Positions 1 to 64,000 of a DNA stretch of 64,000 nucleotides are shown here, in pieces. The DNA comes from an uncultured Roseburia sp. (GTDB taxonomy: Bacteria > Bacillota > Clostridia > Lachnospirales > Lachnospiraceae). Made by a program: the position numbers and the translations under genes. The notes under the pieces are model-generated. The model saw nothing but the letters and a program-made list of their open reading frames with translations. It was not told where the DNA came from and did no database searches. The stretch covers positions 1 through 64,000 of the forward strand of contig CANRYS010000016.1 of NCBI GenBank assembly GCA_947644305.1. Reading direction: 5' to 3'. Each line of letters starts with the position of its first letter. Position 1 is the first letter of the stretch.

Positions 1-97
1 GTGCCGATGCCACCATATCTAAATCCATCTTTTCATGCAGATGTTCTTCGATATAATGGATAGCCTGTGAAACGATGCGTACTGTCTGACCTTGCAT
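1..97 (-). CDS. AraC-family transcriptional regulator, N-terminal fragment
   Basis: Only the first 32 codons lie in the window; the gene continues beyond base 1. The ATG at 97-95 has a strong AGGAGG site seven bases upstream, which fixes the start. The peptide begins MQGQTVRIVSQAIHYIEEHL and continues to DLDMVASA, the typical opening of an AraC/XylS helix-turn-helix placed at the very N-terminus (first helix plus the start of the L-x-x-A-A helix). Regulators of this layout often carry a C-terminal ligand domain, but that part is not visible. Target genes cannot be inferred. Confidence 0.6.
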   Translation of the reverse strand, partial: MQGQTVRIVSQAIHYIEEHLHEKMDLDMVASA

Positions 98-235
98 TTT
101 GCTCCCTCCTTTCCTCGTTTTTGCCCTCACGATTTAAGCATTATGATATGCCAAATCGGGGGTTCAATGAGATATTGTAGCACAAGGAGTTTTCATTCTT
201 TTCATTATTCTTGCTATGTTTTAAATCATCTACAT

Positions 236-439
236 TTACAGCAGTTCTTCTTTCAATGCCTTTATCCATTCTTCGATTGCCTGCACCAATCGAAATTGCT
301 GATGCAGAACCGCCATGCCCGTCGCAGGAATGTCGGAAGCGTTTTCTTTTAAATCTATGTTCTCTTAAAGATAGGATTTCAGCACATTGATATTGCTCTC
401 AATGTGATCCAGACATTCCCTCTGTTGTTCTTTTTCCAT
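236..439 (-). pseudogene. Decayed reading frame with an in-frame stop, function unknown
   Basis: A protein-like frame starts at an ATG (439-437), reads MEKEQQRECLDHIESNINVL and then KSYL, hits a TAA at 367-365, and continues in the same frame with ENIDLKENASDIPATG and a helical tail to a second TAA at 238-236. The composition after the stop is as protein-like as before it, so a nonsense mutation in a once longer gene is likely. The frame is also open for some codons upstream of the ATG. The family is not recognised; a helical C-terminal part of a MerR-type regulator is only a guess. Confidence 0.3.
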
Positions 440-468
440 ACTTTCTAAATTAACGATGACCGCATTAA

Positions 469-639
469 AATCCAAAAATATATTTATCAGCTTACAGGCA
501 GGTGATTTGCTTTATCTCCGTTATCTTGCTTCTTCCGATTGTCTGGTGCTTAAATGGAATTACGTATGCGGGGCCAATCGCCGACTTGCTTTCTGCAGTC
601 ATAACGCATTTATGGCGATACCGCTTCATAGGAAGTTAA
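469..639 (+). pseudogene. C-terminal remnant of a MATE family efflux pump
   Basis: The frame ending at the TAA 637-639 encodes AYRQVICFISVILLLPIVW followed by CLNGITYAGPIADLLSAVIT. This matches the last two membrane segments of MATE multidrug exporters, where R-Q-V and A-G-P-I-A-D are characteristic. No start or upstream MATE sequence is present, so only about 55 codons of a roughly 450-residue transporter survive. It lies among other decayed sequence between the AraC-type gene and the phosphotransferase gene. A complete MATE gene at 8793-10151 is a different, intact copy. Confidence 0.55.
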
Positions 640-703
640 ATGAAATGCAGAGACAAACCACTGCAATAAGCACAGACAAAGACAACTAAATATTTTGCTC
701 CCT

Positions 704-760
704 ATAAAAGAGCCAATGAATTGTGATTTCCATATCTCAATCTCACAAGTTCATCGGCTC
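704..760 (-). terminator. Intrinsic terminator after the phosphotransferase gene
   Basis: An interrupted stem pairs GAGCC, ATGAA and TTGTGA (710-726) with TCACAA, TTCAT and GGCTC (743-760). On the minus strand it is followed by TTTTATAG. It lies just downstream of the stop codon at 783. Confidence 0.55.
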
Positions 761-782
761 TCTGCCATTTTTAATTTGGGTT

Positions 783-1652
783 TCAACCTTTGAAGTACCA
801 TGTCGGCACAAAATTCCGCATGTTGTCGTACCAAGACAGCACTTCTTTGGCTTGGTTCAGCATGGTATCCACTTCGTCCTGTCCGAAAGGAATCGCCCAG
901 TACATAGATGAGAGTGTATTACTCGAAATGTAAAGAGCAAGCAACTTCCAGAACTCCAGCGGAACATCGCAGTCAAAGTATCCATTCACCATACCTGATG
1001 CAAAGAGAGGTGATTTTTGGACACACCATACAATACGGTTAAATTCCTCCCACGGATCGCCGAAATCATCACGATCAAAATCTATTATATAGAGTTTACC
1101 GTCATTTCCTATCATCATATTTCCGATATGATAATCACCGTGCTGGTATACCTGTGGTCTGTCTTTAAGTAAATAACGATTCGTATTTATGTAGTCGATG
1201 AACGCCTGTCCGTTCTCATATTTAATAGGGCATTCACCGTATTTCTTAATTTTATCATCCATCTTTCGGTTGAATCTGCTCTCCCAATCCTCTTGGGTTG
1301 TCGGAGCGGGTATAGAATGAATTTTACGCAGAATACGACCAGCTTCAAGACCATACAAATACTGCTGGGTATCCGTCTGTATTGACATAATTTCCTCAGC
1401 ATCAACACCATCAATCCAGCTCTGGATAGAATAGATACCATCCTCGCAGGTGTGAAATTCTATTGGCTGACACATGGGTATGCCAAGAGCTGCCACACGC
1501 TTCATCCTTTCATACCCACTTTTCCTTTTGTCATACTGCTCGACCGCCGAAACTCGAAGTAAATATTTCCTGCCGTCCATGGCTGTCACGCAGTATTTCT
1601 TGTCCCCCGACCAGCCTTTATAAATCGGTTCTTTCGAAATGAAATTTAGCAT
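783..1652 (-). CDS. Aminoglycoside phosphotransferase (APH)-like kinase
   Basis: This is a 289-residue protein of the APH/choline-kinase-like fold. The catalytic loop HGDYHIGN and the metal-binding motif IIDFDRDD are both present, so it should be an active small-molecule kinase using a nucleoside triphosphate. The frame is open 32 codons further upstream, but the ATG at 1652 is preceded by AGGAG with about seven bases spacing and begins MLNFISKEPIYKGWSGDKKY, the usual N-terminus of this clostridial group. It stands alone on the minus strand with its own terminator. The substrate is not predictable: many members annotated as aminoglycoside kinases confer no resistance. Confidence 0.75.
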   Translation of the reverse strand: MLNFISKEPIYKGWSGDKKYCVTAMDGRKYLLRVSAVEQYDKRKSGYERMKRVAALGIPMCQPIEFHTCEDGIYSIQSWIDGVDAEEIMSIQTDTQQYLYGLEAGRILRKIHSIPAPTTQEDWESRFNRKMDDKIKKYGECPIKYENGQAFIDYINTNRYLLKDRPQVYQHGDYHIGNMMIGNDGKLYIIDFDRDDFGDPWEEFNRIVWCVQKSPLFASGMVNGYFDCDVPLEFWKLLALYISSNTLSSMYWAIPFGQDEVDTMLNQAKEVLSWYDNMRNFVPTWYFKG

Positions 1653-1876
1653 AAATTTTCTCCTATGCACCTTGTTTTCGACACGTCTGTAATCGATTGT
1701 TTGCGGGTAAACATTGTAGCATCCCGAAATATTACTGCTTTTATTCAAAACTTTCCTTTATTTCCTTGCAATCAATATAATTTAATTTCTATCGACTTCA
1801 ACAGTATTTTAGATTTTTCATTTGGTTATATCGAAATTTCTTTGAGGTAAATGATAAAACTTTAGTTCTGCATTAT

Positions 1877-3346
1877 CTACAGTGAAAATATATATTTAAT
1901 TTTTTTAAGTAATCCACTCCTTAGTTCACCATATGTAGTAAATCTTAATTGGTCATGCATTGAAAGATTAGAACCAATTTCATCTGATGCTAATGCACCT
2001 TCTCTATTTTGATAAATCAATAAAACTTTTTTTCCTTTACCTTGAGCATAGCCAATTTCATGATGAACATTTTTATTTCCATATGACAAATCTGCAATAA
2101 GTAAATCACAACTATCAATACCCTCTATAATTCTTTTGCTAATATTATCCGAAAAGCCATCTTTATGCTCGTCCACTTTTATAATATCAATCTCAACATT
2201 GTAATCCCTCGCCACAATTTCTTTGACATCCTTTACTTGATTATATGTATCTTCTGTTTTTTTATTAAACCACATGGACATAAATACTCTTTTAGGCGAG
2301 TTATCATATATTTTATCAAATATATTGATAAGATCAAAAATATGAATATCTGAAATTCGAGTAAGACTATTTCTCTTTACCCATTTTATAAACTCATCTG
2401 CTTTGCGTTCATCTAACAGCTCATAATATGAAAAAGCACCAATCACTGCTAAATTATTGGGAGTTTCAACTAAAACTGCAACTTTTAAAGCATTATCTAT
2501 TTTTTTGAGTGCGGTTATTACAGAAAAAACACCTTCTTCGTCCTTTTTTATAAGTTCATTATCGAGTAACAATTTTAGCACTTCAACAAAATACGTAAAT
2601 TTGTTATCTTCTATAAACATTTTCAAAAATGGATAATCGGACAAATCAATTTGATTTATTATTTCCCTCGTCAAAAAATAATTTTCGCCAAAGGAAGGGT
2701 CTTTTAATAAAGTATCGTCATCGAAAGCCTCTTCACTCTCAATTATAACTTTTAAATTTTGTTCCATCTTTAAAGGTATTTGTTTCGTGTTAATATTATA
2801 GAACAAAGCCCTGCAGAACTTGTCCGTTTCTTCAGCATCTCTAAATAACAACAGGCAAAATGGAATACGCTTATTTGCATAAGAAGAATGTTCATTTACT
2901 GCACTCAATCGATGATTACCATCAATTCTAAAAAATTCTTTTCCAATTAATGAAGCCTTATCAAACTCCATGATTATGGTTTGAGTAACATCAAAAGCCA
3001 AATCATTATTTTCTTTTTTAACCGCATTTCGCTTAATAAAGTATTTAATATTGTTAATTGTGGTTCTTAATGGTTTGCTTTCATCCCGTACAGATTCTCT
3101 TAGAATGTTTATTCTTTCTTTGTCCGCCTCCGTACCACACATATTTGCTCCAAGAATTACCTCCGGAAAAAACGTAAACATACCGTTTGATAAAAATGCT
3201 TCCATCTCTCCACGATGGTCTTCAATCAAATCACGTTGAATATTGGCATCTGCCTTTGAAATCTCTGATAATTCCAGCATAGAAGCAAATCCACGAACAC
3301 ACAAAAAATTATCCATGGTATAGTCTATAATTCCACTTAGTCTCAT
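1877..3346 (-). CDS. DGNHR (DndB-like) protein with C-terminal deoxyribosyltransferase/TIR-like domain
   Basis: A 489-residue protein with two recognisable parts. Residues about 50-200 contain IDGNHRLSAV (142-146 are DGNHR) and FYNINTKQIPL (183-191), the signature of DGQHR/DndB and ParB-like domains associated with phosphorothioation and related defence systems. Residues about 352-450 read RVFMSMWF, then DLLIADLS and NKNVHHEIGYAQGKGKK, the pattern of nucleoside 2-deoxyribosyltransferase and TIR-like Rossmann folds, where Glu430 sits at the position of the catalytic acid. The start codon overlaps the hsdS stop (ATGA) with GGAGGTGAATT in front, so it is translationally coupled to the restriction genes. 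It is AT-rich like them. A role as sensor plus nucleotide-consuming effector is an inference. Confidence 0.65.
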   Translation of the reverse strand: MRLSGIIDYTMDNFLCVRGFASMLELSEISKADANIQRDLIEDHRGEMEAFLSNGMFTFFPEVILGANMCGTEADKERINILRESVRDESKPLRTTINNIKYFIKRNAVKKENNDLAFDVTQTIIMEFDKASLIGKEFFRIDGNHRLSAVNEHSSYANKRIPFCLLLFRDAEETDKFCRALFYNINTKQIPLKMEQNLKVIIESEEAFDDDTLLKDPSFGENYFLTREIINQIDLSDYPFLKMFIEDNKFTYFVEVLKLLLDNELIKKDEEGVFSVITALKKIDNALKVAVLVETPNNLAVIGAFSYYELLDERKADEFIKWVKRNSLTRISDIHIFDLINIFDKIYDNSPKRVFMSMWFNKKTEDTYNQVKDVKEIVARDYNVEIDIIKVDEHKDGFSDNISKRIIEGIDSCDLLIADLSYGNKNVHHEIGYAQGKGKKVLLIYQNREGALASDEIGSNLSMHDQLRFTTYGELRSGLLKKIKYIFSL

Positions 3347-4725
3347 AATTCACCTCCAAATAAGATTCGTTTAACCTGTAATAAACCATTTTCAATAGAA
3401 TTGACCGATTGTTGCTTTAATTTTGCAGCATTATCTACAATGTTATCCAAATGCCGCACAATGTTATTTTGTTTAACTCTAGTAATACTTGGGATAGGCA
3501 ATTTTTTTATTATTGGAATGGTAATATTTCCTTGTACAGCCCCTATCTTATTCCGTTCAAAGTACATCTTACCTATGCTACTATTTATAAAATATGCTAC
3601 AAATTTTTCATTAATATTAGAAAGAGAAAACTTTATCATAAATGATCCAAATGCAAACCCATCATGTGCATCATCTACAACACTACATACTCCTATTGTT
3701 CCACTACGACTAATCAGAACATCTCCTCTTTGAACTCGACTTGAAGATAATTTTTTTTCCATTTCATTTGGTAAATATACAATTTCCTCGCTATGAATTT
3801 TATTTTCTTTCAAATCTTTAATTCTTAAGAAAGGTATACCTTCATTTGTGTAACAATTTTCAACAGAAGCACCATATGAAACGCTTGTAATAAAATTACC
3901 CAATTTAATAAAGCTATTATTATGAGCATGTGCCTCAAGATCTGTAAAGTGAGTTTGATAATAAAATGGATCAAATCTTTTTTCAATCAGCTCACTTGAA
4001 TTAACATAAAACATTCTATTTTTTATTAAAATATCTCCAGTTTGAGGTAAATCAAAACCAAGCTCTTTCAATAAGTAATCATCAATACTTTCAAGTAAAA
4101 CATTAGCTTCTTTTTCCTTTGCCATTTTTTCTGTATATGCCTTTTCCATAATTGAAACAATTAATTCTTGTTTACCCATATCTGGTAGAATTATAGGCAA
4201 TTTACTCATTTGCTTCAAATTTATATTCTTTTGAGCCGCTTGTGGAGCAAGACTTTCAACATATTCACGGATTAATCTTATATAAATATTTAAATATTCT
4301 AAAGATACCTTATTATCCTTAGAGGTGAGTGCAACAAGACTGTCTGGAAAACAGGCAGGATAATCAAGAATAGCCGTGTAGCCAATATTCGCAGCAATAG
4401 TAATGACCACAACTCTTTCATCAAAAATTCTGCTCGTTGAAAGTCCCAGTTCATTCAATGTTTGTGTAAACTTTATTTTTTCATTAGTTGTACTTGCTTT
4501 CACTACATTGCCGGTTTGTATAAATGGATAAGCACCATCATAATAGCGTGGGTCATTTCTTGGTCTATGACTAAAACGGCCACGTTGCATATTTACCTTT
4601 TGTTTAAATGTACTGACAGGATGAGCAGATTTAGAAACAATATTTTTATTAAGAAGCATAATGTTCCAATAAAATGATGGATCTAAACGTTCATCTATTT
4701 CGCCCCAAGTTTTCAAAAAAATCAA
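3343..4725 (-). CDS. hsdS: HsdS-like DNA specificity subunit
   Basis: The 460-residue protein has the two-repeat layout of type I specificity subunits: target recognition domain 1 (about 1-185), a central helical spacer (about 190-220), target recognition domain 2 (about 225-420) and a C-terminal helix. Phrases such as RGRFSHRPRNDPRYYDGAYP, VVVITIAANIGYTA, LKQMSKLPIILP, RGDVLISRSGTIG and ITIPIIKKLPIP are typical of the family. It should direct the methylase-nuclease encoded upstream to a bipartite site. The best start is a TTG at 4725, twenty bases after the upstream stop and without a clear ribosome site, so expression probably depends on coupling. The downstream gene overlaps by four bases. 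Confidence 0.85.
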   Translation of the reverse strand: MIFLKTWGEIDERLDPSFYWNIMLLNKNIVSKSAHPVSTFKQKVNMQRGRFSHRPRNDPRYYDGAYPFIQTGNVVKASTTNEKIKFTQTLNELGLSTSRIFDERVVVITIAANIGYTAILDYPACFPDSLVALTSKDNKVSLEYLNIYIRLIREYVESLAPQAAQKNINLKQMSKLPIILPDMGKQELIVSIMEKAYTEKMAKEKEANVLLESIDDYLLKELGFDLPQTGDILIKNRMFYVNSSELIEKRFDPFYYQTHFTDLEAHAHNNSFIKLGNFITSVSYGASVENCYTNEGIPFLRIKDLKENKIHSEEIVYLPNEMEKKLSSSRVQRGDVLISRSGTIGVCSVVDDAHDGFAFGSFMIKFSLSNINEKFVAYFINSSIGKMYFERNKIGAVQGNITIPIIKKLPIPSITRVKQNNIVRHLDNIVDNAAKLKQQSVNSIENGLLQVKRILFGGEL

Positions 4726-4745
4726 GTTTTTATCAAAATTGGGGC

Positions 4746-6953
4746 TTATTGAAAAAAACTATCTTTTCCTTCTTCTATTGCTTTAATAAATTTGGCTAGT
4801 TCTTTGGAGATATCAGGTAATTGATTGTTTTTCGTCTCTTTTCCTGTAGCATCATAGCCTATTTCATCCGCGATTGCCATAAAAATAGGATAATCATCTA
4901 ACAGTAGCTTATAATTTTTTAAATAGGCATCTGAAAGACTCTCTCTTGTAGACTCTATTTGTTCGTCTAGCTCTTCAGTAACTGTTTGCTTTTTATTCAT
5001 AAGTATTTCTAATTCTTCATTCTTATTAGTTTTTTTTGCCTGCTTAATTTGCTTATTTAACTTAGCTATTTCACCTTTCTTTTTCTTCAAAAGTTCAAGC
5101 AGTCTAACTCCATCATCTGAATTTAAAATCAAATTGTTTTGCGTACTATTTCTTAAATCAATACGAGCTTGTTTTTGTGAAGCGGAATATTTTTTCAAGA
5201 ACATAACAGAACTTTTTACACCTGCTCCATTAGCAGAAAATGCTGTTTGTGGCATAGAGATTACAGCGATAATTCTAAAAGTGTCGCTAATATAATCTCT
5301 CACATACTGCATACTTGAATTAGTTAGTACACCATCAGGCAAAACTATAGCCAAATATCCGCCTTCAACAAGATATTTTTCTGCTTGCTCAATAAATAAA
5401 ACCTCTGTATTCTGGCTAGGTCTTTCAGAAGCCTTGCTGTATGGATTGAGCCAATCAACGTCTTTAATTGACAATTTATATTGATGCAAATATGCTTTTT
5501 CAGTTTGTTTTACAATTGACCCGAAAGGAGGATTAGTGATAATATAATCAAAAGAATTTTCTTTAAACCCATCATTATTCGTTTTTAAACGTAAATCAGC
5601 AGAACAAATAAGTCCATCGGAAGATACAACATTTGTGTGTCCATCATCATGGATTATCATATTCATTTTGGCAGTCCTTGAGATTTGCTCACTTATCTCA
5701 ATACCATATAGGTTATATTTAGCAAAATCATGCCATTGTTTATGGCATTCCTGAGTTTCTTTTTCCCAATCTTTTATCTCATGAAAATCTCTTGCTGCTT
5801 TTCTAACTTTATCAAGAGCATGAAGCAAAAATCCTCCACTACCACATGAGGTATCCAACACACGATCATTCTCATCTATAGGCAAACTATCAACGATAAA
5901 GCTTACTATGTTTCTTGGAGTAAAATATTGACCGAAATCCCCTCTAAAAAAAGACCCCATAAATGTCTCAAAAGCTCGTCCTTTACTATCTAAATCAGTG
6001 TTAAGTAAATCAACTCCTTCCAAATAGCTAACTACTGTACGAGCTTTAGCTGCATTTAGTTTAATACCCTCTCTAAAAATCTCTGTATCATTTTTTCTTT
6101 CTCCAATTAATTTTCCTTCTTCATACAAAGAAATCAAACGTTGTAAAAGGTTCTCACTTGTTTCCTTGTCTGCTTTCTCAATATCACGCTTATCTCTACT
6201 TTCGGGTTCAACCTTGATAATTTGAAAATCGTAAGGATAGCCATTTTTACGTTTCTTTTTTTCGTCAAATATTTTACAAAAAATCAACTTATCAAGCTCA
6301 TCAAAGGCTTCTGATGGATTTAATTCACCGCCGCCCCAAAGTGCCTGATGAGCTTGCTTAAAACGATTAGTTAATTCCGACTCCTCAACAGTATATAATG
6401 GAGAAAGTTTTTGTCCATCTTCAGTAACTCCTCCATTTTTTGCAAATTTATAACTTGCTAGTTTTGCCACCTTGTATTGCGGAATATCGGTTACACTTTC
6501 TCTACTATCTATTTCTTTATCAAAAGAATAATATTCATCTTTAATTCCAGAAGTAACCCAAATATATTTAACGGTTCCAGCGGTGGCAAAAGCATATGAA
6601 TAAGCTTGGCGAACTGCTTGTTTAAACTCCTGTTCTGTTATCTCTTCTTTCTTACACTCTACAATAATATGCGGCTTCTTATATGTACTATCATTGTAAA
6701 CTATAATATCTGCTTCTTTAACATCGGTTCCTACTGTTACTTTCACATATTGTCGAACCTGTTCAACAGGATAATTATATTTAAGTACCAATTCACAAAA
6801 CGTTTCAGCCTGTATTTTTTCTTCGGGGTTATTATAATTCCTAGATATATTTTGATTTAAGTATGTAATTGTAGATGAATCATCACTTATTTTTATCAAG
6901 TTATTATTTAGTCCTTCTAAAATAATTGTCTTTATTGCCCCATTAGTTTTCAT
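4746..6953 (-). CDS. PD-(D/E)XK nuclease fused to N6-adenine DNA methylase (type I/IIB-like RM subunit)
   Basis: A 735-residue fusion. Residues about 45-140 form an HsdR-N-terminal-type nuclease domain with Asp82 (EADIIVYND), Glu99 and Lys101 (IIVECKKE) and a following QAVRQAY motif, so the nuclease site looks intact. The middle is an HsdM-type methylase: helical bundle, QYFTPRNIV, AdoMet motif VLDTSCGSGGFL (about 365-377) and catalytic NPPF (about 474-477). A lysine/glutamate-rich coiled coil follows (about 620-680). This is the arrangement of BcgI-like RM subunits, which pair with a separate S subunit, and no translocating HsdR helicase is present. The region is much more AT-rich than its flanks, consistent with horizontal acquisition. 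A possible -10 TATAAT lies at 6984-6979, without a good -35. Confidence 0.85.
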   Translation of the reverse strand: MKTNGAIKTIILEGLNNNLIKISDDSSTITYLNQNISRNYNNPEEKIQAETFCELVLKYNYPVEQVRQYVKVTVGTDVKEADIIVYNDSTYKKPHIIVECKKEEITEQEFKQAVRQAYSYAFATAGTVKYIWVTSGIKDEYYSFDKEIDSRESVTDIPQYKVAKLASYKFAKNGGVTEDGQKLSPLYTVEESELTNRFKQAHQALWGGGELNPSEAFDELDKLIFCKIFDEKKKRKNGYPYDFQIIKVEPESRDKRDIEKADKETSENLLQRLISLYEEGKLIGERKNDTEIFREGIKLNAAKARTVVSYLEGVDLLNTDLDSKGRAFETFMGSFFRGDFGQYFTPRNIVSFIVDSLPIDENDRVLDTSCGSGGFLLHALDKVRKAARDFHEIKDWEKETQECHKQWHDFAKYNLYGIEISEQISRTAKMNMIIHDDGHTNVVSSDGLICSADLRLKTNNDGFKENSFDYIITNPPFGSIVKQTEKAYLHQYKLSIKDVDWLNPYSKASERPSQNTEVLFIEQAEKYLVEGGYLAIVLPDGVLTNSSMQYVRDYISDTFRIIAVISMPQTAFSANGAGVKSSVMFLKKYSASQKQARIDLRNSTQNNLILNSDDGVRLLELLKKKKGEIAKLNKQIKQAKKTNKNEELEILMNKKQTVTEELDEQIESTRESLSDAYLKNYKLLLDDYPIFMAIADEIGYDATGKETKNNQLPDISKELAKFIKAIEEGKDSFFQ

Positions 6954-7085
6954 CTTTTACTCTCCTTATACCACCAAAATTATAATAAAGTTCCTTGCAT
7001 ATTCTTTCTAAAAAACATCTAGACTCCACTATTTCTAAGATTCCGTCAAATCAAGCTCGTCCATCTGAAGCTCCACCTCGATATG

Positions 7086-8462
7086 TCAGTCTGCATGAAG
7101 TTTGGACAATAAACATACCGTCTCCACTCCCCTGGTCCACGGAAACATATCCACACACTCCGCCCGCTCCGGCGCGTATCCCTGTTCCAAAAACATCTCC
7201 ATATCCCTGGCGAGACTGGTAGGCTTGCAGGAAATGTAGAGGATCTGCTCCACACCATACTCCAGAATCTTTCTCAGCGCCTTAGGGTGCACTCCTTCTC
7301 TCGGAGGATCCAGCACAATAACATCCGGTTTTTCCTGGATCTCATCGATGACCTTCAGCACATCTCCGGCGATAAATTCACAGTTTTTGAGATGGTTCTG
7401 CTCCGCATTTTCCCTGGCTGCCTCTACGGCCTCTTCCACGATCTCCACTCCGATCACCTTCTTTGCCACCGGCGCCAGCACCTGGGCTATGGTGCCCGTG
7501 CCACTATAAAGATCGAAGACCACCTTGCCCTCCACATCCCCGATATACTCACGGGCCTTTTCATACAGCACTTCTGCACCGAGAGAATTGGTCTGGAAAA
7601 AAGAGAAGGGAGAGATCTTAAATTTAAGTCCTAGAATGTCCTCATAAAAATAATCCCGCCCGTAGAGGATCTCAGTGGAATCCGCCCGGACCACATCGGA
7701 CAATCCATCATTTACCATATGGAGAATGCCGGCTATCTTTCCCTCATACTCTCCGGCCAGCAGCAGGTCACGGTACTCCGTAAGATCCATGGACAATTGG
7801 GACGTCGTCACCAGACAGACAAGGATCTCCCCCGTCTTTGCCGCTCCTCGCACCAGCAGATGCCGCAGATATCCCTCGTGAGTGATCTTATGGAAAAAAG
7901 AAATTTCCTTGGAGGCAAAGTAGTCTACCGTTGTAGATAAAATCTTTCGGATATCCGAATTCACGATCTGGCAGTTTTTTACGGGGACGATATCATAAAA
8001 ACTCCCCCGTTTATGTAATCCCAGTGTCAGATCCCCTCCCTTGCACGCGTCGCCAAAGGAAAACTCCATTTTATTGCGGTACTCCCAGACTGCCGGGCTT
8101 GCCTCACAAGAGGTCAGGGGAATCTCCGGGCAGATGTTGTCAAACAGAGCCTTGACCTGTTCCAGCTTCAGGTTCTTCTGCCCCTCATAACTGAGCATCT
8201 GATAGGAGCAGCCGCCACAAAGATCAAAATGGGGACATGGGGGAACCTCTGTCTCCATCTCCGATTTCTCAAGTACTTCCTGAATCCTTCCCTCTTTGCG
8301 GTTCTGGCGGTTTTTCGTCAGACAGAAGGAGATCTTCTGCCCTGGAAGGACATTCTTCACCTGAACCCGAACCTCTCCCTCTTCTGTTTCCACCTTTACG
8401 ATTCCTTTATTCGGAAATTTCAAAAAAGAAACTTCCCCCTCATATATTTCATTTTTTTTCAT
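7086..8462 (-). CDS. rlmD: 23S rRNA (uracil-5-)-methyltransferase RlmD/RumA family
   Basis: A TrmA/RumA-type RNA m5U methyltransferase of 458 residues. It has an N-terminal TRAM domain (about 1-60), the iron-sulfur cluster cysteines CPHFDLCGGC (about 75-85), AdoMet motif VFDLYSGTGTIA and the C-terminal catalytic cysteine in ILYISCKPTSLARD; the usual form is SCNP, so the Lys is a small variation. An upstream TTG would add three residues, but the ATG at 8462 with AAAGG upstream is preferred. The exact uridine (U747 or U1939 class) cannot be assigned from sequence. It borders the AT-rich defence island, whose insertion point may be just downstream of its stop. Confidence 0.85.
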   Translation of the reverse strand: MKKNEIYEGEVSFLKFPNKGIVKVETEEGEVRVQVKNVLPGQKISFCLTKNRQNRKEGRIQEVLEKSEMETEVPPCPHFDLCGGCSYQMLSYEGQKNLKLEQVKALFDNICPEIPLTSCEASPAVWEYRNKMEFSFGDACKGGDLTLGLHKRGSFYDIVPVKNCQIVNSDIRKILSTTVDYFASKEISFFHKITHEGYLRHLLVRGAAKTGEILVCLVTTSQLSMDLTEYRDLLLAGEYEGKIAGILHMVNDGLSDVVRADSTEILYGRDYFYEDILGLKFKISPFSFFQTNSLGAEVLYEKAREYIGDVEGKVVFDLYSGTGTIAQVLAPVAKKVIGVEIVEEAVEAARENAEQNHLKNCEFIAGDVLKVIDEIQEKPDVIVLDPPREGVHPKALRKILEYGVEQILYISCKPTSLARDMEMFLEQGYAPERAECVDMFPWTRGVETVCLLSKLHAD

Positions 8463-8499
8463 TTTTTCCAAAACCTTTCATGATATTTACACCTGTTTT

Positions 8500-8770
8500 A
8501 GCTCGATGGTGCCAATTTGAACCCGTTTCTTAACCAGCTATTTTGTGAATGCGTTCGTTAGTTTCAATCGCCGTAGCCACCGCTACGACTCATTCAACTG
8601 CCTTCGCATTCGCAAAATAACTGGTTTGAAATCTTCGACCGTGTGTGGTGTATTTTGGCGAAGAACAAGGCTAGAGGACGAAGTCTTGCTGACGCAAGAC
8701 AAGGACGAAAAACGAAGTAGTTCGCCAAAATACGCCATTCACGGCGGGTTCAAATTCGCGCCACCGAGCT
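8500..8770. repeat. Structured repeat, long copy A (271 bp)
   Basis: Terminal inverted halves AGCTCGATGGTGCCAATTTG and the matching right end (CAAATTCGCGCCACCGAGCT) pair over about 25 positions. Inside are two arms. Arm 1 (about 8534-8629) is closed by CCAGCTATTTTG/CAAAATAACTGG and contains the hairpin CGTAGCCACCGCTACG. Arm 2 (about 8638-8748) is closed by CCGTGTGTGGTGTATTTTGG against its imperfect complement and contains GTCTTGCTGACGCAAGAC. The core differs from copy B (20414-20684) at only two positions over about 225 bp. The element fills the whole gap between rlmD and the MATE gene. Overlapping open frames are not credible genes. Confidence 0.85.
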
Positions 8771-8799
8771 AGCCTGACGAAAGTCGAACCCGTCAGACT
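8771..8799. repeat. Outer-stem remnant of a copy-B-type element
   Basis: Directly abutting copy A, AGCCTGACG and CGTCAGACT form a short inverted repeat around AAAGTCGAACC. AGCCTGACG and CGAACCC are the ends of the left outer stem of copy B, so this looks like a collapsed element. It overlaps the MATE stop codon at 8793-8795. Confidence 0.5.
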
Positions 8800-10151
8800 C
8801 TCCTGGATTTTTCAGATAATTCTCTCCACACCACACAGATCATTGTCAGGAAACAAGCGAGACCTCCCACTGCATTGGAAACCGGCTCTGCCAGATAGAC
8901 GCCATCCACTCCAAGTCCCCACAGCTTTGGCAGAAGAAGCGTCAATGGCACCACAATGATCACCTTGCGGAACAAGGAGAAAAAAACGGAATATCTGGAT
9001 TTTCCCAGGGCCACAAAGGTAGACTGTCCGGCAAATTGAAATGCCATAAAGAAAAAGCCAAAGAAATACAATTTCAATGCTTCCTTACCCGGTGCTTCCA
9101 TGGCAGGACTATCACTAAACATTCGGATAAATACCCCTGGCTCCACCATAACAAATATCCACACAGCCGTCGTATATAAAAAACCGATAAGAGATGTAAA
9201 CAAGATCGCCTGCTTCACCCTTTTATATTCTCCGGCTCCATAATTAAATCCAAGCACCGGCTGCGCCCCGCTGGTAACGCCCACTATGGCAATATTAGCG
9301 ATCTCCCGTACTGAATTTAAAATGGTCATAACACCGATATATAGATCTCCACCATAAGACTTCAAGGTCACATTGCAGATGATCTGTACGAAACTATTTG
9401 TCACCGCCATGATAAAGCCAGAAGTTCCAAGCCCTACTATTTTTTTGACCAGCGGAAACTCCAGGCGCATACAGGCAGGAACCAACCGGAACAGCGTCCT
9501 CTTTCCCACAAAAAACCTCAGTACTAGAACAGCAGAGACAAACTGTGAGATCACCGTCGCCACCGCCGCCCCCTGTATGCCCATCTGAAAGACAAAGATA
9601 AACAGGGGGTCCAGGGCAATGTTGAGAATGGCGCCGCTCATCACCACCATCATTCCTGTTTTCGGAAATCCCTGGGCGTTGATGAACTGATTCATTCCCG
9701 TTCCCACCATTAAAAAAACCGTACCCAGCAGATAGATCATGAGATATTCCCTGGCATAAGGATATGTCGCCTCGCTGGCCCCGAATAAATACAGGATTTC
9801 CTTTTGAAATAAATAGCCGATGCCCATTAGGATCACCGCCGCTAGAACCAATAAAAAAAAGGTATTATTTAAGATCTGAGAAGCCTTCTTTTCCTCCCCG
9901 GCACCCCTGGCGATAGAAAAAAGAGGGGCGCCTCCCATGGCGAACAGATTTGTAAAAGCGGCTATGATCGATATAATCGGAAATATCAGCCCGATGCCCG
10001 TCAGAGCTTGTCCGTGGGTTCCCGGAAGGTGACCGATATAGATCCGGTCCACTACATTATAAAGCAGCTGGATCAGCTGCGCGATCGTAAGAGGAACTGC
10101 CTGCATCAAAATATGACGGCAGACATTTCCCTTAGAAAAATCATTTTTCAC
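8793..10151 (-). CDS. MATE family multidrug/Na+ antiporter-type exporter
   Basis: A 452-residue integral membrane protein with the twelve-helix MATE layout: an opening ICRHILMQAVPLTIAQLIQLLYNVVDRIYIGHLP, the repeated mid-protein block GTSGFIMAVTNSFVQIICN, and GAQPVLGFNYGAGEYKRVKQA at the start of the second half, all characteristic. It should expel cationic drugs or metabolites using a sodium or proton gradient. The start is a GTG at 10151 with only a weak ribosome site. Its last codons and stop lie in an inverted repeat related to the structured repeat family, which may have reshaped the C-terminus. Substrate is unknown. Confidence 0.85.
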   Translation of the reverse strand: MKNDFSKGNVCRHILMQAVPLTIAQLIQLLYNVVDRIYIGHLPGTHGQALTGIGLIFPIISIIAAFTNLFAMGGAPLFSIARGAGEEKKASQILNNTFFLLVLAAVILMGIGYLFQKEILYLFGASEATYPYAREYLMIYLLGTVFLMVGTGMNQFINAQGFPKTGMMVVMSGAILNIALDPLFIFVFQMGIQGAAVATVISQFVSAVLVLRFFVGKRTLFRLVPACMRLEFPLVKKIVGLGTSGFIMAVTNSFVQIICNVTLKSYGGDLYIGVMTILNSVREIANIAIVGVTSGAQPVLGFNYGAGEYKRVKQAILFTSLIGFLYTTAVWIFVMVEPGVFIRMFSDSPAMEAPGKEALKLYFFGFFFMAFQFAGQSTFVALGKSRYSVFFSLFRKVIIVVPLTLLLPKLWGLGVDGVYLAEPVSNAVGGLACFLTMICVVWRELSEKSRRV

Positions 10152-10229
10152 ATATATCCCGGCTTTCTAACTTGATGTGGTACACGGACCAGTGTGCTGA
10201 CCGGCAAGACCGCCGCCGTAAAACTGCTG

Positions 10230-10574
10230 CTACAGGTTGGAACCATTCCATCCCCAGTCTGGGATCTCCTGATATTTCACATAGATCCGGTTTTTCGGGA
10301 TCGACAGTTCACTTTCAAAGATATCACAGATCACTCCGGTCAGCGCATTGAAGGCAGAGGAAGAAGCCTTTCCATAAATGCTCACCTCAATAAAAGCGCT
10401 CTCCTCTGATCTGTTTCCCTGAAAATACAGGTCGTAGCTATCCTCAAAACCCACCATCAGCCAGTTTTCAGACTTTCCAATGGTAGAAGCTACCGCCTCG
10501 CCCAGCCTGGATTTGATGGCCTCCTTTTTCTCTTCTGTCATCTTAACTGTAACCTTAGAATTAATAAATGGCAT
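10230..10574 (-). CDS. MIF/tautomerase-superfamily protein
   Basis: A 114-residue protein starting MPFINSKVTVKMTEEKK, giving an N-terminal proline after methionine removal, the catalytic base of the tautomerase/macrophage migration inhibitory factor family. The length and later motifs (ENWLMVGFED, FIEVSIYGKASSSAF, IPKNRIYVKYQEIPDWGWNGSNL) fit MIF-like phenylpyruvate tautomerases. AAAGGAG precedes the ATG by seven bases. It is a single-gene unit. The physiological substrate in bacteria is generally unknown, so no pathway is assigned. Confidence 0.85.
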   Translation of the reverse strand: MPFINSKVTVKMTEEKKEAIKSRLGEAVASTIGKSENWLMVGFEDSYDLYFQGNRSEESAFIEVSIYGKASSSAFNALTGVICDIFESELSIPKNRIYVKYQEIPDWGWNGSNL

Positions 10575-10740
10575 AAAATAACTCCTTTCTTAATACATCT
10601 AAAATATGATTTGACCCTAGTATCATAATTTCTGCCTTCACTCACAGATTATTATAGACAATATTCACGGTAAACGCAACCATTTCTCAAGTTTTTCAAA
10701 CACAGTAAATAGTCGGGAAAAACAAATACCTTGAAGATAT

Positions 10741-10769
10741 TTGCTTTTTTTCTAAAAATAAGTTATACT
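10741..10769 (+). promoter_or_regulatory. Sigma-A-type promoter for the DUF1836 gene
   Basis: TTGCTT at 10741-10746 and TATACT at 10764-10769 are separated by 17 bp, about 55 bp upstream of the ATG at 10825. Confidence 0.6.
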
Positions 10770-10824
10770 GTTCTATACGACTATTGAGTACACAGAAGCA
10801 AAAACTGTGAGAAATGGAGTTGTC

Positions 10825-11418
10825 ATGAAAAAGAGCAACGAAGAAAGTATTATGGATATCATCAAAAAACTGAGAGAAATTGATTATATTTCTCCATCGG
10901 ATATTCCAAACATTGATCTGTATATGGATCAGGTCACCACTTTTATGGACGCACATCTAGAAGCCTGTAAAAGAACGGACGAGGATAAGATCCTTACCAA
11001 GACTATGATCAACAATTACACAAAAAACAATCTTCTGCCGCCGCCGGACAAGAAAAAATACTCCAAAGAACATATGTATCTGCTAATCTTTCTCTACTAT
11101 TTTAAAAATGTTCTTTCCATCAGCGACATCCAGAAAATATTTGCTCCTTTGACGCGTATGTTTTTTAATCATGCATCGAAGGATATTTCTCTGGAAAAAA
11201 TATATGAAGAAATTTTTAAAATGGAAAAGGAACAGACCAACAATCTAACCAAAGATGTGGTGCGACGGTTTAAGAGCTCACAGGAGATCTTTTCAGACGC
11301 CACCGACGAGGCAGAATCGGACTATCTATCCCGGTTTGCATATATCTGCATGCTGAGCTTTGACGTCTATATGAAAAAACAGATCATTGAACGCATTATA
11401 GATGAGACACTGCATTAA
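10825..11418 (+). CDS. DUF1836 domain protein, putative transcriptional regulator
   Basis: A 197-residue protein. The N-terminal two thirds match the DUF1836 pattern: YISPSDIPNIDLYMDQVTTF, then ILTKTMINNYTKNNLLPPP and KKYSKEHMYLLIFLYYFKNVLSISDIQKIF. This resembles a MerR-like winged helix in which TKTMINNYTK is the recognition region, so DNA binding is likely but not proven. The upstream ATG at 10807 has no ribosome site, whereas the ATG at 10825 is preceded by GGAG. It is monocistronic with its own promoter at 10741-10769 and converges on the PHP gene, 19 bp away. Confidence 0.75.
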   Translation: MKKSNEESIMDIIKKLREIDYISPSDIPNIDLYMDQVTTFMDAHLEACKRTDEDKILTKTMINNYTKNNLLPPPDKKKYSKEHMYLLIFLYYFKNVLSISDIQKIFAPLTRMFFNHASKDISLEKIYEEIFKMEKEQTNNLTKDVVRRFKSSQEIFSDATDEAESDYLSRFAYICMLSFDVYMKKQIIERIIDETLH

Positions 11419-11437
11419 AAAGCTACCTTATAAAAAA

Positions 11438-12151
11438 CTATATCAGCAGCGCTTTCAATTTTTCCACGGAGGTATTGGCGATCAGTTCTACAGGAAAATC
11501 AACCTCCCGGAGCAGTTCATCTGCATATTCAAAATTCAAAATATCTTCCTCTGTATGCGCATCGCTTCCAACGATAATCGGAACTTCATATTTTTTACAT
11601 AGTTTCAGGATCTGTCGGTCTGCCTCCCTGGCATTTTTCCTGAAACTCGTAGGCGCCAGGGAGGAATTGTTCAATTCTATCAACTTTCCGTATTCTTTTG
11701 CTTCCTGGACTATTTTTTCATGATCGAACTCATACCGGATATCATCTGGATGTCCGATGATATCCACGTGAGGATTCTGTATGGCACCAAGATATGCCCT
11801 GGTATTCTCCTCCGGGCTGCCAGGCTCGATACAACGAACATGTAAACTTGCGATCACCACATCCATCTCCGCCAGCACCCGGTCCGGCAGATCCAGCTTT
11901 CCGTCATGATCCACCACGTTCACTTCTGTCCCAAGCAGCAAGGGAAGCCCGTATTTTTCCCGTCTTGCCACCTTCAGATTCAAAAAATACAGCAGCCCCA
12001 TCGTTCCTGGCATAGAAGGGGCATGGTCCGTAATGCCCAAAAGCTGCAGCCCTTTTTCCTTCGCTGCCAGCGCCATCTCATTCATCGTATTGTAAGCGTG
12101 CCCGCTGGCATAGGTATGGGTATGCAGATCCAGTACATAAATATCTCTCAT
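11438..12151 (-). CDS. PHP-domain phosphatase/hydrolase (YcdX-like)
   Basis: A 237-residue PHP (polymerase and histidinol phosphatase) domain. Metal ligands are visible in LDLHTHTYASGHAY, LLGITDHAP, LLGTEVNVVD, VIASLH, DIIGHPDD and IVGSDAH, the set expected for a trinuclear zinc or manganese site. This composition matches YcdX-type phosphatases rather than HisK or DNA polymerase PHP domains. The open frame extends 24 codons further upstream, but AAAGGAG six bases before the ATG at 12151 (MRDIYVLDLHTHT) sets the start. The substrate is unknown, probably a small phosphorylated metabolite. Confidence 0.8.
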   Translation of the reverse strand: MRDIYVLDLHTHTYASGHAYNTMNEMALAAKEKGLQLLGITDHAPSMPGTMGLLYFLNLKVARREKYGLPLLLGTEVNVVDHDGKLDLPDRVLAEMDVVIASLHVRCIEPGSPEENTRAYLGAIQNPHVDIIGHPDDIRYEFDHEKIVQEAKEYGKLIELNNSSLAPTSFRKNAREADRQILKLCKKYEVPIIVGSDAHTEEDILNFEYADELLREVDFPVELIANTSVEKLKALLI

Positions 12152-12246
12152 GATTTTCTCCTTTTTTTCGCACAAAAGAACTGTAGTTTTTACAATGTTT
12201 ATGGCAAACAGCAGGTGGCACAAACATTTTCGTGACTAAAAACACC

Positions 12247-12329
12247 GGGCTGGTCTCATCTCCGATTCGGTCCGTGCTTAACAAGCGCCACTGGCGCTTA
12301 GCACCGCTGCTACGCAGCTTTACCAGCCC
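12247..12329. repeat. Cloverleaf-like inverted repeat element
   Basis: GGGCTGGT (12247-12254) pairs with ACCAGCCC (12322-12329). Inside lie the hairpin AAGCGCCACTGGCGCTT, flanked by GTGCT and AGCAC, and a second hairpin GCTGCTACGCAGC. It occupies the 358-bp gap between the PHP gene and pcrA together with the pcrA promoter. No coding potential is seen. Only one copy occurs in the window. Confidence 0.5.
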
Positions 12330-12443
12330 TCCACCATTCGGAACTCCCGCACTGCTTATCATATTGCTCCGTTTCTCATGATTTTGCTCATTGTTTTAGT
12401 CACACTTCACAATACCATTTTCCCCAAAAAATTTCAATAGTTA

Positions 12444-12472
12444 TTGTCTTTTGTCCCTGACTATGTTATAAT
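12444..12472 (+). promoter_or_regulatory. Sigma-A promoter of pcrA
   Basis: TTGTCT (12444-12449), a 17-bp spacer and a perfect TATAAT (12467-12472) lie 37 bp upstream of the pcrA start codon. Confidence 0.75.
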
Positions 12473-12509
12473 GAACGTATGTTTGTCGCAGTATGAAGGA
12501 GGAAATGAT

Positions 12510-14789
12510 ATGTCGACTATTTTAGACCATTTAAATGATAAACAGGAGGAAGCTGTCCTTCACTTTGAGGGCCCTCTTCTGATCCTTGCAGGAGCAGGTT
12601 CTGGCAAGACCCGGGTTCTCACCCACCGCATCGCCTATCTGATCGAAGAACATCAAGTCAATCCCTGGCAGATTCTGGCGCTGACCTTTACCAACAAGGC
12701 AGCCAGCGAGATGCGGGAACGAGTGGATCATATCGTCTCCTACGGCGCCGAAAGTATCTGGGTTAGCACTTTTCACTCCACCTGTGTGCGAATCCTGCGC
12801 CGGTACATAGACCTTATTGGGTATAGCCGCAGTTTTACCATCTATGATACCGACGACCAGAAAAGTCTAATGAAGGATATCTGCAAACACCTGAATATAG
12901 ACACGAAAAAATTTAAAGAGAAGACCTTTCTGAATGCGATCTCCAACGCAAAAAACGAGCTAAAAACGCCGGAACAGTTTGCCGAAGAGACAGAGAAAGA
13001 ATATAACCGCAAGATCTTTGGCACGGTGTATAAAGAATACCAGAAACGTCTGAAACAGAACAACGCCCTGGATTTTGACGACCTGATCATGAAGACCGTG
13101 GAACTTTTCAAAGACCAGCCACAGGTACTAGAACACTACCAGAACCGTTTCCGTTTTATTCTGGTGGACGAGTACCAGGATACCAACACCGCCCAGTTTA
13201 TGCTTCTCAGCCTTCTTGCCTCCCGCTACCGGAATCTCTGTGTGGTGGGGGATGATGACCAGTCCATTTATAAATTCCGGGGAGCCAATATCTATAATAT
13301 ATTAAATTTTGAAGAAATATTTCCAGAGGCAAAAACCATCCGTCTGGAGCAGAATTACCGCTCTACGAAACGGATCCTGGAGGCTGCCAACGAAGTGATT
13401 CGCCACAACACCGCCAGAAAAGAAAAAGCTCTGTGGACCAAGGCAGAAGAAGGCGATCCGATCCGCTATGTGCAGTATATGAATGAGTATGAGGAAGCAG
13501 CCGGCATCGCCGGGGACATCCATAACGACATCCGGGAAAATGGCAGCAGCTATTCGGATTTCGCCGTACTCTACCGCACCAATGCCCAGTCTCGGGTCTT
13601 TGAGGAAAAACTGGTACAGGAAAATATCCCCTACCGGATTGTAGGCGCCATCAACTTCTATTCCCGAAAGGAGATCAAAGATCTTCTCTGTTATCTGAAG
13701 ACCATCCATAATCCAGAGGATGATATCGCCGTCCGAAGGATCATTAATGTTCCCCGCAGGGGCATCGGCGCCACGACGATCCAGCGGGTGACAGACTATA
13801 GCCTGGACCGAGGCATCAGCTTTTTTGCCGCCCTGCGGGAAGCCGATTACATCGATGGGTGCAGTCGCGCCGCTTCCCGGATCCATGATTTTGTCAGCTT
13901 TATCGACCTGTTGAAAAGCCGCCAGGAAGAGCCGGACTTTTCCCTTCGCGGGCTGATGGATGAAATTCTTGAATGCACAGGCTATGTCAAAGATCTAGAG
14001 GCAGAAGATACCGTGGAGGCAAACGCCCGCCTGGAAAATATCGACTCCTTCATCAATAAGATCATCCAATATGAGACAGATGCCTCCAATGATCCCGCCG
14101 GCGAATCAGCCACCCTGGGCGGTCTTTTGGAAAACATCGCTCTGGTAGCCGATATCGACACCGTTGATCCTGACACAGAACAGGTTCTGTTGATGACGCT
14201 GCACAGTGCCAAGGGACTGGAATTTCCCAAGGTATACATATGCGGCATGGAAGAAAATATTTTTCCTGGTTCCATCGCTGTGTACGATCCTTCCGATGAT
14301 GAGATGGAAGAAGAACGCCGCCTGTTCTATGTGGGGATCACCCGGGCCCAAAAACAACTGACACTGACCTGTGCTAGACAGCGTATGCGCAACGGAGAAC
14401 CAAATTTTAATTTTCCATCCCGCTTTATCAGTGAGATCCCTCGTTATCTCATACAGCAGACCGAGGGCGAAAAAACGCATCGTTCTTCCTCCACATACGA
14501 CAGGGTGGCGGGACTGGACGACATCTTCTCCCCGGCAAAAAAATACAACAAACACTCCAAAAATCCCTTTGCCGACAATCCCTATATAAAAAAGGGGGCT
14601 TCCTCTCTTTCTGCCCCTGCTGGTAAACCGGAATATAGCGAGGGAGATACTGTCTATCATATCAAATTCGGTACGGGGAAGGTGCTTTCATTGACAAAGT
14701 TGAGTACGGATTATGAGGTTGTGGTGGAATTTAAAGATTTTGGTCAGAGAAAACTTCGTAGTTCCTTCGCAAAACTTTCCAAAATTTAA
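12510..14789 (+). CDS. pcrA: ATP-dependent DNA helicase PcrA/UvrD
   Basis: A 759-residue superfamily 1A 3'-5' helicase. The motifs are in order: Q motif LNDKQEEAV, Walker A GAGSGKT, Ia TFTNKAASEM, II VDEYQDTN, III GDDDQSIYKFRGA, IV RLEQNYRS, V LMTLHSAKGLEFP and VI EERRLFYVGITRA. A C-terminal extension (about 650-759) ends in the Tudor-like YSEGDTVYHIKFGTGKVLSL segment that in PcrA contacts RNA polymerase. Function: nucleotide excision and mismatch repair, clearing of protein roadblocks and plasmid replication. GGAGG lies eight bases before the ATG at 12510, preferred over the longer frame from 12444, which starts inside the promoter. Confidence 0.95.
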   Translation: MSTILDHLNDKQEEAVLHFEGPLLILAGAGSGKTRVLTHRIAYLIEEHQVNPWQILALTFTNKAASEMRERVDHIVSYGAESIWVSTFHSTCVRILRRYIDLIGYSRSFTIYDTDDQKSLMKDICKHLNIDTKKFKEKTFLNAISNAKNELKTPEQFAEETEKEYNRKIFGTVYKEYQKRLKQNNALDFDDLIMKTVELFKDQPQVLEHYQNRFRFILVDEYQDTNTAQFMLLSLLASRYRNLCVVGDDDQSIYKFRGANIYNILNFEEIFPEAKTIRLEQNYRSTKRILEAANEVIRHNTARKEKALWTKAEEGDPIRYVQYMNEYEEAAGIAGDIHNDIRENGSSYSDFAVLYRTNAQSRVFEEKLVQENIPYRIVGAINFYSRKEIKDLLCYLKTIHNPEDDIAVRRIINVPRRGIGATTIQRVTDYSLDRGISFFAALREADYIDGCSRAASRIHDFVSFIDLLKSRQEEPDFSLRGLMDEILECTGYVKDLEAEDTVEANARLENIDSFINKIIQYETDASNDPAGESATLGGLLENIALVADIDTVDPDTEQVLLMTLHSAKGLEFPKVYICGMEENIFPGSIAVYDPSDDEMEEERRLFYVGITRAQKQLTLTCARQRMRNGEPNFNFPSRFISEIPRYLIQQTEGEKTHRSSSTYDRVAGLDDIFSPAKKYNKHSKNPFADNPYIKKGASSLSAPAGKPEYSEGDTVYHIKFGTGKVLSLTKLSTDYEVVVEFKDFGQRKLRSSFAKLSKI

Positions 14790-14869
14790 AAAATTAACTA
14801 GTATATTTTACATAGATATGTTATACTATTAATAGATATTGAACATGAAGGAAAGGATGGTAGTGATAT

Positions 14870-15151
14870 ATGTGCGGAAAGATTGATGATCTTGTTAACA
14901 GCGCTAAGATCAACCAGCTGTTGAACAAAAAAAATGCGGATGAGGAAAGAAAAAATTGTCTGTTATGGGTTCTTGCGATCATTGGTGTTGTTGCTTCTGT
15001 GGCAGCGATCGCTTACGCGGTATACCGTCATGTAACTCCCCGTTATCTGGATGATTTTGACGGCGATTTTGATTATGATGAATTTGACGATGACTTTGAT
15101 GACGACGACGAAGATGTCGATGTTTATGTAAAGCCATCTGAAAGCAAATAA
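14870..15151 (+). CDS. Small single-pass membrane protein with acidic tail
   Basis: A 93-residue protein of unknown function. It has a polar N-terminus, one membrane helix at about residues 31-48 (LLWVLAIIGVVASVAAIAYA) and a strongly acidic end (DDFDGDFDYDEFDDDFDDDD) before a short basic tail. It lies 80 bp behind pcrA and ahead of a strong terminator at 15195-15233. The gap before it is AT-rich and may hold its own promoter, though no good pair of boxes was found. The acidic tail could bind cations or a basic partner. The family looks clostridial, but no name is recognised. Confidence 0.7.
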   Translation: MCGKIDDLVNSAKINQLLNKKNADEERKNCLLWVLAIIGVVASVAAIAYAVYRHVTPRYLDDFDGDFDYDEFDDDFDDDDEDVDVYVKPSESK

Positions 15152-15194
15152 TGAATAGCTTATAAGAAGTTTTTGTTTTCCTCTTTTTCTACGA

Positions 15195-15233
15195 AACCGG
15201 CAGTAAATGGATTTTCCACTTACTGCCGGTTTT
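15195..15233 (+). terminator. Intrinsic terminator
   Basis: AACCGGCAGTAA (15195-15206) pairs with TTACTGCCGGTT (15220-15231), followed by T residues. It ends transcription of the upstream small gene and probably also acts between the convergent DegV gene and this unit. Confidence 0.8.
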
Positions 15234-15239
15234 ATATAT

Positions 15240-16115
15240 CTATTTTAATTCCTTTGGCTCATTGGATAATGTCACTGCCAGCGCCCCAGGTCCGATATGA
15301 CAGGAAACACTGAGAGACAGCGGATCGATATGAATATCATGTTCTGGAAAAAGCAAATTTAGTTCCTCTCGGAATTTCTCCGCCTCTTCCTGATTCTGAG
15401 TATGGGCAATGTCTATATACATGTTTCCCGAATCTGCAAAACGATGTTCCAAATCCGAAGTGATGGCCTTGATCATGGTCTGCTTTGCCTGCTTTAACGT
15501 CTTAACTTTTGCATAGGAATCCAGCTTATCTCCCTGAATCTGCAGCACAGGCTTGATGCGCAGCACCGTTCCGATGGCCGCCACAGCCGGCGTCAGCCTG
15601 CCACCCTTTTTCAGATATTTCAATGTATCTACCATAATATAAATACTGCTCTCAAGCTTATCTCTGGTCAAAATATCAAAGATCTCCTTTCCAGAGAACC
15701 CTCTATCTGCTAGTTCCTTTGCCTGAAGTACCGATCTTCTCTGAGTCACGGAGATCCTCTGGTTGTCCACCACATAGACCCTGCCCTCAAACTCATCTTC
15801 CTGAGCCAGCATCATAGCCGTGGCACAAGAGCTGCTGATGCCGCTGGACATGGGAATATGTACGATCTCATCGTACTCCTTTAGTCCCCGCGTCCACATC
15901 TCCATAATCTTCTCCGGTGACGGCTGAGAAGTGGATACCTCTGCCCTGTCGTCCTGAAGCGCCCGGTAAAAATCCTCCTGGGTCATCGTTATATCTTCGA
16001 GATACTGTGTCTCATTGATAAAAAACGGCATCGGCACCACCTCAACGCCCATTTCCTTTCCCTGCCGCTGCGTGATCCCACTATTACTGTCCGTAATGAT
16101 CTTTACCTTGCTCAT
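15240..16115 (-). CDS. DegV family fatty-acid-binding protein (FakB-like)
   Basis: A 291-residue DegV/EDD-fold protein. The N-terminus KIITDSNSGITQRQGKEMGVEVVPMPF with Asp-Ser, the segment STSQPSPEKI, the HIPMSSGISSSCATA loop and a C-terminal HIGPGALAVT are characteristic. Such proteins bind a fatty acid and present it to the kinase FakA for phosphorylation in phospholipid synthesis; fakA is not in the window. The start codon overlaps the stop of the upstream ECF S component (ATGA), so it appears to be the last gene of that operon. Whether this reflects function or mere co-transcription is unclear. Confidence 0.85.
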   Translation of the reverse strand: MSKVKIITDSNSGITQRQGKEMGVEVVPMPFFINETQYLEDITMTQEDFYRALQDDRAEVSTSQPSPEKIMEMWTRGLKEYDEIVHIPMSSGISSSCATAMMLAQEDEFEGRVYVVDNQRISVTQRRSVLQAKELADRGFSGKEIFDILTRDKLESSIYIMVDTLKYLKKGGRLTPAVAAIGTVLRIKPVLQIQGDKLDSYAKVKTLKQAKQTMIKAITSDLEHRFADSGNMYIDIAHTQNQEEAEKFREELNLLFPEHDIHIDPLSLSVSCHIGPGALAVTLSNEPKELK

Positions 16116-16822
16116 AGCCTGCTCTCCTTTTTCTGTTCAATCAAATGATATTTTATTTTTACCCTCGTCAGCCTGCTCAGCAATGGTTTGTGAAGCAGTA
16201 CAAGGAATATAACCGTTGATACGCCAAACATAAGATTCATCGGCAATCCTGTTGCGTACACCCACAGGATGGAATTCCATGTATTTTCTCCCATGGAATA
16301 AAAAAGCGTGTTGATATCCACAATACTTCCATAGACTACAACAACAGATATCAACCCATAAACTGAGATTGAAAGCCGGTTCACCGGCACCTTTCGGAAC
16401 ACAATCCCGGCAAAAAATCCCACCAAGCCCAATGCAAACATCTGAAAAGGTGTCCAGGAACCTTGTCCAAAATAAAAATTCGATACAAAAGCACTGACAG
16501 CTCCTGTGATAAATCCAGACTCTGCCCCCAATGAAATTCCTGTGATGATGACCACAGCCGCCAGCGGCTTGATCTGGGGAAGAATAAAAAAAGAAACCCG
16601 CGATACCACCCCGATGGCACACATCACAGCAATGATCGTCAGCTCAGCTACAGAGGGCCTTCGGTTCTCAAACCCAAGAACGAACAATATCACTCCTGCT
16701 AACATGATTGCCAGACTGACATAATAATATTCCCTGCCCCTCAATACAAAAAGACTATAAACTAGAAGTGCGATGCAAAAGATCAGCACCACCAAGTATC
16801 CCCACACTCTTTTATTCTTCAT
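16112..16822 (-). CDS. ECF transporter S component, probably for cobalamin or a precursor
   Basis: A 236-residue membrane protein with about six helices. LPQIKPLAAVVIITGISLGAESGFITGAVSAFVSNFYFGQGSWTPFQMFALGLVGF is the typical S-component body, and the FGQG-WTP-QMFA segment resembles the CbrT-like cobalamin group as I recall it. The open frame runs further upstream, but the ATG at 16822 with AAAGG upstream begins MKNKRVWGYLVVLIF and overlaps the end of the ATPase gene by 11 bp. Substrate assignment rests on context: the divergent operon has a cobalamin riboswitch, and both flanking units encode DUF4430 proteins. It should work with the ATPase and T subunits encoded upstream. Confidence 0.75.
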   Translation of the reverse strand: MKNKRVWGYLVVLIFCIALLVYSLFVLRGREYYYVSLAIMLAGVILFVLGFENRRPSVAELTIIAVMCAIGVVSRVSFFILPQIKPLAAVVIITGISLGAESGFITGAVSAFVSNFYFGQGSWTPFQMFALGLVGFFAGIVFRKVPVNRLSISVYGLISVVVVYGSIVDINTLFYSMGENTWNSILWVYATGLPMNLMFGVSTVIFLVLLHKPLLSRLTRVKIKYHLIEQKKESRL

Positions 16823-18302
16823 AAATAAACCTTTCTGCCACGATTTGCGGATACCTGTCTCCCACGATCCGCTGAACTGCTGTCGTATAAAAAAGCCCTC
16901 CCCGGAAAAAATCCTGTGTTCGCATCGGAGGTGAAATCTCCCCATCAAAACTCATCGACATATATTCACAGGTATTGGCGGCAAACTCTACATCGTGAGA
17001 TACCACGATCACCGTCTTTCCCGCATCTGCCAATTCTACCAGCCATAAGCCAAACTGTTTTTTCCAAAAGGGGTCCAGTCCTTTCGTCGGCTCGTCAAAC
17101 AAAAAGATGTCCCCGTCCTGCTCAAATAAATACGCCATGGCGGTCCGCTGCATCTGCCCGCCGCTCACATCATAGGGATGCCTGGCAAGAATCGAGTGCA
17201 AACCAAATTTTTCCACTGCCTCTTCCGTTTTTATTATATCACAGATCCGGTCTCCAATAAACATGTATTTTGGTTCCTGAGGCAGATAAGAAATACTGCC
17301 CTGAATTTTCATTTTTCCGTGATAACATTTTTCTGCTCCCGCAAGTACTTTTAAAAAAGTAGATTTTCCGGTGCCATTTCCGCCGGCGATGCCATAAATC
17401 CGGCCGGGCACTACCTCAAAACAAACCTCCCTAAGCACATCGTTTCCCTTTTTCTCATAGCGAAAAAACAAGCTGCGGCACTCAATAGACGGAGTCCCCC
17501 CCGTTTCCTCCAGGAATCGTTCCGAATCCACGACCGGACACTGAATATCATTTCCATAAAACCAGTTCCGACATTCTTTCACACTGGAAGGACAGGCATT
17601 TCTTTCCTCAGAAAATCGGTGATAGAGCCGAACAAAAGAGGGCATATAATCCAAAAACTCCTCCGACAATTCAGAATGGCATATTTTTTCATATACCTGA
17701 TCCAGCCGCCCCCAGGCAGCGATCTGTCCCTCGTGGAGCACCATCATTTTATCACAGAGCGCCAGCACTTCTTCCAACCGCTGTTCCACGAGAATAACCG
17801 TGATCCCCATCTGGGAATTCAGCCGCCGCAGGATATCTAGAAAAGCAGATGCTGCCATAGGATCCAATTGTGCAGTAGGCTCATCCAGCAGGATCACCTC
17901 CGGATCTGTCACCAATACTGAGGCAAGATTCAAAAGCTGTTTTTCCCCTCCCGACAGAGAATAGGTATCCCTCTCCATCCAGCCCTCCATACCAAAATAC
18001 GTAGCGGTACCGGCGATGGCGTGACGCATCTTCTCTGTCTGAATTCCCATATTCTCCATCCCAAAAGCCAGCTCATGCCGTACCTTATCCGTCACGATCT
18101 GATTGGAAGGATTCTGAGATACATAACCAAACTCCTGGTGTGCTTCCTTGATACAGCGCAGGAGCGTCGTCTTACCAGAACCCGAAGCCCCGCAGACCAC
18201 GACAAACTCTCCTCTCAACACATCAAAGGAAACATTTTTTAACACGGCTTCTGCACTTCCGCCGTATGTAAAGCTTATATCTTTGAAACAATATGTTTCC
18301 AT
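16812..18302 (-). CDS. ECF transporter double ATPase (EcfA-EcfA' fusion)
   Basis: A 496-residue protein with two ABC ATPase domains in one chain. Domain 1 (about 1-225) has Walker A GASGSGKTT, signature LSGGEKQ and Walker B VILLDEPTAQLD. Domain 2 (about 275-490) has Walker A GGNGTGKST, signature VSGGQMQ and Walker B IFLFDEPTKGLD. Most ECF systems use two separate ATPases, so this is the fused form known from the YkoD-type branch. It powers vitamin uptake with the T component encoded upstream (28-bp overlap) and the S component downstream (11-bp overlap), indicating tight translational coupling. Confidence 0.9.
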   Translation of the reverse strand: METYCFKDISFTYGGSAEAVLKNVSFDVLRGEFVVVCGASGSGKTTLLRCIKEAHQEFGYVSQNPSNQIVTDKVRHELAFGMENMGIQTEKMRHAIAGTATYFGMEGWMERDTYSLSGGEKQLLNLASVLVTDPEVILLDEPTAQLDPMAASAFLDILRRLNSQMGITVILVEQRLEEVLALCDKMMVLHEGQIAAWGRLDQVYEKICHSELSEEFLDYMPSFVRLYHRFSEERNACPSSVKECRNWFYGNDIQCPVVDSERFLEETGGTPSIECRSLFFRYEKKGNDVLREVCFEVVPGRIYGIAGGNGTGKSTFLKVLAGAEKCYHGKMKIQGSISYLPQEPKYMFIGDRICDIIKTEEAVEKFGLHSILARHPYDVSGGQMQRTAMAYLFEQDGDIFLFDEPTKGLDPFWKKQFGLWLVELADAGKTVIVVSHDVEFAANTCEYMSMSFDGEISPPMRTQDFFRGGLFYTTAVQRIVGDRYPQIVAERFIYEE

Positions 18303-19120
18303 CTAAGTTCCTCCCTGATATTTATTCCCAAGGGAATAAAAAACAATAGAACAAATAAAACGTACGCTCCTGTCCCCATTCCATCCCTGCTGTATTCTAT
18401 ATAAGGAAAGGCAAGAAATCTAGTCTGGGAGCAGGCATACATTCCCACCCCTGCCGAAACTGTAAAAAACAGATATACAATCAATGCCAGATCTCTTTCT
18501 TTAAACCCGCGGGCATAAATGCTGGTCCGTCTTTTTCTCTCTGGCTGTGTTCCGTACCCGCGATCTCTCATAGCAGTTCCCATTTCCAAAGAATCTTCCA
18601 GAGCAAGTCCCACCAGCGTTGTGAGAATGCCCGATTGCAGTTTATGGTTCTCCCGAATTTTTTTATAATCTCGTCGAATTTTGGGGATCAGCCGCAATGC
18701 CATGGAAAATAAAAGGCTGGCATGAGGCAGCCGATTTCCGAAAAGACACAAGATCTTTTCCGAAGTCATGATCTGGCTGCAGCACCCAAACATCAAGAGG
18801 GAGGCCGCCAGAAGCGTCCCTGTCATACAGCCGTAAAATAAACATTCCGCTGTCACCGGAAGTTCACCCATCCAGCACAGTACCGTGACTCCCCGGTGGT
18901 TGACCAGGGCATTGATCCCACCGCAGATGACAACCATCCCTAGACATTTACCCACAAAACCCATTCCCTCAGACATACCTTTTAGATACAGGTAAAGGGC
19001 GCTCTGGCTGAGAAGGGCAATCCCCAGGAGCACCGGATCAAATACAAAAATCATGATGACTGTCACCGCCACAAAATATATGAAGATCACCGCAGGATGA
19101 TATTTGCTGAAACCATTCAC
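18275..19120 (-). CDS. ECF transporter T component (EcfT)
   Basis: A 281-residue membrane protein. It begins NGFSKYHPAVIFIYFVAV, the EcfT N-terminus, and contains SLLFSMALRLIPKIRRDYKKI and LEDSLEMGTAMRDRGYG, the coupling-helix region with the alanine-arginine-glycine type motif that contacts the ATPases. The best start is a GTG at 19120: AAAGGAGG stands seven bases upstream, while upstream ATGs in the frame lack a ribosome site and lie in repeat-like sequence. Order in the operon is DUF4430, T, ATPase, S, DegV. Confidence 0.85.
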   Translation of the reverse strand: MNGFSKYHPAVIFIYFVAVTVIMIFVFDPVLLGIALLSQSALYLYLKGMSEGMGFVGKCLGMVVICGGINALVNHRGVTVLCWMGELPVTAECLFYGCMTGTLLAASLLMFGCCSQIMTSEKILCLFGNRLPHASLLFSMALRLIPKIRRDYKKIRENHKLQSGILTTLVGLALEDSLEMGTAMRDRGYGTQPERKRRTSIYARGFKERDLALIVYLFFTVSAGVGMYACSQTRFLAFPYIEYSRDGMGTGAYVLFVLLFFIPLGINIREELRWKHIVSKI

Positions 19121-19224
19121 AGGCACTCCTCCTTTCCATTTCAACGGCATAACCACGAGCGTCACGCTTCGCGAGACCGCTCGGGTTCGCGGGTGCACTC
19201 GAATTCCTTGCGAGCAGGCTCAAC

Positions 19225-20145
19225 TTAATATTCACAGGTATAATTGAATACCACCTGATCTCCCTTTTCCAATTTGTATTTATTGCAACCGTTTCCCGGC
19301 TCCTTACCATTGACAGAATACATCCACCCGCTCTCATCCCCGCAGTCAAACTCATACAGGTTATGTATCCCTTTGATATAATAGGTAGAATATAACGGCG
19401 TGAAGACATAGTCCAAATGAATCTCTCTCTCTTTACACACCCGTTTCAGCACATCAAAGACTGTCTCTCCCTCTTCAAAGATAAAGTTCCCTTTCAAAAT
19501 AATTCCATCTTTCGGTATCACTTTTTTGGCGCTTTCACTCAGCTTGTCCATATGGGAAAAAACTTCCTGGCAGGTGATGGTAAGACTGCATTCCTTCTTC
19601 TCCTGCACCGTGGCACCCGCTGCAATCGGGGGCTGTGTCGGTGCCGTAGTAGCCTGGGTACTTTTTTTCGGACTCTTCGTGCTCTGGGACTTTGGTTCGG
19701 AGCCGGTGTTCTTTTTTGGAGATTTTGTCTTAGCCGATGACGGAGCAACAGTCTTTTTGTCTGCCTTATTATCTGTTTTCCTGTCTGCTGACTTATCTGA
19801 TTTTTTGTCTGACCTTTTATCTTCTTTTTTATCTGGTTCTTTGGTACTTTTCGGTTCTTTTTTGTGATCGTTATTCTCTATGGTAGACTCTCTCTTTTTG
19901 GTGTCTTCTTTTTTCTGGAGAGCAGCAGAACTCACCGCCGCTTCTCTGGGACCGCTGGAAAATATGGCTGCTCTGGTTTCTTCGTTCTGAACCGCAGAAA
20001 CAGTTCCCTCCTGGAAGATTGTTTCATCTTTCACTACACTAGTAGAAATATTTTCACCTTCCCCGATTCCCTTTATGATCAACACTGTACACAGTACAGC
20101 GATGAAAAGCAGGCAGCCTAAAATTATTTTTTTATTCCCATTCAA
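19225..20145 (-). CDS. Membrane-anchored DUF4430 (transcobalamin-like) protein
   Basis: A 306-residue protein: an N-terminal membrane anchor (NKKIILGCLLFIAVLCTVLIIKG), a long low-complexity linker rich in Lys, Asp, Ser and Thr (about 65-180), then a DUF4430 domain (about 188-306) with GETVFDVLKRVCKE, YSTYYIKGIHNLYEFDCG, GWMYSVNGKEPG and a closing KGDQVVFNYTCEY. DUF4430 resembles the C-terminal beta-domain of transcobalamin and intrinsic factor. The linker would carry the domain across the cell wall. The start is a TTG; the nearby ATG gives only four codons. It heads the ECF operon, so capture of cobalamin for the transporter is a reasonable inference. Confidence 0.75.
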   Translation of the reverse strand: MNGNKKIILGCLLFIAVLCTVLIIKGIGEGENISTSVVKDETIFQEGTVSAVQNEETRAAIFSSGPREAAVSSAALQKKEDTKKRESTIENNDHKKEPKSTKEPDKKEDKRSDKKSDKSADRKTDNKADKKTVAPSSAKTKSPKKNTGSEPKSQSTKSPKKSTQATTAPTQPPIAAGATVQEKKECSLTITCQEVFSHMDKLSESAKKVIPKDGIILKGNFIFEEGETVFDVLKRVCKEREIHLDYVFTPLYSTYYIKGIHNLYEFDCGDESGWMYSVNGKEPGNGCNKYKLEKGDQVVFNYTCEY

Positions 20146-20358
20146 ATGTGTTTCATCCCCTTTTACCTTTTATGTATTATGACTATAAATTCTCTAACAA
20201 AAAGTCCATTAAGTTTTATTTTATCATATTTTTTTCTTTTCTGCCATTGAATTTTTGTGCATATTCTTTACACCAAAAATACAAAAATAATTTCTTTAAA
20301 CCCCTATCTTTTTTCTCAAATCCATGTTATAATAATGCGAATCTATTTTAATATAAGT

Positions 20359-20872
20359 AGCTGTATTGGTTTCTGGTGACACGCTGCTGTCACATTTGCA
20401 TGCATAGGCATGCAGCCTGACGGTGCCAAATCGAACCCGTTTCTTAATCAGCTATTTTGTAAATGCGTTCGTTAGTTTCAATCGCCGTAGCCACCGCTAC
20501 GACTCATTCAACTGCCTTCGCATTCGCAAAATAACTGGTTTGAAATCTTCGACCGTGTGTGGTGTATTTTGGCGAAGAACAAGGCTAGAGGACGAAGTCT
20601 TGCTGACGCAAGACAAGGACGAAAAACGAAGTAGTTCGCCAAAATACGCCATTCACGGCGGGTTCGATTTGGTATCGTCAGGCTAAGCAGAATTAATAGG
20701 GAAGCCGGTTCGATTCCGGCACAGCCCCCGCTGCCGTATTTGAGGATGCCGATAACAGGATCGAAATGCTATTCTTGCATTCGGTCAGCCACTGGAACAG
20801 CCCGACGGGCACTATTATCTGGGAAGGCGTTATCTGCAGTTGATGCATAAGTCGGAAGACCTGCCATACAGT
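20359..20872 (+). promoter_or_regulatory. Cobalamin riboswitch, interrupted by a structured repeat
   Basis: The conserved core is clear: GGGAAGCCGG and CCGGCACAGCCCCCGCTGCC (20699-20735), the B12 box AGCCACTGG (about 20787-20795), GGGAAGG (20821-20827) and AGTCGGAAGACCTGCC (20850-20865). The closing stem is CTGTAT (20361-20366) with ATACAG (20866-20871). The 5' peripheral arm, closed by TTCTG (20371-20375) and CAGAA (20688-20692), holds two small hairpins and the 271-bp repeat copy B (20414-20684). Without the repeat the aptamer is about 243 nt, a normal size. A -10 TATAAT lies at 20328-20333. A terminator at 20989-21026 implies control by premature termination. Confidence 0.9.
20414..20684. 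repeat. Structured repeat, long copy B (271 bp), inside the riboswitch
   Basis: Same length and almost the same core as copy A (8500-8770), with two core substitutions seen. The outer stem differs: AGCCTGACGGTGCCAAATCG pairs with the right end CGATTTGGTATCGTCAGGCT nearly throughout, while copy A uses the AGCTCG/CGAGCT version. Left and right ends therefore changed together. The insertion lies in the optional peripheral arm of the cobalamin aptamer and leaves its conserved core intact. Confidence 0.85.
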
Positions 20873-20988
20873 CTGAAATATAACCTTTCGGAGGGAGAGG
20901 AAATGTTTTGACAGCGTTAGGCTAAGAACTTGTCCAATAGTGTGATCACAATTGGTCTGTTTTTGTTGCACAAGTATTGTCATTACTG

Positions 20989-21026
20989 CCCTTTATACCC
21001 TTCTCCGGGTATAAAGGGATTTTTTA
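20989..21026 (+). terminator. Riboswitch-linked intrinsic terminator
   Basis: CCCTTTATACCC (20989-21000) pairs perfectly with GGGTATAAAGGG (21007-21018) and is followed by ATTTTTTATT. It lies between the cobalamin aptamer and the DUF4430 gene at 21171, the expected place for a termination-type expression platform. The stretch 21027-21170 holds no gene. Confidence 0.9.
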
Positions 21027-21170
21027 TTCTACTATATTAAATTAAGATCAAAGAAACCAACGATTGGAAACACGCTTTGCGAGTTTCTCACGTTCGCGGG
21101 CGGCGCCATGGCTTGTGCCTTCCGCGCAAATTACACAACAAGCGCTAAATGCGCAGAAAAGAGGATGCGT

Positions 21171-22382
21171 ATGAAAACAAAAAAACGATTCATTGCCCTT
21201 CTTCTCTCTCTTGCCATGATCTTTTCTATTTCTGTGGCAGATGGGGAAATTTCGGCAGACACAAAAGCAGCCAATGACACGATTACGGTTACGTTGCGGG
21301 TTGAAGATTCCAGCAAAACTTTGACTCCGCCTACCAGAATCACTCTGGACAAAGATACCGTGGCCACGATCAACAACACCTTTAATGCCTCCGTGGAGAC
21401 ACCAGTGCTTGAGATTGCTCATGTAACCGCTGCTCACGCCCTGGCAAAATACATATTGGACCAATCCAAAACACCAGCATCTGACCTGACCTTCGCTTAC
21501 GGCAACCCTGCCAGTATTCTGGGACAGGACACACTGGACAGCTCCTACTTCTGGTCCTTCCGGGTAAACAATACCTCTCTGGTCATGGACGATGGTTTTA
21601 CCCAGTACAACTTTACTAGCTGCCCGGTTCAGGATGGAGACAGTATCGTCGTATTCCGCCAGTATTATAACTACACTACCAACGAGTCCAGCTCCTATTC
21701 TTATTTTGATAAGGAATCCTATGAGACGGGAGTGAACGAAAAAGTTTCTGTCACACTAAAGAAGGAAAGTTTTGATGAGAACTGGAATACAGTAGCTGTC
21801 CCGATGGCAGATCAAAATATCATCATCGCCATCGACAATACGGCTGGTTCTGGTCCAGTTCCTGCCATCGCACAGATGACCACCACAGACAAAAACGGCA
21901 CAGCAGATCTCACCTTTAACAAAGCAGGTACCTATACCCTGTATTCCAGCAGTATGAATGCTGATGGCACTCCAGCAACATCCCGCGCTTACGCGAAAAT
22001 CACTGTAACAGATGGACAGCCTACTGTCTCTGGCACCCCGGCTCCTCCAGCGTCTACTGTCACTCCGCCACCAACTATACCAAAACACCCCAACAGTGTG
22101 ATTAAAAAACCCCTCGTACCAAAAAAAATAAAAGCCAAAGTAAAAAAGAAAAAAGTCACAATATCCTGGAAAAAAATGGATAACATAAACGGATATGAAG
22201 TATTTTATTCAAAGAAAAATAAAAAGAACTTTAAAAGACTTTCCGTTACAAAAAAGACAAAAATTACAAAAAAATTAAAGAAAGGGAAGTACTTTGTAAA
22301 ATGCCGCTGTTATAAGCTGTTAGGCGAAAGAAAAGTTTACAGTAACTACAGCAAGATCATTTCTTTTAAAGTAAAACGATAA
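21171..22382 (+). CDS. Secreted DUF4430 protein with basic C-terminal domain
   Basis: A 403-residue exported protein. A signal peptide (MKTKKRFIALLLSLAMIFSI, then a likely cleavage near SADT) precedes a DUF4430-like domain (about 30-165; ALAKYILDQSK, SSYFWSFRVNNTSLVMDDGF, VQDGDSIVVFRQYYNYT), a beta-rich domain ending GTADLTFNKAGTYTLYSSS, a proline/threonine linker, and a lysine-rich fibronectin-III-like end (KAKVKKKKVTISWKKMDNIN). The basic tail could bind wall polymers. The start at 21171 has AGAGG six bases upstream. A cobalamin riboswitch and terminator lie upstream, so the protein should be made when cobalamin is scarce, fitting a role in capturing corrinoids. That function is inferred. 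Confidence 0.75.
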   Translation: MKTKKRFIALLLSLAMIFSISVADGEISADTKAANDTITVTLRVEDSSKTLTPPTRITLDKDTVATINNTFNASVETPVLEIAHVTAAHALAKYILDQSKTPASDLTFAYGNPASILGQDTLDSSYFWSFRVNNTSLVMDDGFTQYNFTSCPVQDGDSIVVFRQYYNYTTNESSSYSYFDKESYETGVNEKVSVTLKKESFDENWNTVAVPMADQNIIIAIDNTAGSGPVPAIAQMTTTDKNGTADLTFNKAGTYTLYSSSMNADGTPATSRAYAKITVTDGQPTVSGTPAPPASTVTPPPTIPKHPNSVIKKPLVPKKIKAKVKKKKVTISWKKMDNINGYEVFYSKKNKKNFKRLSVTKKTKITKKLKKGKYFVKCRCYKLLGERKVYSNYSKIISFKVKR

Positions 22383-22394
22383 TAATCTCTTGAT

Positions 22395-22421
22395 AAATAG
22401 GGCGCACCGGGCGCCCTATTT
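22395..22421 (+). terminator. Hairpin between the two riboswitch-controlled genes
   Basis: AAATAGGGCGC (22395-22405) pairs with GCGCCCTATTT (22411-22421) around a five-base loop. The following TGTGATAG has no long T-run, so it may be a partial terminator or an mRNA 3'-end stabiliser. Confidence 0.55.
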
Positions 22422-22460
22422 GTGATAGTTCTGAACGAAATACAGCAAAGGAGACCAACC

Positions 22461-24107
22461 ATGAAACGAATAATATGTCTGCTGCTGATCGTCACTCTCT
22501 TTTTGATTCCCTGTTCCAGTGCCTATGCCTGGACTTCCTTTCGAAATGAAGAAGGGCGATCTGGAGCCAATACCATCCACGCCACCACGCCAATTGATAC
22601 AAACACCACTGGTCCCAAATGGAAAAAGAGATTTTCCCAAAGCATGGGATCTGCCATGAATTCTACTCCAATTATAACAGAAAAGAACATCTATATTGTA
22701 AATAAGGATATTTTGTATAAGACAGACAAAGAAGGAACGATCCTTACAACACTCCAGCTCTGTGCCTCCATGAATTCCATGTGCCACATGGCTTCCGACG
22801 GAACGTATCTATATATCCCCCTGGGAGGTGGTCTCCTGCAGTGCGTGGATATGGACACCATGTCCTCAGTCTGGACCAGCGAATCCTTTGGCGGACAGTC
22901 ATTGACCACCGTATACGTTTACAACGGTTTAATATACGCAGGCACCACCAACGGAGACGGATCTGAGGGCTGTTTTTACTGTGTAGAGGCAGAGAATGGA
23001 AAAACCAGGTGGAGCTATCAAAATAAGACATTACCCTGCGGGTACTACTGGAGCGGTGCCGTCTCAGCCACATTATCCTCCGCAGAATGCCTTTTATTTG
23101 GCGGAGACAATGGCGTCCTGGTCTCTCACAGCCTGACTGAAAACCAGGTCTATGACACTCTAGATCTCACTTCCATCACCGGCTCCAGGGGGAAGATCCG
23201 TGCAGGAATCACATACGATGCCACATCCGATGCCTTCTATACCACCTCCAATAATGGATATCTGTACCAAATCCGCATGGACCAAAATGGAAACTTTGAT
23301 GCGGTAAACTCTGTTTTTTTGGGAGAATCTACCGATAAAACAGTCAACTGCACCAGCACCCCCACGATTTACAACGGCAGGGTCTATGTCTGTAGTTATT
23401 ATGACAATGCTGGTCGTATCAGTGTCATCGATGCCGACACCATGCACACCATCTATGCTGCCACCACCGCCGGGACCGCAGATATAAAATCCTCTCCTCT
23501 CGTATCCACCGGATATGCCACGGAAGAAAATCATCACCAGGTCTACGTATATTTTACCCAAAATACCGTGCCAGGGGGCATATATTATATCGAAGATAGT
23601 GCCATCTCTACCTCAGCAAATATAAAAACCTTATACGAGCCAAAAAACAATCCCCAGTTCTGTCTACAAAGTCTGGCGGCAGACACGGAGGGGACGTTGT
23701 ACTACTCGAATGATTCCGGTACCTTTTTTGCAGTTCATGAAGGCTTTGCCGCCAATAATCTTCCGCCATCCCCCTCTTCTTCCACCGTCTCTCCCGAGAC
23801 GCCGGCCAGCCAGCAGACGATTTCCGGTACCGCGCCAAAGAAAAAACTGCGTCCCGGTAAGCCTTCCAGGATCAAAATAAAATCTAAGAAAAAATACCGC
23901 GGTAAATACAAGGTTACCCTTTCCTGGAAAAAGGGGAAACATTCCAAAAAGACACAGATCAAAATAAAAGGCAAAAAGCTGAAAACAGTCTCCGGCACCA
24001 AATACACGCTGTCACTTAAAAAGGGAGTCCATTCCATTCTTCTATATGGTTATATCTCTCCCTCACAAAAAAGCTCTGCCGCCAGAATACGCATCCGTGT
24101 ATCCTGA
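22461..24107 (+). CDS. Secreted PQQ-like beta-propeller protein with basic C-terminal domain
   Basis: A 548-residue exported protein. The signal peptide is MKRIICLLLIVTLFLIPCSS with cleavage near AYA. The body (about 25-440) has repeated propeller blades such as STPIITEKNIYIVNKDILYK, TVYVYNGLIYAGTTNGDGS, STPTIYNGRVYVCSYYDNAG and SSPLVS, the PQQ/outer-membrane-assembly-type repeat. A serine/proline linker leads to a lysine-rich beta domain (RPGKPSRIKIKSKKKYRG and beyond) similar in character to the end of the preceding DUF4430 protein. AAAGGAG precedes the ATG. It is 78 bp downstream of that gene and presumably under the same riboswitch. Ligand binding or surface scaffolding for cobalamin uptake is inferred; no enzyme motif is visible. 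Confidence 0.75.
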   Translation: MKRIICLLLIVTLFLIPCSSAYAWTSFRNEEGRSGANTIHATTPIDTNTTGPKWKKRFSQSMGSAMNSTPIITEKNIYIVNKDILYKTDKEGTILTTLQLCASMNSMCHMASDGTYLYIPLGGGLLQCVDMDTMSSVWTSESFGGQSLTTVYVYNGLIYAGTTNGDGSEGCFYCVEAENGKTRWSYQNKTLPCGYYWSGAVSATLSSAECLLFGGDNGVLVSHSLTENQVYDTLDLTSITGSRGKIRAGITYDATSDAFYTTSNNGYLYQIRMDQNGNFDAVNSVFLGESTDKTVNCTSTPTIYNGRVYVCSYYDNAGRISVIDADTMHTIYAATTAGTADIKSSPLVSTGYATEENHHQVYVYFTQNTVPGGIYYIEDSAISTSANIKTLYEPKNNPQFCLQSLAADTEGTLYYSNDSGTFFAVHEGFAANNLPPSPSSSTVSPETPASQQTISGTAPKKKLRPGKPSRIKIKSKKKYRGKYKVTLSWKKGKHSKKTQIKIKGKKLKTVSGTKYTLSLKKGVHSILLYGYISPSQKSSAARIRIRVS

Positions 24108-24122
24108 CGGCAGAGACGAACA

Positions 24123-24668
24123 TCATTCTTCTGTTTCTTCACCGTCTGAGCCCTCTGAGGAATCCCCAGATCCCTCACTAGAAGTCTGAGGGGAAGAAAT
24201 GGATACGCTAACTCCGTCCTCCTCCTGCATCTTCTCCAGCAAGCTCTTATGCTTTTTGGGTTTGACATTCTGTACGGCCATCATCTTGGCTTTCAGATAA
24301 AGATCGCTGTTAAAACGGAACAAAAAATTCTCATCCTTTGGCGGTACCTTCTCCCCTTTCATGATACGCCTCGCGATAGCTAGGGCCCGGGCAAGGGCGC
24401 CATAGGATTTCTTCTTTTTCTTCTGCGCCTTTTGCGTCTTCTGTGCCATCTGTTTCCTTTTCTCATTCATCTTCTGAAACGCCCGGGCAAGAGCTTTCCC
24501 TTCCTCCGACAGCTCTGCCACATCCGTATATTTCTTAGAAACTCCCTTTCTACTCTGGCTTGCCTGGATCTCCGGCTTCTTTTTCACATTCCCATGCCTT
24601 TGGCTCTGATCATCCACGTTCAGCATACCAGGGTGCTCCGAGTATTCCATCCGATCTGTAACATTCAT
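24123..24668 (-). CDS. Hypothetical charged cytoplasmic protein
   Basis: A 181-residue protein with no signal or membrane segment. The middle (about 55-95) is helical and very basic (EGKALARAFQKMNEKRKQMA, then a run of Lys/Gln), followed by YGALARALAIARRIMKGEKVPPKDENFLFRFNSDLYLKAKMMA, which looks like a folded helical core, and an acidic Ser/Glu-rich tail. The last part resembles proteins often found as unnamed single genes in Lachnospiraceae, but no domain is recognised. It converges on the propeller gene with 15 bp between stops. The start at 24668 has only a weak upstream AAGGA. Confidence 0.55.
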   Translation of the reverse strand: MNVTDRMEYSEHPGMLNVDDQSQRHGNVKKKPEIQASQSRKGVSKKYTDVAELSEEGKALARAFQKMNEKRKQMAQKTQKAQKKKKKSYGALARALAIARRIMKGEKVPPKDENFLFRFNSDLYLKAKMMAVQNVKPKKHKSLLEKMQEEDGVSVSISSPQTSSEGSGDSSEGSDGEETEE

Positions 24669-24790
24669 CTTTTATCACATCCTTGTTCTGATACTGGGTA
24701 TCCAAAACAATTCCCCAGTAACAAAGTCTCAGGGCAATTCCATTTACCCATGTAAATAGTCTTAATATATATATCGGACGATACAAAAAA

Positions 24791-25792
24791 TTATTTAGTC
24801 TTCGGTGCTTTGCTGGCAAATTCTGTGTTCACCAGTTCTTCATAGGAAACCCGGCTGCTGAGCTCTCCACCGGATTCCAGAATATCCTGCAAAAGCTCAA
24901 AACTCTCCTTTTCAAAGACAAGATTGTCTTTCCAGGTCCCCTGGTCATAATATCGCTCTACGATAGTAGTCAACGTTTCTCGCTCCGTCTCTTTGAACTG
25001 GGGCTGTATCACCTCCGCGATTTCCTGCGGCGTGTGGCTTTTTACAAAATCCATCCCCTTCTGGAGAGCGTTGGTAAACTTCTGAATGGTATCCGCATTT
25101 TTCTTGATATAACTTTCCTTGGCAGAATAGGCAGTATAGGGAACCATTCCGCTATCCACTCCGAGAGAAGCTACCACCACACCTTTCTTCTCTTTTTCCA
25201 GAGAAGCTGCAAAGGGTTCAAATTCCACCGAGTAATCCCCCTGTCCTGAAGCAAAAGCTTCTGCGGTAAGTCCAAAGTCGATATTCTGTACCATCTTCAG
25301 ATCCTTCTGAGGATCTATGTTATTCTTCTTTAGTATGTATTCAAATACCATCTGCGGCATACCGCCCTTCCTTCCTGCCAGTACTGTCTTTCCTTTCAGT
25401 TTATCCCAGGTAAAAGCTTCATCGGCTTTCCTTGCCACCAGAAAATTACCGGCGCGCTGTGTCAACTGGGCAAAGTTGATAATCTTTTCTCCCGATCCCT
25501 CATTAAATACATAGATCGATGCCTCCGATCCCATAAATCCAATGTCAGCCTCCCCTGACAACACCGCTGTCATCACATTGTCGGCGCCGGAACCATTGAC
25601 CAGTTTTACATCCAACCCTTCCTCTTTAAAATAACCTTTCTCAATAGCTACATACTGGGGAGCATAGAAAATGGAATGCGCCACTTCATTCAGTGTGATG
25701 GACGTCATCCCTTCCTCCTCCTTTTTTGCACAGCTACACAGAGAAAGTACCAGTAGAGAAAAAATCAGCGCCAGAACCACGATTTTTTTCAT
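24791..25792 (-). CDS. NMT1/SsuA-like substrate-binding lipoprotein
   Basis: A 333-residue periplasmic-binding-type lipoprotein. The signal ends in the lipobox LCSC (lipidated Cys about residue 20), followed by ITLNEVAHSIFYAPQYVAIEKGYFKEEGLDVKLVNGSGADNVMTAVLSGEADIGFMG, the hallmark of the NMT1/THI5 and SsuA family that binds thiamine precursors, sulfonates or nitrate. No permease or ATPase gene is adjacent, so it is an orphan here. A thiamine cluster lies about 2 kb away, which makes a thiamine-precursor ligand possible but not shown. The AGGAGG site directly abuts a repeat-derived hairpin (25804-25821). Confidence 0.8.
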   Translation of the reverse strand: MKKIVVLALIFSLLVLSLCSCAKKEEEGMTSITLNEVAHSIFYAPQYVAIEKGYFKEEGLDVKLVNGSGADNVMTAVLSGEADIGFMGSEASIYVFNEGSGEKIINFAQLTQRAGNFLVARKADEAFTWDKLKGKTVLAGRKGGMPQMVFEYILKKNNIDPQKDLKMVQNIDFGLTAEAFASGQGDYSVEFEPFAASLEKEKKGVVVASLGVDSGMVPYTAYSAKESYIKKNADTIQKFTNALQKGMDFVKSHTPQEIAEVIQPQFKETERETLTTIVERYYDQGTWKDNLVFEKESFELLQDILESGGELSSRVSYEELVNTEFASKAPKTK

Positions 25793-25803
25793 TCTCTTCC
25801 TCC

Positions 25804-25821
25804 TAGCTCGATGGCGAGCTA
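25804..25821. repeat. Outer-stem remnant of the structured repeat
   Basis: TAGCTCG and CGAGCTA form a perfect seven-base stem around ATGG, matching the outermost bases of copies A and C. It lies immediately upstream of the ribosome binding site of the lipoprotein gene on the minus strand. Confidence 0.5.
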
Positions 25822-25918
25822 TTTCCTTTTTCTATGAATATATGACAAAAAATACGTGTGGTGCAGGTCTTTTTGTGTTAAAATAGAAGCAAAAGATGAA
25901 TTGAGGGAGGGTACTTAG

Positions 25919-26635
25919 ATGAATGAAATAGAACAATTGAAACAATGGATCGATGAAAGTAATAATATCGTATTTTTTGGCGGCGCCGGCGTCTCCACAG
26001 AGAGTCATATTCCAGATTTTCGCAGCGTGGACGGACTGTATAACCAGAAGTATGATTTCCCGCCAGAGACGATTTTAAGCCACCGTTTTTTCATACAGAA
26101 TACGGAGGAATTTTATCGTTTTTACTGGGATAAAATGATCTTTGAAGCTGCTGAGCCAAATCCAGCCCACACAGCGCTGGCAAATCTTGAAAAAATGGGC
26201 AAACTCAAAGCTGTCATTACCCAAAACATCGATGGTCTGCACCAGAAAGCAGGAAGCAAGGAAGTTCTGGAACTTCACGGATCTGTCCTGCGCAATTACT
26301 GCATGAACTGCCAAAAGTTTTATGAGTTAAAAGATATTCTCCCGCAAAAGGGAGTTCCCAAATGCAGTTGTGGCGGCACCATCAAGCCGGATGTGGTGCT
26401 CTATGAAGAGGGGCTGGATTCTGATATTTTGGAAAAATCCATCACTTATATCAGAAATGCAGAAGTTTTGATCATAGGGGGCACTTCTCTAGCCGTCTAT
26501 CCTGCCGCCGGTCTGATCGACTACTATCGGGGAAATAAACTGGTTCTGATCAACAAATCCAGGACCAGCCGCGATGCCCACGCAAACTTAGAGATCCATG
26601 GGGCGATCGGAGATACCTTAGGCTTTTATGCTTGA
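25919..26635 (+). CDS. cobB: Sir2-family NAD-dependent protein deacylase
   Basis: A 238-residue sirtuin. NAD-binding GAGVSTESHIPDFRS (about 21-35), catalytic TQNIDGLH, and the active-site histidine in ELHGS are intact. Zinc ligands are CMNC and CSCGG. IGGTSLAVYPAAGL and LVLINKS complete the Rossmann fold. It removes acetyl or other acyl groups from lysines using NAD. A strong GAGGGAGGG ribosome site stands seven bases before the ATG. It is followed 119 bp later by metA on the same strand. The symbol is given by family, as the acyl preference (acetyl versus succinyl/malonyl) cannot be read with certainty. Confidence 0.9.
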   Translation: MNEIEQLKQWIDESNNIVFFGGAGVSTESHIPDFRSVDGLYNQKYDFPPETILSHRFFIQNTEEFYRFYWDKMIFEAAEPNPAHTALANLEKMGKLKAVITQNIDGLHQKAGSKEVLELHGSVLRNYCMNCQKFYELKDILPQKGVPKCSCGGTIKPDVVLYEEGLDSDILEKSITYIRNAEVLIIGGTSLAVYPAAGLIDYYRGNKLVLINKSRTSRDAHANLEIHGAIGDTLGFYA

Positions 26636-26754
26636 AAGTACAATTTATTTGTGATAGACTTACTCATGAAAGTTTGTTTAAAAAATACCTTCAACATGAG
26701 CTACATGACATAGCAAAGGAAAACATCGTTACCTTTGCAGAAATGAGGAAAATT

Positions 26755-27669
26755 ATGCCGATCAAGATTCCCAACTCTCTACCAGCGACAGAGATACTGG
26801 AAAATGAAAATATATTTGTGATGACGGAACATCGTGCTATGCATCAGGATATCCGTCCTTTAAGCGTACTCATCCTAAATCTGATGCCCACTAAGATCGT
26901 GACAGAAACTCAACTGCTGCGCAAGTTATCGAACACCCCGTTGCAGATTGAAGTGGAGTTTTTAAAGACCGCCAGTTATATTCCGCAGCACACAGATCCT
27001 ACTCATCTGGATACCTTCTACACGACCTTTGATGAAGTCAAGGAACGTAAATTTGACGGTATGATCATCACGGGAGCACCACTGGATTACATTGCCTTTG
27101 AGGATGTGGGATATTGGAAGGAAGTGTGCCGGATCATGGAGTGGTGTAAAACCCATGTCCACTCCACCCTTCATCTTTGCTGGGGAGCCTTTGCCGCCCT
27201 GTATTATTACTATGGCATTGAAAAAATAGATCTTCCCAAGAAATTTTCAGGTGTTTATGAACACACCGTTGTAAAGAAAAATTCCCCCCTGTTCCGTGGC
27301 TTTGATGATATCTTCTACGCACCACAATCCCGCGCTACCAGCGTGAATTCGGAGGACATTTTGGCAGTGGATGAACTTGAGCTGATGGCAGTCTCGGAAG
27401 AAGCCGGCGCTACAATCATAAAAACTACGGACAGCCGGCATTTCTTCATGACCTGTCACCCAGAATACGACGCTGATACCCTGGCCAAGGAATATTTTAG
27501 GGATGTGGAAAAGGGGCTGAATCCAAACATTCCATGCAACTATTTTCCCGATGATGATCCGTCCCAGTCACCAATCGTGCGCTGGCGCTCCACTGGGCAG
27601 CTAATCTTTTCTAACTGGCTGAATTATTACGTATACCAAAGTACACCTTACGATATTACTGACGTATAG
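26755..27669 (+). CDS. metA: Homoserine O-acyltransferase MetA
   Basis: A 304-residue MetA, the normal length. It starts MPIKIPNSLPATEILENENI with GAGG six bases upstream; a longer frame reaches back to a TTG at 26632, overlapping the Sir2 stop, but lacks a ribosome site. The catalytic Cys142 lies in HLCWGAFAALYYYYGI and the His-Glu pair in TCHPEYD. The residue that decides acyl-CoA choice (position 111, Gly for succinyl and Glu for acetyl in studied enzymes) is Asp here, in TGAPLDYIAFEDV. An acidic residue should disfavour succinyl-CoA, so acetyl transfer is more likely. It catalyses the first step of methionine synthesis from homoserine. Confidence 0.9.
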   Translation: MPIKIPNSLPATEILENENIFVMTEHRAMHQDIRPLSVLILNLMPTKIVTETQLLRKLSNTPLQIEVEFLKTASYIPQHTDPTHLDTFYTTFDEVKERKFDGMIITGAPLDYIAFEDVGYWKEVCRIMEWCKTHVHSTLHLCWGAFAALYYYYGIEKIDLPKKFSGVYEHTVVKKNSPLFRGFDDIFYAPQSRATSVNSEDILAVDELELMAVSEEAGATIIKTTDSRHFFMTCHPEYDADTLAKEYFRDVEKGLNPNIPCNYFPDDDPSQSPIVRWRSTGQLIFSNWLNYYVYQSTPYDITDV

Positions 27670-28258
27670 TCATAAATCCAGACATCACACACACTCCTGC
27701 CGCGCCGGCCTGCACGACAGATGCCGCGTTTTCCCGACAGATGCCGCCGATGCCATAGACAGGGATGTGCACACCCCCGGATACTTCTTGAATAAACTCC
27801 AGTCCTCGGCCTGGCATCCCTTTTTTGCAGTCAGTTTCGAACACATGACCGGCGATCACATAATCTGCCCCCAATTCCTCTGCCCTCTTTGCCTGTTCGA
27901 TCGAATGTACAGAAGATCCAATCTTCTGAAAATAATTCCTCACCCCATTGGGCAAAGTTTCAAGAATCCCTAGGGGAAGATGAATGTTCTGACAGTGCAG
28001 CTTCCTGGCACTCTCCCAGAAGTTGTGAAAAATACATGTCATATCAGCCTCCTGACAGATCCGCTGTACATTTTCCGCCATCTTCTCATATTCACTCTGC
28101 GAAAGATCTTTTTCTCTCAAAAGAATGGCGTCCGCTTCCCTCTTCTGAGCGATCTGCCAGATTCTCTCATAAAAATTTCCCTGACACAGTTTCCTATTGG
28201 TGACACACAGACACGGAATCTTATCACTGCTACTTGTCTTATACATAAATATAGTCAC
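27656..28258 (-). CDS. thiE: Thiamine phosphate synthase family protein (ThiE/TenI)
   Basis: A 200-residue TIM-barrel protein. LCVTNRKL, DAILLREKDLS (the diphosphate-loop region R-E-K-D-L), IHLPLG, GSSVHSIEQAKRAEELGADYVIAGHVFETDCKKGMPGRG and VYGIGGI match ThiE and TenI. ThiE joins the pyrimidine and thiazole halves of thiamine. The family also includes TenI thiazole tautomerases, and the placement directly after thiSGH fits either. It overlaps thiH by 20 bp, with no clear ribosome site, so coupling is likely; GTG at 28258 or ATG at 28246 may be the start. The 3' end overlaps metA convergently by 14 bp. Confidence 0.75.
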   Translation of the reverse strand: MTIFMYKTSSSDKIPCLCVTNRKLCQGNFYERIWQIAQKREADAILLREKDLSQSEYEKMAENVQRICQEADMTCIFHNFWESARKLHCQNIHLPLGILETLPNGVRNYFQKIGSSVHSIEQAKRAEELGADYVIAGHVFETDCKKGMPGRGLEFIQEVSGGVHIPVYGIGGICRENAASVVQAGAAGVCVMSGFMTIRQ

Positions 28259-29444
28259 TCATTACCGGCTGCAGCCCATGATTGCGGATCGCCTGGTACA
28301 CCTCTTCCACCGTCCTCGTGTCGTCGATCTCAAACTGTTCATCGCCCTTTTCCTCTCCACCCCGGCCTCCTATGCCAACATTGACACCGGCAGAAATCTT
28401 GGTAGCAGCGATTTGGATCAGATGATCCCTCACCCTCTCACACTCCCTAGTGGAAACAGTTATATTAGAAAATGGCAGGAACAGCCGGTAGGCACACACA
28501 ACCTGAAGCAACTGCGCCTCATGAACATCCATGGGATTGATCTTGTCATTGTTAATGATTGGACGCAGTCTCGGACAGGAAAATGCAATCTCTGCATGAG
28601 GATATTTTCGCTGAATATACCACGCATGCATGCCCGTGGCAAAGGCATCACGCCTGAAATCATCCAGTCCCAACAACGCCGCAAATCCCACGCCCCGCAT
28701 TCCTCCCCTGACTGCCCTTTCTTGGGCATTTAGACGATAGGGGAAAATCCGTTTTCTTCCCGCCAGATGAAGCGCCTCATACTTATCGGAATGATAGGTC
28801 TCCTGAAATACCGTGACATAATCGGCGCCGCACTCATGAAGATATTGATACTCCTCAGAATTCACCGGATATATCTCCAGACCGATCACCTTGAAATATT
28901 TCCGGGCAATCTTACATGCCTCCCCGATGTATCTGACATCCGACATCTTCGGGCTCTCTCCCGTCAGAATCAAAACCTCCTGGAGACCCGTTTTAGCGAT
29001 CTCCTGCATCTCCTGTTCAATTTCTCCCATATTCAGTCTGGCACGTTTGATGTTATTGTGGCAGTTGAAGCCGCAGTAAATACAATAGTTCTCACAATGA
29101 TTTGCTATGTAGAGGGGTGTAAACATAGCGATGGAATTTCCAAAATGTTTTCTTGTCTCCACCTGTGCTGCCTGGGCAATCTCCTCCAAAAGAGGAAGAG
29201 CCGCTGGAGAAAGCAGCGCCGCAAATTCCTCCGGTCCTTTCCTGTCATGGTTAAGGGCATTTTTAACATCCGCCGCCGTGTAACGCTCACAATCAAATGC
29301 TTCCTCCGCTTTAATTACCAATTGATCAATCTCCGAATCTAGAACCTCCATGCCCTCTAGATAGGTCATATGATCTGTCCTGTTTTCTTTTAGATGTTCT
29401 TTGATCTCTTCGTTCAAAATACTTTCATTGATTCTCTCTGTCAT
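28239..29444 (-). CDS. thiH: 2-Iminoacetate synthase ThiH (radical SAM tyrosine lyase)
   Basis: A 401-residue radical SAM enzyme that cleaves tyrosine to dehydroglycine and p-cresol for the thiamine thiazole ring in anaerobes. The cluster motif is CENYCIYCGF (about residues 115-125). TGESPKMSDVRYIGEA, LEIYPVNSEEYQYLHECGADYVTVFQETYH and a conserved C-terminal VGIGGRGGEEKGDEQFEIDD are family features. The frame is open 11 codons further, but AAAGG before the ATG at 29444 (MTERINESIL) decides the start. It sits 16 bp downstream of thiG. Confidence 0.93.
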   Translation of the reverse strand: MTERINESILNEEIKEHLKENRTDHMTYLEGMEVLDSEIDQLVIKAEEAFDCERYTAADVKNALNHDRKGPEEFAALLSPAALPLLEEIAQAAQVETRKHFGNSIAMFTPLYIANHCENYCIYCGFNCHNNIKRARLNMGEIEQEMQEIAKTGLQEVLILTGESPKMSDVRYIGEACKIARKYFKVIGLEIYPVNSEEYQYLHECGADYVTVFQETYHSDKYEALHLAGRKRIFPYRLNAQERAVRGGMRGVGFAALLGLDDFRRDAFATGMHAWYIQRKYPHAEIAFSCPRLRPIINNDKINPMDVHEAQLLQVVCAYRLFLPFSNITVSTRECERVRDHLIQIAATKISAGVNVGIGGRGGEEKGDEQFEIDDTRTVEEVYQAIRNHGLQPVMSDYIYV

Positions 29445-29460
29445 TTTTCCTTTTCTCCAT

Positions 29461-30243
29461 TTATGTATTGCTTCCATCCTGAATATATCCTGTCAGCGGA
29501 GATGAGGCACTTCCTCCCCTTTCCAGCACTCTTCCTGTACCAGCAAGATAGGCGGTCCGCCCGGCCTCGATCGCCTTACGAAATGCCTCTGCCATGGCAG
29601 GGATATCTCCTGCTGTGGCAATTCCCGTATTTGCCATCACGGCAGCCGCTCCCATCTCCATCGCCTCGCACGCCTGGGAGGGACATCCAATCCCCGCATC
29701 CACGATAATAGGAAGGTCAATCTCATCGATCAATATCTGAATAAATTCTTTTGTACACAATCCCTTATTGGAACCAATGGGCGCAGCCAGAGGCATCACG
29801 GAAGCGGCCCCCGCATTATACAGATCTCTTGCTATATTCAAATCGGGATACATATAGGGCATCACCACAAATCCTTCTTTTGCAAGAATCTCCGTCGCTT
29901 TCACAGTCTCCTGATTGTCCGGCAGAAGATATTTGCTGTCCCTCATGATCTCAATTTTCACAAAATCACCACAGCCTATCTCTCTGGACAGCCTAGCGAT
30001 GCGGACAGCCTCTTCCGCATTTCTAGCACCTGAAGTATTGGGAAGCAGTGTGACCCCCTCTGGTATATAATCCATAATATTTGCCGTCCCCCCGGCATTT
30101 GCCCGTCGCAGGGCAAGAGTGATGATCTGCGCCCCTGCCTGTTCAACGGCAGCCTGGATCAGATCCAGCGAATATTTTCCAGAGCCAAGTATAAACCGGG
30201 AAGTAAATTCATGCCCTCCCAAAACCAGCATATCATGATTCAT
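29461..30243 (-). CDS. thiG: Thiazole synthase ThiG
   Basis: A 260-residue TIM-barrel enzyme that assembles thiazole phosphate from deoxyxylulose phosphate, dehydroglycine and the ThiS thiocarboxylate. [15 protein letters not shown], the Schiff-base lysine region [22 protein letters not shown] and [29 protein letters not shown] are diagnostic. It lies between thiS and thiH in the usual order. The spacing to thiS is 76 bp, enough for a processing site but with nothing specific visible. ThiF, the ThiS-activating enzyme, is not encoded in the window. Confidence 0.95.
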
Positions 30244-30319
30244 TCTTATCCTCTCCTCATCTTTCTGTTCTTAACATCATCCAAATTCTTCGCAACTTAC
30301 GTGTTCCAAATACAAAAGA

Positions 30320-30517
30320 TCAGCCTCCTCCTACAAAACTCACCACCTCGACTTTGTCTCCACTCTTCACCCTTTTTTCATTGTAAATTGATTTGGAAAC
30401 GATCTCCCCATTGATTTCTACCGCGATCTTACGGCTATCATAGCCTTCTCGCTTTAAAAGTTCCGTTAGAAAGAGATCTGAATACTGCTCTTTTACTTTT
30501 CCATTTAGTATAATCAT
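30320..30517 (-). CDS. thiS: Sulfur carrier protein ThiS
   Basis: A 65-residue ubiquitin-fold protein ending VEVVSFVGGG; the C-terminal glycine is adenylated and converted to a thiocarboxylate that supplies sulfur for thiazole. The N-terminus MIILNGKVKEQYSDLFLTEL and IAVEINGEIVSKSIY are typical. AAAGGAGG lies before the ATG. It heads thiSGHE. No TPP riboswitch could be found upstream; instead the leader contains a tandem hairpin array (30535-30741). Confidence 0.92.
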   Translation of the reverse strand: MIILNGKVKEQYSDLFLTELLKREGYDSRKIAVEINGEIVSKSIYNEKRVKSGDKVEVVSFVGGG

Positions 30518-30534
30518 GGTGTCCTCCTTTCTTG

Positions 30535-30741
30535 CAGCGCTTCACTTCTGTGACTGGTCGCGGCATTCGCCGCATACCTTATTCCCTTTCGCCTCGCACC
30601 AGTCACAGCGCTTCGCTTCTGTGACCGGTCGCGGCATTCGCCGCATATCTTGTTCCCTTTCGCCTCGCACCAGTCACAGCGCTTCGCTTCTGTGACCGGT
30701 CGCGGCATTCGCCGCATACTCTGTAAAACATACCGGTCACA
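30535..30741. repeat. Tandem 71-bp hairpin repeats in the thi leader
   Basis: Three copies with a period of 71 bp begin at 30535, 30606 and 30677, the last diverging at its end. Each carries CAGCGCTTC, then GTGAC(C/T)GGT paired with ACC(A/G)GTCAC, and an inner hairpin GCGGCATTCGCCGC. The copies are nearly identical, indicating recent expansion. Frames through the array shift because 71 is not a multiple of three, so no protein is likely. The 447-bp gap 30518-30964 otherwise holds the hairpin at 30804-30860. Confidence 0.85.
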
Positions 30742-30803
30742 TCGTGCAAGCACATGTGACCATATGTTTTCAGAGTGCGAGGCTCAAAGCAAACGCGCAA
30801 AAA

Positions 30804-30860
30804 GAGGATAGCACATGAAAGCTACACCCGTGGTGGTGTACCCCTTCATGAGATATCCTC
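30804..30860 (-). terminator. Three-segment hairpin with U-run, terminator or attenuator
   Basis: TACACC/GGTGTA, CATGAA/TTCATG and GAGGATA/TATCCTC stack in one stem around the loop CGTGGT. On the minus strand the stem is followed by five T residues (30803-30799). It lies 100 bp beyond the end of the broken Rpn gene and 280 bp before thiS, so it may end the former or attenuate the latter. Confidence 0.6.
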
Positions 30861-30964
30861 AATCTTTTAGTATCTTATCATAAATATCTGAGATTGTCAA
30901 TTCAACACAACATAAATTAAACTATTTTATGTCAAACGCAATCTAATCGTTTATTTTTTATGTA

Positions 30965-31939
30965 CTATATTCCATATTCCTCCATTAACTTTCCCTGCAA
31001 AAGAAGATCCTTTGCCGCCATTAAGATTTCTTCTGTTCTGCCGTCCTCAGCCAGTCGAACATTTAAATAATTTATTCGTTCTGCTGCTTCTTCTCTTCCT
31101 TCTGCCAGCAGCTCTTCTGCAAATTCACACATATGCCTCACACCTTTCTCTTCTTCTTTTAAATAAGCCACTCTTTTTCTTAGCTCGACGGTGCCAATTT
31201 GAACCCTGTTTCGTACTGCGCTAGCAACAAAATAGCATTGTTGCTTTCATTCGATGATGCCACCACATCACCTCATTCAAGCGCCTTGCTATTTTGCTGC
31301 TATCACAAGTCGGAGGCAGAGTTCAAATTAGCGCCATCGAGCTAAATTCACAAATTTTTCTTTATACGGCGCATAATCTGTTGTTGTATTTTTTATATAT
31401 TTTAACAGTGCAGTCTGCTCCGCTTTCGACGCAGGAAAAGCTAAATTAGAGTAAATCTCATGAACTCCATTTGATATCTCCCGGTTTGTGCCCTTTATCA
31501 TACGCACAATCTCAGAACATCCCGACTGTGTATTTAAAAAATCCTTTTCTGTGATAAAAATTAGATACAAGTCTGGCAAGTCCGCATAACTGGCACCCGT
31601 TCCTAGCACCCGGCTGTCGATCCGACTCTGTATAAATCGTGAACGTTTCAGATGATCCTCATCCTCCGCTATCTGAAGTTCAATATTATACTGTCTCTCT
31701 TGAGAGTCCTCTGCCCAGACATCAAGTATCGAGCTATGACCATATAAATTCCGGTAACTTCGTTGGGGTTCCGTGCGCAACACCCGCAGATCAGAGATTC
31801 CTGTTAAAATCCGCAGTACATCCTGCACAGCCAAATGATCCTCAAACACTATGGAGGAAAACAAATCACTGGTCAGGTTCAGTTCTCGTATCTTTGCCAG
31901 ACGATCTTTGTAGTTTTTTATTCCCACCCGTTTTGTCAA
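30965..31939 (-). pseudogene. Rpn/PD-(D/E)XK transposase-like nuclease gene split by a structured repeat
   Basis: The N-terminal part (31939 to 31346, 198 codons) has the PD-(D/E)XK nuclease family pattern: FSSIVFEDHLAVQDVLRILTG, LDVWAEDSQERQYNIELQ (Asp and Glu-x-Gln active site), RSRFIQSRIDSRVLG and LLKYIKNTTTDYAPYKEKFVN. The C-terminal part (31180 to 30965) reads RKRVAYLKEEEKGVRHMCEFAEELL and onward, the usual end of such proteins. Between them are 165 nt holding repeat copy C, which introduces an early stop (after LARWR). Because 165 is a multiple of three, removing it gives one 269-residue frame. The start is a TTG with AAGGGG upstream. Family members promote recombination or are found near mobile DNA. 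Confidence 0.8.
31182..31343. repeat. Structured repeat, short copy C (162 bp)
   Basis: Outer ends AGCTCGACGGTGCCAATTTG and CAAATTAGCGCCATCGAGCT pair and match copy A. The interior keeps only arm 1: TAGCAACAAAATAGCA pairs imperfectly with TGCTATTTTGCTGCTA. The inner hairpin is TGATGCCACCACATCA where copies A and B have CGTAGCCACCGCTACG, a covarying stem with a conserved CCACC loop; TTTCA and CTCATTCAA around it are also shared. Arm 2 is absent. No direct target duplication is evident. Confidence 0.8.
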
Positions 31940-32193
31940 TCGCTTTCCCCCTTACCTGGCAGGAAACACTCGATGAGCATACTACAGAAAATAAAATCAT
32001 TCTATATACATAAAATTTATCATCGGCACACTTCAATTTTACTAAACTCCTGCCTATTCTATTCATATTGGAATTAATAAGCAAGAGTATTTCTGAAATC
32101 ATTACTGAAGCGCAGATTTGCAAGTACGATAGAATTCCTTTTGCTTTTATTATATTTAGTTTAACACTATATACTTATAATTTCAAGTTTTTT

Positions 32194-32478
32194 TTACCGC
32201 TTATCCAATTTTTTCTGAATTTTTTCCATCCCATCTACGTAGATAAGTATTTCAGCCACAATACCGTATAGTTCGGGAGGGATATATTCCCCAACATCCA
32301 GAATTGACAGACTTTTTGCCAGTTTTTCATCTTTATGAACCGGAATATCTGCTTTTTCTGCCTCTGTAATAATTCTGTCTGCGATATGTCCTCTACCAGT
32401 AGCAATGACCTTCGGCGCCTGCTCCCCTGGCTCATATTCAAGGGCAACTGCTGTCTTTTTAGGATTAAATTCTGCCAT
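32194..32478 (-). CDS. FlhB C-terminal-domain-like protein (YlqH type)
   Basis: A 94-residue stand-alone homologue of the cytoplasmic domain of the FlhB/EscU export switch. KTAVALEYEPGEQAPKVIATGRGHIADRIITEAEKADIPVHKDEKLAKSLSILDVGEYIPPELYGIVAEIL follows the FlhB-C pattern, but the autocleavage motif NPTH is replaced by ATGR-type sequence, so it should not self-cleave. Such proteins (B. subtilis YlqH) occur next to rnhB outside flagellar loci, as here, eight bases after the rnhB stop. Function is unknown. GAGGTGAT precedes the ATG. Confidence 0.8.
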   Translation of the reverse strand: MAEFNPKKTAVALEYEPGEQAPKVIATGRGHIADRIITEAEKADIPVHKDEKLAKSLSILDVGEYIPPELYGIVAEILIYVDGMEKIQKKLDKR

Positions 32479-32485
32479 TACGATA

Positions 32486-33250
32486 TCACCTCATAAAATT
32501 TTTTATAAATGTCCTCCTGTGGATCTGACATGGTCCATATTTCTTTAACGCTTCTATGTGTGCTGAGGAACCGTAACCTTTATGTCCCTCAAAACCATAC
32601 TCCGGGTACATTTCGGCAAACTCTGTCATCAGTCGGTCCCTGGTTACCTTTGCCATAATGCTCGCCGCCGCGATCGAGACACTTTTCCCGTCTCCTTTGA
32701 TGATCCCTAGCTGCTTTATGGAAATCTGGGGAATCGTCACAGCATCATTCAAAAGTAAATCCGGCACCACCTGTAAATCCTGAACTGCATGGGCCATCGC
32801 CTCATAGGTCGCCTGCAAAATATTGATCTGGTCGATCCTCTCCGGTGAACTCATACCTATTCCATAGGATACCGCTTTTTCCTTAATTTCATCAAATAAT
32901 TCTTCTCTTCTCTTTGCACTGAGCTTTTTGGAATCATTGAGATACAAAATCCTACAATCTTTAGGAAGCACAACAGCGCCAGCCACTACAGGGCCAGCCA
33001 AAGGACCGCGCCCGGCTTCATCTATACCACAGATACAAGTATAGTCATTTCCATACTTTCTTTCAAATTCCTGCATCGCTTCCAGACGTCTACATTCATC
33101 TTCATAAGCTTTCTGCCTTTTCTGATACGTCAATATTAATTTTGCTACACCGGATCTTCCATCTTCCCTATATTGTTCAAATAACAGATTCCAATCTTTC
33201 ATTGCAGCATGTTCAAACTCATATTTTATATCGGCTATTTTCTTTGGCAT
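32486..33250 (-). CDS. rnhB: Ribonuclease HII
   Basis: A 254-residue RNase HII that cuts RNA in RNA-DNA hybrids and at single ribonucleotides in DNA. An N-terminal helical extension (about 1-70), common in Firmicutes, precedes ICGIDEAGRGPLAGPVVAGAVVLP with the catalytic Asp-Glu pair, LLNDAV for the third acid, and AAASIMAKVTRDRLM followed by YGFEGHKGYGSSAH. GGAGG lies before the ATG. The preceding DUF5057-like gene is separated by a terminator at 33298-33331. Confidence 0.95.
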   Translation of the reverse strand: MPKKIADIKYEFEHAAMKDWNLLFEQYREDGRSGVAKLILTYQKRQKAYEDECRRLEAMQEFERKYGNDYTCICGIDEAGRGPLAGPVVAGAVVLPKDCRILYLNDSKKLSAKRREELFDEIKEKAVSYGIGMSSPERIDQINILQATYEAMAHAVQDLQVVPDLLLNDAVTIPQISIKQLGIIKGDGKSVSIAAASIMAKVTRDRLMTEFAEMYPEYGFEGHKGYGSSAHIEALKKYGPCQIHRRTFIKNFMR

Positions 33251-33297
33251 AATAATCCTCCATTTTTTACACCCCGAGCGTCACGCTTCGCGTAAAA

Positions 33298-33331
33298 AGA
33301 TACCTGCGCCCAAAACCAGACACAGGTATCT
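33298..33331 (-). terminator. Intrinsic terminator of the distal pilus operon
   Basis: On the minus strand AGATACCTG pairs with CAGGTATCT and TTTTTA follows. It lies 20 bp behind the stop of the large exported protein gene at 33351. Confidence 0.8.
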
Positions 33332-33350
33332 CTGTCCTTACTTTCAAATT

Positions 33351-36300
33351 TTATTGAAGGGCAAATAATCCTCTTTCTCCTATGGTAATCTCAGCAAACT
33401 GCTTCGATGTCTCAACCTGTTCTGCGTTATCAGGATCTAAAGGATTTTGTGTAGGTGCATACTTAGAACCCGATTCCTTAGATGATCTCGCCACCCACTC
33501 CAGACGAACCTTTGTATAACCTTCCTGCCATTTTGATCTTAAAAATGGCAATCGGAAATTCAGCGTCTGTTTTTCTGGGATAGCATATCCATTGATCTTT
33601 TCAAACAAATTCTGTTGCTTATCAAAATCGATCAGCTTCATCTCAAGTGGATTTCCCTCCAGATTCTCCGGTTTCAGCTTGATAGGCGCTTTGGAAGAGT
33701 CATTTTCATTGATCAGCGTAGCCGATTTGAGAATGGATGTCTCTTCATTGTCCGAATTGTTCAAACTGCAGAAAAGGTACATCGTCTTATCGCTTTTAAA
33801 CTCTGCCGATTGACTATAATCAATCAACACACAATCATTTGAAATCCTCTGATAATACTTTCTCGTTTCCTTATTATTGTGAAGGGAAAATCCCATGGAA
33901 GGAGTTAGGACATTTCCATTACTCAGGATCTGTTCTGTTAAGTCCATCAGAAAGTCGGCTATTCCACCGGCAAAAATGGAAAAGTTTCCATTGTTGGGCT
34001 GCCCTTCTTTATGGATTACCACGACGTTCTGATAATCATTGGAAGGATCTACTGTTCCTGTAATTCCGCCCATTGCCGTCCCCGTTGGATCTTTATAATA
34101 CCCCTGAAGATACGCAACCACTGTACTCTCTACAGAAGTCTTTAAAAAGCCATATTTTACAAAATTGTCTGAAATTATGCCTGTATGGTTCCAGTTATAA
34201 AGAGAATCCTCAGGAGGCTCTGTTGCCACCTCCGGCAGGAAGGTAAGTATATTCCAAAGATAATAACACTTCTGTTTTTGCTTTTCATCGGTGTGCCCTG
34301 CATCCTGACACAGCTTCCTCATATAAAATCCTGTATACTTTGCCGAATCCGGATCTCTGTCACTGTCCTCCGACAATGGCACCTGCCTTATGTTATCGTA
34401 TACATCATCCATAAAAGTCTGGACATACTCTACCTGATTGTTTGGTTTATCCTTATCTGCCGAAAGGTCAAACTGCGTAGAAATTAAATACAGCTTTGTA
34501 ATATTATTCAAGCTTCCCGAACGCTGCGAACACAGAACCTTATCATCCATATACATGTGAATATCCGTATCCCCTGTTCGTTTTACTCCCTCGTCGAGCA
34601 GCATTCCCATCTGCCTTGAATAAAGCATTGGCAGGGAGCAATCTCCACTAAGCCGCTTGATGATCTTCATACAGTCCACCCACTCCAGATCATTCTCATG
34701 AAAAGAAGCAAGCTCTCCATTATATGAATTCCATTGATTCTTATTTCTGACTGGATTGGAAAAATTATGATAGGAATCCATCAGTGCAGTCAAATCGTCC
34801 GTATTGGTGTCATAAGTAGCAATATAAAACATATCTGCCCGCTCCACGATATCCAATGTTTCCGGCGTATCCCCCTGATCCATTTGGTTGATCATCGAAG
34901 GGGTCAGTGTCATCACCTTAACATGAGTATCCTCGTACTGCTCATCCGCTGTTCTGATCACTTTACCATCGCTATCCTTCTGATCCTCAAAATAAAACAG
35001 GGACCGCTTTAAAATATCATTGAATTTAACACCAATCAATTCAAAACGGAAGATGTATCCTTCGTACTTGTACTTAAATGTATATACTGTGCTGACCTTT
35101 AATTTCTGGTCGGAATTTTGAATGGATGTCACTTCTTTTAACATCGCCGGAAATCCATCTCCCACCTTCAGATTATTAAACGCATCCTGTACCTCCCAGC
35201 CCTGCTTGCCCTCAGACCAGATCTCATTGTATGTCATGTCAGAGGGTATATCGCTGAGTTTTTCGTAATACTTCCATTTGTTCTGTGACAAATCCTCCCA
35301 CTGCTGCACTTTCTTATTCGGAGCCTCATAGGGACCAACGGAAAAATCCCCCTTTCCGTCACCTACATATACAAAATATCCAATCACCTCGGATTTGCTT
35401 TCATGCTTCCAGCTATCTGTGCGCTCAATCTCCTTGTCTAAAACTTCCTCACCCTTTGTTGTCGTTGCAAAGAGTTCCCGATGGGCCTTGGCAAACTGGG
35501 TCACTGTCATCTGTCCATTTGTCAGCTTTTCATAATCCGTTTTAACTTCGGCAGAATCATCCTCAAATTTTACTGTATACTCCTTGGTATCCTCTGGATC
35601 CTTTTCATAGGTCCATTTCCACTGGGCATCATTTTTAAAATATTTTAAAGGAATCTCTTTCCCATCTTTGTCCACAAAGTCCTCTGGATGAGCGGACTGA
35701 ATTTCCGCAATCGATCTTTTGGACATCCCATTGGAAAGCTCAGAAGCAAAACTCTTATCTTTTCTCATTTCCACCGTATAATAGGTACTCAAATAGAAAA
35801 GTGGAGCCTTAGAACGCTGATGACGTCCGTAACCACTCGTTTTAGCAGCTCCTACTACCGTGCCATTGGGATTATAGATTTCAAATCCGTGGTTATTATT
35901 ATTAAACCAGCCATTAAAATTCTTTATATTTGTATTATTGAACAAATCTCCATTGGCTTCATCACCAGGTTTCCATCCCTCTCCCACCAGTGCATCATGA
36001 AAGGCATATAGATTATTATCGATCGGATCCTTGCGACAGGCACCATGATCCAAAAATCCTATATTCTCTCCTTTTCTCAATGCCTCATAACTAAACTCCA
36101 GCGGATCAAAAGGCAGTCCTTCCTCCTGCGAAGATACCAGAAGGGAATACGCCTGCTGCGACATCTCTGGAACAATCTCCACAAGAATAAAGGGATTATC
36201 CTTTGTTCCCTTCTGTGTCGATCCATTGGTCTTGGGCACCTCAGGCAAAGCCTTATAGCCGCGAATCACAACCTCTGTCTCCTCTTCCGTCTCCACTACG

Positions 36301-37010
36301 ACTTTTAAATAGCGAAACCCTTTTAGATCCACAGCTTCTTTTTTTACACCGTCTACATAAAAACGCATTCCTCCATTTTTATCTGGATTTTCTGTCGTAA
36401 AGCTTACGCTAGAATCCGCATTCCAGCTCGCATCTGTTCTGCATTCTTCATTGTCTTTTGTCACAATAGATTCGTTGGCCGAAAATATCGTAAGAACCCT
36501 CTTCTCTGAATCCTCTTTTCTCGTCTTTGTAAATTCAGCAGAATACACTTTCAGCCTCTGGCCACTTTTTTTTGCCAAAATAGAAATAGAAGTATAAAGA
36601 TCCCCAATACTAAGTTTATTCTCCAGATCAAACAGAATGGTACGTTTGCCTGTGAGCTGTAAAGACCCAGTATCCTTCTCCCTCTCCTGAAATCCCAGAT
36701 ATTCTATCACTTTTGTTCCTGAATCTGTCTGCACAAGGGGAGCAGTCTTTTTCAAAGATTTATAAGAATTCTTTGCGGTAACTGTCAAATCGGGATTTGC
36801 CTCCGCCTCTGACTGCACTAGTTCTGGATCATCTATATATTTCTGTGCTATATAAGGTTCATTCGCGATATATTTACCAAAAATAACACCATTCGAGATC
36901 AAATAATAAGCGATAACGATCACACAGGTAAGCAACACAGTAAAACCGCCATACATCATTCCCCGCCTCAAAGAGCTCTTTTTGCTATGTACATTCTTTT
37001 TTCCCTTCAT
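33351..37010 (-). CDS. Large membrane-anchored exported protein of the pilus locus (DUF5057-like)
   Basis: A 1219-residue protein. Basic N-terminal residues (KGKKNVHSKKSSLRRGMMYG) precede one membrane segment (about 20-42), and everything after is extracellular by prediction. The domain with KDNPFILVEIVPEMSQQAYSLLVSSQEEGLPFD (about 270) resembles the DUF5057 family of Clostridia as I recall it; the rest is unassigned. Later parts include ADMFYIATYDTNTDDLTALM and many Asn/Asp-rich turns. It is the last gene of a run of prepilin genes, 15 bp after one of them, so it is probably a pilus-associated surface protein such as a tip or scaffold component. AAAGGAG lies before the ATG. No peptidoglycan sorting signal is seen. 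Confidence 0.6.
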   Translation of the reverse strand: MKGKKNVHSKKSSLRRGMMYGGFTVLLTCVIVIAYYLISNGVIFGKYIANEPYIAQKYIDDPELVQSEAEANPDLTVTAKNSYKSLKKTAPLVQTDSGTKVIEYLGFQEREKDTGSLQLTGKRTILFDLENKLSIGDLYTSISILAKKSGQRLKVYSAEFTKTRKEDSEKRVLTIFSANESIVTKDNEECRTDASWNADSSVSFTTENPDKNGGMRFYVDGVKKEAVDLKGFRYLKVVVETEEETEVVIRGYKALPEVPKTNGSTQKGTKDNPFILVEIVPEMSQQAYSLLVSSQEEGLPFDPLEFSYEALRKGENIGFLDHGACRKDPIDNNLYAFHDALVGEGWKPGDEANGDLFNNTNIKNFNGWFNNNNHGFEIYNPNGTVVGAAKTSGYGRHQRSKAPLFYLSTYYTVEMRKDKSFASELSNGMSKRSIAEIQSAHPEDFVDKDGKEIPLKYFKNDAQWKWTYEKDPEDTKEYTVKFEDDSAEVKTDYEKLTNGQMTVTQFAKAHRELFATTTKGEEVLDKEIERTDSWKHESKSEVIGYFVYVGDGKGDFSVGPYEAPNKKVQQWEDLSQNKWKYYEKLSDIPSDMTYNEIWSEGKQGWEVQDAFNNLKVGDGFPAMLKEVTSIQNSDQKLKVSTVYTFKYKYEGYIFRFELIGVKFNDILKRSLFYFEDQKDSDGKVIRTADEQYEDTHVKVMTLTPSMINQMDQGDTPETLDIVERADMFYIATYDTNTDDLTALMDSYHNFSNPVRNKNQWNSYNGELASFHENDLEWVDCMKIIKRLSGDCSLPMLYSRQMGMLLDEGVKRTGDTDIHMYMDDKVLCSQRSGSLNNITKLYLISTQFDLSADKDKPNNQVEYVQTFMDDVYDNIRQVPLSEDSDRDPDSAKYTGFYMRKLCQDAGHTDEKQKQKCYYLWNILTFLPEVATEPPEDSLYNWNHTGIISDNFVKYGFLKTSVESTVVAYLQGYYKDPTGTAMGGITGTVDPSNDYQNVVVIHKEGQPNNGNFSIFAGGIADFLMDLTEQILSNGNVLTPSMGFSLHNNKETRKYYQRISNDCVLIDYSQSAEFKSDKTMYLFCSLNNSDNEETSILKSATLINENDSSKAPIKLKPENLEGNPLEMKLIDFDKQQNLFEKINGYAIPEKQTLNFRLPFLRSKWQEGYTKVRLEWVARSSKESGSKYAPTQNPLDPDNAEQVETSKQFAEITIGERGLFALQ

Positions 37011-37025
37011 AATCCGCGCTCCTTT

Positions 37026-37739
37026 CTACTGATTTCTCATATAAATCCTTTTTCCACAACTATATTCCGGCACTACACTATCGTCAAAGACCAGATTTAC
37101 ATCCAAAACATATTTTTTCGAGGCCCCGTTCTCCAGAATCTTACAGTCAAATTCTTTCACCTCATCTGCCAAAAGATAATTTTTCAGTAAATCCTCCTGA
37201 CTATTGATCGCAGTGATCTGTGATACGTCTACAATACTTGGCATGGATACACCCGGCGGTGCTGGCGTCGGTGTTGCCCCCGGTATAAGTGTCGGTGCTG
37301 GTCCCGGCGTAGGCGCTGGTGTCGCTGCGGGAGAGCATTTTCCAAAATACACGCTATAGTCTCCGCCAATATCGGCAATTCCATCATTGTTCTTAAACCA
37401 GTACACATACGAATCCGATCCCATATCTTTGATATCAGCCAATGTTTTATCCCCATTTTCCAAACCTTTGATCATCTGGCTGCCTTCTTTTTCATCATAA
37501 AACAAGATAAGAATACGATTCCATTGATCCCAGTACGCCCGTTCAGCTTCCAAACTGTAGCTCTCGATATGATTCAATGCATCCTTTGCCTGATTTTGGA
37601 GTTCCACTCTCGCATTAGTATCCCGCATGCTTCTGGAAGAAAAGGCGATAAGTGCTGTAATTGCCCCAAACACAACGGTAGAAATGACAACCGCCAACAA
37701 TAATTCAACCAGGGAAAAACCTTTATTATTCAATTTCAT
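37026..37739 (-). CDS. Type IV prepilin-like protein (minor pilin, PulJ-type)
   Basis: A 237-residue protein with the class III prepilin leader MKLNNKG, cleavage before FSLVELLLAVVISTVVFGAITALIAFSS, and Glu at +5. The helix is followed by a globular part with a Pro/Ala/Thr-rich insert (PTPGPAPTLIPGATPTPAPPG) that looks like a flexible or glycosylatable linker. The end VFDDSVVPEYSCGKRIYMRNQ is beta-rich. It should be matured by the prepilin peptidase encoded at 44887-45645 and is predicted to be a minor pilin. It lies between another prepilin gene and the large exported protein. Confidence 0.8.
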   Translation of the reverse strand: MKLNNKGFSLVELLLAVVISTVVFGAITALIAFSSRSMRDTNARVELQNQAKDALNHIESYSLEAERAYWDQWNRILILFYDEKEGSQMIKGLENGDKTLADIKDMGSDSYVYWFKNNDGIADIGGDYSVYFGKCSPAATPAPTPGPAPTLIPGATPTPAPPGVSMPSIVDVSQITAINSQEDLLKNYLLADEVKEFDCKILENGASKKYVLDVNLVFDDSVVPEYSCGKRIYMRNQ

Positions 37740-37776
37740 CGTTCTTTTCCCTCCTCTTCTCTATCTGTCATCGTGA

Positions 37777-38283
37777 TCAATCAATAAAATGCTTGCCTGT
37801 ACTGGTTACCAGCGTGACTTCATGTGCTGTACTGCTATCGGAGGCCCGGACCACCTTAATGGTGCTTGTAGGTGTAGCCGTATTGGTAAAAGCTCCATCT
37901 TTTCTCCTCACGCCGACGGAAACACATTTGGTAGGAATCGTAGAAAGATCCTGATTATCAAAATAGACCCTTAGTTTCTCATTTCCAACAACTTCACCCT
38001 CTGAATAATTTGCTGCTGAAGGGGTAAAGGAACTTGAATCGTTAAACAATATATAATAATCGTTATCGTAAAAGTATAAGTGCATATAAACAGATGATGT
38101 TTTTGACATGTTTTGAGATTTTAGTTTTGTCAATCCCGTGTCGATTTTCGCAGAACATTTCGAGGCATTGGCAAGATCCAGAAAACCAAATCCAGATATG
38201 CCCCCTACGACCATGATCGCGACGATAGCAATGGCTATTATTGCCTCAATCAGTGTAAAACCTGAGTTCCCTATTTTTTTCAT
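37777..38283 (-). CDS. Type IV prepilin-like protein (GspH-type)
   Basis: A 168-residue prepilin. The leader MKKIGNSG is cut before FTLIEAIIAIAIVAIMVVGGISGFGF, again with Glu at +5. The globular part is short and beta-rich (TSSVYMHLYFYDNDYYILFN, NEKLRVYFDNQDL). AAGGTGA stands before the ATG. Its gene is 22 bp downstream of the large PilX-like gene and 37 bp upstream of the next prepilin gene, so all are co-transcribed. Size and position suit a minor pilin that helps start pilus assembly. Confidence 0.8.
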   Translation of the reverse strand: MKKIGNSGFTLIEAIIAIAIVAIMVVGGISGFGFLDLANASKCSAKIDTGLTKLKSQNMSKTSSVYMHLYFYDNDYYILFNDSSSFTPSAANYSEGEVVGNEKLRVYFDNQDLSTIPTKCVSVGVRRKDGAFTNTATPTSTIKVVRASDSSTAHEVTLVTSTGKHFID

Positions 38284-38305
38284 TCACATCACCTTCTTTT
38301 CTTCA

Positions 38306-40726
38306 TCAATCAGAGTTTCTCTCCCATTCCTCATAACTGATACATTCTGCCACATTCGCAGGACGTTTTTCCCTATCATCTAGACAACGGAAATATTTCC
38401 ACCAATCTTTGTCCTTGCGGTTCTTAATGATATCTAAAATATCTCCCACGACTGCCGGATTCGCCTTATAGCTTCCAGCAGCAGTGACAGAGATCTTGCC
38501 TCCGGCAATAATCAACCCTTCAAAATTGCTGCTAACCGTCACATTCTTAGCACAGAGAACGATTCCCTTCTCAATGCCAGGATCGATCATATAATCGTCA
38601 TTCTGGCAAATAATTTTCCAGTCGCCATATCCCGGAACGTTATCGATGCGATCCGGCAATGAAGCACCATCCTTCTCAAACTTATTGTCTTCTTCTGATG
38701 GGTTTCCATTAGTATCTATGATATTCAGTACTACATTTTTAACCAATTCATCCTTGTTCTTATCATCCAGCAGGCCACGGACATCTGCCACGCTTTCACT
38801 TCCAGAAGAAAGCAGTGCCATCTGCAGCCCAAGATAATTTCTCATCTTTGATTGCCCGTCGTCCAGAAGGCTCTTAACTGGTTTATTCGTCCCGTCAAAA
38901 TAATTCGGAGACTGTTGCTTCGCACCCGTATTACTATAATAATCATGTACGATATTACCAGCGATCAGATAAAGTGCCGGCGAAATCTTCATACTTCCAT
39001 CTAACGTAGCGATATAGGACTGTGCCCGGTCATCCAGATACTCCTTATTCGGTTTGGAATTATTCGATGCCGTTCCCTCTTCTTGGTTATAATAACAAGA
39101 AAAGTATTCATTTGCCGCCACCTCACTCTTAAAATTCAGATAGAGGTATACATACTGACCACTATTATTGTAGTTCGCTGTAATTTCCTCACCAGGCTTT
39201 AAGAAATCCGCCATCGTCTTTCCTTCGTTTCCAACCGCAAGACTTTTTAAAGCTGCAATATTTACCTTATTCCTTGCATCTGTATCATCACCCACCTCTG
39301 CTCCCACAAGAGGATTGTGTCCATCTAGGATAAACTCTTCAGGGACAAGATATGCGATCTGGTTACTTTTCACTGCCAGTGATTCACCCATCATAATATC
39401 ATCCACCGACTCCTGATAAGTTCCATCAGCCAGTTTTTCATTTCTTTGAACAAAAGTTCTTCCCGCTAAAATCAATTTTGTCAAGCCATTGGAGGTAAGT
39501 GTGGTATTTCTTCCATTGATTAGTATGGCACTGCTATAATCGGAGCGCAAAGAAGCATTCCCCTCCGTCGTATCTGAATTATCCCGGTTATAACTATAGC
39601 CATAATAATTTCCACCAAGATTTACCGTTGCATTATCATCCTCAATGCTCGTATCATCCAGAATATAAGCATTGTCATTTATATTTACATTGGAAGTCAT
39701 AGCTCCCCCCACCGCTGGCGATGGCTTCCGAACCACGATATTTTTTAACCACAGTTCCCCAAGGCTAAGGGGGCCACTTAATCCACTCATCTTTATATCG
39801 GCGCCGGAAAAAATATTGAGATTTCCACGACTGATAATCCGTTTGCTATGAAATACAACTTTTGTTCTTGGATGGATCTGAATACCAGAGTCATCATCAT
39901 CGTTTGGACTCTCTATTTTTTTAGCAGTTCCTGAATAAACATTTCCGGAAACCGCCGCATCCGAAGAATTATTGCCAGTATCAACACGCAATATATCATC
40001 ACTAATGGAAATATAATGTTTCAATTCCTCATAGGTCCGGTTTCCCTCGAAAGCATAGTCTGGCACGCCAATTCTAATATCTGTTTTCACACTGGAACGA
40101 TAATCCGTTTCATCTGTGTACTTGATAATAAGTCCACGAATCACCAAATACAATTCTTTCTCATCCTTATCATATTCAAAACGATAACGAAGATCATTGG
40201 TGCCATACGTTGATCCTAATGTCCCAGGATTGGTGGACATCTTTTTGATCAAATCCATACTTAACTGCTCCCAATCCGTAGTCACTTTCGAATCCGTCGC
40301 CGGCTGTGACTCAATATCCTTGATCTCCGCTGAAGTTTCCGTGGGAACCAAAGCATCATGATTCAATTTTCTAACAATTCCTGTCAGATATTTCTTCCCA
40401 TATATTGTTTTCATCTGACTGGTCATCTTCGGTGATGTATAGTGTTCCACAACTTCCAGGTAAGCCTTCTCATTGGCTTTACCAGCGATTTCCTCAATCC
40501 CGCTTCTTATCTCTGATAAATATCCCTCTGTCTGGTAAAAATTGTCTGTAGAATAATGATCTACAATAACAGTCGTCACATAGTTTGTAGCCACAGACAA
40601 AACTGTGGCTCCTACAATTGATACAAACATAACACCGATCACAACAAAGATAAATGCAGAACCGCTGTCATCCTTCCTGATCTTATCCAGTTTTTCTTTC
40701 AGTAGGCTTCTTAATTTCTGAAACAT
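38306..40726 (-). CDS. Large pilus-associated membrane-anchored protein (PilX-like N-terminus)
   Basis: An 806-residue protein. An N-terminal basic region MFQKLRSLLKEKLDKIRKDD is followed by GSAFIFVVIGVMFVSIVGATVLSVATNYVTTVIVD, a hydrophobic helix with the G-S-A-x-x pattern of PilX-type minor pilins but lacking the Glu at +5. The remaining 750 residues are exported, beta-rich and full of Asn/Asp turns (NVNINDNAYILDDTSIEDDNATVNLGGNYYG suggests a right-handed repeat). The ATG at 40726 is chosen over 40741 because GGGGGG lies seven bases upstream. It probably forms part of the pilus tip with neighbouring minor pilins. Confidence 0.6.
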   Translation of the reverse strand: MFQKLRSLLKEKLDKIRKDDSGSAFIFVVIGVMFVSIVGATVLSVATNYVTTVIVDHYSTDNFYQTEGYLSEIRSGIEEIAGKANEKAYLEVVEHYTSPKMTSQMKTIYGKKYLTGIVRKLNHDALVPTETSAEIKDIESQPATDSKVTTDWEQLSMDLIKKMSTNPGTLGSTYGTNDLRYRFEYDKDEKELYLVIRGLIIKYTDETDYRSSVKTDIRIGVPDYAFEGNRTYEELKHYISISDDILRVDTGNNSSDAAVSGNVYSGTAKKIESPNDDDDSGIQIHPRTKVVFHSKRIISRGNLNIFSGADIKMSGLSGPLSLGELWLKNIVVRKPSPAVGGAMTSNVNINDNAYILDDTSIEDDNATVNLGGNYYGYSYNRDNSDTTEGNASLRSDYSSAILINGRNTTLTSNGLTKLILAGRTFVQRNEKLADGTYQESVDDIMMGESLAVKSNQIAYLVPEEFILDGHNPLVGAEVGDDTDARNKVNIAALKSLAVGNEGKTMADFLKPGEEITANYNNSGQYVYLYLNFKSEVAANEYFSCYYNQEEGTASNNSKPNKEYLDDRAQSYIATLDGSMKISPALYLIAGNIVHDYYSNTGAKQQSPNYFDGTNKPVKSLLDDGQSKMRNYLGLQMALLSSGSESVADVRGLLDDKNKDELVKNVVLNIIDTNGNPSEEDNKFEKDGASLPDRIDNVPGYGDWKIICQNDDYMIDPGIEKGIVLCAKNVTVSSNFEGLIIAGGKISVTAAGSYKANPAVVGDILDIIKNRKDKDWWKYFRCLDDREKRPANVAECISYEEWERNSD

Positions 40727-40777
40727 CGAAAAACCCCCCATTCATCCTTTCCGTATCCGGCACCCCTCCATTGACTG

Positions 40778-42106
40778 TTACTCTGCATAGGTAGACTCTA
40801 TATGAGCCAACACATTTTCTTTGGTAAACTCCTGTACATTTGCTGCAAATATGTCTACATACATCTTCCCGATGCGTCGCTTTTTGACCTTGGAAACATA
40901 GGAATCATACTTATTCAATGAATTCTTTTGCAGCGTAAAATTAGCATTAATACTATTATCTGGATAATCCGGCCGGTTCAGATTGGAATAATACTTTGCA
41001 TGAACAGCTTTATTTATATCACTGCTATCCATCAACAGCGTATAAGTACCGATATCTGTCACCCCTGGCGCCGGAGAAACGGATGGATCTGGCGTCTCTC
41101 CCGGTGCGGGCACCGACAGATCTTGATAGGTAAAATAAATATTTATCTTTTTCATCTCATCCTCAGTAAATCCTGGATCACTGATCACTTTAAAATGTTC
41201 CTGCCTGGAACTGTCCCATGCCGGCTTATAGAAAATAAAGATGTTCTTCAATTTGGATTTGCTGATCTCCGTCTGCTCTAAAGTCACTTCTTTCTGGATC
41301 ACCTGCCCCGGCGTGGAAGCCGCCATAACATCAGTATAAATCTCACTCACTGCCGAATCCACTTCATCATCCTCAGAAGCCACTACATTCGTATCCCCAT
41401 ACACTTCACTGGGACTCGGAATATGATAATCGTTATATTGGGAATCAATATCCGAACCGTCTTTCGTCTTGGTTTCACTGCCATATGTATCAAAATCAAA
41501 ATGAACCTTGGCTTTATATTTGGTATTATTCACCACCACATTACGCGTAATATCCATGGGTAAAGGATCTGCATCCGGCTCCACAGCATACTCCGGCAAT
41601 GGGGATGGGTCTACAGACCATACTTCTGTGCTATCTGGAGTGGCGATCGGAGAAGCCCCCGGTGTTGGGGATGGCGTCGTTGCACCTGCAAGCTCATTTG
41701 CTCCCCCTTGGATATCCAGACAGATCACACGACTCAAACCCTGTTTGATCGTTCCCGGATTCACTGCCGATACATTCGTTGGAACCGTATAGGAATACTT
41801 GTAAAACACTCTGACCAAATAGGTGGAATTCGTGACAGGTGGTGTAGCCGTAGCTCCTGGCGCCGGCGTCGCCACCAGTGCTTCAATCTGTTCCACATTA
41901 GAACATGCTTTTAATTCTTCTGCGACATCTTCCGCCGCCATCGTGGCCGTCTGCCGTTCTCGCCCATCAATGGTCTTTACCGATGAATAGGTAAAATAGT
42001 TGATGACCGGCAGTGTTACCAGTGCCAATATAGTAAGTGCCAGTATAACCTCCACCAGCGAAAAACCACTATTATCTTTTAACCATTCCTTACAATGCAC
42101 ATTCAC
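40778..42106 (-). CDS. Type IV prepilin-like protein with large exported domain
   Basis: A 442-residue prepilin. A leader of about 14 residues (MNVHCKEWLKDNSG) precedes FSLVEVILALTILALVTLPVINYFTYSSV with Glu at +5. Several Ala/Pro/Thr-rich inserts (ATPAPGATATPPV, TTPSPTPGASPIATPDS, PGETPDPSVSPAPG) divide the globular part and resemble linkers in the downstream minor pilin. The start has AAAGGTGG upstream. Clustering with PilO and the PilM-PilN fusion places it in the assembly operon. The unusual length suggests a specialised or adhesive minor pilin; this is inference. Confidence 0.75.
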   Translation of the reverse strand: MNVHCKEWLKDNSGFSLVEVILALTILALVTLPVINYFTYSSVKTIDGRERQTATMAAEDVAEELKACSNVEQIEALVATPAPGATATPPVTNSTYLVRVFYKYSYTVPTNVSAVNPGTIKQGLSRVICLDIQGGANELAGATTPSPTPGASPIATPDSTEVWSVDPSPLPEYAVEPDADPLPMDITRNVVVNNTKYKAKVHFDFDTYGSETKTKDGSDIDSQYNDYHIPSPSEVYGDTNVVASEDDEVDSAVSEIYTDVMAASTPGQVIQKEVTLEQTEISKSKLKNIFIFYKPAWDSSRQEHFKVISDPGFTEDEMKKINIYFTYQDLSVPAPGETPDPSVSPAPGVTDIGTYTLLMDSSDINKAVHAKYYSNLNRPDYPDNSINANFTLQKNSLNKYDSYVSKVKKRRIGKMYVDIFAANVQEFTKENVLAHIESTYAE

Positions 42107-42130
42107 ACCACCTTTCTCTGCATCCGAAAA

Positions 42131-42850
42131 CTACTCTTTATCCTTGCTGAAATCACCAAATACGTTACCCACACCAAAAGTAAACTCGGATACGTCCAGT
42201 TCTTCATAGGGTACACCGTTTCCAAGCATGGAATAAAAATGGATGCCAATACTGCCCGCCAGCTTCCCGCTGCTTCTGTCAAATGCCAAATTTACATCTC
42301 CCACAGAAAGCTTTTCTTTGTTTTCAGTAATCCAATCCAATGCTTTATAAACCTGTTTCGTAGTTCCTGAAAAGTTAATGGTATAGGTAGCTGTCGAACC
42401 AATCATCTGATCCATATCCACTACTGTGATCTCCGACATGGTCTCCTCTTCATTTTCTTCTGGTGTCGCATTCCCATCGGTAATCTGTCCTTTATAATAG
42501 AAAGGCTGCTGTTCTCCTGGTGTAATACTTTCAATATCAATCCCTGTATTAATCATAAGACGATAGATCAAATATACTGACTTCTGCTGAGTAATCTTAA
42601 CCGGAAACGACTGAATAAAATCCTCGATATCATCTGTATACAAAGAGGTAAATACCTCAAGATCCGTCACTTTCGGCTGCAGACTTTCCAAATACGCAAC
42701 CCGTTCATTTGTATCCGCAGTTCTCTTATCAAAATCTGCTGCTTTATCCATATTGGTCTGGTAAACAAAGAAGTAAGTGAGAACGATCAACATAACTGCT
42801 ACCAGTATAAGAATAACTCGAATCTGTGCCAGTGTAAGTTTTCCCTTCAT
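42131..42850 (-). CDS. pilO: Type IV pilus assembly protein PilO-like
   Basis: A 239-residue bitopic membrane protein. It has a short cytoplasmic start (MKGKLTLAQ), one membrane helix (about 10-30, IRVILILVAVMLIVLTYFFVY), a coiled-coil stretch (about 35-60) and a ferredoxin-like periplasm-side domain (ITQQKSVYLIYRLMINTGIDIESI; TATYTINFSGTTKQVYKALDWI), the PilO/GspM arrangement. It begins three bases after the PilM-PilN stop and so is coupled to it. PilO and PilN form the membrane platform that links the motor to the pilus base. Confidence 0.75.
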   Translation of the reverse strand: MKGKLTLAQIRVILILVAVMLIVLTYFFVYQTNMDKAADFDKRTADTNERVAYLESLQPKVTDLEVFTSLYTDDIEDFIQSFPVKITQQKSVYLIYRLMINTGIDIESITPGEQQPFYYKGQITDGNATPEENEEETMSEITVVDMDQMIGSTATYTINFSGTTKQVYKALDWITENKEKLSVGDVNLAFDRSSGKLAGSIGIHFYSMLGNGVPYEELDVSEFTFGVGNVFGDFSKDKE

Positions 42851-42852
42851 AA

Positions 42853-44691
42853 TTATTTCGCCTCCTCGTTTGCCATAAGTATATCTCCCAAATATTCAAG
42901 TTCTACTGTATCCATCAATTCTAGATCTGGGATATATTTGAATGAAATCGTGTATTTATACTGTCTTTTCTTCGTGACATCATCCTCTGTCTTGGCAATG
43001 GAACTTGATATGGTAACATTTTTAATTCCCTGAAGCAAATTCAGACGAACTACAAGCGCTGAAACAGAAGAAAGCTTATCTTTCGATGTACAGCTTATCG
43101 TACCCCCTTCATCCGTAGTAGAAATCGAATCGATGCAGAAAGAATCTGGACACCCTTCCTTAATATCATCCAATACTTTATGCAACTGGTTATTGCTGGT
43201 ATTTACCCTGTTCTCGATCAGGCGGTATGTTCCAACCTTCTTTCTCGTTTCTTCCAACTCTTTATACTTCGCTTCCACCGGCAGGAGAGACAGCTCCTTC
43301 GCGTGTGCGGCATCATATCTGCTAGCGGCTGAATTCAGTTCAATCACGGAAAAAAGAGAAACCCCAATACAAAGAACAATAGCTGCCACGAAAACTGCCG
43401 CAATGCTCATGACCGAATCCTTCGTAGCCACTTTATTTTTTATCTCATCGGGAATAAAATTAACCGGACTGTAAACAGCACCAAAGCATCCTACATACTG
43501 GAGAATATTTGCATTCACTTCTATCTGACGGTTAAATGAGACACCGACCAGTTCATTCGGAGTCCGTGCCGGAATCCCAAGCTCATTGTTCATCAATTCA
43601 TGAATGCCTGCAATATTGGCTCCATTTCCAGTAACAATAATAGACTGGATTCGCTCCTCTCGATACCTTGAATTATAATACTCCATAACACGATATATGT
43701 TACCAATCAATGAGGAGGCACTCTGCGTCAATTCAATACGTTTCTGCATGGATAAATCTCCCTGCGGATTCGATGGATTTAACGTATGAAGAAGTACTCT
43801 CTGGGATGCCAGAAGACGGACTGCCTGATCGTATTCTGGCACCTGAAATGCTGGTTCTGACATTGCCGCTTCTATGATATTAGTAGCTCCATACGGAATG
43901 ACACGCTGCAATAGTAGCTTTTCTTTGCTCATAATGTTGATCAAGGTATTGTCACGATTAATCTGAACAGCCATTTCTACGCCTTCTGCCACCTGACGTT
44001 TCATGATCTGGAAAATACCATTTCCATCGACCTCGATACCTGCAACTCTAAAATCACATCCCTCTGCCAAAGCATAATAGGAACGAACCAAATCGATCGG
44101 TGCAGCATATACGAGAAGGTCGATCACCCGTTCTGTCTGCTTTTCACCCTCTTTTCCTTTTTTGTCCTCTTCAGGATTCTTACTCTTTTTCTCTTTCTTT
44201 TTCTTCTTTTTTTTGGTATCATCCGTTATCTCTGGATTCTCCGCCTTTTCTCTCTCCCTCTCTTTTTCCCTCTCCTTCTCACTGCCATCCGTCACTTCTT
44301 CATTTTCACCGATATCTCGCCAATTTCCCTGTTTCACATAAGAAAAAATATACCGTTCCTTATCCACAGGAAACATATCCCCGACTTTCGCATCTACAAT
44401 GGACTGAATTTTGCTGTCCTTCACAAATGGGATCGTCGTCTCACGATTGGCAATTTTAGAAGAACTAAGAGAAAATATAACATCCTTCGTGGTTATTCCC
44501 TTTTCCTGGCATGCCTGTTTGATTCGTCGGCTCACATCTATAATATTTTTGACTTCCCCATCTACCACGGACCCCTGGGGAGTCGGTACACGAACACAGC
44601 CATAAACCGTAGGATTCACTGCTGAATTATCCATATGTACGATTCTTATCGTCTTTGTCCCCACACGAACTACTACAACCTTTTTAGCCAT
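42853..44691 (-). CDS. PilM-PilN fusion, type IV pilus alignment protein
   Basis: A 612-residue fusion. Residues about 1-390 are PilM, an actin-like ATP-binding protein (VVVVRVGTKTIRIVHMD, VDGEVKNI, IEVDGNGIFQIMKRQ, IIVTGNGANIAGIHELM). It is interrupted at about 145-195 by a highly charged Lys/Glu insert. Residues about 405-612 are PilN: VNFIPDEI, a membrane helix (SIAAVFVAAIVLCIGVSLFS), a coiled coil and a small ferredoxin-like fold. PilM and PilN are usually separate proteins bound through the PilN N-terminus, so the fusion makes that contact permanent. AAAGGAGG five bases before the ATG at 44691 fixes the start. Confidence 0.85.
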   Translation of the reverse strand: MAKKVVVVRVGTKTIRIVHMDNSAVNPTVYGCVRVPTPQGSVVDGEVKNIIDVSRRIKQACQEKGITTKDVIFSLSSSKIANRETTIPFVKDSKIQSIVDAKVGDMFPVDKERYIFSYVKQGNWRDIGENEEVTDGSEKEREKEREREKAENPEITDDTKKKKKKKEKKSKNPEEDKKGKEGEKQTERVIDLLVYAAPIDLVRSYYALAEGCDFRVAGIEVDGNGIFQIMKRQVAEGVEMAVQINRDNTLINIMSKEKLLLQRVIPYGATNIIEAAMSEPAFQVPEYDQAVRLLASQRVLLHTLNPSNPQGDLSMQKRIELTQSASSLIGNIYRVMEYYNSRYREERIQSIIVTGNGANIAGIHELMNNELGIPARTPNELVGVSFNRQIEVNANILQYVGCFGAVYSPVNFIPDEIKNKVATKDSVMSIAAVFVAAIVLCIGVSLFSVIELNSAASRYDAAHAKELSLLPVEAKYKELEETRKKVGTYRLIENRVNTSNNQLHKVLDDIKEGCPDSFCIDSISTTDEGGTISCTSKDKLSSVSALVVRLNLLQGIKNVTISSSIAKTEDDVTKKRQYKYTISFKYIPDLELMDTVELEYLGDILMANEEAK

Positions 44692-44886
44692 AATAACCTC
44701 CTTTGTAATGCACCACACTTTCCTAGTCTGCTTAATGCAATCAGTGCATTTTACCCTCCTCATTTCTCATTTTATGGATTTTACTGCCTTTTCTGTCTTT
44801 ATCGGTGAGGTTCTAGCCAAGTAAAATACAAAATAAAAAAGAAAAAACACTAAAATCCACAAAATCAAATGTCAGAAATATCTCCC

Positions 44887-45645
44887 CTATAATACGCATA
44901 GACTGACATACCAGTCAATAAATCTGTCACCCCAAAGCATAGCGACAAATACCCCTACCGAAAGGTAAGGTCCCATAGCAAACTTTGTTTTATTTTTTGT
45001 CACTGCAATAATGATACACTGGATCACCGATCCAATAATACAGCCAGCAGCCAGAGCGAGCATGATATTCTGCCATCCCAGACATAAACCCGCTGCCGCC
45101 ATCAATTTGATATCTCCTCCACCAATTCCCTTCCCCCTTGTAAGAATAAGGCACAAGAACAGAAAAAGGCTTGCTGAAAAGAAGCCAATTAAATAGTGAA
45201 TCCAATTTTCAAGATCAAATACAATATGTACGATTCCGATTCCCAAAATAACGGCATTAATTTTCACAGGGATCTCCAACGTTCGATAATCGATTACACT
45301 TAATGTAAGAAGAGCAGAAGTCAATAGCGCATACAAGACACTCTCAACATTCATGCCATTCACCCCGAACACAACAAGATATAAAATTCCATTCAATACT
45401 TCGATCAAGGGGTACTGGTAAGACAATTTGCTCCCGCAGTACCGACACCTCCCTTTCAAAAAGAGGTAACTGAACAGCGGGAACAAATCATACCAAGCCA
45501 ACTTATGGCCACAGTTCATGCAATGGGAATTCACCATGACAACACTTTCTTTATTTGGAATCCGATATATGCATACATTTAAAAAACTCCCGATCACGAT
45601 GCCATATATGAAAATGATTATGTAAAGAAAGTTTTCTATTGCCAT
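44887..45645 (-). CDS. pilD: Prepilin peptidase PilD
   Basis: A 252-residue aspartic membrane protease that removes prepilin leaders and methylates the new N-terminus. The N-terminal IGSFLNVCIYRIP and the four-cysteine zinc-binding methylase loop CMNCGH...CRYCGS are intact. Catalytic Asp residues lie in SVIDYRTLEIP and GKGIGGGDIKLMAA. GGGAG stands before the ATG at 45645 (MAIENFLYIIIFIYGIVIG), preferred over a start nine codons earlier. It lies between pilA and the PilM-PilN gene. All prepilins in this window are likely substrates. Confidence 0.93.
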   Translation of the reverse strand: MAIENFLYIIIFIYGIVIGSFLNVCIYRIPNKESVVMVNSHCMNCGHKLAWYDLFPLFSYLFLKGRCRYCGSKLSYQYPLIEVLNGILYLVVFGVNGMNVESVLYALLTSALLTLSVIDYRTLEIPVKINAVILGIGIVHIVFDLENWIHYLIGFFSASLFLFLCLILTRGKGIGGGDIKLMAAAGLCLGWQNIMLALAAGCIIGSVIQCIIIAVTKNKTKFAMGPYLSVGVFVAMLWGDRFIDWYVSLCVL

Positions 45646-45688
45646 GATTTTTCTCCCATTTGCATCTGTCAACTTAAGTAAAAGTCCA

Positions 45689-46207
45689 TTAATTGCTAAC
45701 CATCAGAGGCGCATTGTCATTATATTGACAATTCTGTACAGTAATAGTCGTACTACCCAGGCTAAATGAATTAGATACACCACCAGAAGCTGTATCATGC
45801 TGTTTAACATAACATACCACTTTGTTGTTAGCGGTATCATAGCAGCATACAATAGGCTGACCTGCACCGTACTGAGAACTTAATGTAAGGGTTGCTTCAC
45901 CAAGAGTCTGGCTCATGGCGTTCCAAACCTTACTTTCAGAACCAGTTGCAGTTACACTTCCACTGGCATCGATCGAAAATGATCCGGTTCCAGTAGCTTT
46001 GGTATCTGCAACTGCAGTAGTAAGCGCGCTGCAGATCGTATCCAATGCCTGCAGATCTTTGGACTCACGGCTCTTCTCCAGATATGGGATAACTGCCAAC
46101 GCAACTACTCCAATCAGAATAGCCATAATGGCGATAACGATGATCAACTCAACAAGAGAAAAACCTTCGTTAGAACCGCTTAAGTACTTCTGAAATCTTT
46201 TCTTCAT
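45689..46207 (-). CDS. pilA: Major type IV pilin (PilA-like)
   Basis: A 172-residue prepilin with the leader KKRFQKYLSGSNEG cut before FSLVELIIVIAIMAILIGVVALAVIPYLEKSRESKD, Glu at +5 and the classic pilin helix. The globular part (TAVADTKATGTGSFSIDASG and SSQYGAGQPIVCCYDTANNKVVCYVKQHD) contains several cysteines. Being first after a good promoter (46292-46264) and small, it is the best candidate for the main pilus subunit. The ATG at 46207 with GAGG close upstream is chosen. The frame is open 11 codons further. Confidence 0.85.
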   Translation of the reverse strand: MKKRFQKYLSGSNEGFSLVELIIVIAIMAILIGVVALAVIPYLEKSRESKDLQALDTICSALTTAVADTKATGTGSFSIDASGSVTATGSESKVWNAMSQTLGEATLTLSSQYGAGQPIVCCYDTANNKVVCYVKQHDTASGGVSNSFSLGSTTITVQNCQYNDNAPLMVSN

Positions 46208-46263
46208 AACCTCATTCTCCTTTTTTCTTTTTTTCATCACATAATTATGATGTATTTTATATC

Positions 46264-46292
46264 ATTGTATCATATACTTTATCTATTTACAA
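46264..46292 (-). promoter_or_regulatory. Sigma-A promoter of pilA
   Basis: On the minus strand TTGTAA (46292-46287), a 17-bp spacer and TACAAT (46269-46264) lie about 57 bp upstream of the pilA start codon. Confidence 0.65.
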
Positions 46293-46390
46293 GAAAATTT
46301 TGGATATTTTTATACTTTTTTAATAACAATGAAATATTTTTCATAATTTCCCCAAACTTTTACTTTATTTATTGAAAAACAACAATTTAA

Positions 46391-48232
46391 ATGATAAACT
46401 ACTTTATATATACAATTATGAAAGGATTACTTAAAATCATGAAAGCACTTACTTTTTTTCTCAATCATAAAAAATATTTTTTCCTTTTTGTGATAATCAC
46501 GCTGCAACTTGTGCATTTCACTTATGTTTTTGCCTGCCAGAGAGAAGGCGTCCACTCCGACGAAAACTGGAGCTATGGATTCTCAAATGCCTATTATCAA
46601 AAACAGCTTTACTGTGACGAAAAGGGAAATCGAACAAATTTTGATACCTGGACTGACACCCAGGTTTTCCATAATTATACAGAGGTATCTGAAGATCAAC
46701 GTTTTTCCTATGATTCTGTCTGGTTTAATATGGAGGAAGATTTTAGTCCACCACTTCACAGTGCCTTATTACATACGATCTGTTCTTTTTTTCCAAACAG
46801 TTTTTCCTGGTGGTATGCATACATTATTAATATTCCTTCTTTCATTATAGCCATGATCTGCTTATATCAATTAGGAAAACAACTAACTCATTCCGAAAAT
46901 ATCGCCTTATTTATCTGCTTTTTTTATGGCTCGTTATCAGGGGCATTAAATACATTTATCTATCTACGCGCCTATGCTCTGCTGACAGCGCTGGCACTTT
47001 TGTATTCTCTGATACACTGCCGTATGTACAATCAGTCATTTCAAAAGCCTTTCAAATACTTGGCGGCCATTTTGTTCCTTAACATTATCGGCGGATTAAG
47101 TCACTATTATTTTCTTACCCTGGTATTCTGTTTTGCTGTAGTATTTTCATTATACCTTCTGATTACCAGACGCATAAAAACAGCACTTCTATATGTGGGT
47201 ACAATGCTGCTCTCAGCAGGTATTTACCTCTTGATCTGGCCACATGCCATCCATCTGATTTTTAATAGTTCAGAAATGTATGCTCAACATATGAAATTTA
47301 TATGGGAGATTAAAGCATGCCTTCAGTTCCTGGTCGGTGAATCCACAGGCATCTTGATCCTTTATCCAAATCCTTATACCATAGCAGTTTTTAACGTCTG
47401 CCTCATCTTTTTAGCAATTATCATCGCCGGCGTTTCCTTTCTCTGCAGAAACGAGATCTGGTTCCGTCGCCTGATTCGCCGAACCTTTCTTGGAATTAAG
47501 CATTTCTTTCGAAGAGCGCCAAAACGATTTAAGAAAGCAAATAAAATGTATCTGTTTTTATTTCTTGCCTGCTTCTTCACTTTAATTATTATTGCAAAAG
47601 TAAGCAATATTTATAGCATGGGGATATATTTCGACCGCTACATATTTTTCTTAATGCCTTTGGCTACCCTTATAATAGTGGGACTGCTTTCCAAAATTCT
47701 TTTCCGGCTTGTTCGAAAAGCAAGGAAGGGATTTCGCGCAGCGTTTATCTTGACATTGATATGTTGCTGTTTTATCATCAATCAGCTTTATTTCCCCTGT
47801 CACTATTTATTCCCAAGAAACAATGATAAAATCCGCACCGAAGAACTCACAAAAGACGCTAATGTAATTGTGGCAGTCAGCAACGACTGGCAAATCGTAT
47901 GCTACAGCACATTATTAAGGGACAGTAAGCAGTTTTATATGCTGAATATCGGTTCCCTGGAAGAATCCCTGGACTCTATCGAAGATTTAAAAGGTCCATC
48001 AGACACCCCCATATATTTAATCATTGAAAAAAACAAACTCCGCTCGAAAGACTGGAAAAAGGACGAAAGCGCTCCTGAGGGTTTGGTTCCTATCCAGGAC
48101 GTTCTTACCTTTGAATACACATTAGATGATATCGTGAACAAGATCTCCTCTTTTAACTTCACCACTACGACAAAATACGTTGCAACTGAAAGTGGTTTTG
48201 TTGGAGAATATGACATCTACCAGCTAAGATAG
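46391..48232 (+). CDS. Multi-pass glycosyltransferase of the GT39/ArnT-like type
   Basis: A 613-residue membrane protein (597 if it starts at the ATG 46439). After a first helix comes the loop REGVHSDENWSYGFSNAYYQ, with the acidic D-E pair typical of polyprenol-phosphate-sugar-using GT-C enzymes, and NMEEDFSPPLHSALLHTI, the usual second loop motif. About ten further helices and a C-terminal extracytoplasmic region follow. It is the only gene in the pilus locus on the plus strand, placed between pilA and pilC, so it may glycosylate pilins or surface proteins; the Thr/Pro-rich inserts in the minor pilins are candidate acceptors. No strong ribosome site decides the start. Confidence 0.65.
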   Translation: MINYFIYTIMKGLLKIMKALTFFLNHKKYFFLFVIITLQLVHFTYVFACQREGVHSDENWSYGFSNAYYQKQLYCDEKGNRTNFDTWTDTQVFHNYTEVSEDQRFSYDSVWFNMEEDFSPPLHSALLHTICSFFPNSFSWWYAYIINIPSFIIAMICLYQLGKQLTHSENIALFICFFYGSLSGALNTFIYLRAYALLTALALLYSLIHCRMYNQSFQKPFKYLAAILFLNIIGGLSHYYFLTLVFCFAVVFSLYLLITRRIKTALLYVGTMLLSAGIYLLIWPHAIHLIFNSSEMYAQHMKFIWEIKACLQFLVGESTGILILYPNPYTIAVFNVCLIFLAIIIAGVSFLCRNEIWFRRLIRRTFLGIKHFFRRAPKRFKKANKMYLFLFLACFFTLIIIAKVSNIYSMGIYFDRYIFFLMPLATLIIVGLLSKILFRLVRKARKGFRAAFILTLICCCFIINQLYFPCHYLFPRNNDKIRTEELTKDANVIVAVSNDWQIVCYSTLLRDSKQFYMLNIGSLEESLDSIEDLKGPSDTPIYLIIEKNKLRSKDWKKDESAPEGLVPIQDVLTFEYTLDDIVNKISSFNFTTTTKYVATESGFVGEYDIYQLR

Positions 48233-48276
48233 ACAAATCGCATCCCATCTTCTTTTCTCTTACTATGAATCAAAAC

Positions 48277-48325
48277 GTCCCTGCATAACGGTGATACAAA
48301 ACACCAAACATGCAGGGACATTTTA
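48277..48325. terminator. Bidirectional intrinsic terminator
   Basis: GTCCCTGCAT (48277-48286) pairs with ATGCAGGGAC (48310-48319) with T residues on both outer sides (ATTTTAA to the right, GTTTTGA on the other strand). It lies between the convergent glycosyltransferase and pilC genes and can serve both. Confidence 0.8.
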
Positions 48326-48361
48326 ACTGTCTCTTTTTATCTATATGTAAACAGTATGTCA

Positions 48362-49573
48362 TTAGCCTGCCATAGAGTAGATCTGCATCATCGGCATAAC
48401 GATAGCTCCCACTACACCGCCAACTACAACTGCCAGCAGGATGATAACCGCCGGCTCCATCGCCGTCGTCAAGTTTTTAGTTGCTGCCTCTACTTCCTGC
48501 TCATAGTACTCTGCCACCTTATCCAGCATCGCCTCCGTGTTGCCAGTTTCTTCCCCGATGCGCAGCATATGATACACCATCTGCGGAAATACCTCAGAGG
48601 CCTCGATCGGCTCCGACATCGGTATACCCTGCATAACTTCTTCCCTGGAGTCATTCAATACTTTACGCACAACCCGGTTCTCCACAACATTTGCCACAAT
48701 GCCCAACGCCTCCACTAAGGGTACACCGGACATAACCAATGTGGACATGGTCATACTAAATTTTGCCGACGCATTCTTAATGGAAAAATCTTTGACAATC
48801 GGAATTTTCAGGCACATCCGACTGGTAATCTGCTTGCCTGTCTCTGTATTCTTTGCATATATGATCAATCCAACGAATCCAATGATTCCACCGATTACCC
48901 AAATCAGATTTGACTTCATAAATTCACTGACTCCAATAACGATGCGGGTCGGCAGTGGAAGCTGCTCTCCCATCATATCAAAGACCTGCTGAAACTGCGG
49001 TATCACCACCACCATCAGTACTATGACAACGATAACAGCCACCACAAGTACTACCACCGGATAGATCATCGCACCCACCAGTATAGAACGCAACTTCTGA
49101 TCTTTCTCAAACTGGGTACAGATTCGCTCAAAGGCGACACTCAAGTTACCGGTAGCCTCCCCGGCTGCCACCATGTTGATTAGCAGATCTGGAAACACCT
49201 TTCCTTCCAACGCCATGGCGTTGGCCAATGTCTCTCCTTTTTCTACATTTACCTGCACATTGTAGATGGACTTGCGCAGTATCTTGTTTTCTGTGGAGTC
49301 CTCTAACATTTTCAAACCGTCCACTACGGTCACACCGGCATTCAGAATGCTGTAGAATTGACGGCAGAAAAGCGTGATGTCCTTAAGTTTTACCGGATTG
49401 CCAATGGTTATATTCCATGCGGCATCATCTACACTCTTCGTCTCTTTTATAAAGTGTACAATAGCTCCATCACCCTTCAGCTTGGCTGTTGCCGCTTCTT
49501 CCGAGTTTGCTTCCACAGTACCTTTTTTATCTTTTCCGTACCGATCTGTGATCCTGTACTTAAATGTTGCCAT
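48362..49573 (-). CDS. pilC: Type IV pilus inner-membrane platform protein PilC
   Basis: A 403-residue GspF/PilC protein. Two homologous cytoplasmic helical domains (about 60-185 and 265-385) start with FCRQFYSILNAGVTVVDGLKMLE and FSMTMSTLVMSGVPLVEALGIVAN, each followed by a membrane region. A GKGxxxxG-free N-terminal segment with YRITDRYGKDKKGTVEANSEEAA precedes them. PilC forms the rotating core on which the PilB and PilT motors act. AAGGAGG lies before the ATG. The gene is 15 bp downstream of pilT. Confidence 0.93.
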   Translation of the reverse strand: MATFKYRITDRYGKDKKGTVEANSEEAATAKLKGDGAIVHFIKETKSVDDAAWNITIGNPVKLKDITLFCRQFYSILNAGVTVVDGLKMLEDSTENKILRKSIYNVQVNVEKGETLANAMALEGKVFPDLLINMVAAGEATGNLSVAFERICTQFEKDQKLRSILVGAMIYPVVVLVVAVIVVIVLMVVVIPQFQQVFDMMGEQLPLPTRIVIGVSEFMKSNLIWVIGGIIGFVGLIIYAKNTETGKQITSRMCLKIPIVKDFSIKNASAKFSMTMSTLVMSGVPLVEALGIVANVVENRVVRKVLNDSREEVMQGIPMSEPIEASEVFPQMVYHMLRIGEETGNTEAMLDKVAEYYEQEVEAATKNLTTAMEPAVIILLAVVVGGVVGAIVMPMMQIYSMAG

Positions 49574-49588
49574 ATAGTCCCTCCTTCC

Positions 49589-50641
49589 TTAGTAAAGCCT
49601 TTTCATTAATGCTGTTTTATCCTGGGCAAAGGTGATCGCCTCATCCCGGCTGACCCTACCCGCCGTATATAGATCAAAAATCGAATCATCCATCGTAATC
49701 ATGCCACTCTTCCGGCTGGTCTGAATGACTGATGGAATCTGATGACTCTTCCCTTCACGAATCAGTGCACGAATCGCACTGTTGGCATGAAGAATCTCAA
49801 ATGCAGCCACACGTCCTTTTCCATCTGCTGTCTTCATTAGCTGCTGAGAAATAATGGCCTCTAAAAGAGTCGCCAGTTGCAGACGGATCTGTGGCTGCTG
49901 ATGCGGCGGAAACACGTCTATAATACGGTCAATGGTAGCTGCTGCTCCAATGGTATGCAGTGTAGAAAACACAAGATGTCCGGTCTCTGCCGCAGTTACT
50001 GCCGTAGATATCGTCTCTAAGTCTCGCATTTCTCCCACCAAAATAACATCAGGGTCTTCACGAAGGGCAGCCCTAAGGGATGCTGCGTAACTTTCTGTAT
50101 CCATGCCGATCTCTCTCTGATTGACAATGGACTTTTTATGTACATGCAAATACTCAATGGGATCTTCCAATGTTATGATATGATGGCTATAATTTTCATT
50201 GATCCTATTGATCAATGCCGCCAAAGTTGTAGATTTTCCACTTCCTGTAGGCCCTGTCACCAGGACGAGACCTCGCTTTTTATTTGTCAGATCAATAACT
50301 GACTGGGTCAGACCAAGTCCCTCTGGCTTTGGTATCTCCATATTGATCAGTCGTATAACGAATGCCATGGAACCTCTCTGTTTAAATACATTTACACGAA
50401 ATCGTCCCTGGCCGGTTATTGCATAAGAAAAATCTGCTTCCCCAGTGGCATTAAATCCTGCGATCAGACGCTTTGGTATCATCTGCTCGACCAGAGCTTT
50501 TGTATCCGCCCCCGTAAGCGGTGTGGATGTCAAATCCTTCAACGTTCCATGAATCCTGCATTTGATCGGCACCCCAACCGATACATGCACATCCGAAGCC
50601 CCCACCTTTCGCGCCTGCAATAGTATGTCGTCAAGAGTCAT
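49589..50641 (-). CDS. pilT: Pilus retraction ATPase PilT
   Basis: A 350-residue hexameric ATPase that depolymerises pili. Walker A is GPTGSGKSTT, the Asp box is ITLEDPIEYLH, Walker B is VILVGEMRDLETISTAV and the His box is GHLVFSTLHTIGAAATIDRII. The C-terminal AIRALIREGKSHQIPSVIQTS is the AIRNLIRE-type element specific to PilT and needed for retraction. It indicates that these pili can probably retract and support twitching or DNA uptake. GGAGG lies before the ATG, and the gene is 41 bp after pilB. Confidence 0.93.
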   Translation of the reverse strand: MTLDDILLQARKVGASDVHVSVGVPIKCRIHGTLKDLTSTPLTGADTKALVEQMIPKRLIAGFNATGEADFSYAITGQGRFRVNVFKQRGSMAFVIRLINMEIPKPEGLGLTQSVIDLTNKKRGLVLVTGPTGSGKSTTLAALINRINENYSHHIITLEDPIEYLHVHKKSIVNQREIGMDTESYAASLRAALREDPDVILVGEMRDLETISTAVTAAETGHLVFSTLHTIGAAATIDRIIDVFPPHQQPQIRLQLATLLEAIISQQLMKTADGKGRVAAFEILHANSAIRALIREGKSHQIPSVIQTSRKSGMITMDDSIFDLYTAGRVSRDEAITFAQDKTALMKRLY

Positions 50642-50682
50642 AACCCCTTTTCCTCCTTCTCATCGTTTCTACTGCTAACTTG

Positions 50683-52383
50683 TCACTCTGCCGCAATTCT
50701 TTCTACCTCTGAAATCGAAGTAACCCCCTTTAAAACCAGCTTTGCAGCACCAAGCCGAAGTGTCGTCAACCCCTCCTTTAACGCTACTTTTTGAATTTCC
50801 TCTGCTCCGCCGCCCCGGCTGATCACTTCCCGCAGTGCCGGCGTGATCGGCATAATTTCATAAACACCGATTCGCCCTCGGTAACCAGAGTTATTACAAT
50901 AGGCACACCCAGATTCCGATGGCTCATAAATCATCGGATTGGAGTCTCCCCGCAGACGAAGTCTGAATTTATCGGTATCAGTCATCTGTTTTTGTACATG
51001 ACACTTGGGACAGATGCGGCGCACCAGACGCTGGGCTATGATACCCACCACAGAATCTGCCACCATGTAAGGCTCAATTCCCATATCTTCAAGACGGGTC
51101 ACTGTGCTGGCGGCACTGTTCGTATGAAGTGTGCTTACCACAAGATGCCCCGTGATCGCCGCCTTTACGGCAATGCTCGCTGTCTCCTCGTCTCGGATCT
51201 CTCCGATCATAATGATGTCTGGATCTTGACGAAGGATAGAACGAAGCGCCGATGCAAAAGTAAGTCCAGCCTTTTCATTGACCTGAACCTGATTGATGCC
51301 ATCCACATCTGCCTCCACCGGATCTTCTACGGTAATGATATTTACATCTCCGCCGTTTAATTCGTTCAAAACCGTGTAAAGGGTGGTCGATTTACCACTT
51401 CCAGTAGGTCCTGTTACCAATATGATCCCATGAGGATTTTTGAGAATGCCATCAAAACGTTTCAGTTCTTCTTCCTGAAAACCAAGCTCGCTCTTCTCTT
51501 TGTTCAGTCCGGATTTGGATGCGATACGCATAACGACCTTTTCCCCAAAAGTAGTCGGTAACGAAGATACACGAAGATCGTATTCAACCCGGTTGAAAAT
51601 TAGAGTCATACGACCATCCTGAGGGGCACGTTTTTCAGAAATATTCATTCCACTTACAATTTTTATACGGGCCACGATGGCACTCTGAAGATCCTTAGGA
51701 TACCTCATAACCTCCTGCATGGCGCCGTCAATTCGATACCTCACTCGAACCTGGTCTTCTAAAGCCTCGATGTGAATATCACTGGCGCGTTCGTTGACCG
51801 CCTGCTCAATGATCTTATTGACAAGAAGCACAATGGGTGAATTATCCACCTCATCGTTGCCGTCTTCCTCTTTTTTGAGCTTCTGGTTTTTGTCCATACG
51901 CTCCTGAGCAAAACTCTCCGCCAGCTTGGCAGACTGTTCATTTCCATAATACTTTTCTATGGCATAGGTAATATCCGATGGTGTCGCCACCATAATATCA
52001 ATCTGCATATTGGTGATAATGGAAATGTCATCTACCGCAATAATATCCAAAGGATCTGCCATAGCGATCCGAAGGATGTTGGGATTGTTTTCATCTAGTT
52101 CAAAGGGAATCACATTGTTCTTACGCACAATGTTTTCCGGCAGCAACTCAATGATCTCTGGTGCCAGCTTCGCTTCACGGATCTTGGCAAGAGGAATCTT
52201 CATCTGATGTGACATAGCCTCTGCGATCTCAGTCTCATCGGTGTATTTCAACTCGACCAGCACCTCACCGAGACGCTTACCGGTTTTTCTCTGCTCTTCC
52301 AATGCCGTCATCAACTGTTCCTGAGTAATGATATTGGCATCGATCAAGACGTCACCGATTCTCTTACGAGTTTGACTTATCAT
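50683..52383 (-). CDS. pilB: Pilus extension ATPase PilB
   Basis: A 566-residue GspE/PilB ATPase. The N-terminal GspE-N domain (about 1-150, RIGDVLIDANIITQEQLMTALEEQRKTG) precedes the motor: GPTGSGKSTTLYTVLNEL, IITVEDPVE, DIIMIGEIRDEETASIAVKAA and GHLVVSTLHTNSAASTVTRL. A tetracysteine zinc site is present (CPKC, CAYC). It powers pilus growth. Its ribosome site AGGTG overlaps the end of the upstream 44-codon gene, six bases away, so the two are coupled. Confidence 0.95.
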   Translation of the reverse strand: MISQTRKRIGDVLIDANIITQEQLMTALEEQRKTGKRLGEVLVELKYTDETEIAEAMSHQMKIPLAKIREAKLAPEIIELLPENIVRKNNVIPFELDENNPNILRIAMADPLDIIAVDDISIITNMQIDIMVATPSDITYAIEKYYGNEQSAKLAESFAQERMDKNQKLKKEEDGNDEVDNSPIVLLVNKIIEQAVNERASDIHIEALEDQVRVRYRIDGAMQEVMRYPKDLQSAIVARIKIVSGMNISEKRAPQDGRMTLIFNRVEYDLRVSSLPTTFGEKVVMRIASKSGLNKEKSELGFQEEELKRFDGILKNPHGIILVTGPTGSGKSTTLYTVLNELNGGDVNIITVEDPVEADVDGINQVQVNEKAGLTFASALRSILRQDPDIIMIGEIRDEETASIAVKAAITGHLVVSTLHTNSAASTVTRLEDMGIEPYMVADSVVGIIAQRLVRRICPKCHVQKQMTDTDKFRLRLRGDSNPMIYEPSESGCAYCNNSGYRGRIGVYEIMPITPALREVISRGGGAEEIQKVALKEGLTTLRLGAAKLVLKGVTSISEVERIAAE

Positions 52384-52389
52384 AATCTA

Positions 52390-52524
52390 TCACCTATTCT
52401 CCGTTGTTGATTTTGCATTTTTTGCTTTCCGTATTTTTATGCCTGACCAGATACCGATACCGGCAACAATCGAAAATAAAAGGAATTTTACCCCATAACT
52501 TATAAATGCTCCACCTAAAGACAT
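52390..52524 (-). CDS. 44-residue single-pass membrane protein
   Basis: A short gene starting at the ATG 52524-52522 with a perfect GGAGG seven bases upstream and ending with TGA at 52392-52390. The product begins MSLGGAFISYGVKFLLFSIV, continues AGIGIWSGIKIRKAKNAKST and ends TENR: one membrane helix of about 22 residues followed by a basic cytoplasmic tail by the positive-inside rule. It sits 17 bp after hisIE and six bp before pilB, in one apparent operon. Small membrane proteins of this kind occur next to secretion ATPases, but no family is recognised. A role in positioning PilB at the membrane is speculation. Confidence 0.65.
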   Translation of the reverse strand: MSLGGAFISYGVKFLLFSIVAGIGIWSGIKIRKAKNAKSTTENR

Positions 52525-52541
52525 ATAATACCTCCTATCTG

Positions 52542-53783
52542 TCAATGCCTATTGGCAAGTTCTTTCACTACATCATCCCAATTCAAACCACATTCGGCCA
52601 TCAGTACCATCATGTGGTACAAAAAATCGGCTATTTCATATTTTAATTCCTCTGCATCCGGGTTTTTGGCGGCAATCACGATCTCTGTCGCCTCTTCTCC
52701 ACACTTTTTCAGTATTTTATCAATTCCCTTATCAAAAAGATAATTTGTATAAGAACCTTCTTTCGGGTGTGCTTTTCGTTCTTCGATGGTAGCAAACACC
52801 TCATTTAATATCGTAAGCGGATTGGTATTATTATATTCCTTTTTTGCCAGTTCATTAAAGAAACAGCTTCTCGCTCCTGTGTGGCAGGCTGCCCCAACCT
52901 GATGGACCTTGGCTAAAACCGTATCATGGTCACAATCCAGACGCAGTTCTTTCACATACTGATAATGTCCTGAAGTCTCTCCCTTACACCACAACTCCTG
53001 CCTGCTCCTGCTAAAATACGTCATTTTCCCAGTAGCGCAGGTCGCCTCATAGGACTGCTGGTTCATGTAGGCAAGCTGAAGCACTTCCCCCGTCTTATAG
53101 TCCTGGGTAATGCAGGGGATCAGCCCCTTTTCATCCGTCTTAAACTCAGAAAAGTCCATGGCAGATTCAAAGGTATTCATTTCAATTCCCGCCTGCTTCA
53201 TGTTCATCTTTATCTTGAAAATTTCTTTGTCCAGAAAATAATTGGTAGATACCCCGCACACATTCGGAAGACGAAGGAGACTCTCCAAATCATTTCTCAG
53301 CAAACTATCTCGGATGATAATTTGCTTGCCGGCATTGCTACACTTGCGTTCCAGCCCAGCGTCCATATCCACATGCTTGATGAGCAATGTATCCACAGGG
53401 AAAGGAACCTTATCAAAGTCGATATCCCCGTCTATTTCTACGATAATCTTGTCAGCACCAAATCGTCCTGTAACTTCTTTCAACACTGCCATATCTGGGC
53501 AGATCTCATACTTTACCACCACCTGCTCGGCGCCGGTATAAAATGCCTTTTTGGCGTCTTCAAAACGTCCTACATACATCCCTGTGATAAATGGTATGTC
53601 GATCTTCGCCGCAATCAGCTTCAAGGTCGCCAAAAATTCTTCCCGCTCTTTCTCCATCTTAGAATAGTTATAAATAAATAGAGCGTCTGCCCCAGCAAAG
53701 CAATACTGCTCCGCCTGCATAATGATATTTGCTGGTAGTTCATTTTCTCCGTTTATATATGGAATTATCTTTTTATAAGCCAA
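52542..53783 (-). CDS. hisIE: HisI-HisE bifunctional enzyme with N-terminal HisA/HisF-like domain
   Basis: A 413-residue fusion. Residues about 205-310 are phosphoribosyl-AMP cyclohydrolase (HisI): [40 protein letters not shown] and the zinc motif [22 protein letters not shown]. Residues about 318-413 are phosphoribosyl-ATP pyrophosphohydrolase (HisE): [19 protein letters not shown] and [18 protein letters not shown]. Residues 1-200 look like a diverged TIM barrel related to HisA/HisF ([37 protein letters not shown]), but the ProFAR-binding motifs are not obvious, so it may be structural. Together HisE and HisI carry out steps 2 and 3 of histidine synthesis. The gene is 14 bp after hisB. Confidence 0.88.
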
Positions 53784-53797
53784 AATGTATTTCCTCC

Positions 53798-54385
53798 CTA
53801 TAAGGTGCCTTTTGTGGAAAGGACTCCCTCAATTCTTTCATCCTTTTTTACTGCCAGATCCATCGCCTTGGCAACTGCTTTAAACATTGCCTCCACAATA
53901 TGATGTGTATTGATTCCGGCGAGCTGGCGAATATGAAGATTCATCCCCAGTCCCGATGCAAATCCCATAAAGAATTCCCGCACAGTCTCTGTCTCCATAG
54001 TACCTAACTTTCCTGCCGGAAGTTCTGCTTCAAATGCGAAATATGTACGTCCAGATATATCCAGTGCTGCGAGAACCAACGCGTCATCCATCGGAAGAAT
54101 AAAATTGCCAAAACGGCTGATTCCTTCTTTGTCGCCCAGCGCTTTGGCAAAAGTCTGCCCCAGCACGATACCGGTGTCTTCGACAGTGTGGTGCGCATCC
54201 ACATGCACATCTCCTTTTACCTGGATCTCCAGATCAAAAAAACCATGCTTCGCAAATCCCTCCAGCATATGGTCAAAAAAACCGATTCCTGTGTCAATAT
54301 TAAATTTTCCTGTGCCATCCAGGTTTAACTGTACGCTGATGTCTGTCTCCTTCGTACAGCGCCTGCACTCTGCCATCCGTTCCAC
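53798..54385 (-). CDS. hisB: Imidazoleglycerol-phosphate dehydratase
   Basis: A 195-residue HisB (dehydratase only, without the phosphatase of enterobacteria). The duplicated metal-binding motifs are [31 protein letters not shown], and [20 protein letters not shown]. It makes imidazole-acetol phosphate in histidine synthesis. The start is a GTG at 54385 with GGGAGG six bases upstream; the ATG three codons later would be spaced too far. A good promoter with a palindrome just downstream precedes it (54405-54464). Other his genes, apart from hisIE, are not nearby. Confidence 0.95.
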
Positions 54386-54404
54386 GTATTTCCTCCCGTC
54401 GAAA

Positions 54405-54464
54405 TGGTATAGTATACCACCATCTATATCTATTTATTCTACCATGGTCTTACAAAAAATGCAA
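54405..54464 (-). promoter_or_regulatory. hisB promoter with downstream palindrome
   Basis: On the minus strand TTGCAT (54464-54459), a 17-bp spacer and TAGAAT (54441-54436) form a promoter. The palindrome TGGTATA-C-TATACCA (54419-54405) lies about 10-25 bases past the likely start of transcription and may be an operator or an early RNA hairpin. Confidence 0.65.
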
Positions 54465-54467
54465 GTT

Positions 54468-55169
54468 TTATTCCTGTTTTTCTTTCCAGCGCTGGTAGAG
54501 ATCCGGCCGGAATTGTCTAGTTCGTTCCAGTGATTTTTCCCGCCTCCATGTCTCTATCTTTTCATGGTGACCGGACAACAATACCTCCGGCACCTTTCTC
54601 CCTAAAATCTCCGCTGGTCTCGTGTATTGGGGATACTCCAGCAGACCGTCAGAAAAACTCTCCGTATCCGCAGAATCCCCATTTCCCAGAACTCCTGGCA
54701 CCAGACGGGAGATGGCATCCATCATCACCATCGCCGGCAGCTCGCCCCCGGTGAGAACATAATCTCCCAACGAAATTGGATCCGTCACGATCTCTTCTAA
54801 AACTCTCTCATCGATGCCCTCATAGTGACCGCACAAGAACACCAGCTCCTCTTCCCTGGAAAGCTCCTGCGCGACAGACTGATCAAACACCTTTCCCTGC
54901 GGCGTCAGGTAGATCACCCGTTTTGGCTTTCTGCCGATATTGTCACATATCGCCTGATAACAGCGGTACACCGGCTCTGCCTGCATCACCATGCCGGCGC
55001 CGCCGCCATATGGGTAGTCGTCCACTTTGCTATGCTTATCCAGCGTATAGTCCCGTATATTAAATGTCTCCCAGCAGATCAGCCCCTTTTCTCCCCCTCT
55101 GCCAAGGATACTGGCATCCATGATCCCTGGAAACATCTCCGGAAATAATGTCATAATATAATAATTCAT
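54468..55169 (-). CDS. trmD: tRNA (guanine-37-N1) methyltransferase TrmD
   Basis: A 233-residue SPOUT-class methyltransferase that modifies G37 next to the anticodon and prevents +1 frameshifting. YPYGGGAGMVMQAEPVY, VIYLTPQGKVFDQ, LCGHYEGIDERV and SLGDYVLTGGELPAMVMMDAI form the trefoil-knot active site. GGAGG stands five bases before the ATG at 55169 (MNYYIMTLFPEMF), chosen over the longer frame. It is the last gene of the ylxM-to-trmD operon, and the hisB promoter begins inside its final codons. Confidence 0.95.
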   Translation of the reverse strand: MNYYIMTLFPEMFPGIMDASILGRGGEKGLICWETFNIRDYTLDKHSKVDDYPYGGGAGMVMQAEPVYRCYQAICDNIGRKPKRVIYLTPQGKVFDQSVAQELSREEELVFLCGHYEGIDERVLEEIVTDPISLGDYVLTGGELPAMVMMDAISRLVPGVLGNGDSADTESFSDGLLEYPQYTRPAEILGRKVPEVLLSGHHEKIETWRREKSLERTRQFRPDLYQRWKEKQE

Positions 55170-55213
55170 CCGTCCCTCCACCACCGGAACCACTCCGGCT
55201 TTTACACACTTTT

Positions 55214-55726
55214 CTATAAATCCAGCAGGCCTGGCATCACATGTGCCACCACCTGTTTATTCTCTGTGTCCACTTTTTTTATACACTCCGGGATAGAGGG
55301 AAATAACAATTCCCTTCCTTCCTGGGATGTGATCACAAACACTTGATTGGCACCCGTATCCATCACATCCTTAACGATTCCTAGCAGCGTGCCGTCTTCC
55401 TCCACTACCTCTGCCCCAATGATATCGCAGATAAAATATTCTCCCTCTTCCAGAGGCACTGCATTTTCTCTGGTCACCATGATATCGCATTTGCGGAACT
55501 GCTCCACCTGGTTGATATCGTTGTATTCCTTAAACTTCAAAATCACCAGGTTCTTAAAATATTTTACCTTTTCCACATGCAGAGGAATCTGCTCCTTTTT
55601 CGTGACAAGGATCACCTCTTTGCAGTGGTCAAAGCGTTTTGGATCATCCGTGGTGGGAAATACCTTTACCTCTCCGCGGATACCATGTGTTGTTGTGATT
55701 ACGCCAATTCTAAGTAAATCTTCCAT
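55214..55726 (-). CDS. rimM: 16S rRNA processing protein RimM
   Basis: A 170-residue 30S maturation factor that binds ribosomal protein S19. The N-terminal RimM domain (LLRIGVITTTHGIRGEVKVFPTTDDP) and the C-terminal PRC-barrel domain (GEYFICDIIGAEVVEEDGTLLGIVKDVMDTGANQVFVI; LLFPSIPECIKKVD) are complete. GAGG precedes the ATG at 55726 (MEDLLRIGV). Order khpA-rimM-trmD is standard in Firmicutes. Confidence 0.95.
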   Translation of the reverse strand: MEDLLRIGVITTTHGIRGEVKVFPTTDDPKRFDHCKEVILVTKKEQIPLHVEKVKYFKNLVILKFKEYNDINQVEQFRKCDIMVTRENAVPLEEGEYFICDIIGAEVVEEDGTLLGIVKDVMDTGANQVFVITSQEGRELLFPSIPECIKKVDTENKQVVAHVMPGLLDL

Positions 55727-55791
55727 CTCTTCCTCTTTTCTAAACATAACAGTGCCTGTGGCAGCACATACTGCAGCACAGGCACAAATGT

Positions 55792-56019
55792 TTATTGAAT
55801 TTCGACCATTATTTTCTTGTCGCTCTTCGATGCGGAAGCACGCACCACGGTGCGAATCGCTTTCGCGGTCTTTCCCTGTTTGCCGATCACTTTTCCCATA
55901 TCATCAGGAGCAACCTTCAAACTCAGGACAATTTCTTTTTCGTTTTCTGTCTCAGTCACGACAACTTCGTCAGGTTTGTCCACTAAAGCACTAGCAATTA
56001 CTTCAACTAATTCTTTCAT
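55792..56019 (-). CDS. khpA: KH-domain RNA-binding protein KhpA
   Basis: A 75-residue protein made almost entirely of one type II KH domain: LVEVIASALVDKPDEVVV, then the RNA-binding GKVIGKQGKTAKAIRTVVRA loop and DKKIMVEIQ. KhpA works with KhpB (Jag) in small-RNA binding and division control in related bacteria. AAGGAGG lies eight bases before the ATG at 56019. It sits between rpsP and rimM, as in Bacillus (ylqC). Confidence 0.93.
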   Translation of the reverse strand: MKELVEVIASALVDKPDEVVVTETENEKEIVLSLKVAPDDMGKVIGKQGKTAKAIRTVVRASASKSDKKIMVEIQ

Positions 56020-56048
56020 ACTGCCAACCTCCTTAGATTCAGGACGCA

Positions 56049-56294
56049 TTATTTTGCAATACCTGCCTGTTTAAACAAACGAGCCACTACATCCGTAGGT
56101 TTTGCACCGTTTGCAATCCATTTTTTAGCTGCCTCTTCGTCAATCTTAACAGCCGCAGGTTCCTGATTTGGGTCATAAGTACCAATCTCGTCGATATTTC
56201 TGCCATCTCTAGGAGATCTCTCGTCAGCTACAACAATTCTATAAAATGGTGCTTTTTTCTGCCCTAATCTCTTCAGTCTGATCTTTACTGCCAC
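56049..56294 (-). CDS. rpsP: 30S ribosomal protein S16
   Basis: An 81-residue S16. [31 protein letters not shown] and the following IDEIGTYDP are nearly invariant. The start is a GTG at 56294 with AAAGGAGGTG six bases upstream; an ATG ten codons earlier lacks a ribosome site and would add an atypical extension. It follows ffh by 63 bp in the conserved operon. Confidence 0.95.
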
Positions 56295-56357
56295 GTCTTT
56301 CACCTCCTTTGATTCTCTCTTCATCTATTCAAAAAGTAAATACTTATTGAATCATCA

Positions 56358-57707
56358 CTAAAATCCACCAAATGGAAATTTGAATTTCCCTCCGCGCTTC
56401 ATCTTTTTGCCAGACATCATTCCTGACATCTGCTTCATCATTTTCCGGCTCTGCTCAAACTGCTTGATCAGCCGGTTTACTTCACTGATATCCACACCAG
56501 CCCCTGCCGCAATCCTGCGCTTGCGGGACGGATTGATAATCGAAGGTTTCGTTCTCTCCTCTAAGGTCATAGAGTAGATGATCGCCTCTGTTCCCTTGAG
56601 TGCATCGTCATCGATCTCCAGATCAGAGGGAAGTCCCATGCCCGGAAGCATACTAAGAATACTAGAAAGTCCTCCCATTTTCTTCATCTGCTGCATCTGA
56701 TCCAGAAAATCATTAAAATCAAATTCATTGTTTTTAAACTTCTTGGAGAACTCAGCTGCCTTGTCCTGATCGATCTGGGCCTCTGCCTTTTCGATGAGTG
56801 TCATGACATCTCCCATACCAAGAATACGGGATGCCATGCGGTCGGGATAAAACTGCTCAAGATCCGAAAGCTTTTCGCCCATACCGACATAATAGATCGG
56901 TTTTCCGGTGATAGCACGAATCGAAAGCGCCGCACCACCCCTGGTATCACTGTCAAGCTTCGTCAGAATCACACCGTCAATATCCAAAGCTTCGTCAAAG
57001 GTGGAAGCCACATTCACTGCATCCTGTCCAGTCATGGAATCCACAGTCAGAATCGTCTGATGCACATCTACTTCTGCTTTTATATTTTTCAACTCCTGCA
57101 TCAACTCTTCATCGATATGAAGACGCCCTGCAGTATCGAGAAATACCATATTATTTTTGTTGGTCTTCGCATGCTCCATGGCTGCTTTCGCAATGTCCAC
57201 TGGATTATGGCTGGTCCCCATGGAAAACACCGGAACCCCCACTTTTTCTCCATTGGTCTGCAGTTGTTCGATCGCCGCAGGGCGGTATATATCACATACC
57301 ACAAGCAGAGGACGCCTGCCTTTTTCCTTGAACTTTGCCGCCAGCTTCGCCACGGTGGTGGTCTTACCAGCACCTTGGAGACCGCACATCATAACCACTG
57401 TGATCTCATCTCCAGGCAGAAGGGAGATCTCCGTTGTAGTCTCTCCCATCATCTTAACCAGTTCTTCATTTACATATTTGATCACCGTCTGTCCCGGGGT
57501 CAGGCTGTTTAGTACATCCTCTCCTGTCGCTCTCTCCTGAACGGATTTTACAAAGTTTTTTACCACTTTAAAATTTACATCCGCTTCCAGAAGTGCCATC
57601 TTAACTTCCTTTAGAGCAGTTTTCACATCCGCTTCTGTCAGTCTGCCTTTGCTCCGGAGTCCCTTAAAAACATTTTGAAGTTTTTCACTCAAGCTATCAA
57701 ATGCCAC
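56358..57707 (-). CDS. ffh: Signal recognition particle protein Ffh
   Basis: A 449-residue SRP54 GTPase. Domain N (about 1-85), domain G with GLQGAGKTTTVAKLA, VVCDIYRPAAIEQL, DTAGRLHID and TKLDSDTRGGAALS, and a methionine-rich M domain that binds 4.5S RNA and signal sequences (QQMKKMGGLSSILSMLPGMG; SRKMMKQMSGMMSGKKMKRGG). It targets membrane and secreted proteins co-translationally. The start is a GTG at 57707 with AGGAGGTG upstream. It lies 11 bp after ylxM. Confidence 0.96.
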   Translation of the reverse strand: MAFDSLSEKLQNVFKGLRSKGRLTEADVKTALKEVKMALLEADVNFKVVKNFVKSVQERATGEDVLNSLTPGQTVIKYVNEELVKMMGETTTEISLLPGDEITVVMMCGLQGAGKTTTVAKLAAKFKEKGRRPLLVVCDIYRPAAIEQLQTNGEKVGVPVFSMGTSHNPVDIAKAAMEHAKTNKNNMVFLDTAGRLHIDEELMQELKNIKAEVDVHQTILTVDSMTGQDAVNVASTFDEALDIDGVILTKLDSDTRGGAALSIRAITGKPIYYVGMGEKLSDLEQFYPDRMASRILGMGDVMTLIEKAEAQIDQDKAAEFSKKFKNNEFDFNDFLDQMQQMKKMGGLSSILSMLPGMGLPSDLEIDDDALKGTEAIIYSMTLEERTKPSIINPSRKRRIAAGAGVDISEVNRLIKQFEQSRKMMKQMSGMMSGKKMKRGGKFKFPFGGF

Positions 57708-57718
57708 GATGCCACCTC

Positions 57719-58078
57719 CTATAGGATTTCATAGATCTCACGAGCCAGTGCAAGTAGCTCTTCCTTTTCTGTCTCCTGGTCTGTCTTAACCAGTTCTTCG
57801 ATCTTCCCCAACCGTTCTTTTGCCATCTGGAATCTCTGAAAAAGCTGTAATTTTTCTTCATACTCTTCCAGCTTCCTACTTCCCCGCTTTACGATATCGT
57901 AAACTCCCTGTCTGGTGATATCATATTTTTGTGCAATCTCGCTGAGAGAAAGGTCATTCAATATATATTGTTCAAAAATCTCACGATGTCTGTCCTTTAA
58001 CAACGGCCCATAGAAATCATACAAATACGATAATCTGACAATCTCTTTTATATCCGTCAGAGAACTCTTCTGTGTCAT
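57719..58078 (-). CDS. ylxM: YlxM/p13-like helix-turn-helix protein
   Basis: A 119-residue protein with a sigma-70 region-4-like HTH: LKDRHREIFEQYILNDLSLSEIAQKYDITRQGVYDIVKRGSRKLEEYEEKL. YlxM is regularly encoded directly before ffh and modulates SRP GTPase activity in studied streptococci, so a link to SRP is established for the family. The C-terminus is a coiled coil (about 70-119). The ATG at 58078 has GGGGG upstream; the frame is open seven codons more. It heads the operon under a near-consensus promoter at 58153-58125. Confidence 0.88.
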   Translation of the reverse strand: MTQKSSLTDIKEIVRLSYLYDFYGPLLKDRHREIFEQYILNDLSLSEIAQKYDITRQGVYDIVKRGSRKLEEYEEKLQLFQRFQMAKERLGKIEELVKTDQETEKEELLALAREIYEIL

Positions 58079-58103
58079 CTGTACAACCCCCACTTCCATA
58101 GCC

Positions 58104-58153
58104 GTAAAGCAAATTACTTTACAGAGTATAGCCTATTTTTTAGAAATTGTCAA
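58104..58153 (-). promoter_or_regulatory. Near-consensus promoter of the ylxM-ffh-rpsP-trmD operon
   Basis: On the minus strand TTGACA (58153-58148), a 17-bp spacer and TATACT (58130-58125). The palindrome GTAAAG-CAAATTA-CTTTAC (58104-58122) follows immediately, overlapping the expected transcription start. Confidence 0.85.
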
Positions 58154-58304
58154 GAGGAAATGAAATTTATCGCAATATGTTCCTTATTTTCCCCAACAAC
58201 GCAGAAAAGCCGCCTCACGAAATACTCTGTAAGACGACCCCCCTGAACCGAGCAGTGTGAATGTAACTCATCCATTCACCCTTCCTTTCGTAGTTTTTCC
58301 GGAT

Positions 58305-58532
58305 TCAGCACTTATAGTCTGTTTCTGAACTCATAACGAAAAAGATTTCTCTTGCATTTCTATCATACTGATTCAGACCGCCCATCCTCGCAAGGACTTC
58401 ACTGGGAACTGCGTTTCCGTGATTCTCCTTTGCTGTCCGCTTTGCCCTTGCCGATTCAAGCGCCTGCTGGAAATCTCTTCCGCCCTCCTGTGGCTCATTT
58501 CCATCATACCGAATCTTCGACGTATGCTTCAC
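58305..58532 (-). CDS. Small hypothetical cytoplasmic protein
   Basis: A 75-residue protein if started at the GTG 58532. The C-terminal half (AVPSEVLARMGGLNQYDRNAREIFFVMSSETDYKC) looks conserved in style; the N-terminal half is basic and glutamine-rich. The frame stays open upstream through HPVKHTS back to an AAGGAGGAG sequence near 58595-58587, but no ATG, GTG or TTG falls at a proper distance from it, so either the GTG with a poor ribosome site or an unusual AUC/AUU start is used. No domain is recognised and it stands alone. Confidence 0.45.
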   Translation of the reverse strand: MKHTSKIRYDGNEPQEGGRDFQQALESARAKRTAKENHGNAVPSEVLARMGGLNQYDRNAREIFFVMSSETDYKC

Positions 58533-58700
58533 CGGATGAATCTCTTGAATTCTGTAGATTTTTTGAATTGTGTTTGCTTTGATCTCCTCCTTGAGCTTAT
58601 TTCTGCAAATACATGATAGAAAAATCTTTTCTTATAATACATATCGGCAAAAGTATGCAAAAAATTAACACCGCAGGGTTGTCCATAGGGTATTTATTTT

Positions 58701-59906
58701 CTAAAAGCTTTTATTTTTCAGAGGTTCCAAAAGCTGCTCTAGCGTGCCATGACTGTTCAAGGCGTCACAAAGCTGATTGTACTGCTCCTGACGGAGACTG
58801 CGCTTTGCTCCATTCTGGAAACTGCTAGAACCGTCAGGTATTTTCTTTTTCACTGCCCGGATCAAAAGGTTTTTGGGCGTATGTTCCATATCAATAAATT
58901 CCAGGATCTGAACCTCATATCCCATCTGCTCCAGCAGTTCCGCCCGCAAAGCATCCGTCAATAATGCCGCAAAACGCTCCTTGAGTATCCCATACCGCAA
59001 CACAGGCGCCAGCAATTCATTCCGAATCTGTCCATTCAGCTCGTGCTGACAGCAGGGAACAGACAGAATGACCTGTGCGCCCCAGCGCACCGCCTTATCC
59101 ATAGCAAAATCTGTCGCTGTGTCACAGGCATGAAGAGTAATCACTAAATCCACCTGATCAACCCCCTCATAGGAACCAATATCTCCCTGAGAAAAATGCA
59201 GCCCCTCATATCCATATTTTTCTGCCAAGGCATTGCAGCGAGCGATCACATCCTGCTTCAAATCCAGTCCGGTCATCTCCACCTCTATCCCCTGCATGAT
59301 CTTCAGATAATAGTAGACCGCAAAGGTGAGGTAGGATTTTCCACACCCAAAATCAATGATCTTCAGCGGCTTTCCTGAGGAATGCCCCTGTCTGAGTTCT
59401 GGAAGCACATCCCGTATAAACTCCAGAAATCGGTTGATCTGCTTGTATTTTTTATATTTCTTATCGACGACTCTGCCATCTGCGGTCTGTACCCCCAGAT
59501 CCACGAGAAAAGGAATTGCTTTTCCTGCCTCCAGAATATACTGCTTTTTGCGGTTATGGGAAAGCTCGATCTTCTTAATCATCTGCTGACGCTGCTCTTT
59601 GATCGAAGACTTGCCTTTTTTACTCACAAGAACAGAAAAACTTTTGTCCTGGCATTGAAGATCCAACTGTTTATAATCTCCTGCTAGATAAGCACAAATC
59701 TGTTCTACAGCAGTCTCTTTATCCATATTCTTGTGAAATACCTGCTGCCCACGGTATTCCTCCCGCTGAAACATCAAATGATCCCTCTCCAAAAACGGGC
59801 GGAATACGATTTTTCTGGAAAGCTGTTTTTTTCTCCCATTGCTGACGGCTGCACGGAGCATATCTTCATTCAAGTGATCCATTAACAGTTGTCTTAGCTT
59901 TTGCAT
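58701..59906 (-). CDS. Class I SAM-dependent methyltransferase (Methyltransf_32-like)
   Basis: A 401-residue protein. An N-terminal domain of about 170 residues (FRPFLERDHLMFQREEYRGQQVFHKN, KKIELSHNRKKQYILE) precedes a Rossmann methyltransferase with motif I IIDFGCGKSYLTFAVYYYL, acidic loop MTGLDLKQDV, and VDLVITLHACDTATDFAMDKAV with SVPCCQHELN. This layout is found in many Firmicutes and resembles the GSTCD-type group acting on RNA or small molecules; the substrate is unknown. AAAGGAG lies before the ATG at 59906, preferred over a frame 15 codons longer. Confidence 0.8.
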   Translation of the reverse strand: MQKLRQLLMDHLNEDMLRAAVSNGRKKQLSRKIVFRPFLERDHLMFQREEYRGQQVFHKNMDKETAVEQICAYLAGDYKQLDLQCQDKSFSVLVSKKGKSSIKEQRQQMIKKIELSHNRKKQYILEAGKAIPFLVDLGVQTADGRVVDKKYKKYKQINRFLEFIRDVLPELRQGHSSGKPLKIIDFGCGKSYLTFAVYYYLKIMQGIEVEMTGLDLKQDVIARCNALAEKYGYEGLHFSQGDIGSYEGVDQVDLVITLHACDTATDFAMDKAVRWGAQVILSVPCCQHELNGQIRNELLAPVLRYGILKERFAALLTDALRAELLEQMGYEVQILEFIDMEHTPKNLLIRAVKKKIPDGSSSFQNGAKRSLRQEQYNQLCDALNSHGTLEQLLEPLKNKSF

Positions 59907-60013
59907 CTGGCAAAAACTCCTTTCTTTCGTCTTTATGATTTTACAAATCATCCAAACTGCTCAGTTATTGCTGGGCACGATCCGTTCTCTCTGTTTATAG
60001 CTAATATTAAGAA

Positions 60014-60049
60014 AGACAGCGCAAAAACATTTATGCCTTCACGCTGTCT
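60014..60049 (-). terminator. Intrinsic terminator of the decarboxylase operon
   Basis: On the minus strand AGACAGCG (60049-60042) pairs with CGCTGTCT (60021-60014), followed by TTCTTAAT. It lies just beyond the stop of the last gene at 60071. Confidence 0.8.
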
Positions 60050-60070
60050 CTCCTGTATTCAAATCCAGGA

Positions 60071-61486
60071 TTACACTGGATACACTTTATTTTCTTTATC
60101 TGCCAGCGTCGCATCCACTTTTGTCTTCTGTGCCTCACGATACTTGAAGAACTCTGTGGCTACCTGTGGGAACAGTGCATAGGAAAGTACATCCTCATCC
60201 TGCTGCTTCCACTGGGACATCTCTTTTTCGAGATCTGCCAACTGTGGTTTGATCAGATCTGCTGGGCGGCAGGTGATTGGTTTGGTATCACCGATACATT
60301 TTTTCTGGACTTCTGGATCAAAAGGCTTCACTGTCTGGCCAAACTCACCAGAGAGAAGTTTTTTGGACTCCTTGGTCACCATCTTATATCTTTCGCCGGA
60401 AACGACATTCAGAACTGCCTGAGTACCCACGATCTGAGATGATGGTGTAACCAGCGGCGGCTCACCAAAATCTTTCCGCACACGAGGTACTTCTTCTAGC
60501 ACTTCCTGATACTTGCTTTCCTGTCCCATCTCTTTGAGCTGGGATACCAGATTGCTGAGCATGCCTCCTGGCACCTGATACATCAGTGTTTTAATATTTA
60601 CGCCAAGAACCTTCGTATTCATCAATCCACTCTGCAGCGCTTCTTCCCGCATCGGACGGAAGTACTCTGCGATCTCCGCCAGAAGATTCTGGTCAAGCCC
60701 CGTATCGTACGGAGTTCCTCTAAAGGTTTCCACCATAACTTCGGTCGCCGGCTGGCTGGTGCCCAGTGCGAAGGGAGACATCGCCGTGTCAATGATATCA
60801 CAGCCCGCCTCAACTGCCTTCATATAAGTCATAGCAGCTACACCGGATGTATAATGAGTATGAAGATCAATCGGAATATCTACGGACTCCTTCAGAGCTG
60901 TCACAAGCTCTGTTGCCTCATATGGGGTGAGAAGACCTGCCATATCTTTGATACACAGAGATTTGGCACCGAGATCCTCAATCTTCTTCGCCATATCTTT
61001 CCAATAATCCATGGTATACGCATCACCAAGGGTATAGGAAAGGGCGATCTGAGCATGTCCGTTTTCCTTATTTGCCGCTTTTACAGCTGTCTCCAGATTT
61101 CGGATATCATTGAGACAGTCAAAGATACGAATGATATCAATACCGTTTGCCAGTGATTTCTGTACAAAGTACTCCACCACATCATCTGCATAATGATTGT
61201 ATCCGAGAATATTCTGTCCACGGAACAACATCTGCAGTTTTGTATTTTTAAAACCGTTTCTCAGTTTACGAAGTCTCTCCCACGGATCTTCTTTCAAGAA
61301 ACGAAGGGAAGCATCAAAAGTAGCTCCTCCCCAGCACTCTACTGCATGATAGCCCACTTTATCCATCTTGTCGATGATCGGAAGCATCTGTTCCGTCGTC
61401 ATACGGGTGGCAATCAGGGACTGATGAGCGTCACGAAGGATTGTTTCTGTTATTTTAATCGGCTTCTTTGCTTTATTATCTGCCAT
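60071..61486 (-). CDS. oadA: OadA-type carboxyltransferase (oxaloacetate decarboxylase alpha / transcarboxylase 5S)
   Basis: A 471-residue subunit without a biotin domain of its own. The HMGL-like barrel has KITETILRDAHQSLIATRM, ECWGGATFDASLRFL, the carboxylated lysine in SLCIKDMAGLLTP and metal ligands in DLHTHYTSG. The C-terminal conserved carboxylase domain (QVPGGMLSNLVSQLKEMG; PPLVTPSSQIVGTQAV) follows. It transfers carboxyl between pyruvate/oxaloacetate and a biotin carrier. AGGAGG is best spaced for the second ATG at 61486. It ends an operon that also encodes an acyl-CoA carboxyltransferase, so it can couple oxaloacetate to acyl-CoA carboxylation or to sodium export. Confidence 0.88.
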   Translation of the reverse strand: MADNKAKKPIKITETILRDAHQSLIATRMTTEQMLPIIDKMDKVGYHAVECWGGATFDASLRFLKEDPWERLRKLRNGFKNTKLQMLFRGQNILGYNHYADDVVEYFVQKSLANGIDIIRIFDCLNDIRNLETAVKAANKENGHAQIALSYTLGDAYTMDYWKDMAKKIEDLGAKSLCIKDMAGLLTPYEATELVTALKESVDIPIDLHTHYTSGVAAMTYMKAVEAGCDIIDTAMSPFALGTSQPATEVMVETFRGTPYDTGLDQNLLAEIAEYFRPMREEALQSGLMNTKVLGVNIKTLMYQVPGGMLSNLVSQLKEMGQESKYQEVLEEVPRVRKDFGEPPLVTPSSQIVGTQAVLNVVSGERYKMVTKESKKLLSGEFGQTVKPFDPEVQKKCIGDTKPITCRPADLIKPQLADLEKEMSQWKQQDEDVLSYALFPQVATEFFKYREAQKTKVDATLADKENKVYPV

Positions 61487-61545
61487 TTTCATTTCCTCCT
61501 AAATATATTTTACGCGTTCTATGTGCGCTATGCATCATTTCGCAT

Positions 61546-62664
61546 TTAGACTCCAAAGATTGCCATGAATACACCGGCCGCTACTGCTGTACCGATCACT
61601 CCGGCTACGTTTGGTCCCATGGCGTGCATCAGCAGGAAGTTCGTAGGATCTGCTTCTGCCCCCACCTTCTGAGATACCCTGGCTGCCATCGGAACAGCGG
61701 AAACTCCGGCGGAACCGATGAGAGGATTGATCTTGCCTTTTGACAGCTTACACATCAGCTTACCAAATAAGACTCCCGCTGCCGTACCCACTGCAAAGGC
61801 TATCAAGCCAAGGGCAACGATCTTTAATGTCTCTGGTACAATAAAGTTCTCACCACTTGTCTTTGCTCCAACAGAAGTTCCCAGCAGGATAACAACGATG
61901 TACATCAGTGCGTTGGATGCTGTCTCTGTCAACTGTCCAACCACACCAGATTCTTTAAACAAGTTACCAAGCATCAGCATACCAACGAGAGGCGCCGTAC
62001 TCGGTAGGATCAGACATACTACCGTGGTCACAATAATTGGGAAAAGAATACGCTCCAGTTTCGATACAGGTCGGAGCTGATCCATCTTGATCATTCGTTC
62101 TTCTTTTGTAGTAAACAGCTTCATAATCGGCGGCTGGATGATCGGTACCAATGACATATAAGAATACGCTGCCACAGCGATCGGTCCCATAAGGTCCGCC
62201 TGTCCCAGCTTTCCTGCCAGGAAGATCGAAGTCGGACCGTCCGCACCTCCAATAATAGAAATCGCCGCCGCTGCCTTGCCATTAAAGCCCATCATGATCG
62301 CCATCAGGTAAGCGGCAAAGATACCAAACTGAGCCGCTGCTCCCAGAAGAAAGCTCTTTGGGTTTGCGATCAGCGGACCAAAATCCGTCATCGCTCCTAC
62401 ACCGAGGAAAATCAGGGATGGCAGGATACTCCACTCATCCAGTTTAAAGAAATATTCTAACAATCCGCCAGACTCCATGATCGGTGGATAGATATTGACA
62501 AGCAGCATACCAAATGCGATGGGAACGAGCAAAAGCGGCTCATAGCCCTTTTTGATTGCCAGATAGAGAAACACAAAAGCAACCAGTATCATCACATAAC
62601 TGCGCCAGTCAACCGTTCCGTTTGCGAATGCAGTCTGATGGAGAAGATTCTGTAAAACTTCCAT
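61546..62664 (-). CDS. oadB: Sodium-pumping decarboxylase beta subunit
   Basis: A 372-residue integral membrane protein (about 9-11 helices), the OadB/MmdB/GcdB family that decarboxylates carboxybiotin while exporting sodium ions. [48 protein letters not shown] and [49 protein letters not shown] are hallmark segments containing the conserved Asp. It is 26 bp downstream of the biotin carrier gene. The pump turns decarboxylation free energy into a sodium gradient. Confidence 0.95.
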
Positions 62665-62690
62665 CTTTTTTACCTCCAGTTATTTAATGA

Positions 62691-63071
62691 TTAGTCCATT
62701 GTAGCCAATACGTCGCCGGCTCCAACCATATCACCGGAGTTCACGTTTATACTTGCGATCTTTCCATCCTGAGGTGCTACTACTTCATTTTCCATCTTCA
62801 TCGCCTCAAGAAGAAGAATCACATCTCCTTTTTTCACCTCTGCTCCCACGCTTGCTTTCACAGCCAGGATCTTACCAGGCATCGGTGCTGTCACCTGAAC
62901 AGAACCGGCTGAACCGCCTGCTGCTGGAGCTGGGGCCGGAGCAGGTGCGGGCGCTGCCGCCGCTGGAGCTGCCGGTGCCGGAGCAACTGCAGCCGGAGTA
63001 GCGGCTCCTGTTTTTTCTTCCACTGATACATCATATACGGTTCCATTTACTGTAATAGTATAATTTTTCAT
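62691..63071 (-). CDS. Biotin carboxyl carrier protein of the decarboxylase
   Basis: A 126-residue protein. Residues about 1-20 are a short domain (NYTITVNGTVYDVSVEE), about 22-55 a very Ala/Pro-rich swinging linker, and about 57-126 a biotinyl domain with the biotinylation motif EAMKMENEV (Lys92) and VAPQDGKIASINVNSGDMVGAGDVL. It shuttles carboxyl groups between the carboxyltransferases and the membrane pump. It corresponds to GcdC/MmdC. The linker is highly repetitive at the DNA level, so its length may vary between strains. Confidence 0.95.
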   Translation of the reverse strand: MKNYTITVNGTVYDVSVEEKTGAATPAAVAPAPAAPAAAAPAPAPAPAPAAGGSAGSVQVTAPMPGKILAVKASVGAEVKKGDVILLLEAMKMENEVVAPQDGKIASINVNSGDMVGAGDVLATMD

Positions 63072-63159
63072 GTGTTATATCCTCCTAATAATGATAATAG
63101 TCATAATAATTCTGATGTTAGAGACAAAAGGCATTTTAACCTTTTGACCCTGGTAGCAT

Positions 63160-63528
63160 TTAGTATCTCTTTTTAATAGAACGAATCACCAGGCCATCCG
63201 CTGGTACCGGAGTACCCTCCTGTTCCATCGCTGCGGAAATCGCCGCTGTGATCACTGCCACCAACTGGGTATCATCTGTCTGTGTAGGCGCTGCCGGAGC
63301 CGGTTTGGGTACTGGTACCGGTCTTGGCGCCGACTTCGGTGCCGGTGCCGCCTCTTTCTTACCAGACGAACGATCCAGCAGATCCGGAATAAATTTCATC
63401 AGATAAATAATAAAAGAGATCAGGATCAGTACAAGGAACACAGTCCCCATGCCCAGTGCCGTATTCACCAGCGCTTCTGGCATCGTTGTCACAACTTCAT
63501 CGGTTGCTGCCGCTGCTAACAATCCCAT
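63160..63528 (-). CDS. Decarboxylase gamma/delta subunit (OadG/MmdD family)
   Basis: A 122-residue bitopic protein. One membrane helix (about 20-45, NTALGMGTVFLVLILISFIIYLMKFIPDLL) is followed by a Pro/Ala-rich linker and a C-terminal segment DDTQLVAVITAAISAAMEQEG ending SIKKRY, as in OadG and MmdD proteins that tether the carboxyltransferase to the beta subunit. Its start is five bases before the end of the preceding carboxyltransferase gene's spacer, so the genes are coupled. Sequence conservation in this family is low, so the call rests partly on context. Confidence 0.85.
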   Translation of the reverse strand: MGLLAAAATDEVVTTMPEALVNTALGMGTVFLVLILISFIIYLMKFIPDLLDRSSGKKEAAPAPKSAPRPVPVPKPAPAAPTQTDDTQLVAVITAAISAAMEQEGTPVPADGLVIRSIKKRY

Positions 63529-63532
63529 TCCA

Positions 63533-64000
63533 TCACCTCATTCCAAACATCTGCATTGCATATATCAACTGTTTACGGATCTCAGAACCTTCGATAATAT
63601 TATCTACATAACCTCTTTTTGCTGCTATGTTCACATTACACTGAAGTTCATCGTACTCTTTTGTCTTTTCCTCCAGTGAAGCTTTCGTATCTTTCTCTTT
63701 GCTGATCTCATCCTGATACATAACCTGTACCGCACTCTTCGCATCCATGACGCCGACCTTTGCTCCCTCGAGAGCCAGAACAAGATCTGCTCCGATATGT
63801 TTGGAGTTCATCGCCACATAAGCACTTCCAAATGCCTCACCCGTGATCACATTTACTTTTGGAACTTCTGCACTGGCAAAAGCACAGGTAAGATCTGCCA
63901 CTGCCTGTCCAATGGTCTTCTCTTCCTCCATCGATGAAGCATAGGCCTTTACGTTGGTAAAGGTGATCACAGGAATTCCAAATGCATCACAGAAATACAC
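63533..64000 (-). CDS. mmdA: Acyl-CoA carboxyltransferase (methylmalonyl-CoA decarboxylase alpha type), C-terminal part
   Basis: The last 155 residues of a protein that continues beyond base 64000; the true start is outside. CDAFGIPVITFTNVKAYASSMEEE, NVITGEAFGSAYVAMNSKHIGADLVLALEGAKVGVMDAKSAVQVMY and a C-terminal AAKRGYVDNIIEGSEIRKQL fit the crotonase-fold beta-carboxyltransferase half of MmdA, GcdA and propionyl-CoA carboxylase beta. The neighbouring sodium-pump subunits favour an MmdA-type enzyme acting on methylmalonyl-CoA, but the CoA substrate cannot be fixed from the fragment. Confidence 0.8.
   Translation of the reverse strand: MYFCDAFGIPVITFTNVKAYASSMEEEKTIGQAVADLTCAFASAEVPKVNVITGEAFGSAYVAMNSKHIGADLVLALEGAKVGVMDAKSAVQVMYQDEISKEKDTKASLEEKTKEYDELQCNVNIAAKRGYVDNIIEGSEIRKQLIYAMQMFGMR

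What the first reader, a model, noticed from the sequence alone, without database searches (positions are those of the whole stretch)
8500..31343. A family of long, branched, foldable repeats with compensatory changes
Seen: copies A (8500-8770) and B (20414-20684) are both 271 bp, with two differences noted in about 225 bp of core. Their outer stems differ (AGCTCG/CGAGCT against AGCCTGAC/GTCAGGCT; TTTGAACCC/GGGTTCAAA against ATCGAACCC/GGGTTCGAT), yet each pairs with itself. Short copy C (31182-31343) has the A-type outer stem and only the first arm; its inner hairpin TGATG-CCACC-ACATCA replaces CGTAG-CCACC-GCTACG. Paired changes with a fixed CCACC loop imply selection on, or replication through, a folded single strand. 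Inference: a structured RNA or single-strand-mobilised element not matching any family I know.
Basis: partly seen in the sequence, partly recalled or inferred. Interest (0 to 1): 0.8.

Follow-up and report, generated by a model that had tools for sequence, protein, structure and literature searches.

The report
Mobile folding DNA hairpin in clostridia
The repeats are copies of a small mobile DNA hairpin without genes, found patchily in many relatives of gut clostridia; its central fold has been kept while its letters changed, which suggests that an unknown machine recognises the folded strand.

Summary
A and B are 271 bp, differing at 2 of 221 core but 15 of 50 outer-stem positions. A and C fold far below shuffles; all three match one covariance model. 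They belong to a non-coding, MITE-like palindrome family inserting at TA. The unit is a ~160-bp hairpin, often CTAG-ended, around a ~50-nt core with tandem G.A pairs. Type-2 two-arm elements carry two cores in opposite orientation; copy C lost an arm that a relative keeps at the same site. The model finds 34 of 392 genomes of the order and 15 of 398 of the phylum. Helices covary, and G.T exceeds A.C 74 to 16 on one strand, so that strand is kept foldable. Rfam (window, 16 loci), phage, plasmid and viral-contig searches found no relative. No longer element with the same ends was found in six genomes. A nuclease-like gene of no named family lies within 343 bp of 7 of 126 element places, a candidate partner. 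I infer that the folded core, as RNA or single-stranded DNA, is recognised in trans; this is unproven.

The parts
8500..8770 (.). Copy A: two-arm (Y-shaped) element, type 1, ends T|AGCTCG...CGAGCT|A
8500..8524 (+). Copy A outer stem, left half
8746..8770 (+). Copy A outer stem, right half
8541..8618 (-). Copy A arm 1: conserved tandem-G.A core (model R1, 87.3 bits, E 3.6e-22)
8653..8729 (+). Copy A arm 2: weak, possibly degenerate second core in opposite orientation (8.3 bits, E 0.11 in a 501-base search)
8771..8799 (.). AGCCTGACGAAAGTCGAACCCGTCAGACT: core-less remnant of a B-type palindrome abutting copy A
20414..20684 (.). Copy B: two-arm element, type-1 core in the AGCCTGAC-type outer stem, just upstream of and overlapping the Rfam hit to a cobalamin riboswitch
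20455..20532 (-). Copy B arm 1 core (88.3 bits, E 1.8e-22)
31182..31343 (.). Copy C: type-2 element that lost arm 2; lies in the 3' part of an Rpn-family nuclease gene read on the minus strand
31224..31301 (-). Copy C arm 1 core (79.2 bits, E 7.3e-20)

Best explanation
SHOWN: A, B and C are copies of a non-coding mobile palindrome family that inserts between T and A (equivalently with a TA duplication). The unit is a ~160-bp hairpin around a conserved ~50-nt core. Type-2 two-arm elements carry two cores in opposite orientation, and C is a deletion derivative. SHOWN: one strand (the minus strand of arm 1 in the window) is the strand kept foldable, with conserved tandem G.A pairs and covarying helices. 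INFERRED: because the terminal stems differ in sequence between lineages while their self-pairing, usual length and core are kept, copies are mobilised in trans by a machine that recognises the folded core as RNA or single-stranded DNA, rather than by a transposase reading one fixed terminal sequence. A candidate for part of that machine is a small PD-(D/E)XK-like nuclease encoded beside the element in some carriers. Type-1 arm 2 as a degenerate second core is a weaker inference.
For: Mobility: exact removal reopens a reading frame with at least 60 codons on each side in 11 of 33 copies, against 2 and 3 of 33 when 1 or 2 further bases are removed. One insertion splits a subtilase domain: the two pieces, searched apart, match profile 2-96 and 105-288, and a relative has that site empty. 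Butyrivibrio LC3010 has near-identical copies; subfamilies of about 84-96% identity exist within single genomes. Core and strand: A1, 44 sequences, 15 of 20 pairs with changes on both sides, covariation score 0.538 against 0.184 shuffled and at most 0.102 slid. A4, 48 other rows from the order and phylum, 20 of 20 pairs, 0.605 against 0.214 and at most 0.129. Tandem G.A pairs are kept (45, 46, 46 and 40 of 48 rows) while the U.U between them is GC in 10, CG in 4 and UA in 2 rows. The GA strand folds better in 55 of 57 elements with RNA and 52 of 57 with DNA parameters. G.T:A.C is 74:16 in stems, 46:14 outside the model. Length 160-163 bp in 57 of 89 TA-anchored elements (counted). Cores in opposite orientation: 5 loci, 4. 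Partner gene: all 7 homologue places found among the held loci lie within 343 bp of a core; chance for one gene is 0.138 in a 12-kb window, 7e-6 for six.
Against: No mobilising enzyme is proven. The nuclease gene stands beside only 7 of 126 places, in genomes of two genera (g26, g48), two of them (L346, L347) orthologous; the windows were chosen for the element; one copy (L351) is broken; no homologue was seen in about 1.0 Mb of the 3.19-Mb own genome; two homologue-bearing phage records show no convincing core. TA-ended palindromic MITEs driven by ordinary transposases are common, and transposases could have diverged with the stems. The GA strand lies opposite the local majority gene strand in 73 of 107, which does not favour a co-transcribed RNA; in the genome contigs subset alone that bias is not significant (24 of 37, p 0.10). 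R1-based sampling favours sequences that pair. Type-1 arm 2 matches only weakly. Single-hairpin units show no frame restoration: 12 of 89 against 17 and 11 in shifted controls. One solitary terminal end in Butyrivibrio (L392) was not explained.
Confidence: 0.66

Rival explanations
1. Ordinary MITEs: a TA-specific DDE transposase (IS630/Tc1-like or similar) recognises the terminal repeats in trans, and the core is a passenger.
For: TA at both ends, terminal inverted repeats, small size and dispersed copies. PMC2229807 (passages) lists TA termini for Correia, ERIC and RUP, and links RUP to IS630-Spn1.
Against: No DDE_3 match in the own genome. Terminal-repeat patterns returned no facing pair 300-5000 bp apart in the own genome, in four genomes with the CTAGTGTACTG type (positions only, unpaired matches not inspected) or in Butyrivibrio LC3010; contig ends limit this. 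A passenger interior should not keep a covarying core across many families. Other DDE families were not searched.
Confidence: 0.3
2. A structured RNA that acts after transcription (RNase processing, RNA stability, protein decoy) and is merely carried around by transposition.
For: Tandem G.A motif, G.T tolerance on one strand and better RNA folding. Precedents in ERIC, Correia and BOX RNAs (passages).
Against: Neighbouring genes are mixed: the only close recurrent family that is not the element itself, a genome-specific repeat or a small set of three is the nuclease-like gene at 7 of 126 places. The folded strand is mostly antisense to local genes.
Confidence: 0.25
3. Elements merely tend to insert beside the nuclease-like gene (for example at its 3' end), and the gene has no part in their movement.
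For: In 5 of 7 places the core lies next to the gene's 3' end (L344, L346, L347, L351, L355), in 2 near its 5' end (L341, L345); most element places lack the gene.
Against: Three separate homologues in one genome (G169) each have a core beside them.
Confidence: 0.45
4. Compensatory changes come from palindrome self-correction (template switching during replication), not selection.
For: Long palindromes; core-less and one-arm deletion forms at orthologous sites; a chimera joined at the hairpin tip (L388).
Against: Correction should also turn the conserved G.A mismatches into Watson-Crick pairs and would not favour G.T over A.C on one strand.
Confidence: 0.08

Closest known systems
TA-ended bacterial MITEs: ERIC, Correia/NEMIS, RUP
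   Same: Small, non-coding, dispersed, terminal inverted repeats, TA at the ends, strongly folding (PMC2229807, passages).
   Different: Here the core carries conserved tandem G.A pairs with covarying helices and occurs patchily across many families; no driving IS was found.
BOX elements of Streptococcus pneumoniae
   Same: Modular, mobile, strongly folded repeats with expressed copies reported (PMC3049150, passages).
   Different: The passages place BOX mainly in S. pneumoniae, S. mitis and S. suis. Sequence relation to BOX was not tested.
CIR repeats of Caulobacter
   Same: Two hairpin arms, with a conserved motif exposed in one (PMC2229807, passages).
   Different: CIR has a methylation motif and a linker between arms; here an outer stem closes two arms.
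REP/REPIN elements with RAYT (Y1) transposases
   Same: Palindromes in inverted pairs moved in trans, with a cognate enzyme gene beside some copies (recalled).
   Different: A genome with copies lacks a Y1 transposase (G633); no core within 23 Y1 loci. The gene beside some copies here is nuclease-like, not Y1.
Integron attC sites
   Same: Function depends on a folded single strand with conserved unpaired bases (recalled).
   Different: Integrase and cassettes were not searched; terminal stems and TA ends differ.

Membership tests
MITE (general) | Terminal inverted repeats, small size, no coding capacity | tested here: met
MITE (general) | Target-site duplication | tested here: inconclusive
   28 of 33 two-arm and short elements are flanked by T and A (counted); exact removal restores frames in 11 of 33; one empty site of equal length with one substitution beside the junction; TA duplication and T^A insertion give the same sequence
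MITE (general) | Autonomous relative with the same ends | tested here: not met
   Pattern searches in the own genome, four further genomes and Butyrivibrio LC3010; six genomes only
IS630/Tc1-derived MITE (such as RUP) | IS630-type transposase (DDE_3) in the same genome | tested here: not met
   0 matches in the own genome
REP/REPIN with RAYT | Y1 transposase in host genomes, with repeats beside it | tested here: not met
   Y1 in 5 of 6 genomes, absent from G633; 0 core matches in 23 Y1 loci
Any Rfam family | Covariance-model match | tested here: not met
   Window at gathering threshold and 16 loci at permissive E: no match over the elements except the cobalamin riboswitch that copy B's end overlaps
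Cobalamin riboswitch (beside copy B) | Rfam match | tested here: met
   20653-20882, 80.3 bits: a neighbour overlapping B's last 32 bases, not the element itself
PD-(D/E)XK / Holliday-junction-resolvase-like nuclease (the gene beside 7 places) | Family match | tested here: inconclusive
   One of four members scanned matches PHROG 9019 'Holliday junction resolvase' at E 6.8e-6; no Pfam match above its cut-off in five members scanned, no convincing NCBIfam match in four, no solved-structure match. The PD-(D/E)XK reading of the invariant PDFT...EH motif is recalled
Integron attC | Integron integrase and cassette array | not tested
   no search made
ISfinder-listed IS end | Match to a catalogued terminal repeat | not testable with these tools
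   ISfinder not available; copy A and element L251 have no match in plasmids or phages

The most novel reading that the evidence does not exclude
A class of mobile element, spread over many families of clostridia and relatives, whose identity lies in a folded tandem-G.A core: a trans-acting enzyme, perhaps the Holliday-junction-resolvase-like nuclease encoded beside some copies, recognises the folded strand (RNA or single-stranded DNA) and inserts it at TA, so that terminal sequences are free to drift as long as they pair.
Probability: 0.4. Interest if true: 0.88.

Novelty: new variant of a known kind. Interest (0 to 1): 0.72.

Why it matters
Bacterial MITEs are usually treated as end-to-end leftovers of insertion sequences. 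A mobile element without genes whose core fold is kept across many families would point to an unrecognised structure-reading mobilisation system or to a widespread untyped RNA. This gives a covariance model, a length rule, a strand and a candidate enzyme for experiments, and explains recurrent repeats, gene interruptions and contig breaks in gut Lachnospiraceae.

Tried and rejected
Rejected: RAYT-driven REPs. An Rpn-nuclease link suggested by copy C: tblastn of the window's Rpn protein found only copy C's own region (L368) and its ortholog L143 among 162 loci. A cis-regulatory element of one common gene class: neighbours are mixed. Phage or plasmid origin: 0 viral contigs stretches for three exact patterns, no phage or plasmid match for copy A or L251. 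Literature: no paper on this repeat appeared in seven searches (listings with abstract starts; passages read only in PMC3049150, PMC2229807 and PMC10969869). PMC8040213 (abstract start only) predicts thousands of candidate RNAs in human microbiomes and could hold it unnamed.

One search showed one close recurrent family (8 ORFs, 7 places). The other close clusters there are the element or its two-arm form itself, repeats within one genome, or small sets (for example DegV and peptidase M23).

Led nowhere: a first hairpin-end finder was too permissive and was replaced; a first strand count mixed in two-arm elements and was replaced. Hairpins on the other side of the nuclease-like gene exist in some loci but carry no core match. 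No relative of the gene in viral contigs; four weak plasmid hits to AAA-ATPase genes, 37-41% coverage; two phage records.

Limits: searches of more than 40 genomes used stricter filters, and searches scored only 11-12 candidates per genome, so copy numbers are lower bounds. The pattern fixed part of the core, so those letters are conserved by construction; AAGGC, the 3-bp helix and AAC were not in it. Strand counts treat copies as independent, which related copies are not. Rows dropped: of 89 hits, 84 were used (4 second arms and 1 weak hit dropped); 5 two-arm loci were then left out; of 71 hits, 47 were used, 41 (five Blautia rows and L154 also dropped) and 42. Searches kept 57 distinct elements of 150-185 bp out of 84 rows. 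A4 is 48 hand-picked rows, 44 of them. The 33 copies were picked for having both ends.
Full report
CHECK. A and B differ at 2 of 221 core and 15 of 50 outer-stem positions and each outer stem pairs with itself. A and C fold far below shuffled sequence (z -13.6 and -9.1). Rfam finds only a cobalamin riboswitch at 20653-20882, overlapping the last 32 bases of B. The own genome holds 7 near full-length A-like places and 16 places matching at least 110 of the 162 bases of C, plus core-less solo palindromes such as G000:C1:324576-324609.

ANATOMY. Comparison of types 1 and 2, and then of relatives, shows stems that change and unpaired motifs that stay. Read on the strand I call the GA strand (minus strand of arm 1 in the window), the core is AAGGC, a 3-bp helix, UGAAUGAG, a 7-8-bp helix, GGUG, the return helix, CGAUUGAA, the return 3-bp helix, and AAC. 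UGAAUGAG/CGAUUGAA can form tandem G.A/A.G pairs on either side of A-U and U.U. In far relatives two of the three pairs of the 3-bp helix are mostly G.A/A.G as well.

COVARIATION. Alignment A1 (44 sequences): 90.3% of cells paired, 15 of 20 pairs with changes on both sides, score 0.538 against 0.184 in shuffles (0 of 500 as high) and at most 0.102 slid. Alignment A4 (48 rows, MAFFT, drawn from model hits): 85.2%, 20 of 20 pairs, 0.605 against 0.214 and at most 0.129. The G.A positions hold in 45, 46, 46 and 40 of 48 rows, while the U.U between them is GC in 10, CG in 4 and UA in 2. A4 rows were found by a model that rewards pairing, which inflates the paired percentage.

WHICH STRAND FOLDS. The GA strand has the lower energy in 55 of 57 elements with RNA and 52 of 57 with DNA parameters. 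Isolated non-Watson-Crick positions in stems are G.T 74 against A.C 16 (elements 42 to 5); outside the 78-nt model still 46 to 14 (elements 27 to 7, p 0.0008). So the GA strand is the one kept foldable. This asymmetry, and the persistence of G.A mismatches, speak against mere palindrome correction. In the 25-bp outer stems of 30 two-arm and short elements there is no clear bias (CCACC strand: A.C 29, G.T 21), which would fit stems that close two cores facing opposite ways.

TWO ARMS. Five type-2 loci give model hits in both arms on opposite strands (L122, L140, L143, L146, L164), as do four loci of genus g48 (L322, L323, L324, L350). Arm 2 of A gives only a weak match in that arrangement (8.3 bits, E 0.11). 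Copy C lost arm 2: in L143, from a close relative, the same site holds the two-arm form, and by eye the missing stretch lies between short direct repeats. At another orthologous site G004 has a 237-bp element where the own genome has a solo palindrome (L089 and L065).

MOBILITY. Of 33 two-arm and short elements, 28 are flanked by T on the left and A on the right (counted). Exact removal opens frames of at least 60 codons on both sides in 11 of 33, against 2 and 3 with shifted joins. One copy splits a subtilase domain at profile 96/105, and the relative L122 has that site empty at equal length, with one substitution beside the junction. Copy C interrupts an Rpn-family nuclease gene. TA duplication and clean T^A insertion cannot be told apart. 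Single-hairpin units: of 120 examined, 89 had TA-anchored ends (TA was required by the search); 44 of 89 have CTAG at both ends and 57 of 89 are 160-163 bp; frame restoration is not seen for them (12 of 89 against 17 and 11). An end finder that did not require TA called 32 of 84 rows clear, with TA near both ends in 22.

DISTRIBUTION. An exact pattern gave 62 stretches in named genome contigs, whose titles name Blautia schinkii, Butyrivibrio, Lachnospira, Dorea, Roseburia, Acetatifactor, Lachnoclostridium, Eubacterium, higher groups of Clostridia, or only 'bacterium', and 0 viral stretches. The model finds 34 of 392 genomes in the order, 15 of 398 in the phylum and 11 of 82 in the class of G811; these counts include the own genome or the centre and overlap. 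Presence is patchy within genera, as for a mobile element. The phylum is not named by the tools; from the named contigs I take it to be Bacillota in the wide sense (recalled). No other phylum was searched.

WHAT MOVES IT. Terminal-repeat patterns gave no facing pair 300-5000 bp apart in the own genome, four further genomes or Butyrivibrio LC3010. The own genome lacks DDE_3. Y1 transposases are missing from one carrier, and none of 23 Y1 loci has a core. The GA strand lies opposite the local majority gene strand in 73 of 107 and opposite the G-rich strand in 78 of 120 single-hairpin elements (p 0.0002 and 0.001, copies treated as independent; the genome contigs subset alone is not significant, p 0.10 and 0.18). 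This could reflect insertion into single-stranded DNA, or selection against sense copies.

A CANDIDATE PARTNER. Clustering of genes around 126 element places, looked at again, shows one close recurrent family: 8 ORFs at 7 places (L341, L344, L345 in G169; L346 in G098; L347 in G061; L351 in G353, broken; L355 in G318), each within 343 bp of a core. A profile of six of them finds no homologue elsewhere in the loci then held. By chance one gene would lie so close in 0.138 of 12-kb windows, six independent ones in 7e-6, though the windows were chosen for the element. The six unbroken proteins (265-329 aa) share an invariant PDFT...EH region that I read, from recall, as PD-(D/E)XK-like; one member matches a PHROG named Holliday junction resolvase at E 6.8e-6, while Pfam, NCBIfam and solved structures give nothing convincing. 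No homologue was seen in about 1.0 Mb of the own genome, and two phage records with homologues show no convincing core. It may be the cognate enzyme, as RAYT genes stand beside REPs (recalled), or a favoured insertion neighbourhood.

CONCLUSION AND KNOWN KINDS. From drifting but self-pairing ends, a usual length and a fixed core, I infer recognition of the folded core in trans; enzyme and nucleic acid are not shown. It resembles TA-ended MITEs such as ERIC, Correia and RUP (PMC2229807 passages) and modular BOX repeats (PMC3049150 passages), but no driving IS was found and the covarying core is unusual. I call it a new variant of a known kind; the bolder reading is given as the novel case.

Noticed in passing
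L341, L344, L345, L346, L347, L351, L355 (genes within 343 bp of the core at 6001-6078): An unnamed gene family, one member matching a Holliday-junction-resolvase PHROG, stands beside the element; three separate copies in one genome (G169).
   Followed up: partly
20414-20882: Copy B abuts and overlaps the start of the Rfam match to a cobalamin riboswitch; in relative G001 (L095) the same site holds an internally deleted remnant of the element.
   Followed up: partly
8771-8799: A core-less B-type palindrome remnant sits directly after copy A; elements abut each other at a shared TA or CTAG elsewhere too (for example L157, L162, L123).
   Followed up: partly
L005 1501-1771 and L046 1501-1776 (G000:C19:32002-33796): Two elements, in opposite orientation, interrupt what looks like one long gene with cellulose-binding and VWA domains; both frames reopen on exact removal.
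   Followed up: partly
L388 from position ~1501: In Butyrivibrio LC3010 a hairpin is a chimera: left half of one element family, right half of another, joined at the tip; misassembly is not excluded.
   Followed up: no
L392 from position ~1501: A solitary terminal end (about 29 bases of the Butyrivibrio type) is followed by unrelated sequence, with no partner end found on that contig.
   Followed up: no
L240 1723-1916: A T-box leader match (below its gathering score) lies roughly 100-150 bases from an element.
   Followed up: no
G000 contig ends (C4, C26, C25, C35, C23): Several contigs of the own genome end inside type-2 copies, so the repeat breaks the assembly and true copy number is probably higher.
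   Followed up: no
L126 6136-6168: Weak match to Acido-Lenti-1 RNA (27.1 bits, below its gathering score of 37), away from the element.
   Followed up: no
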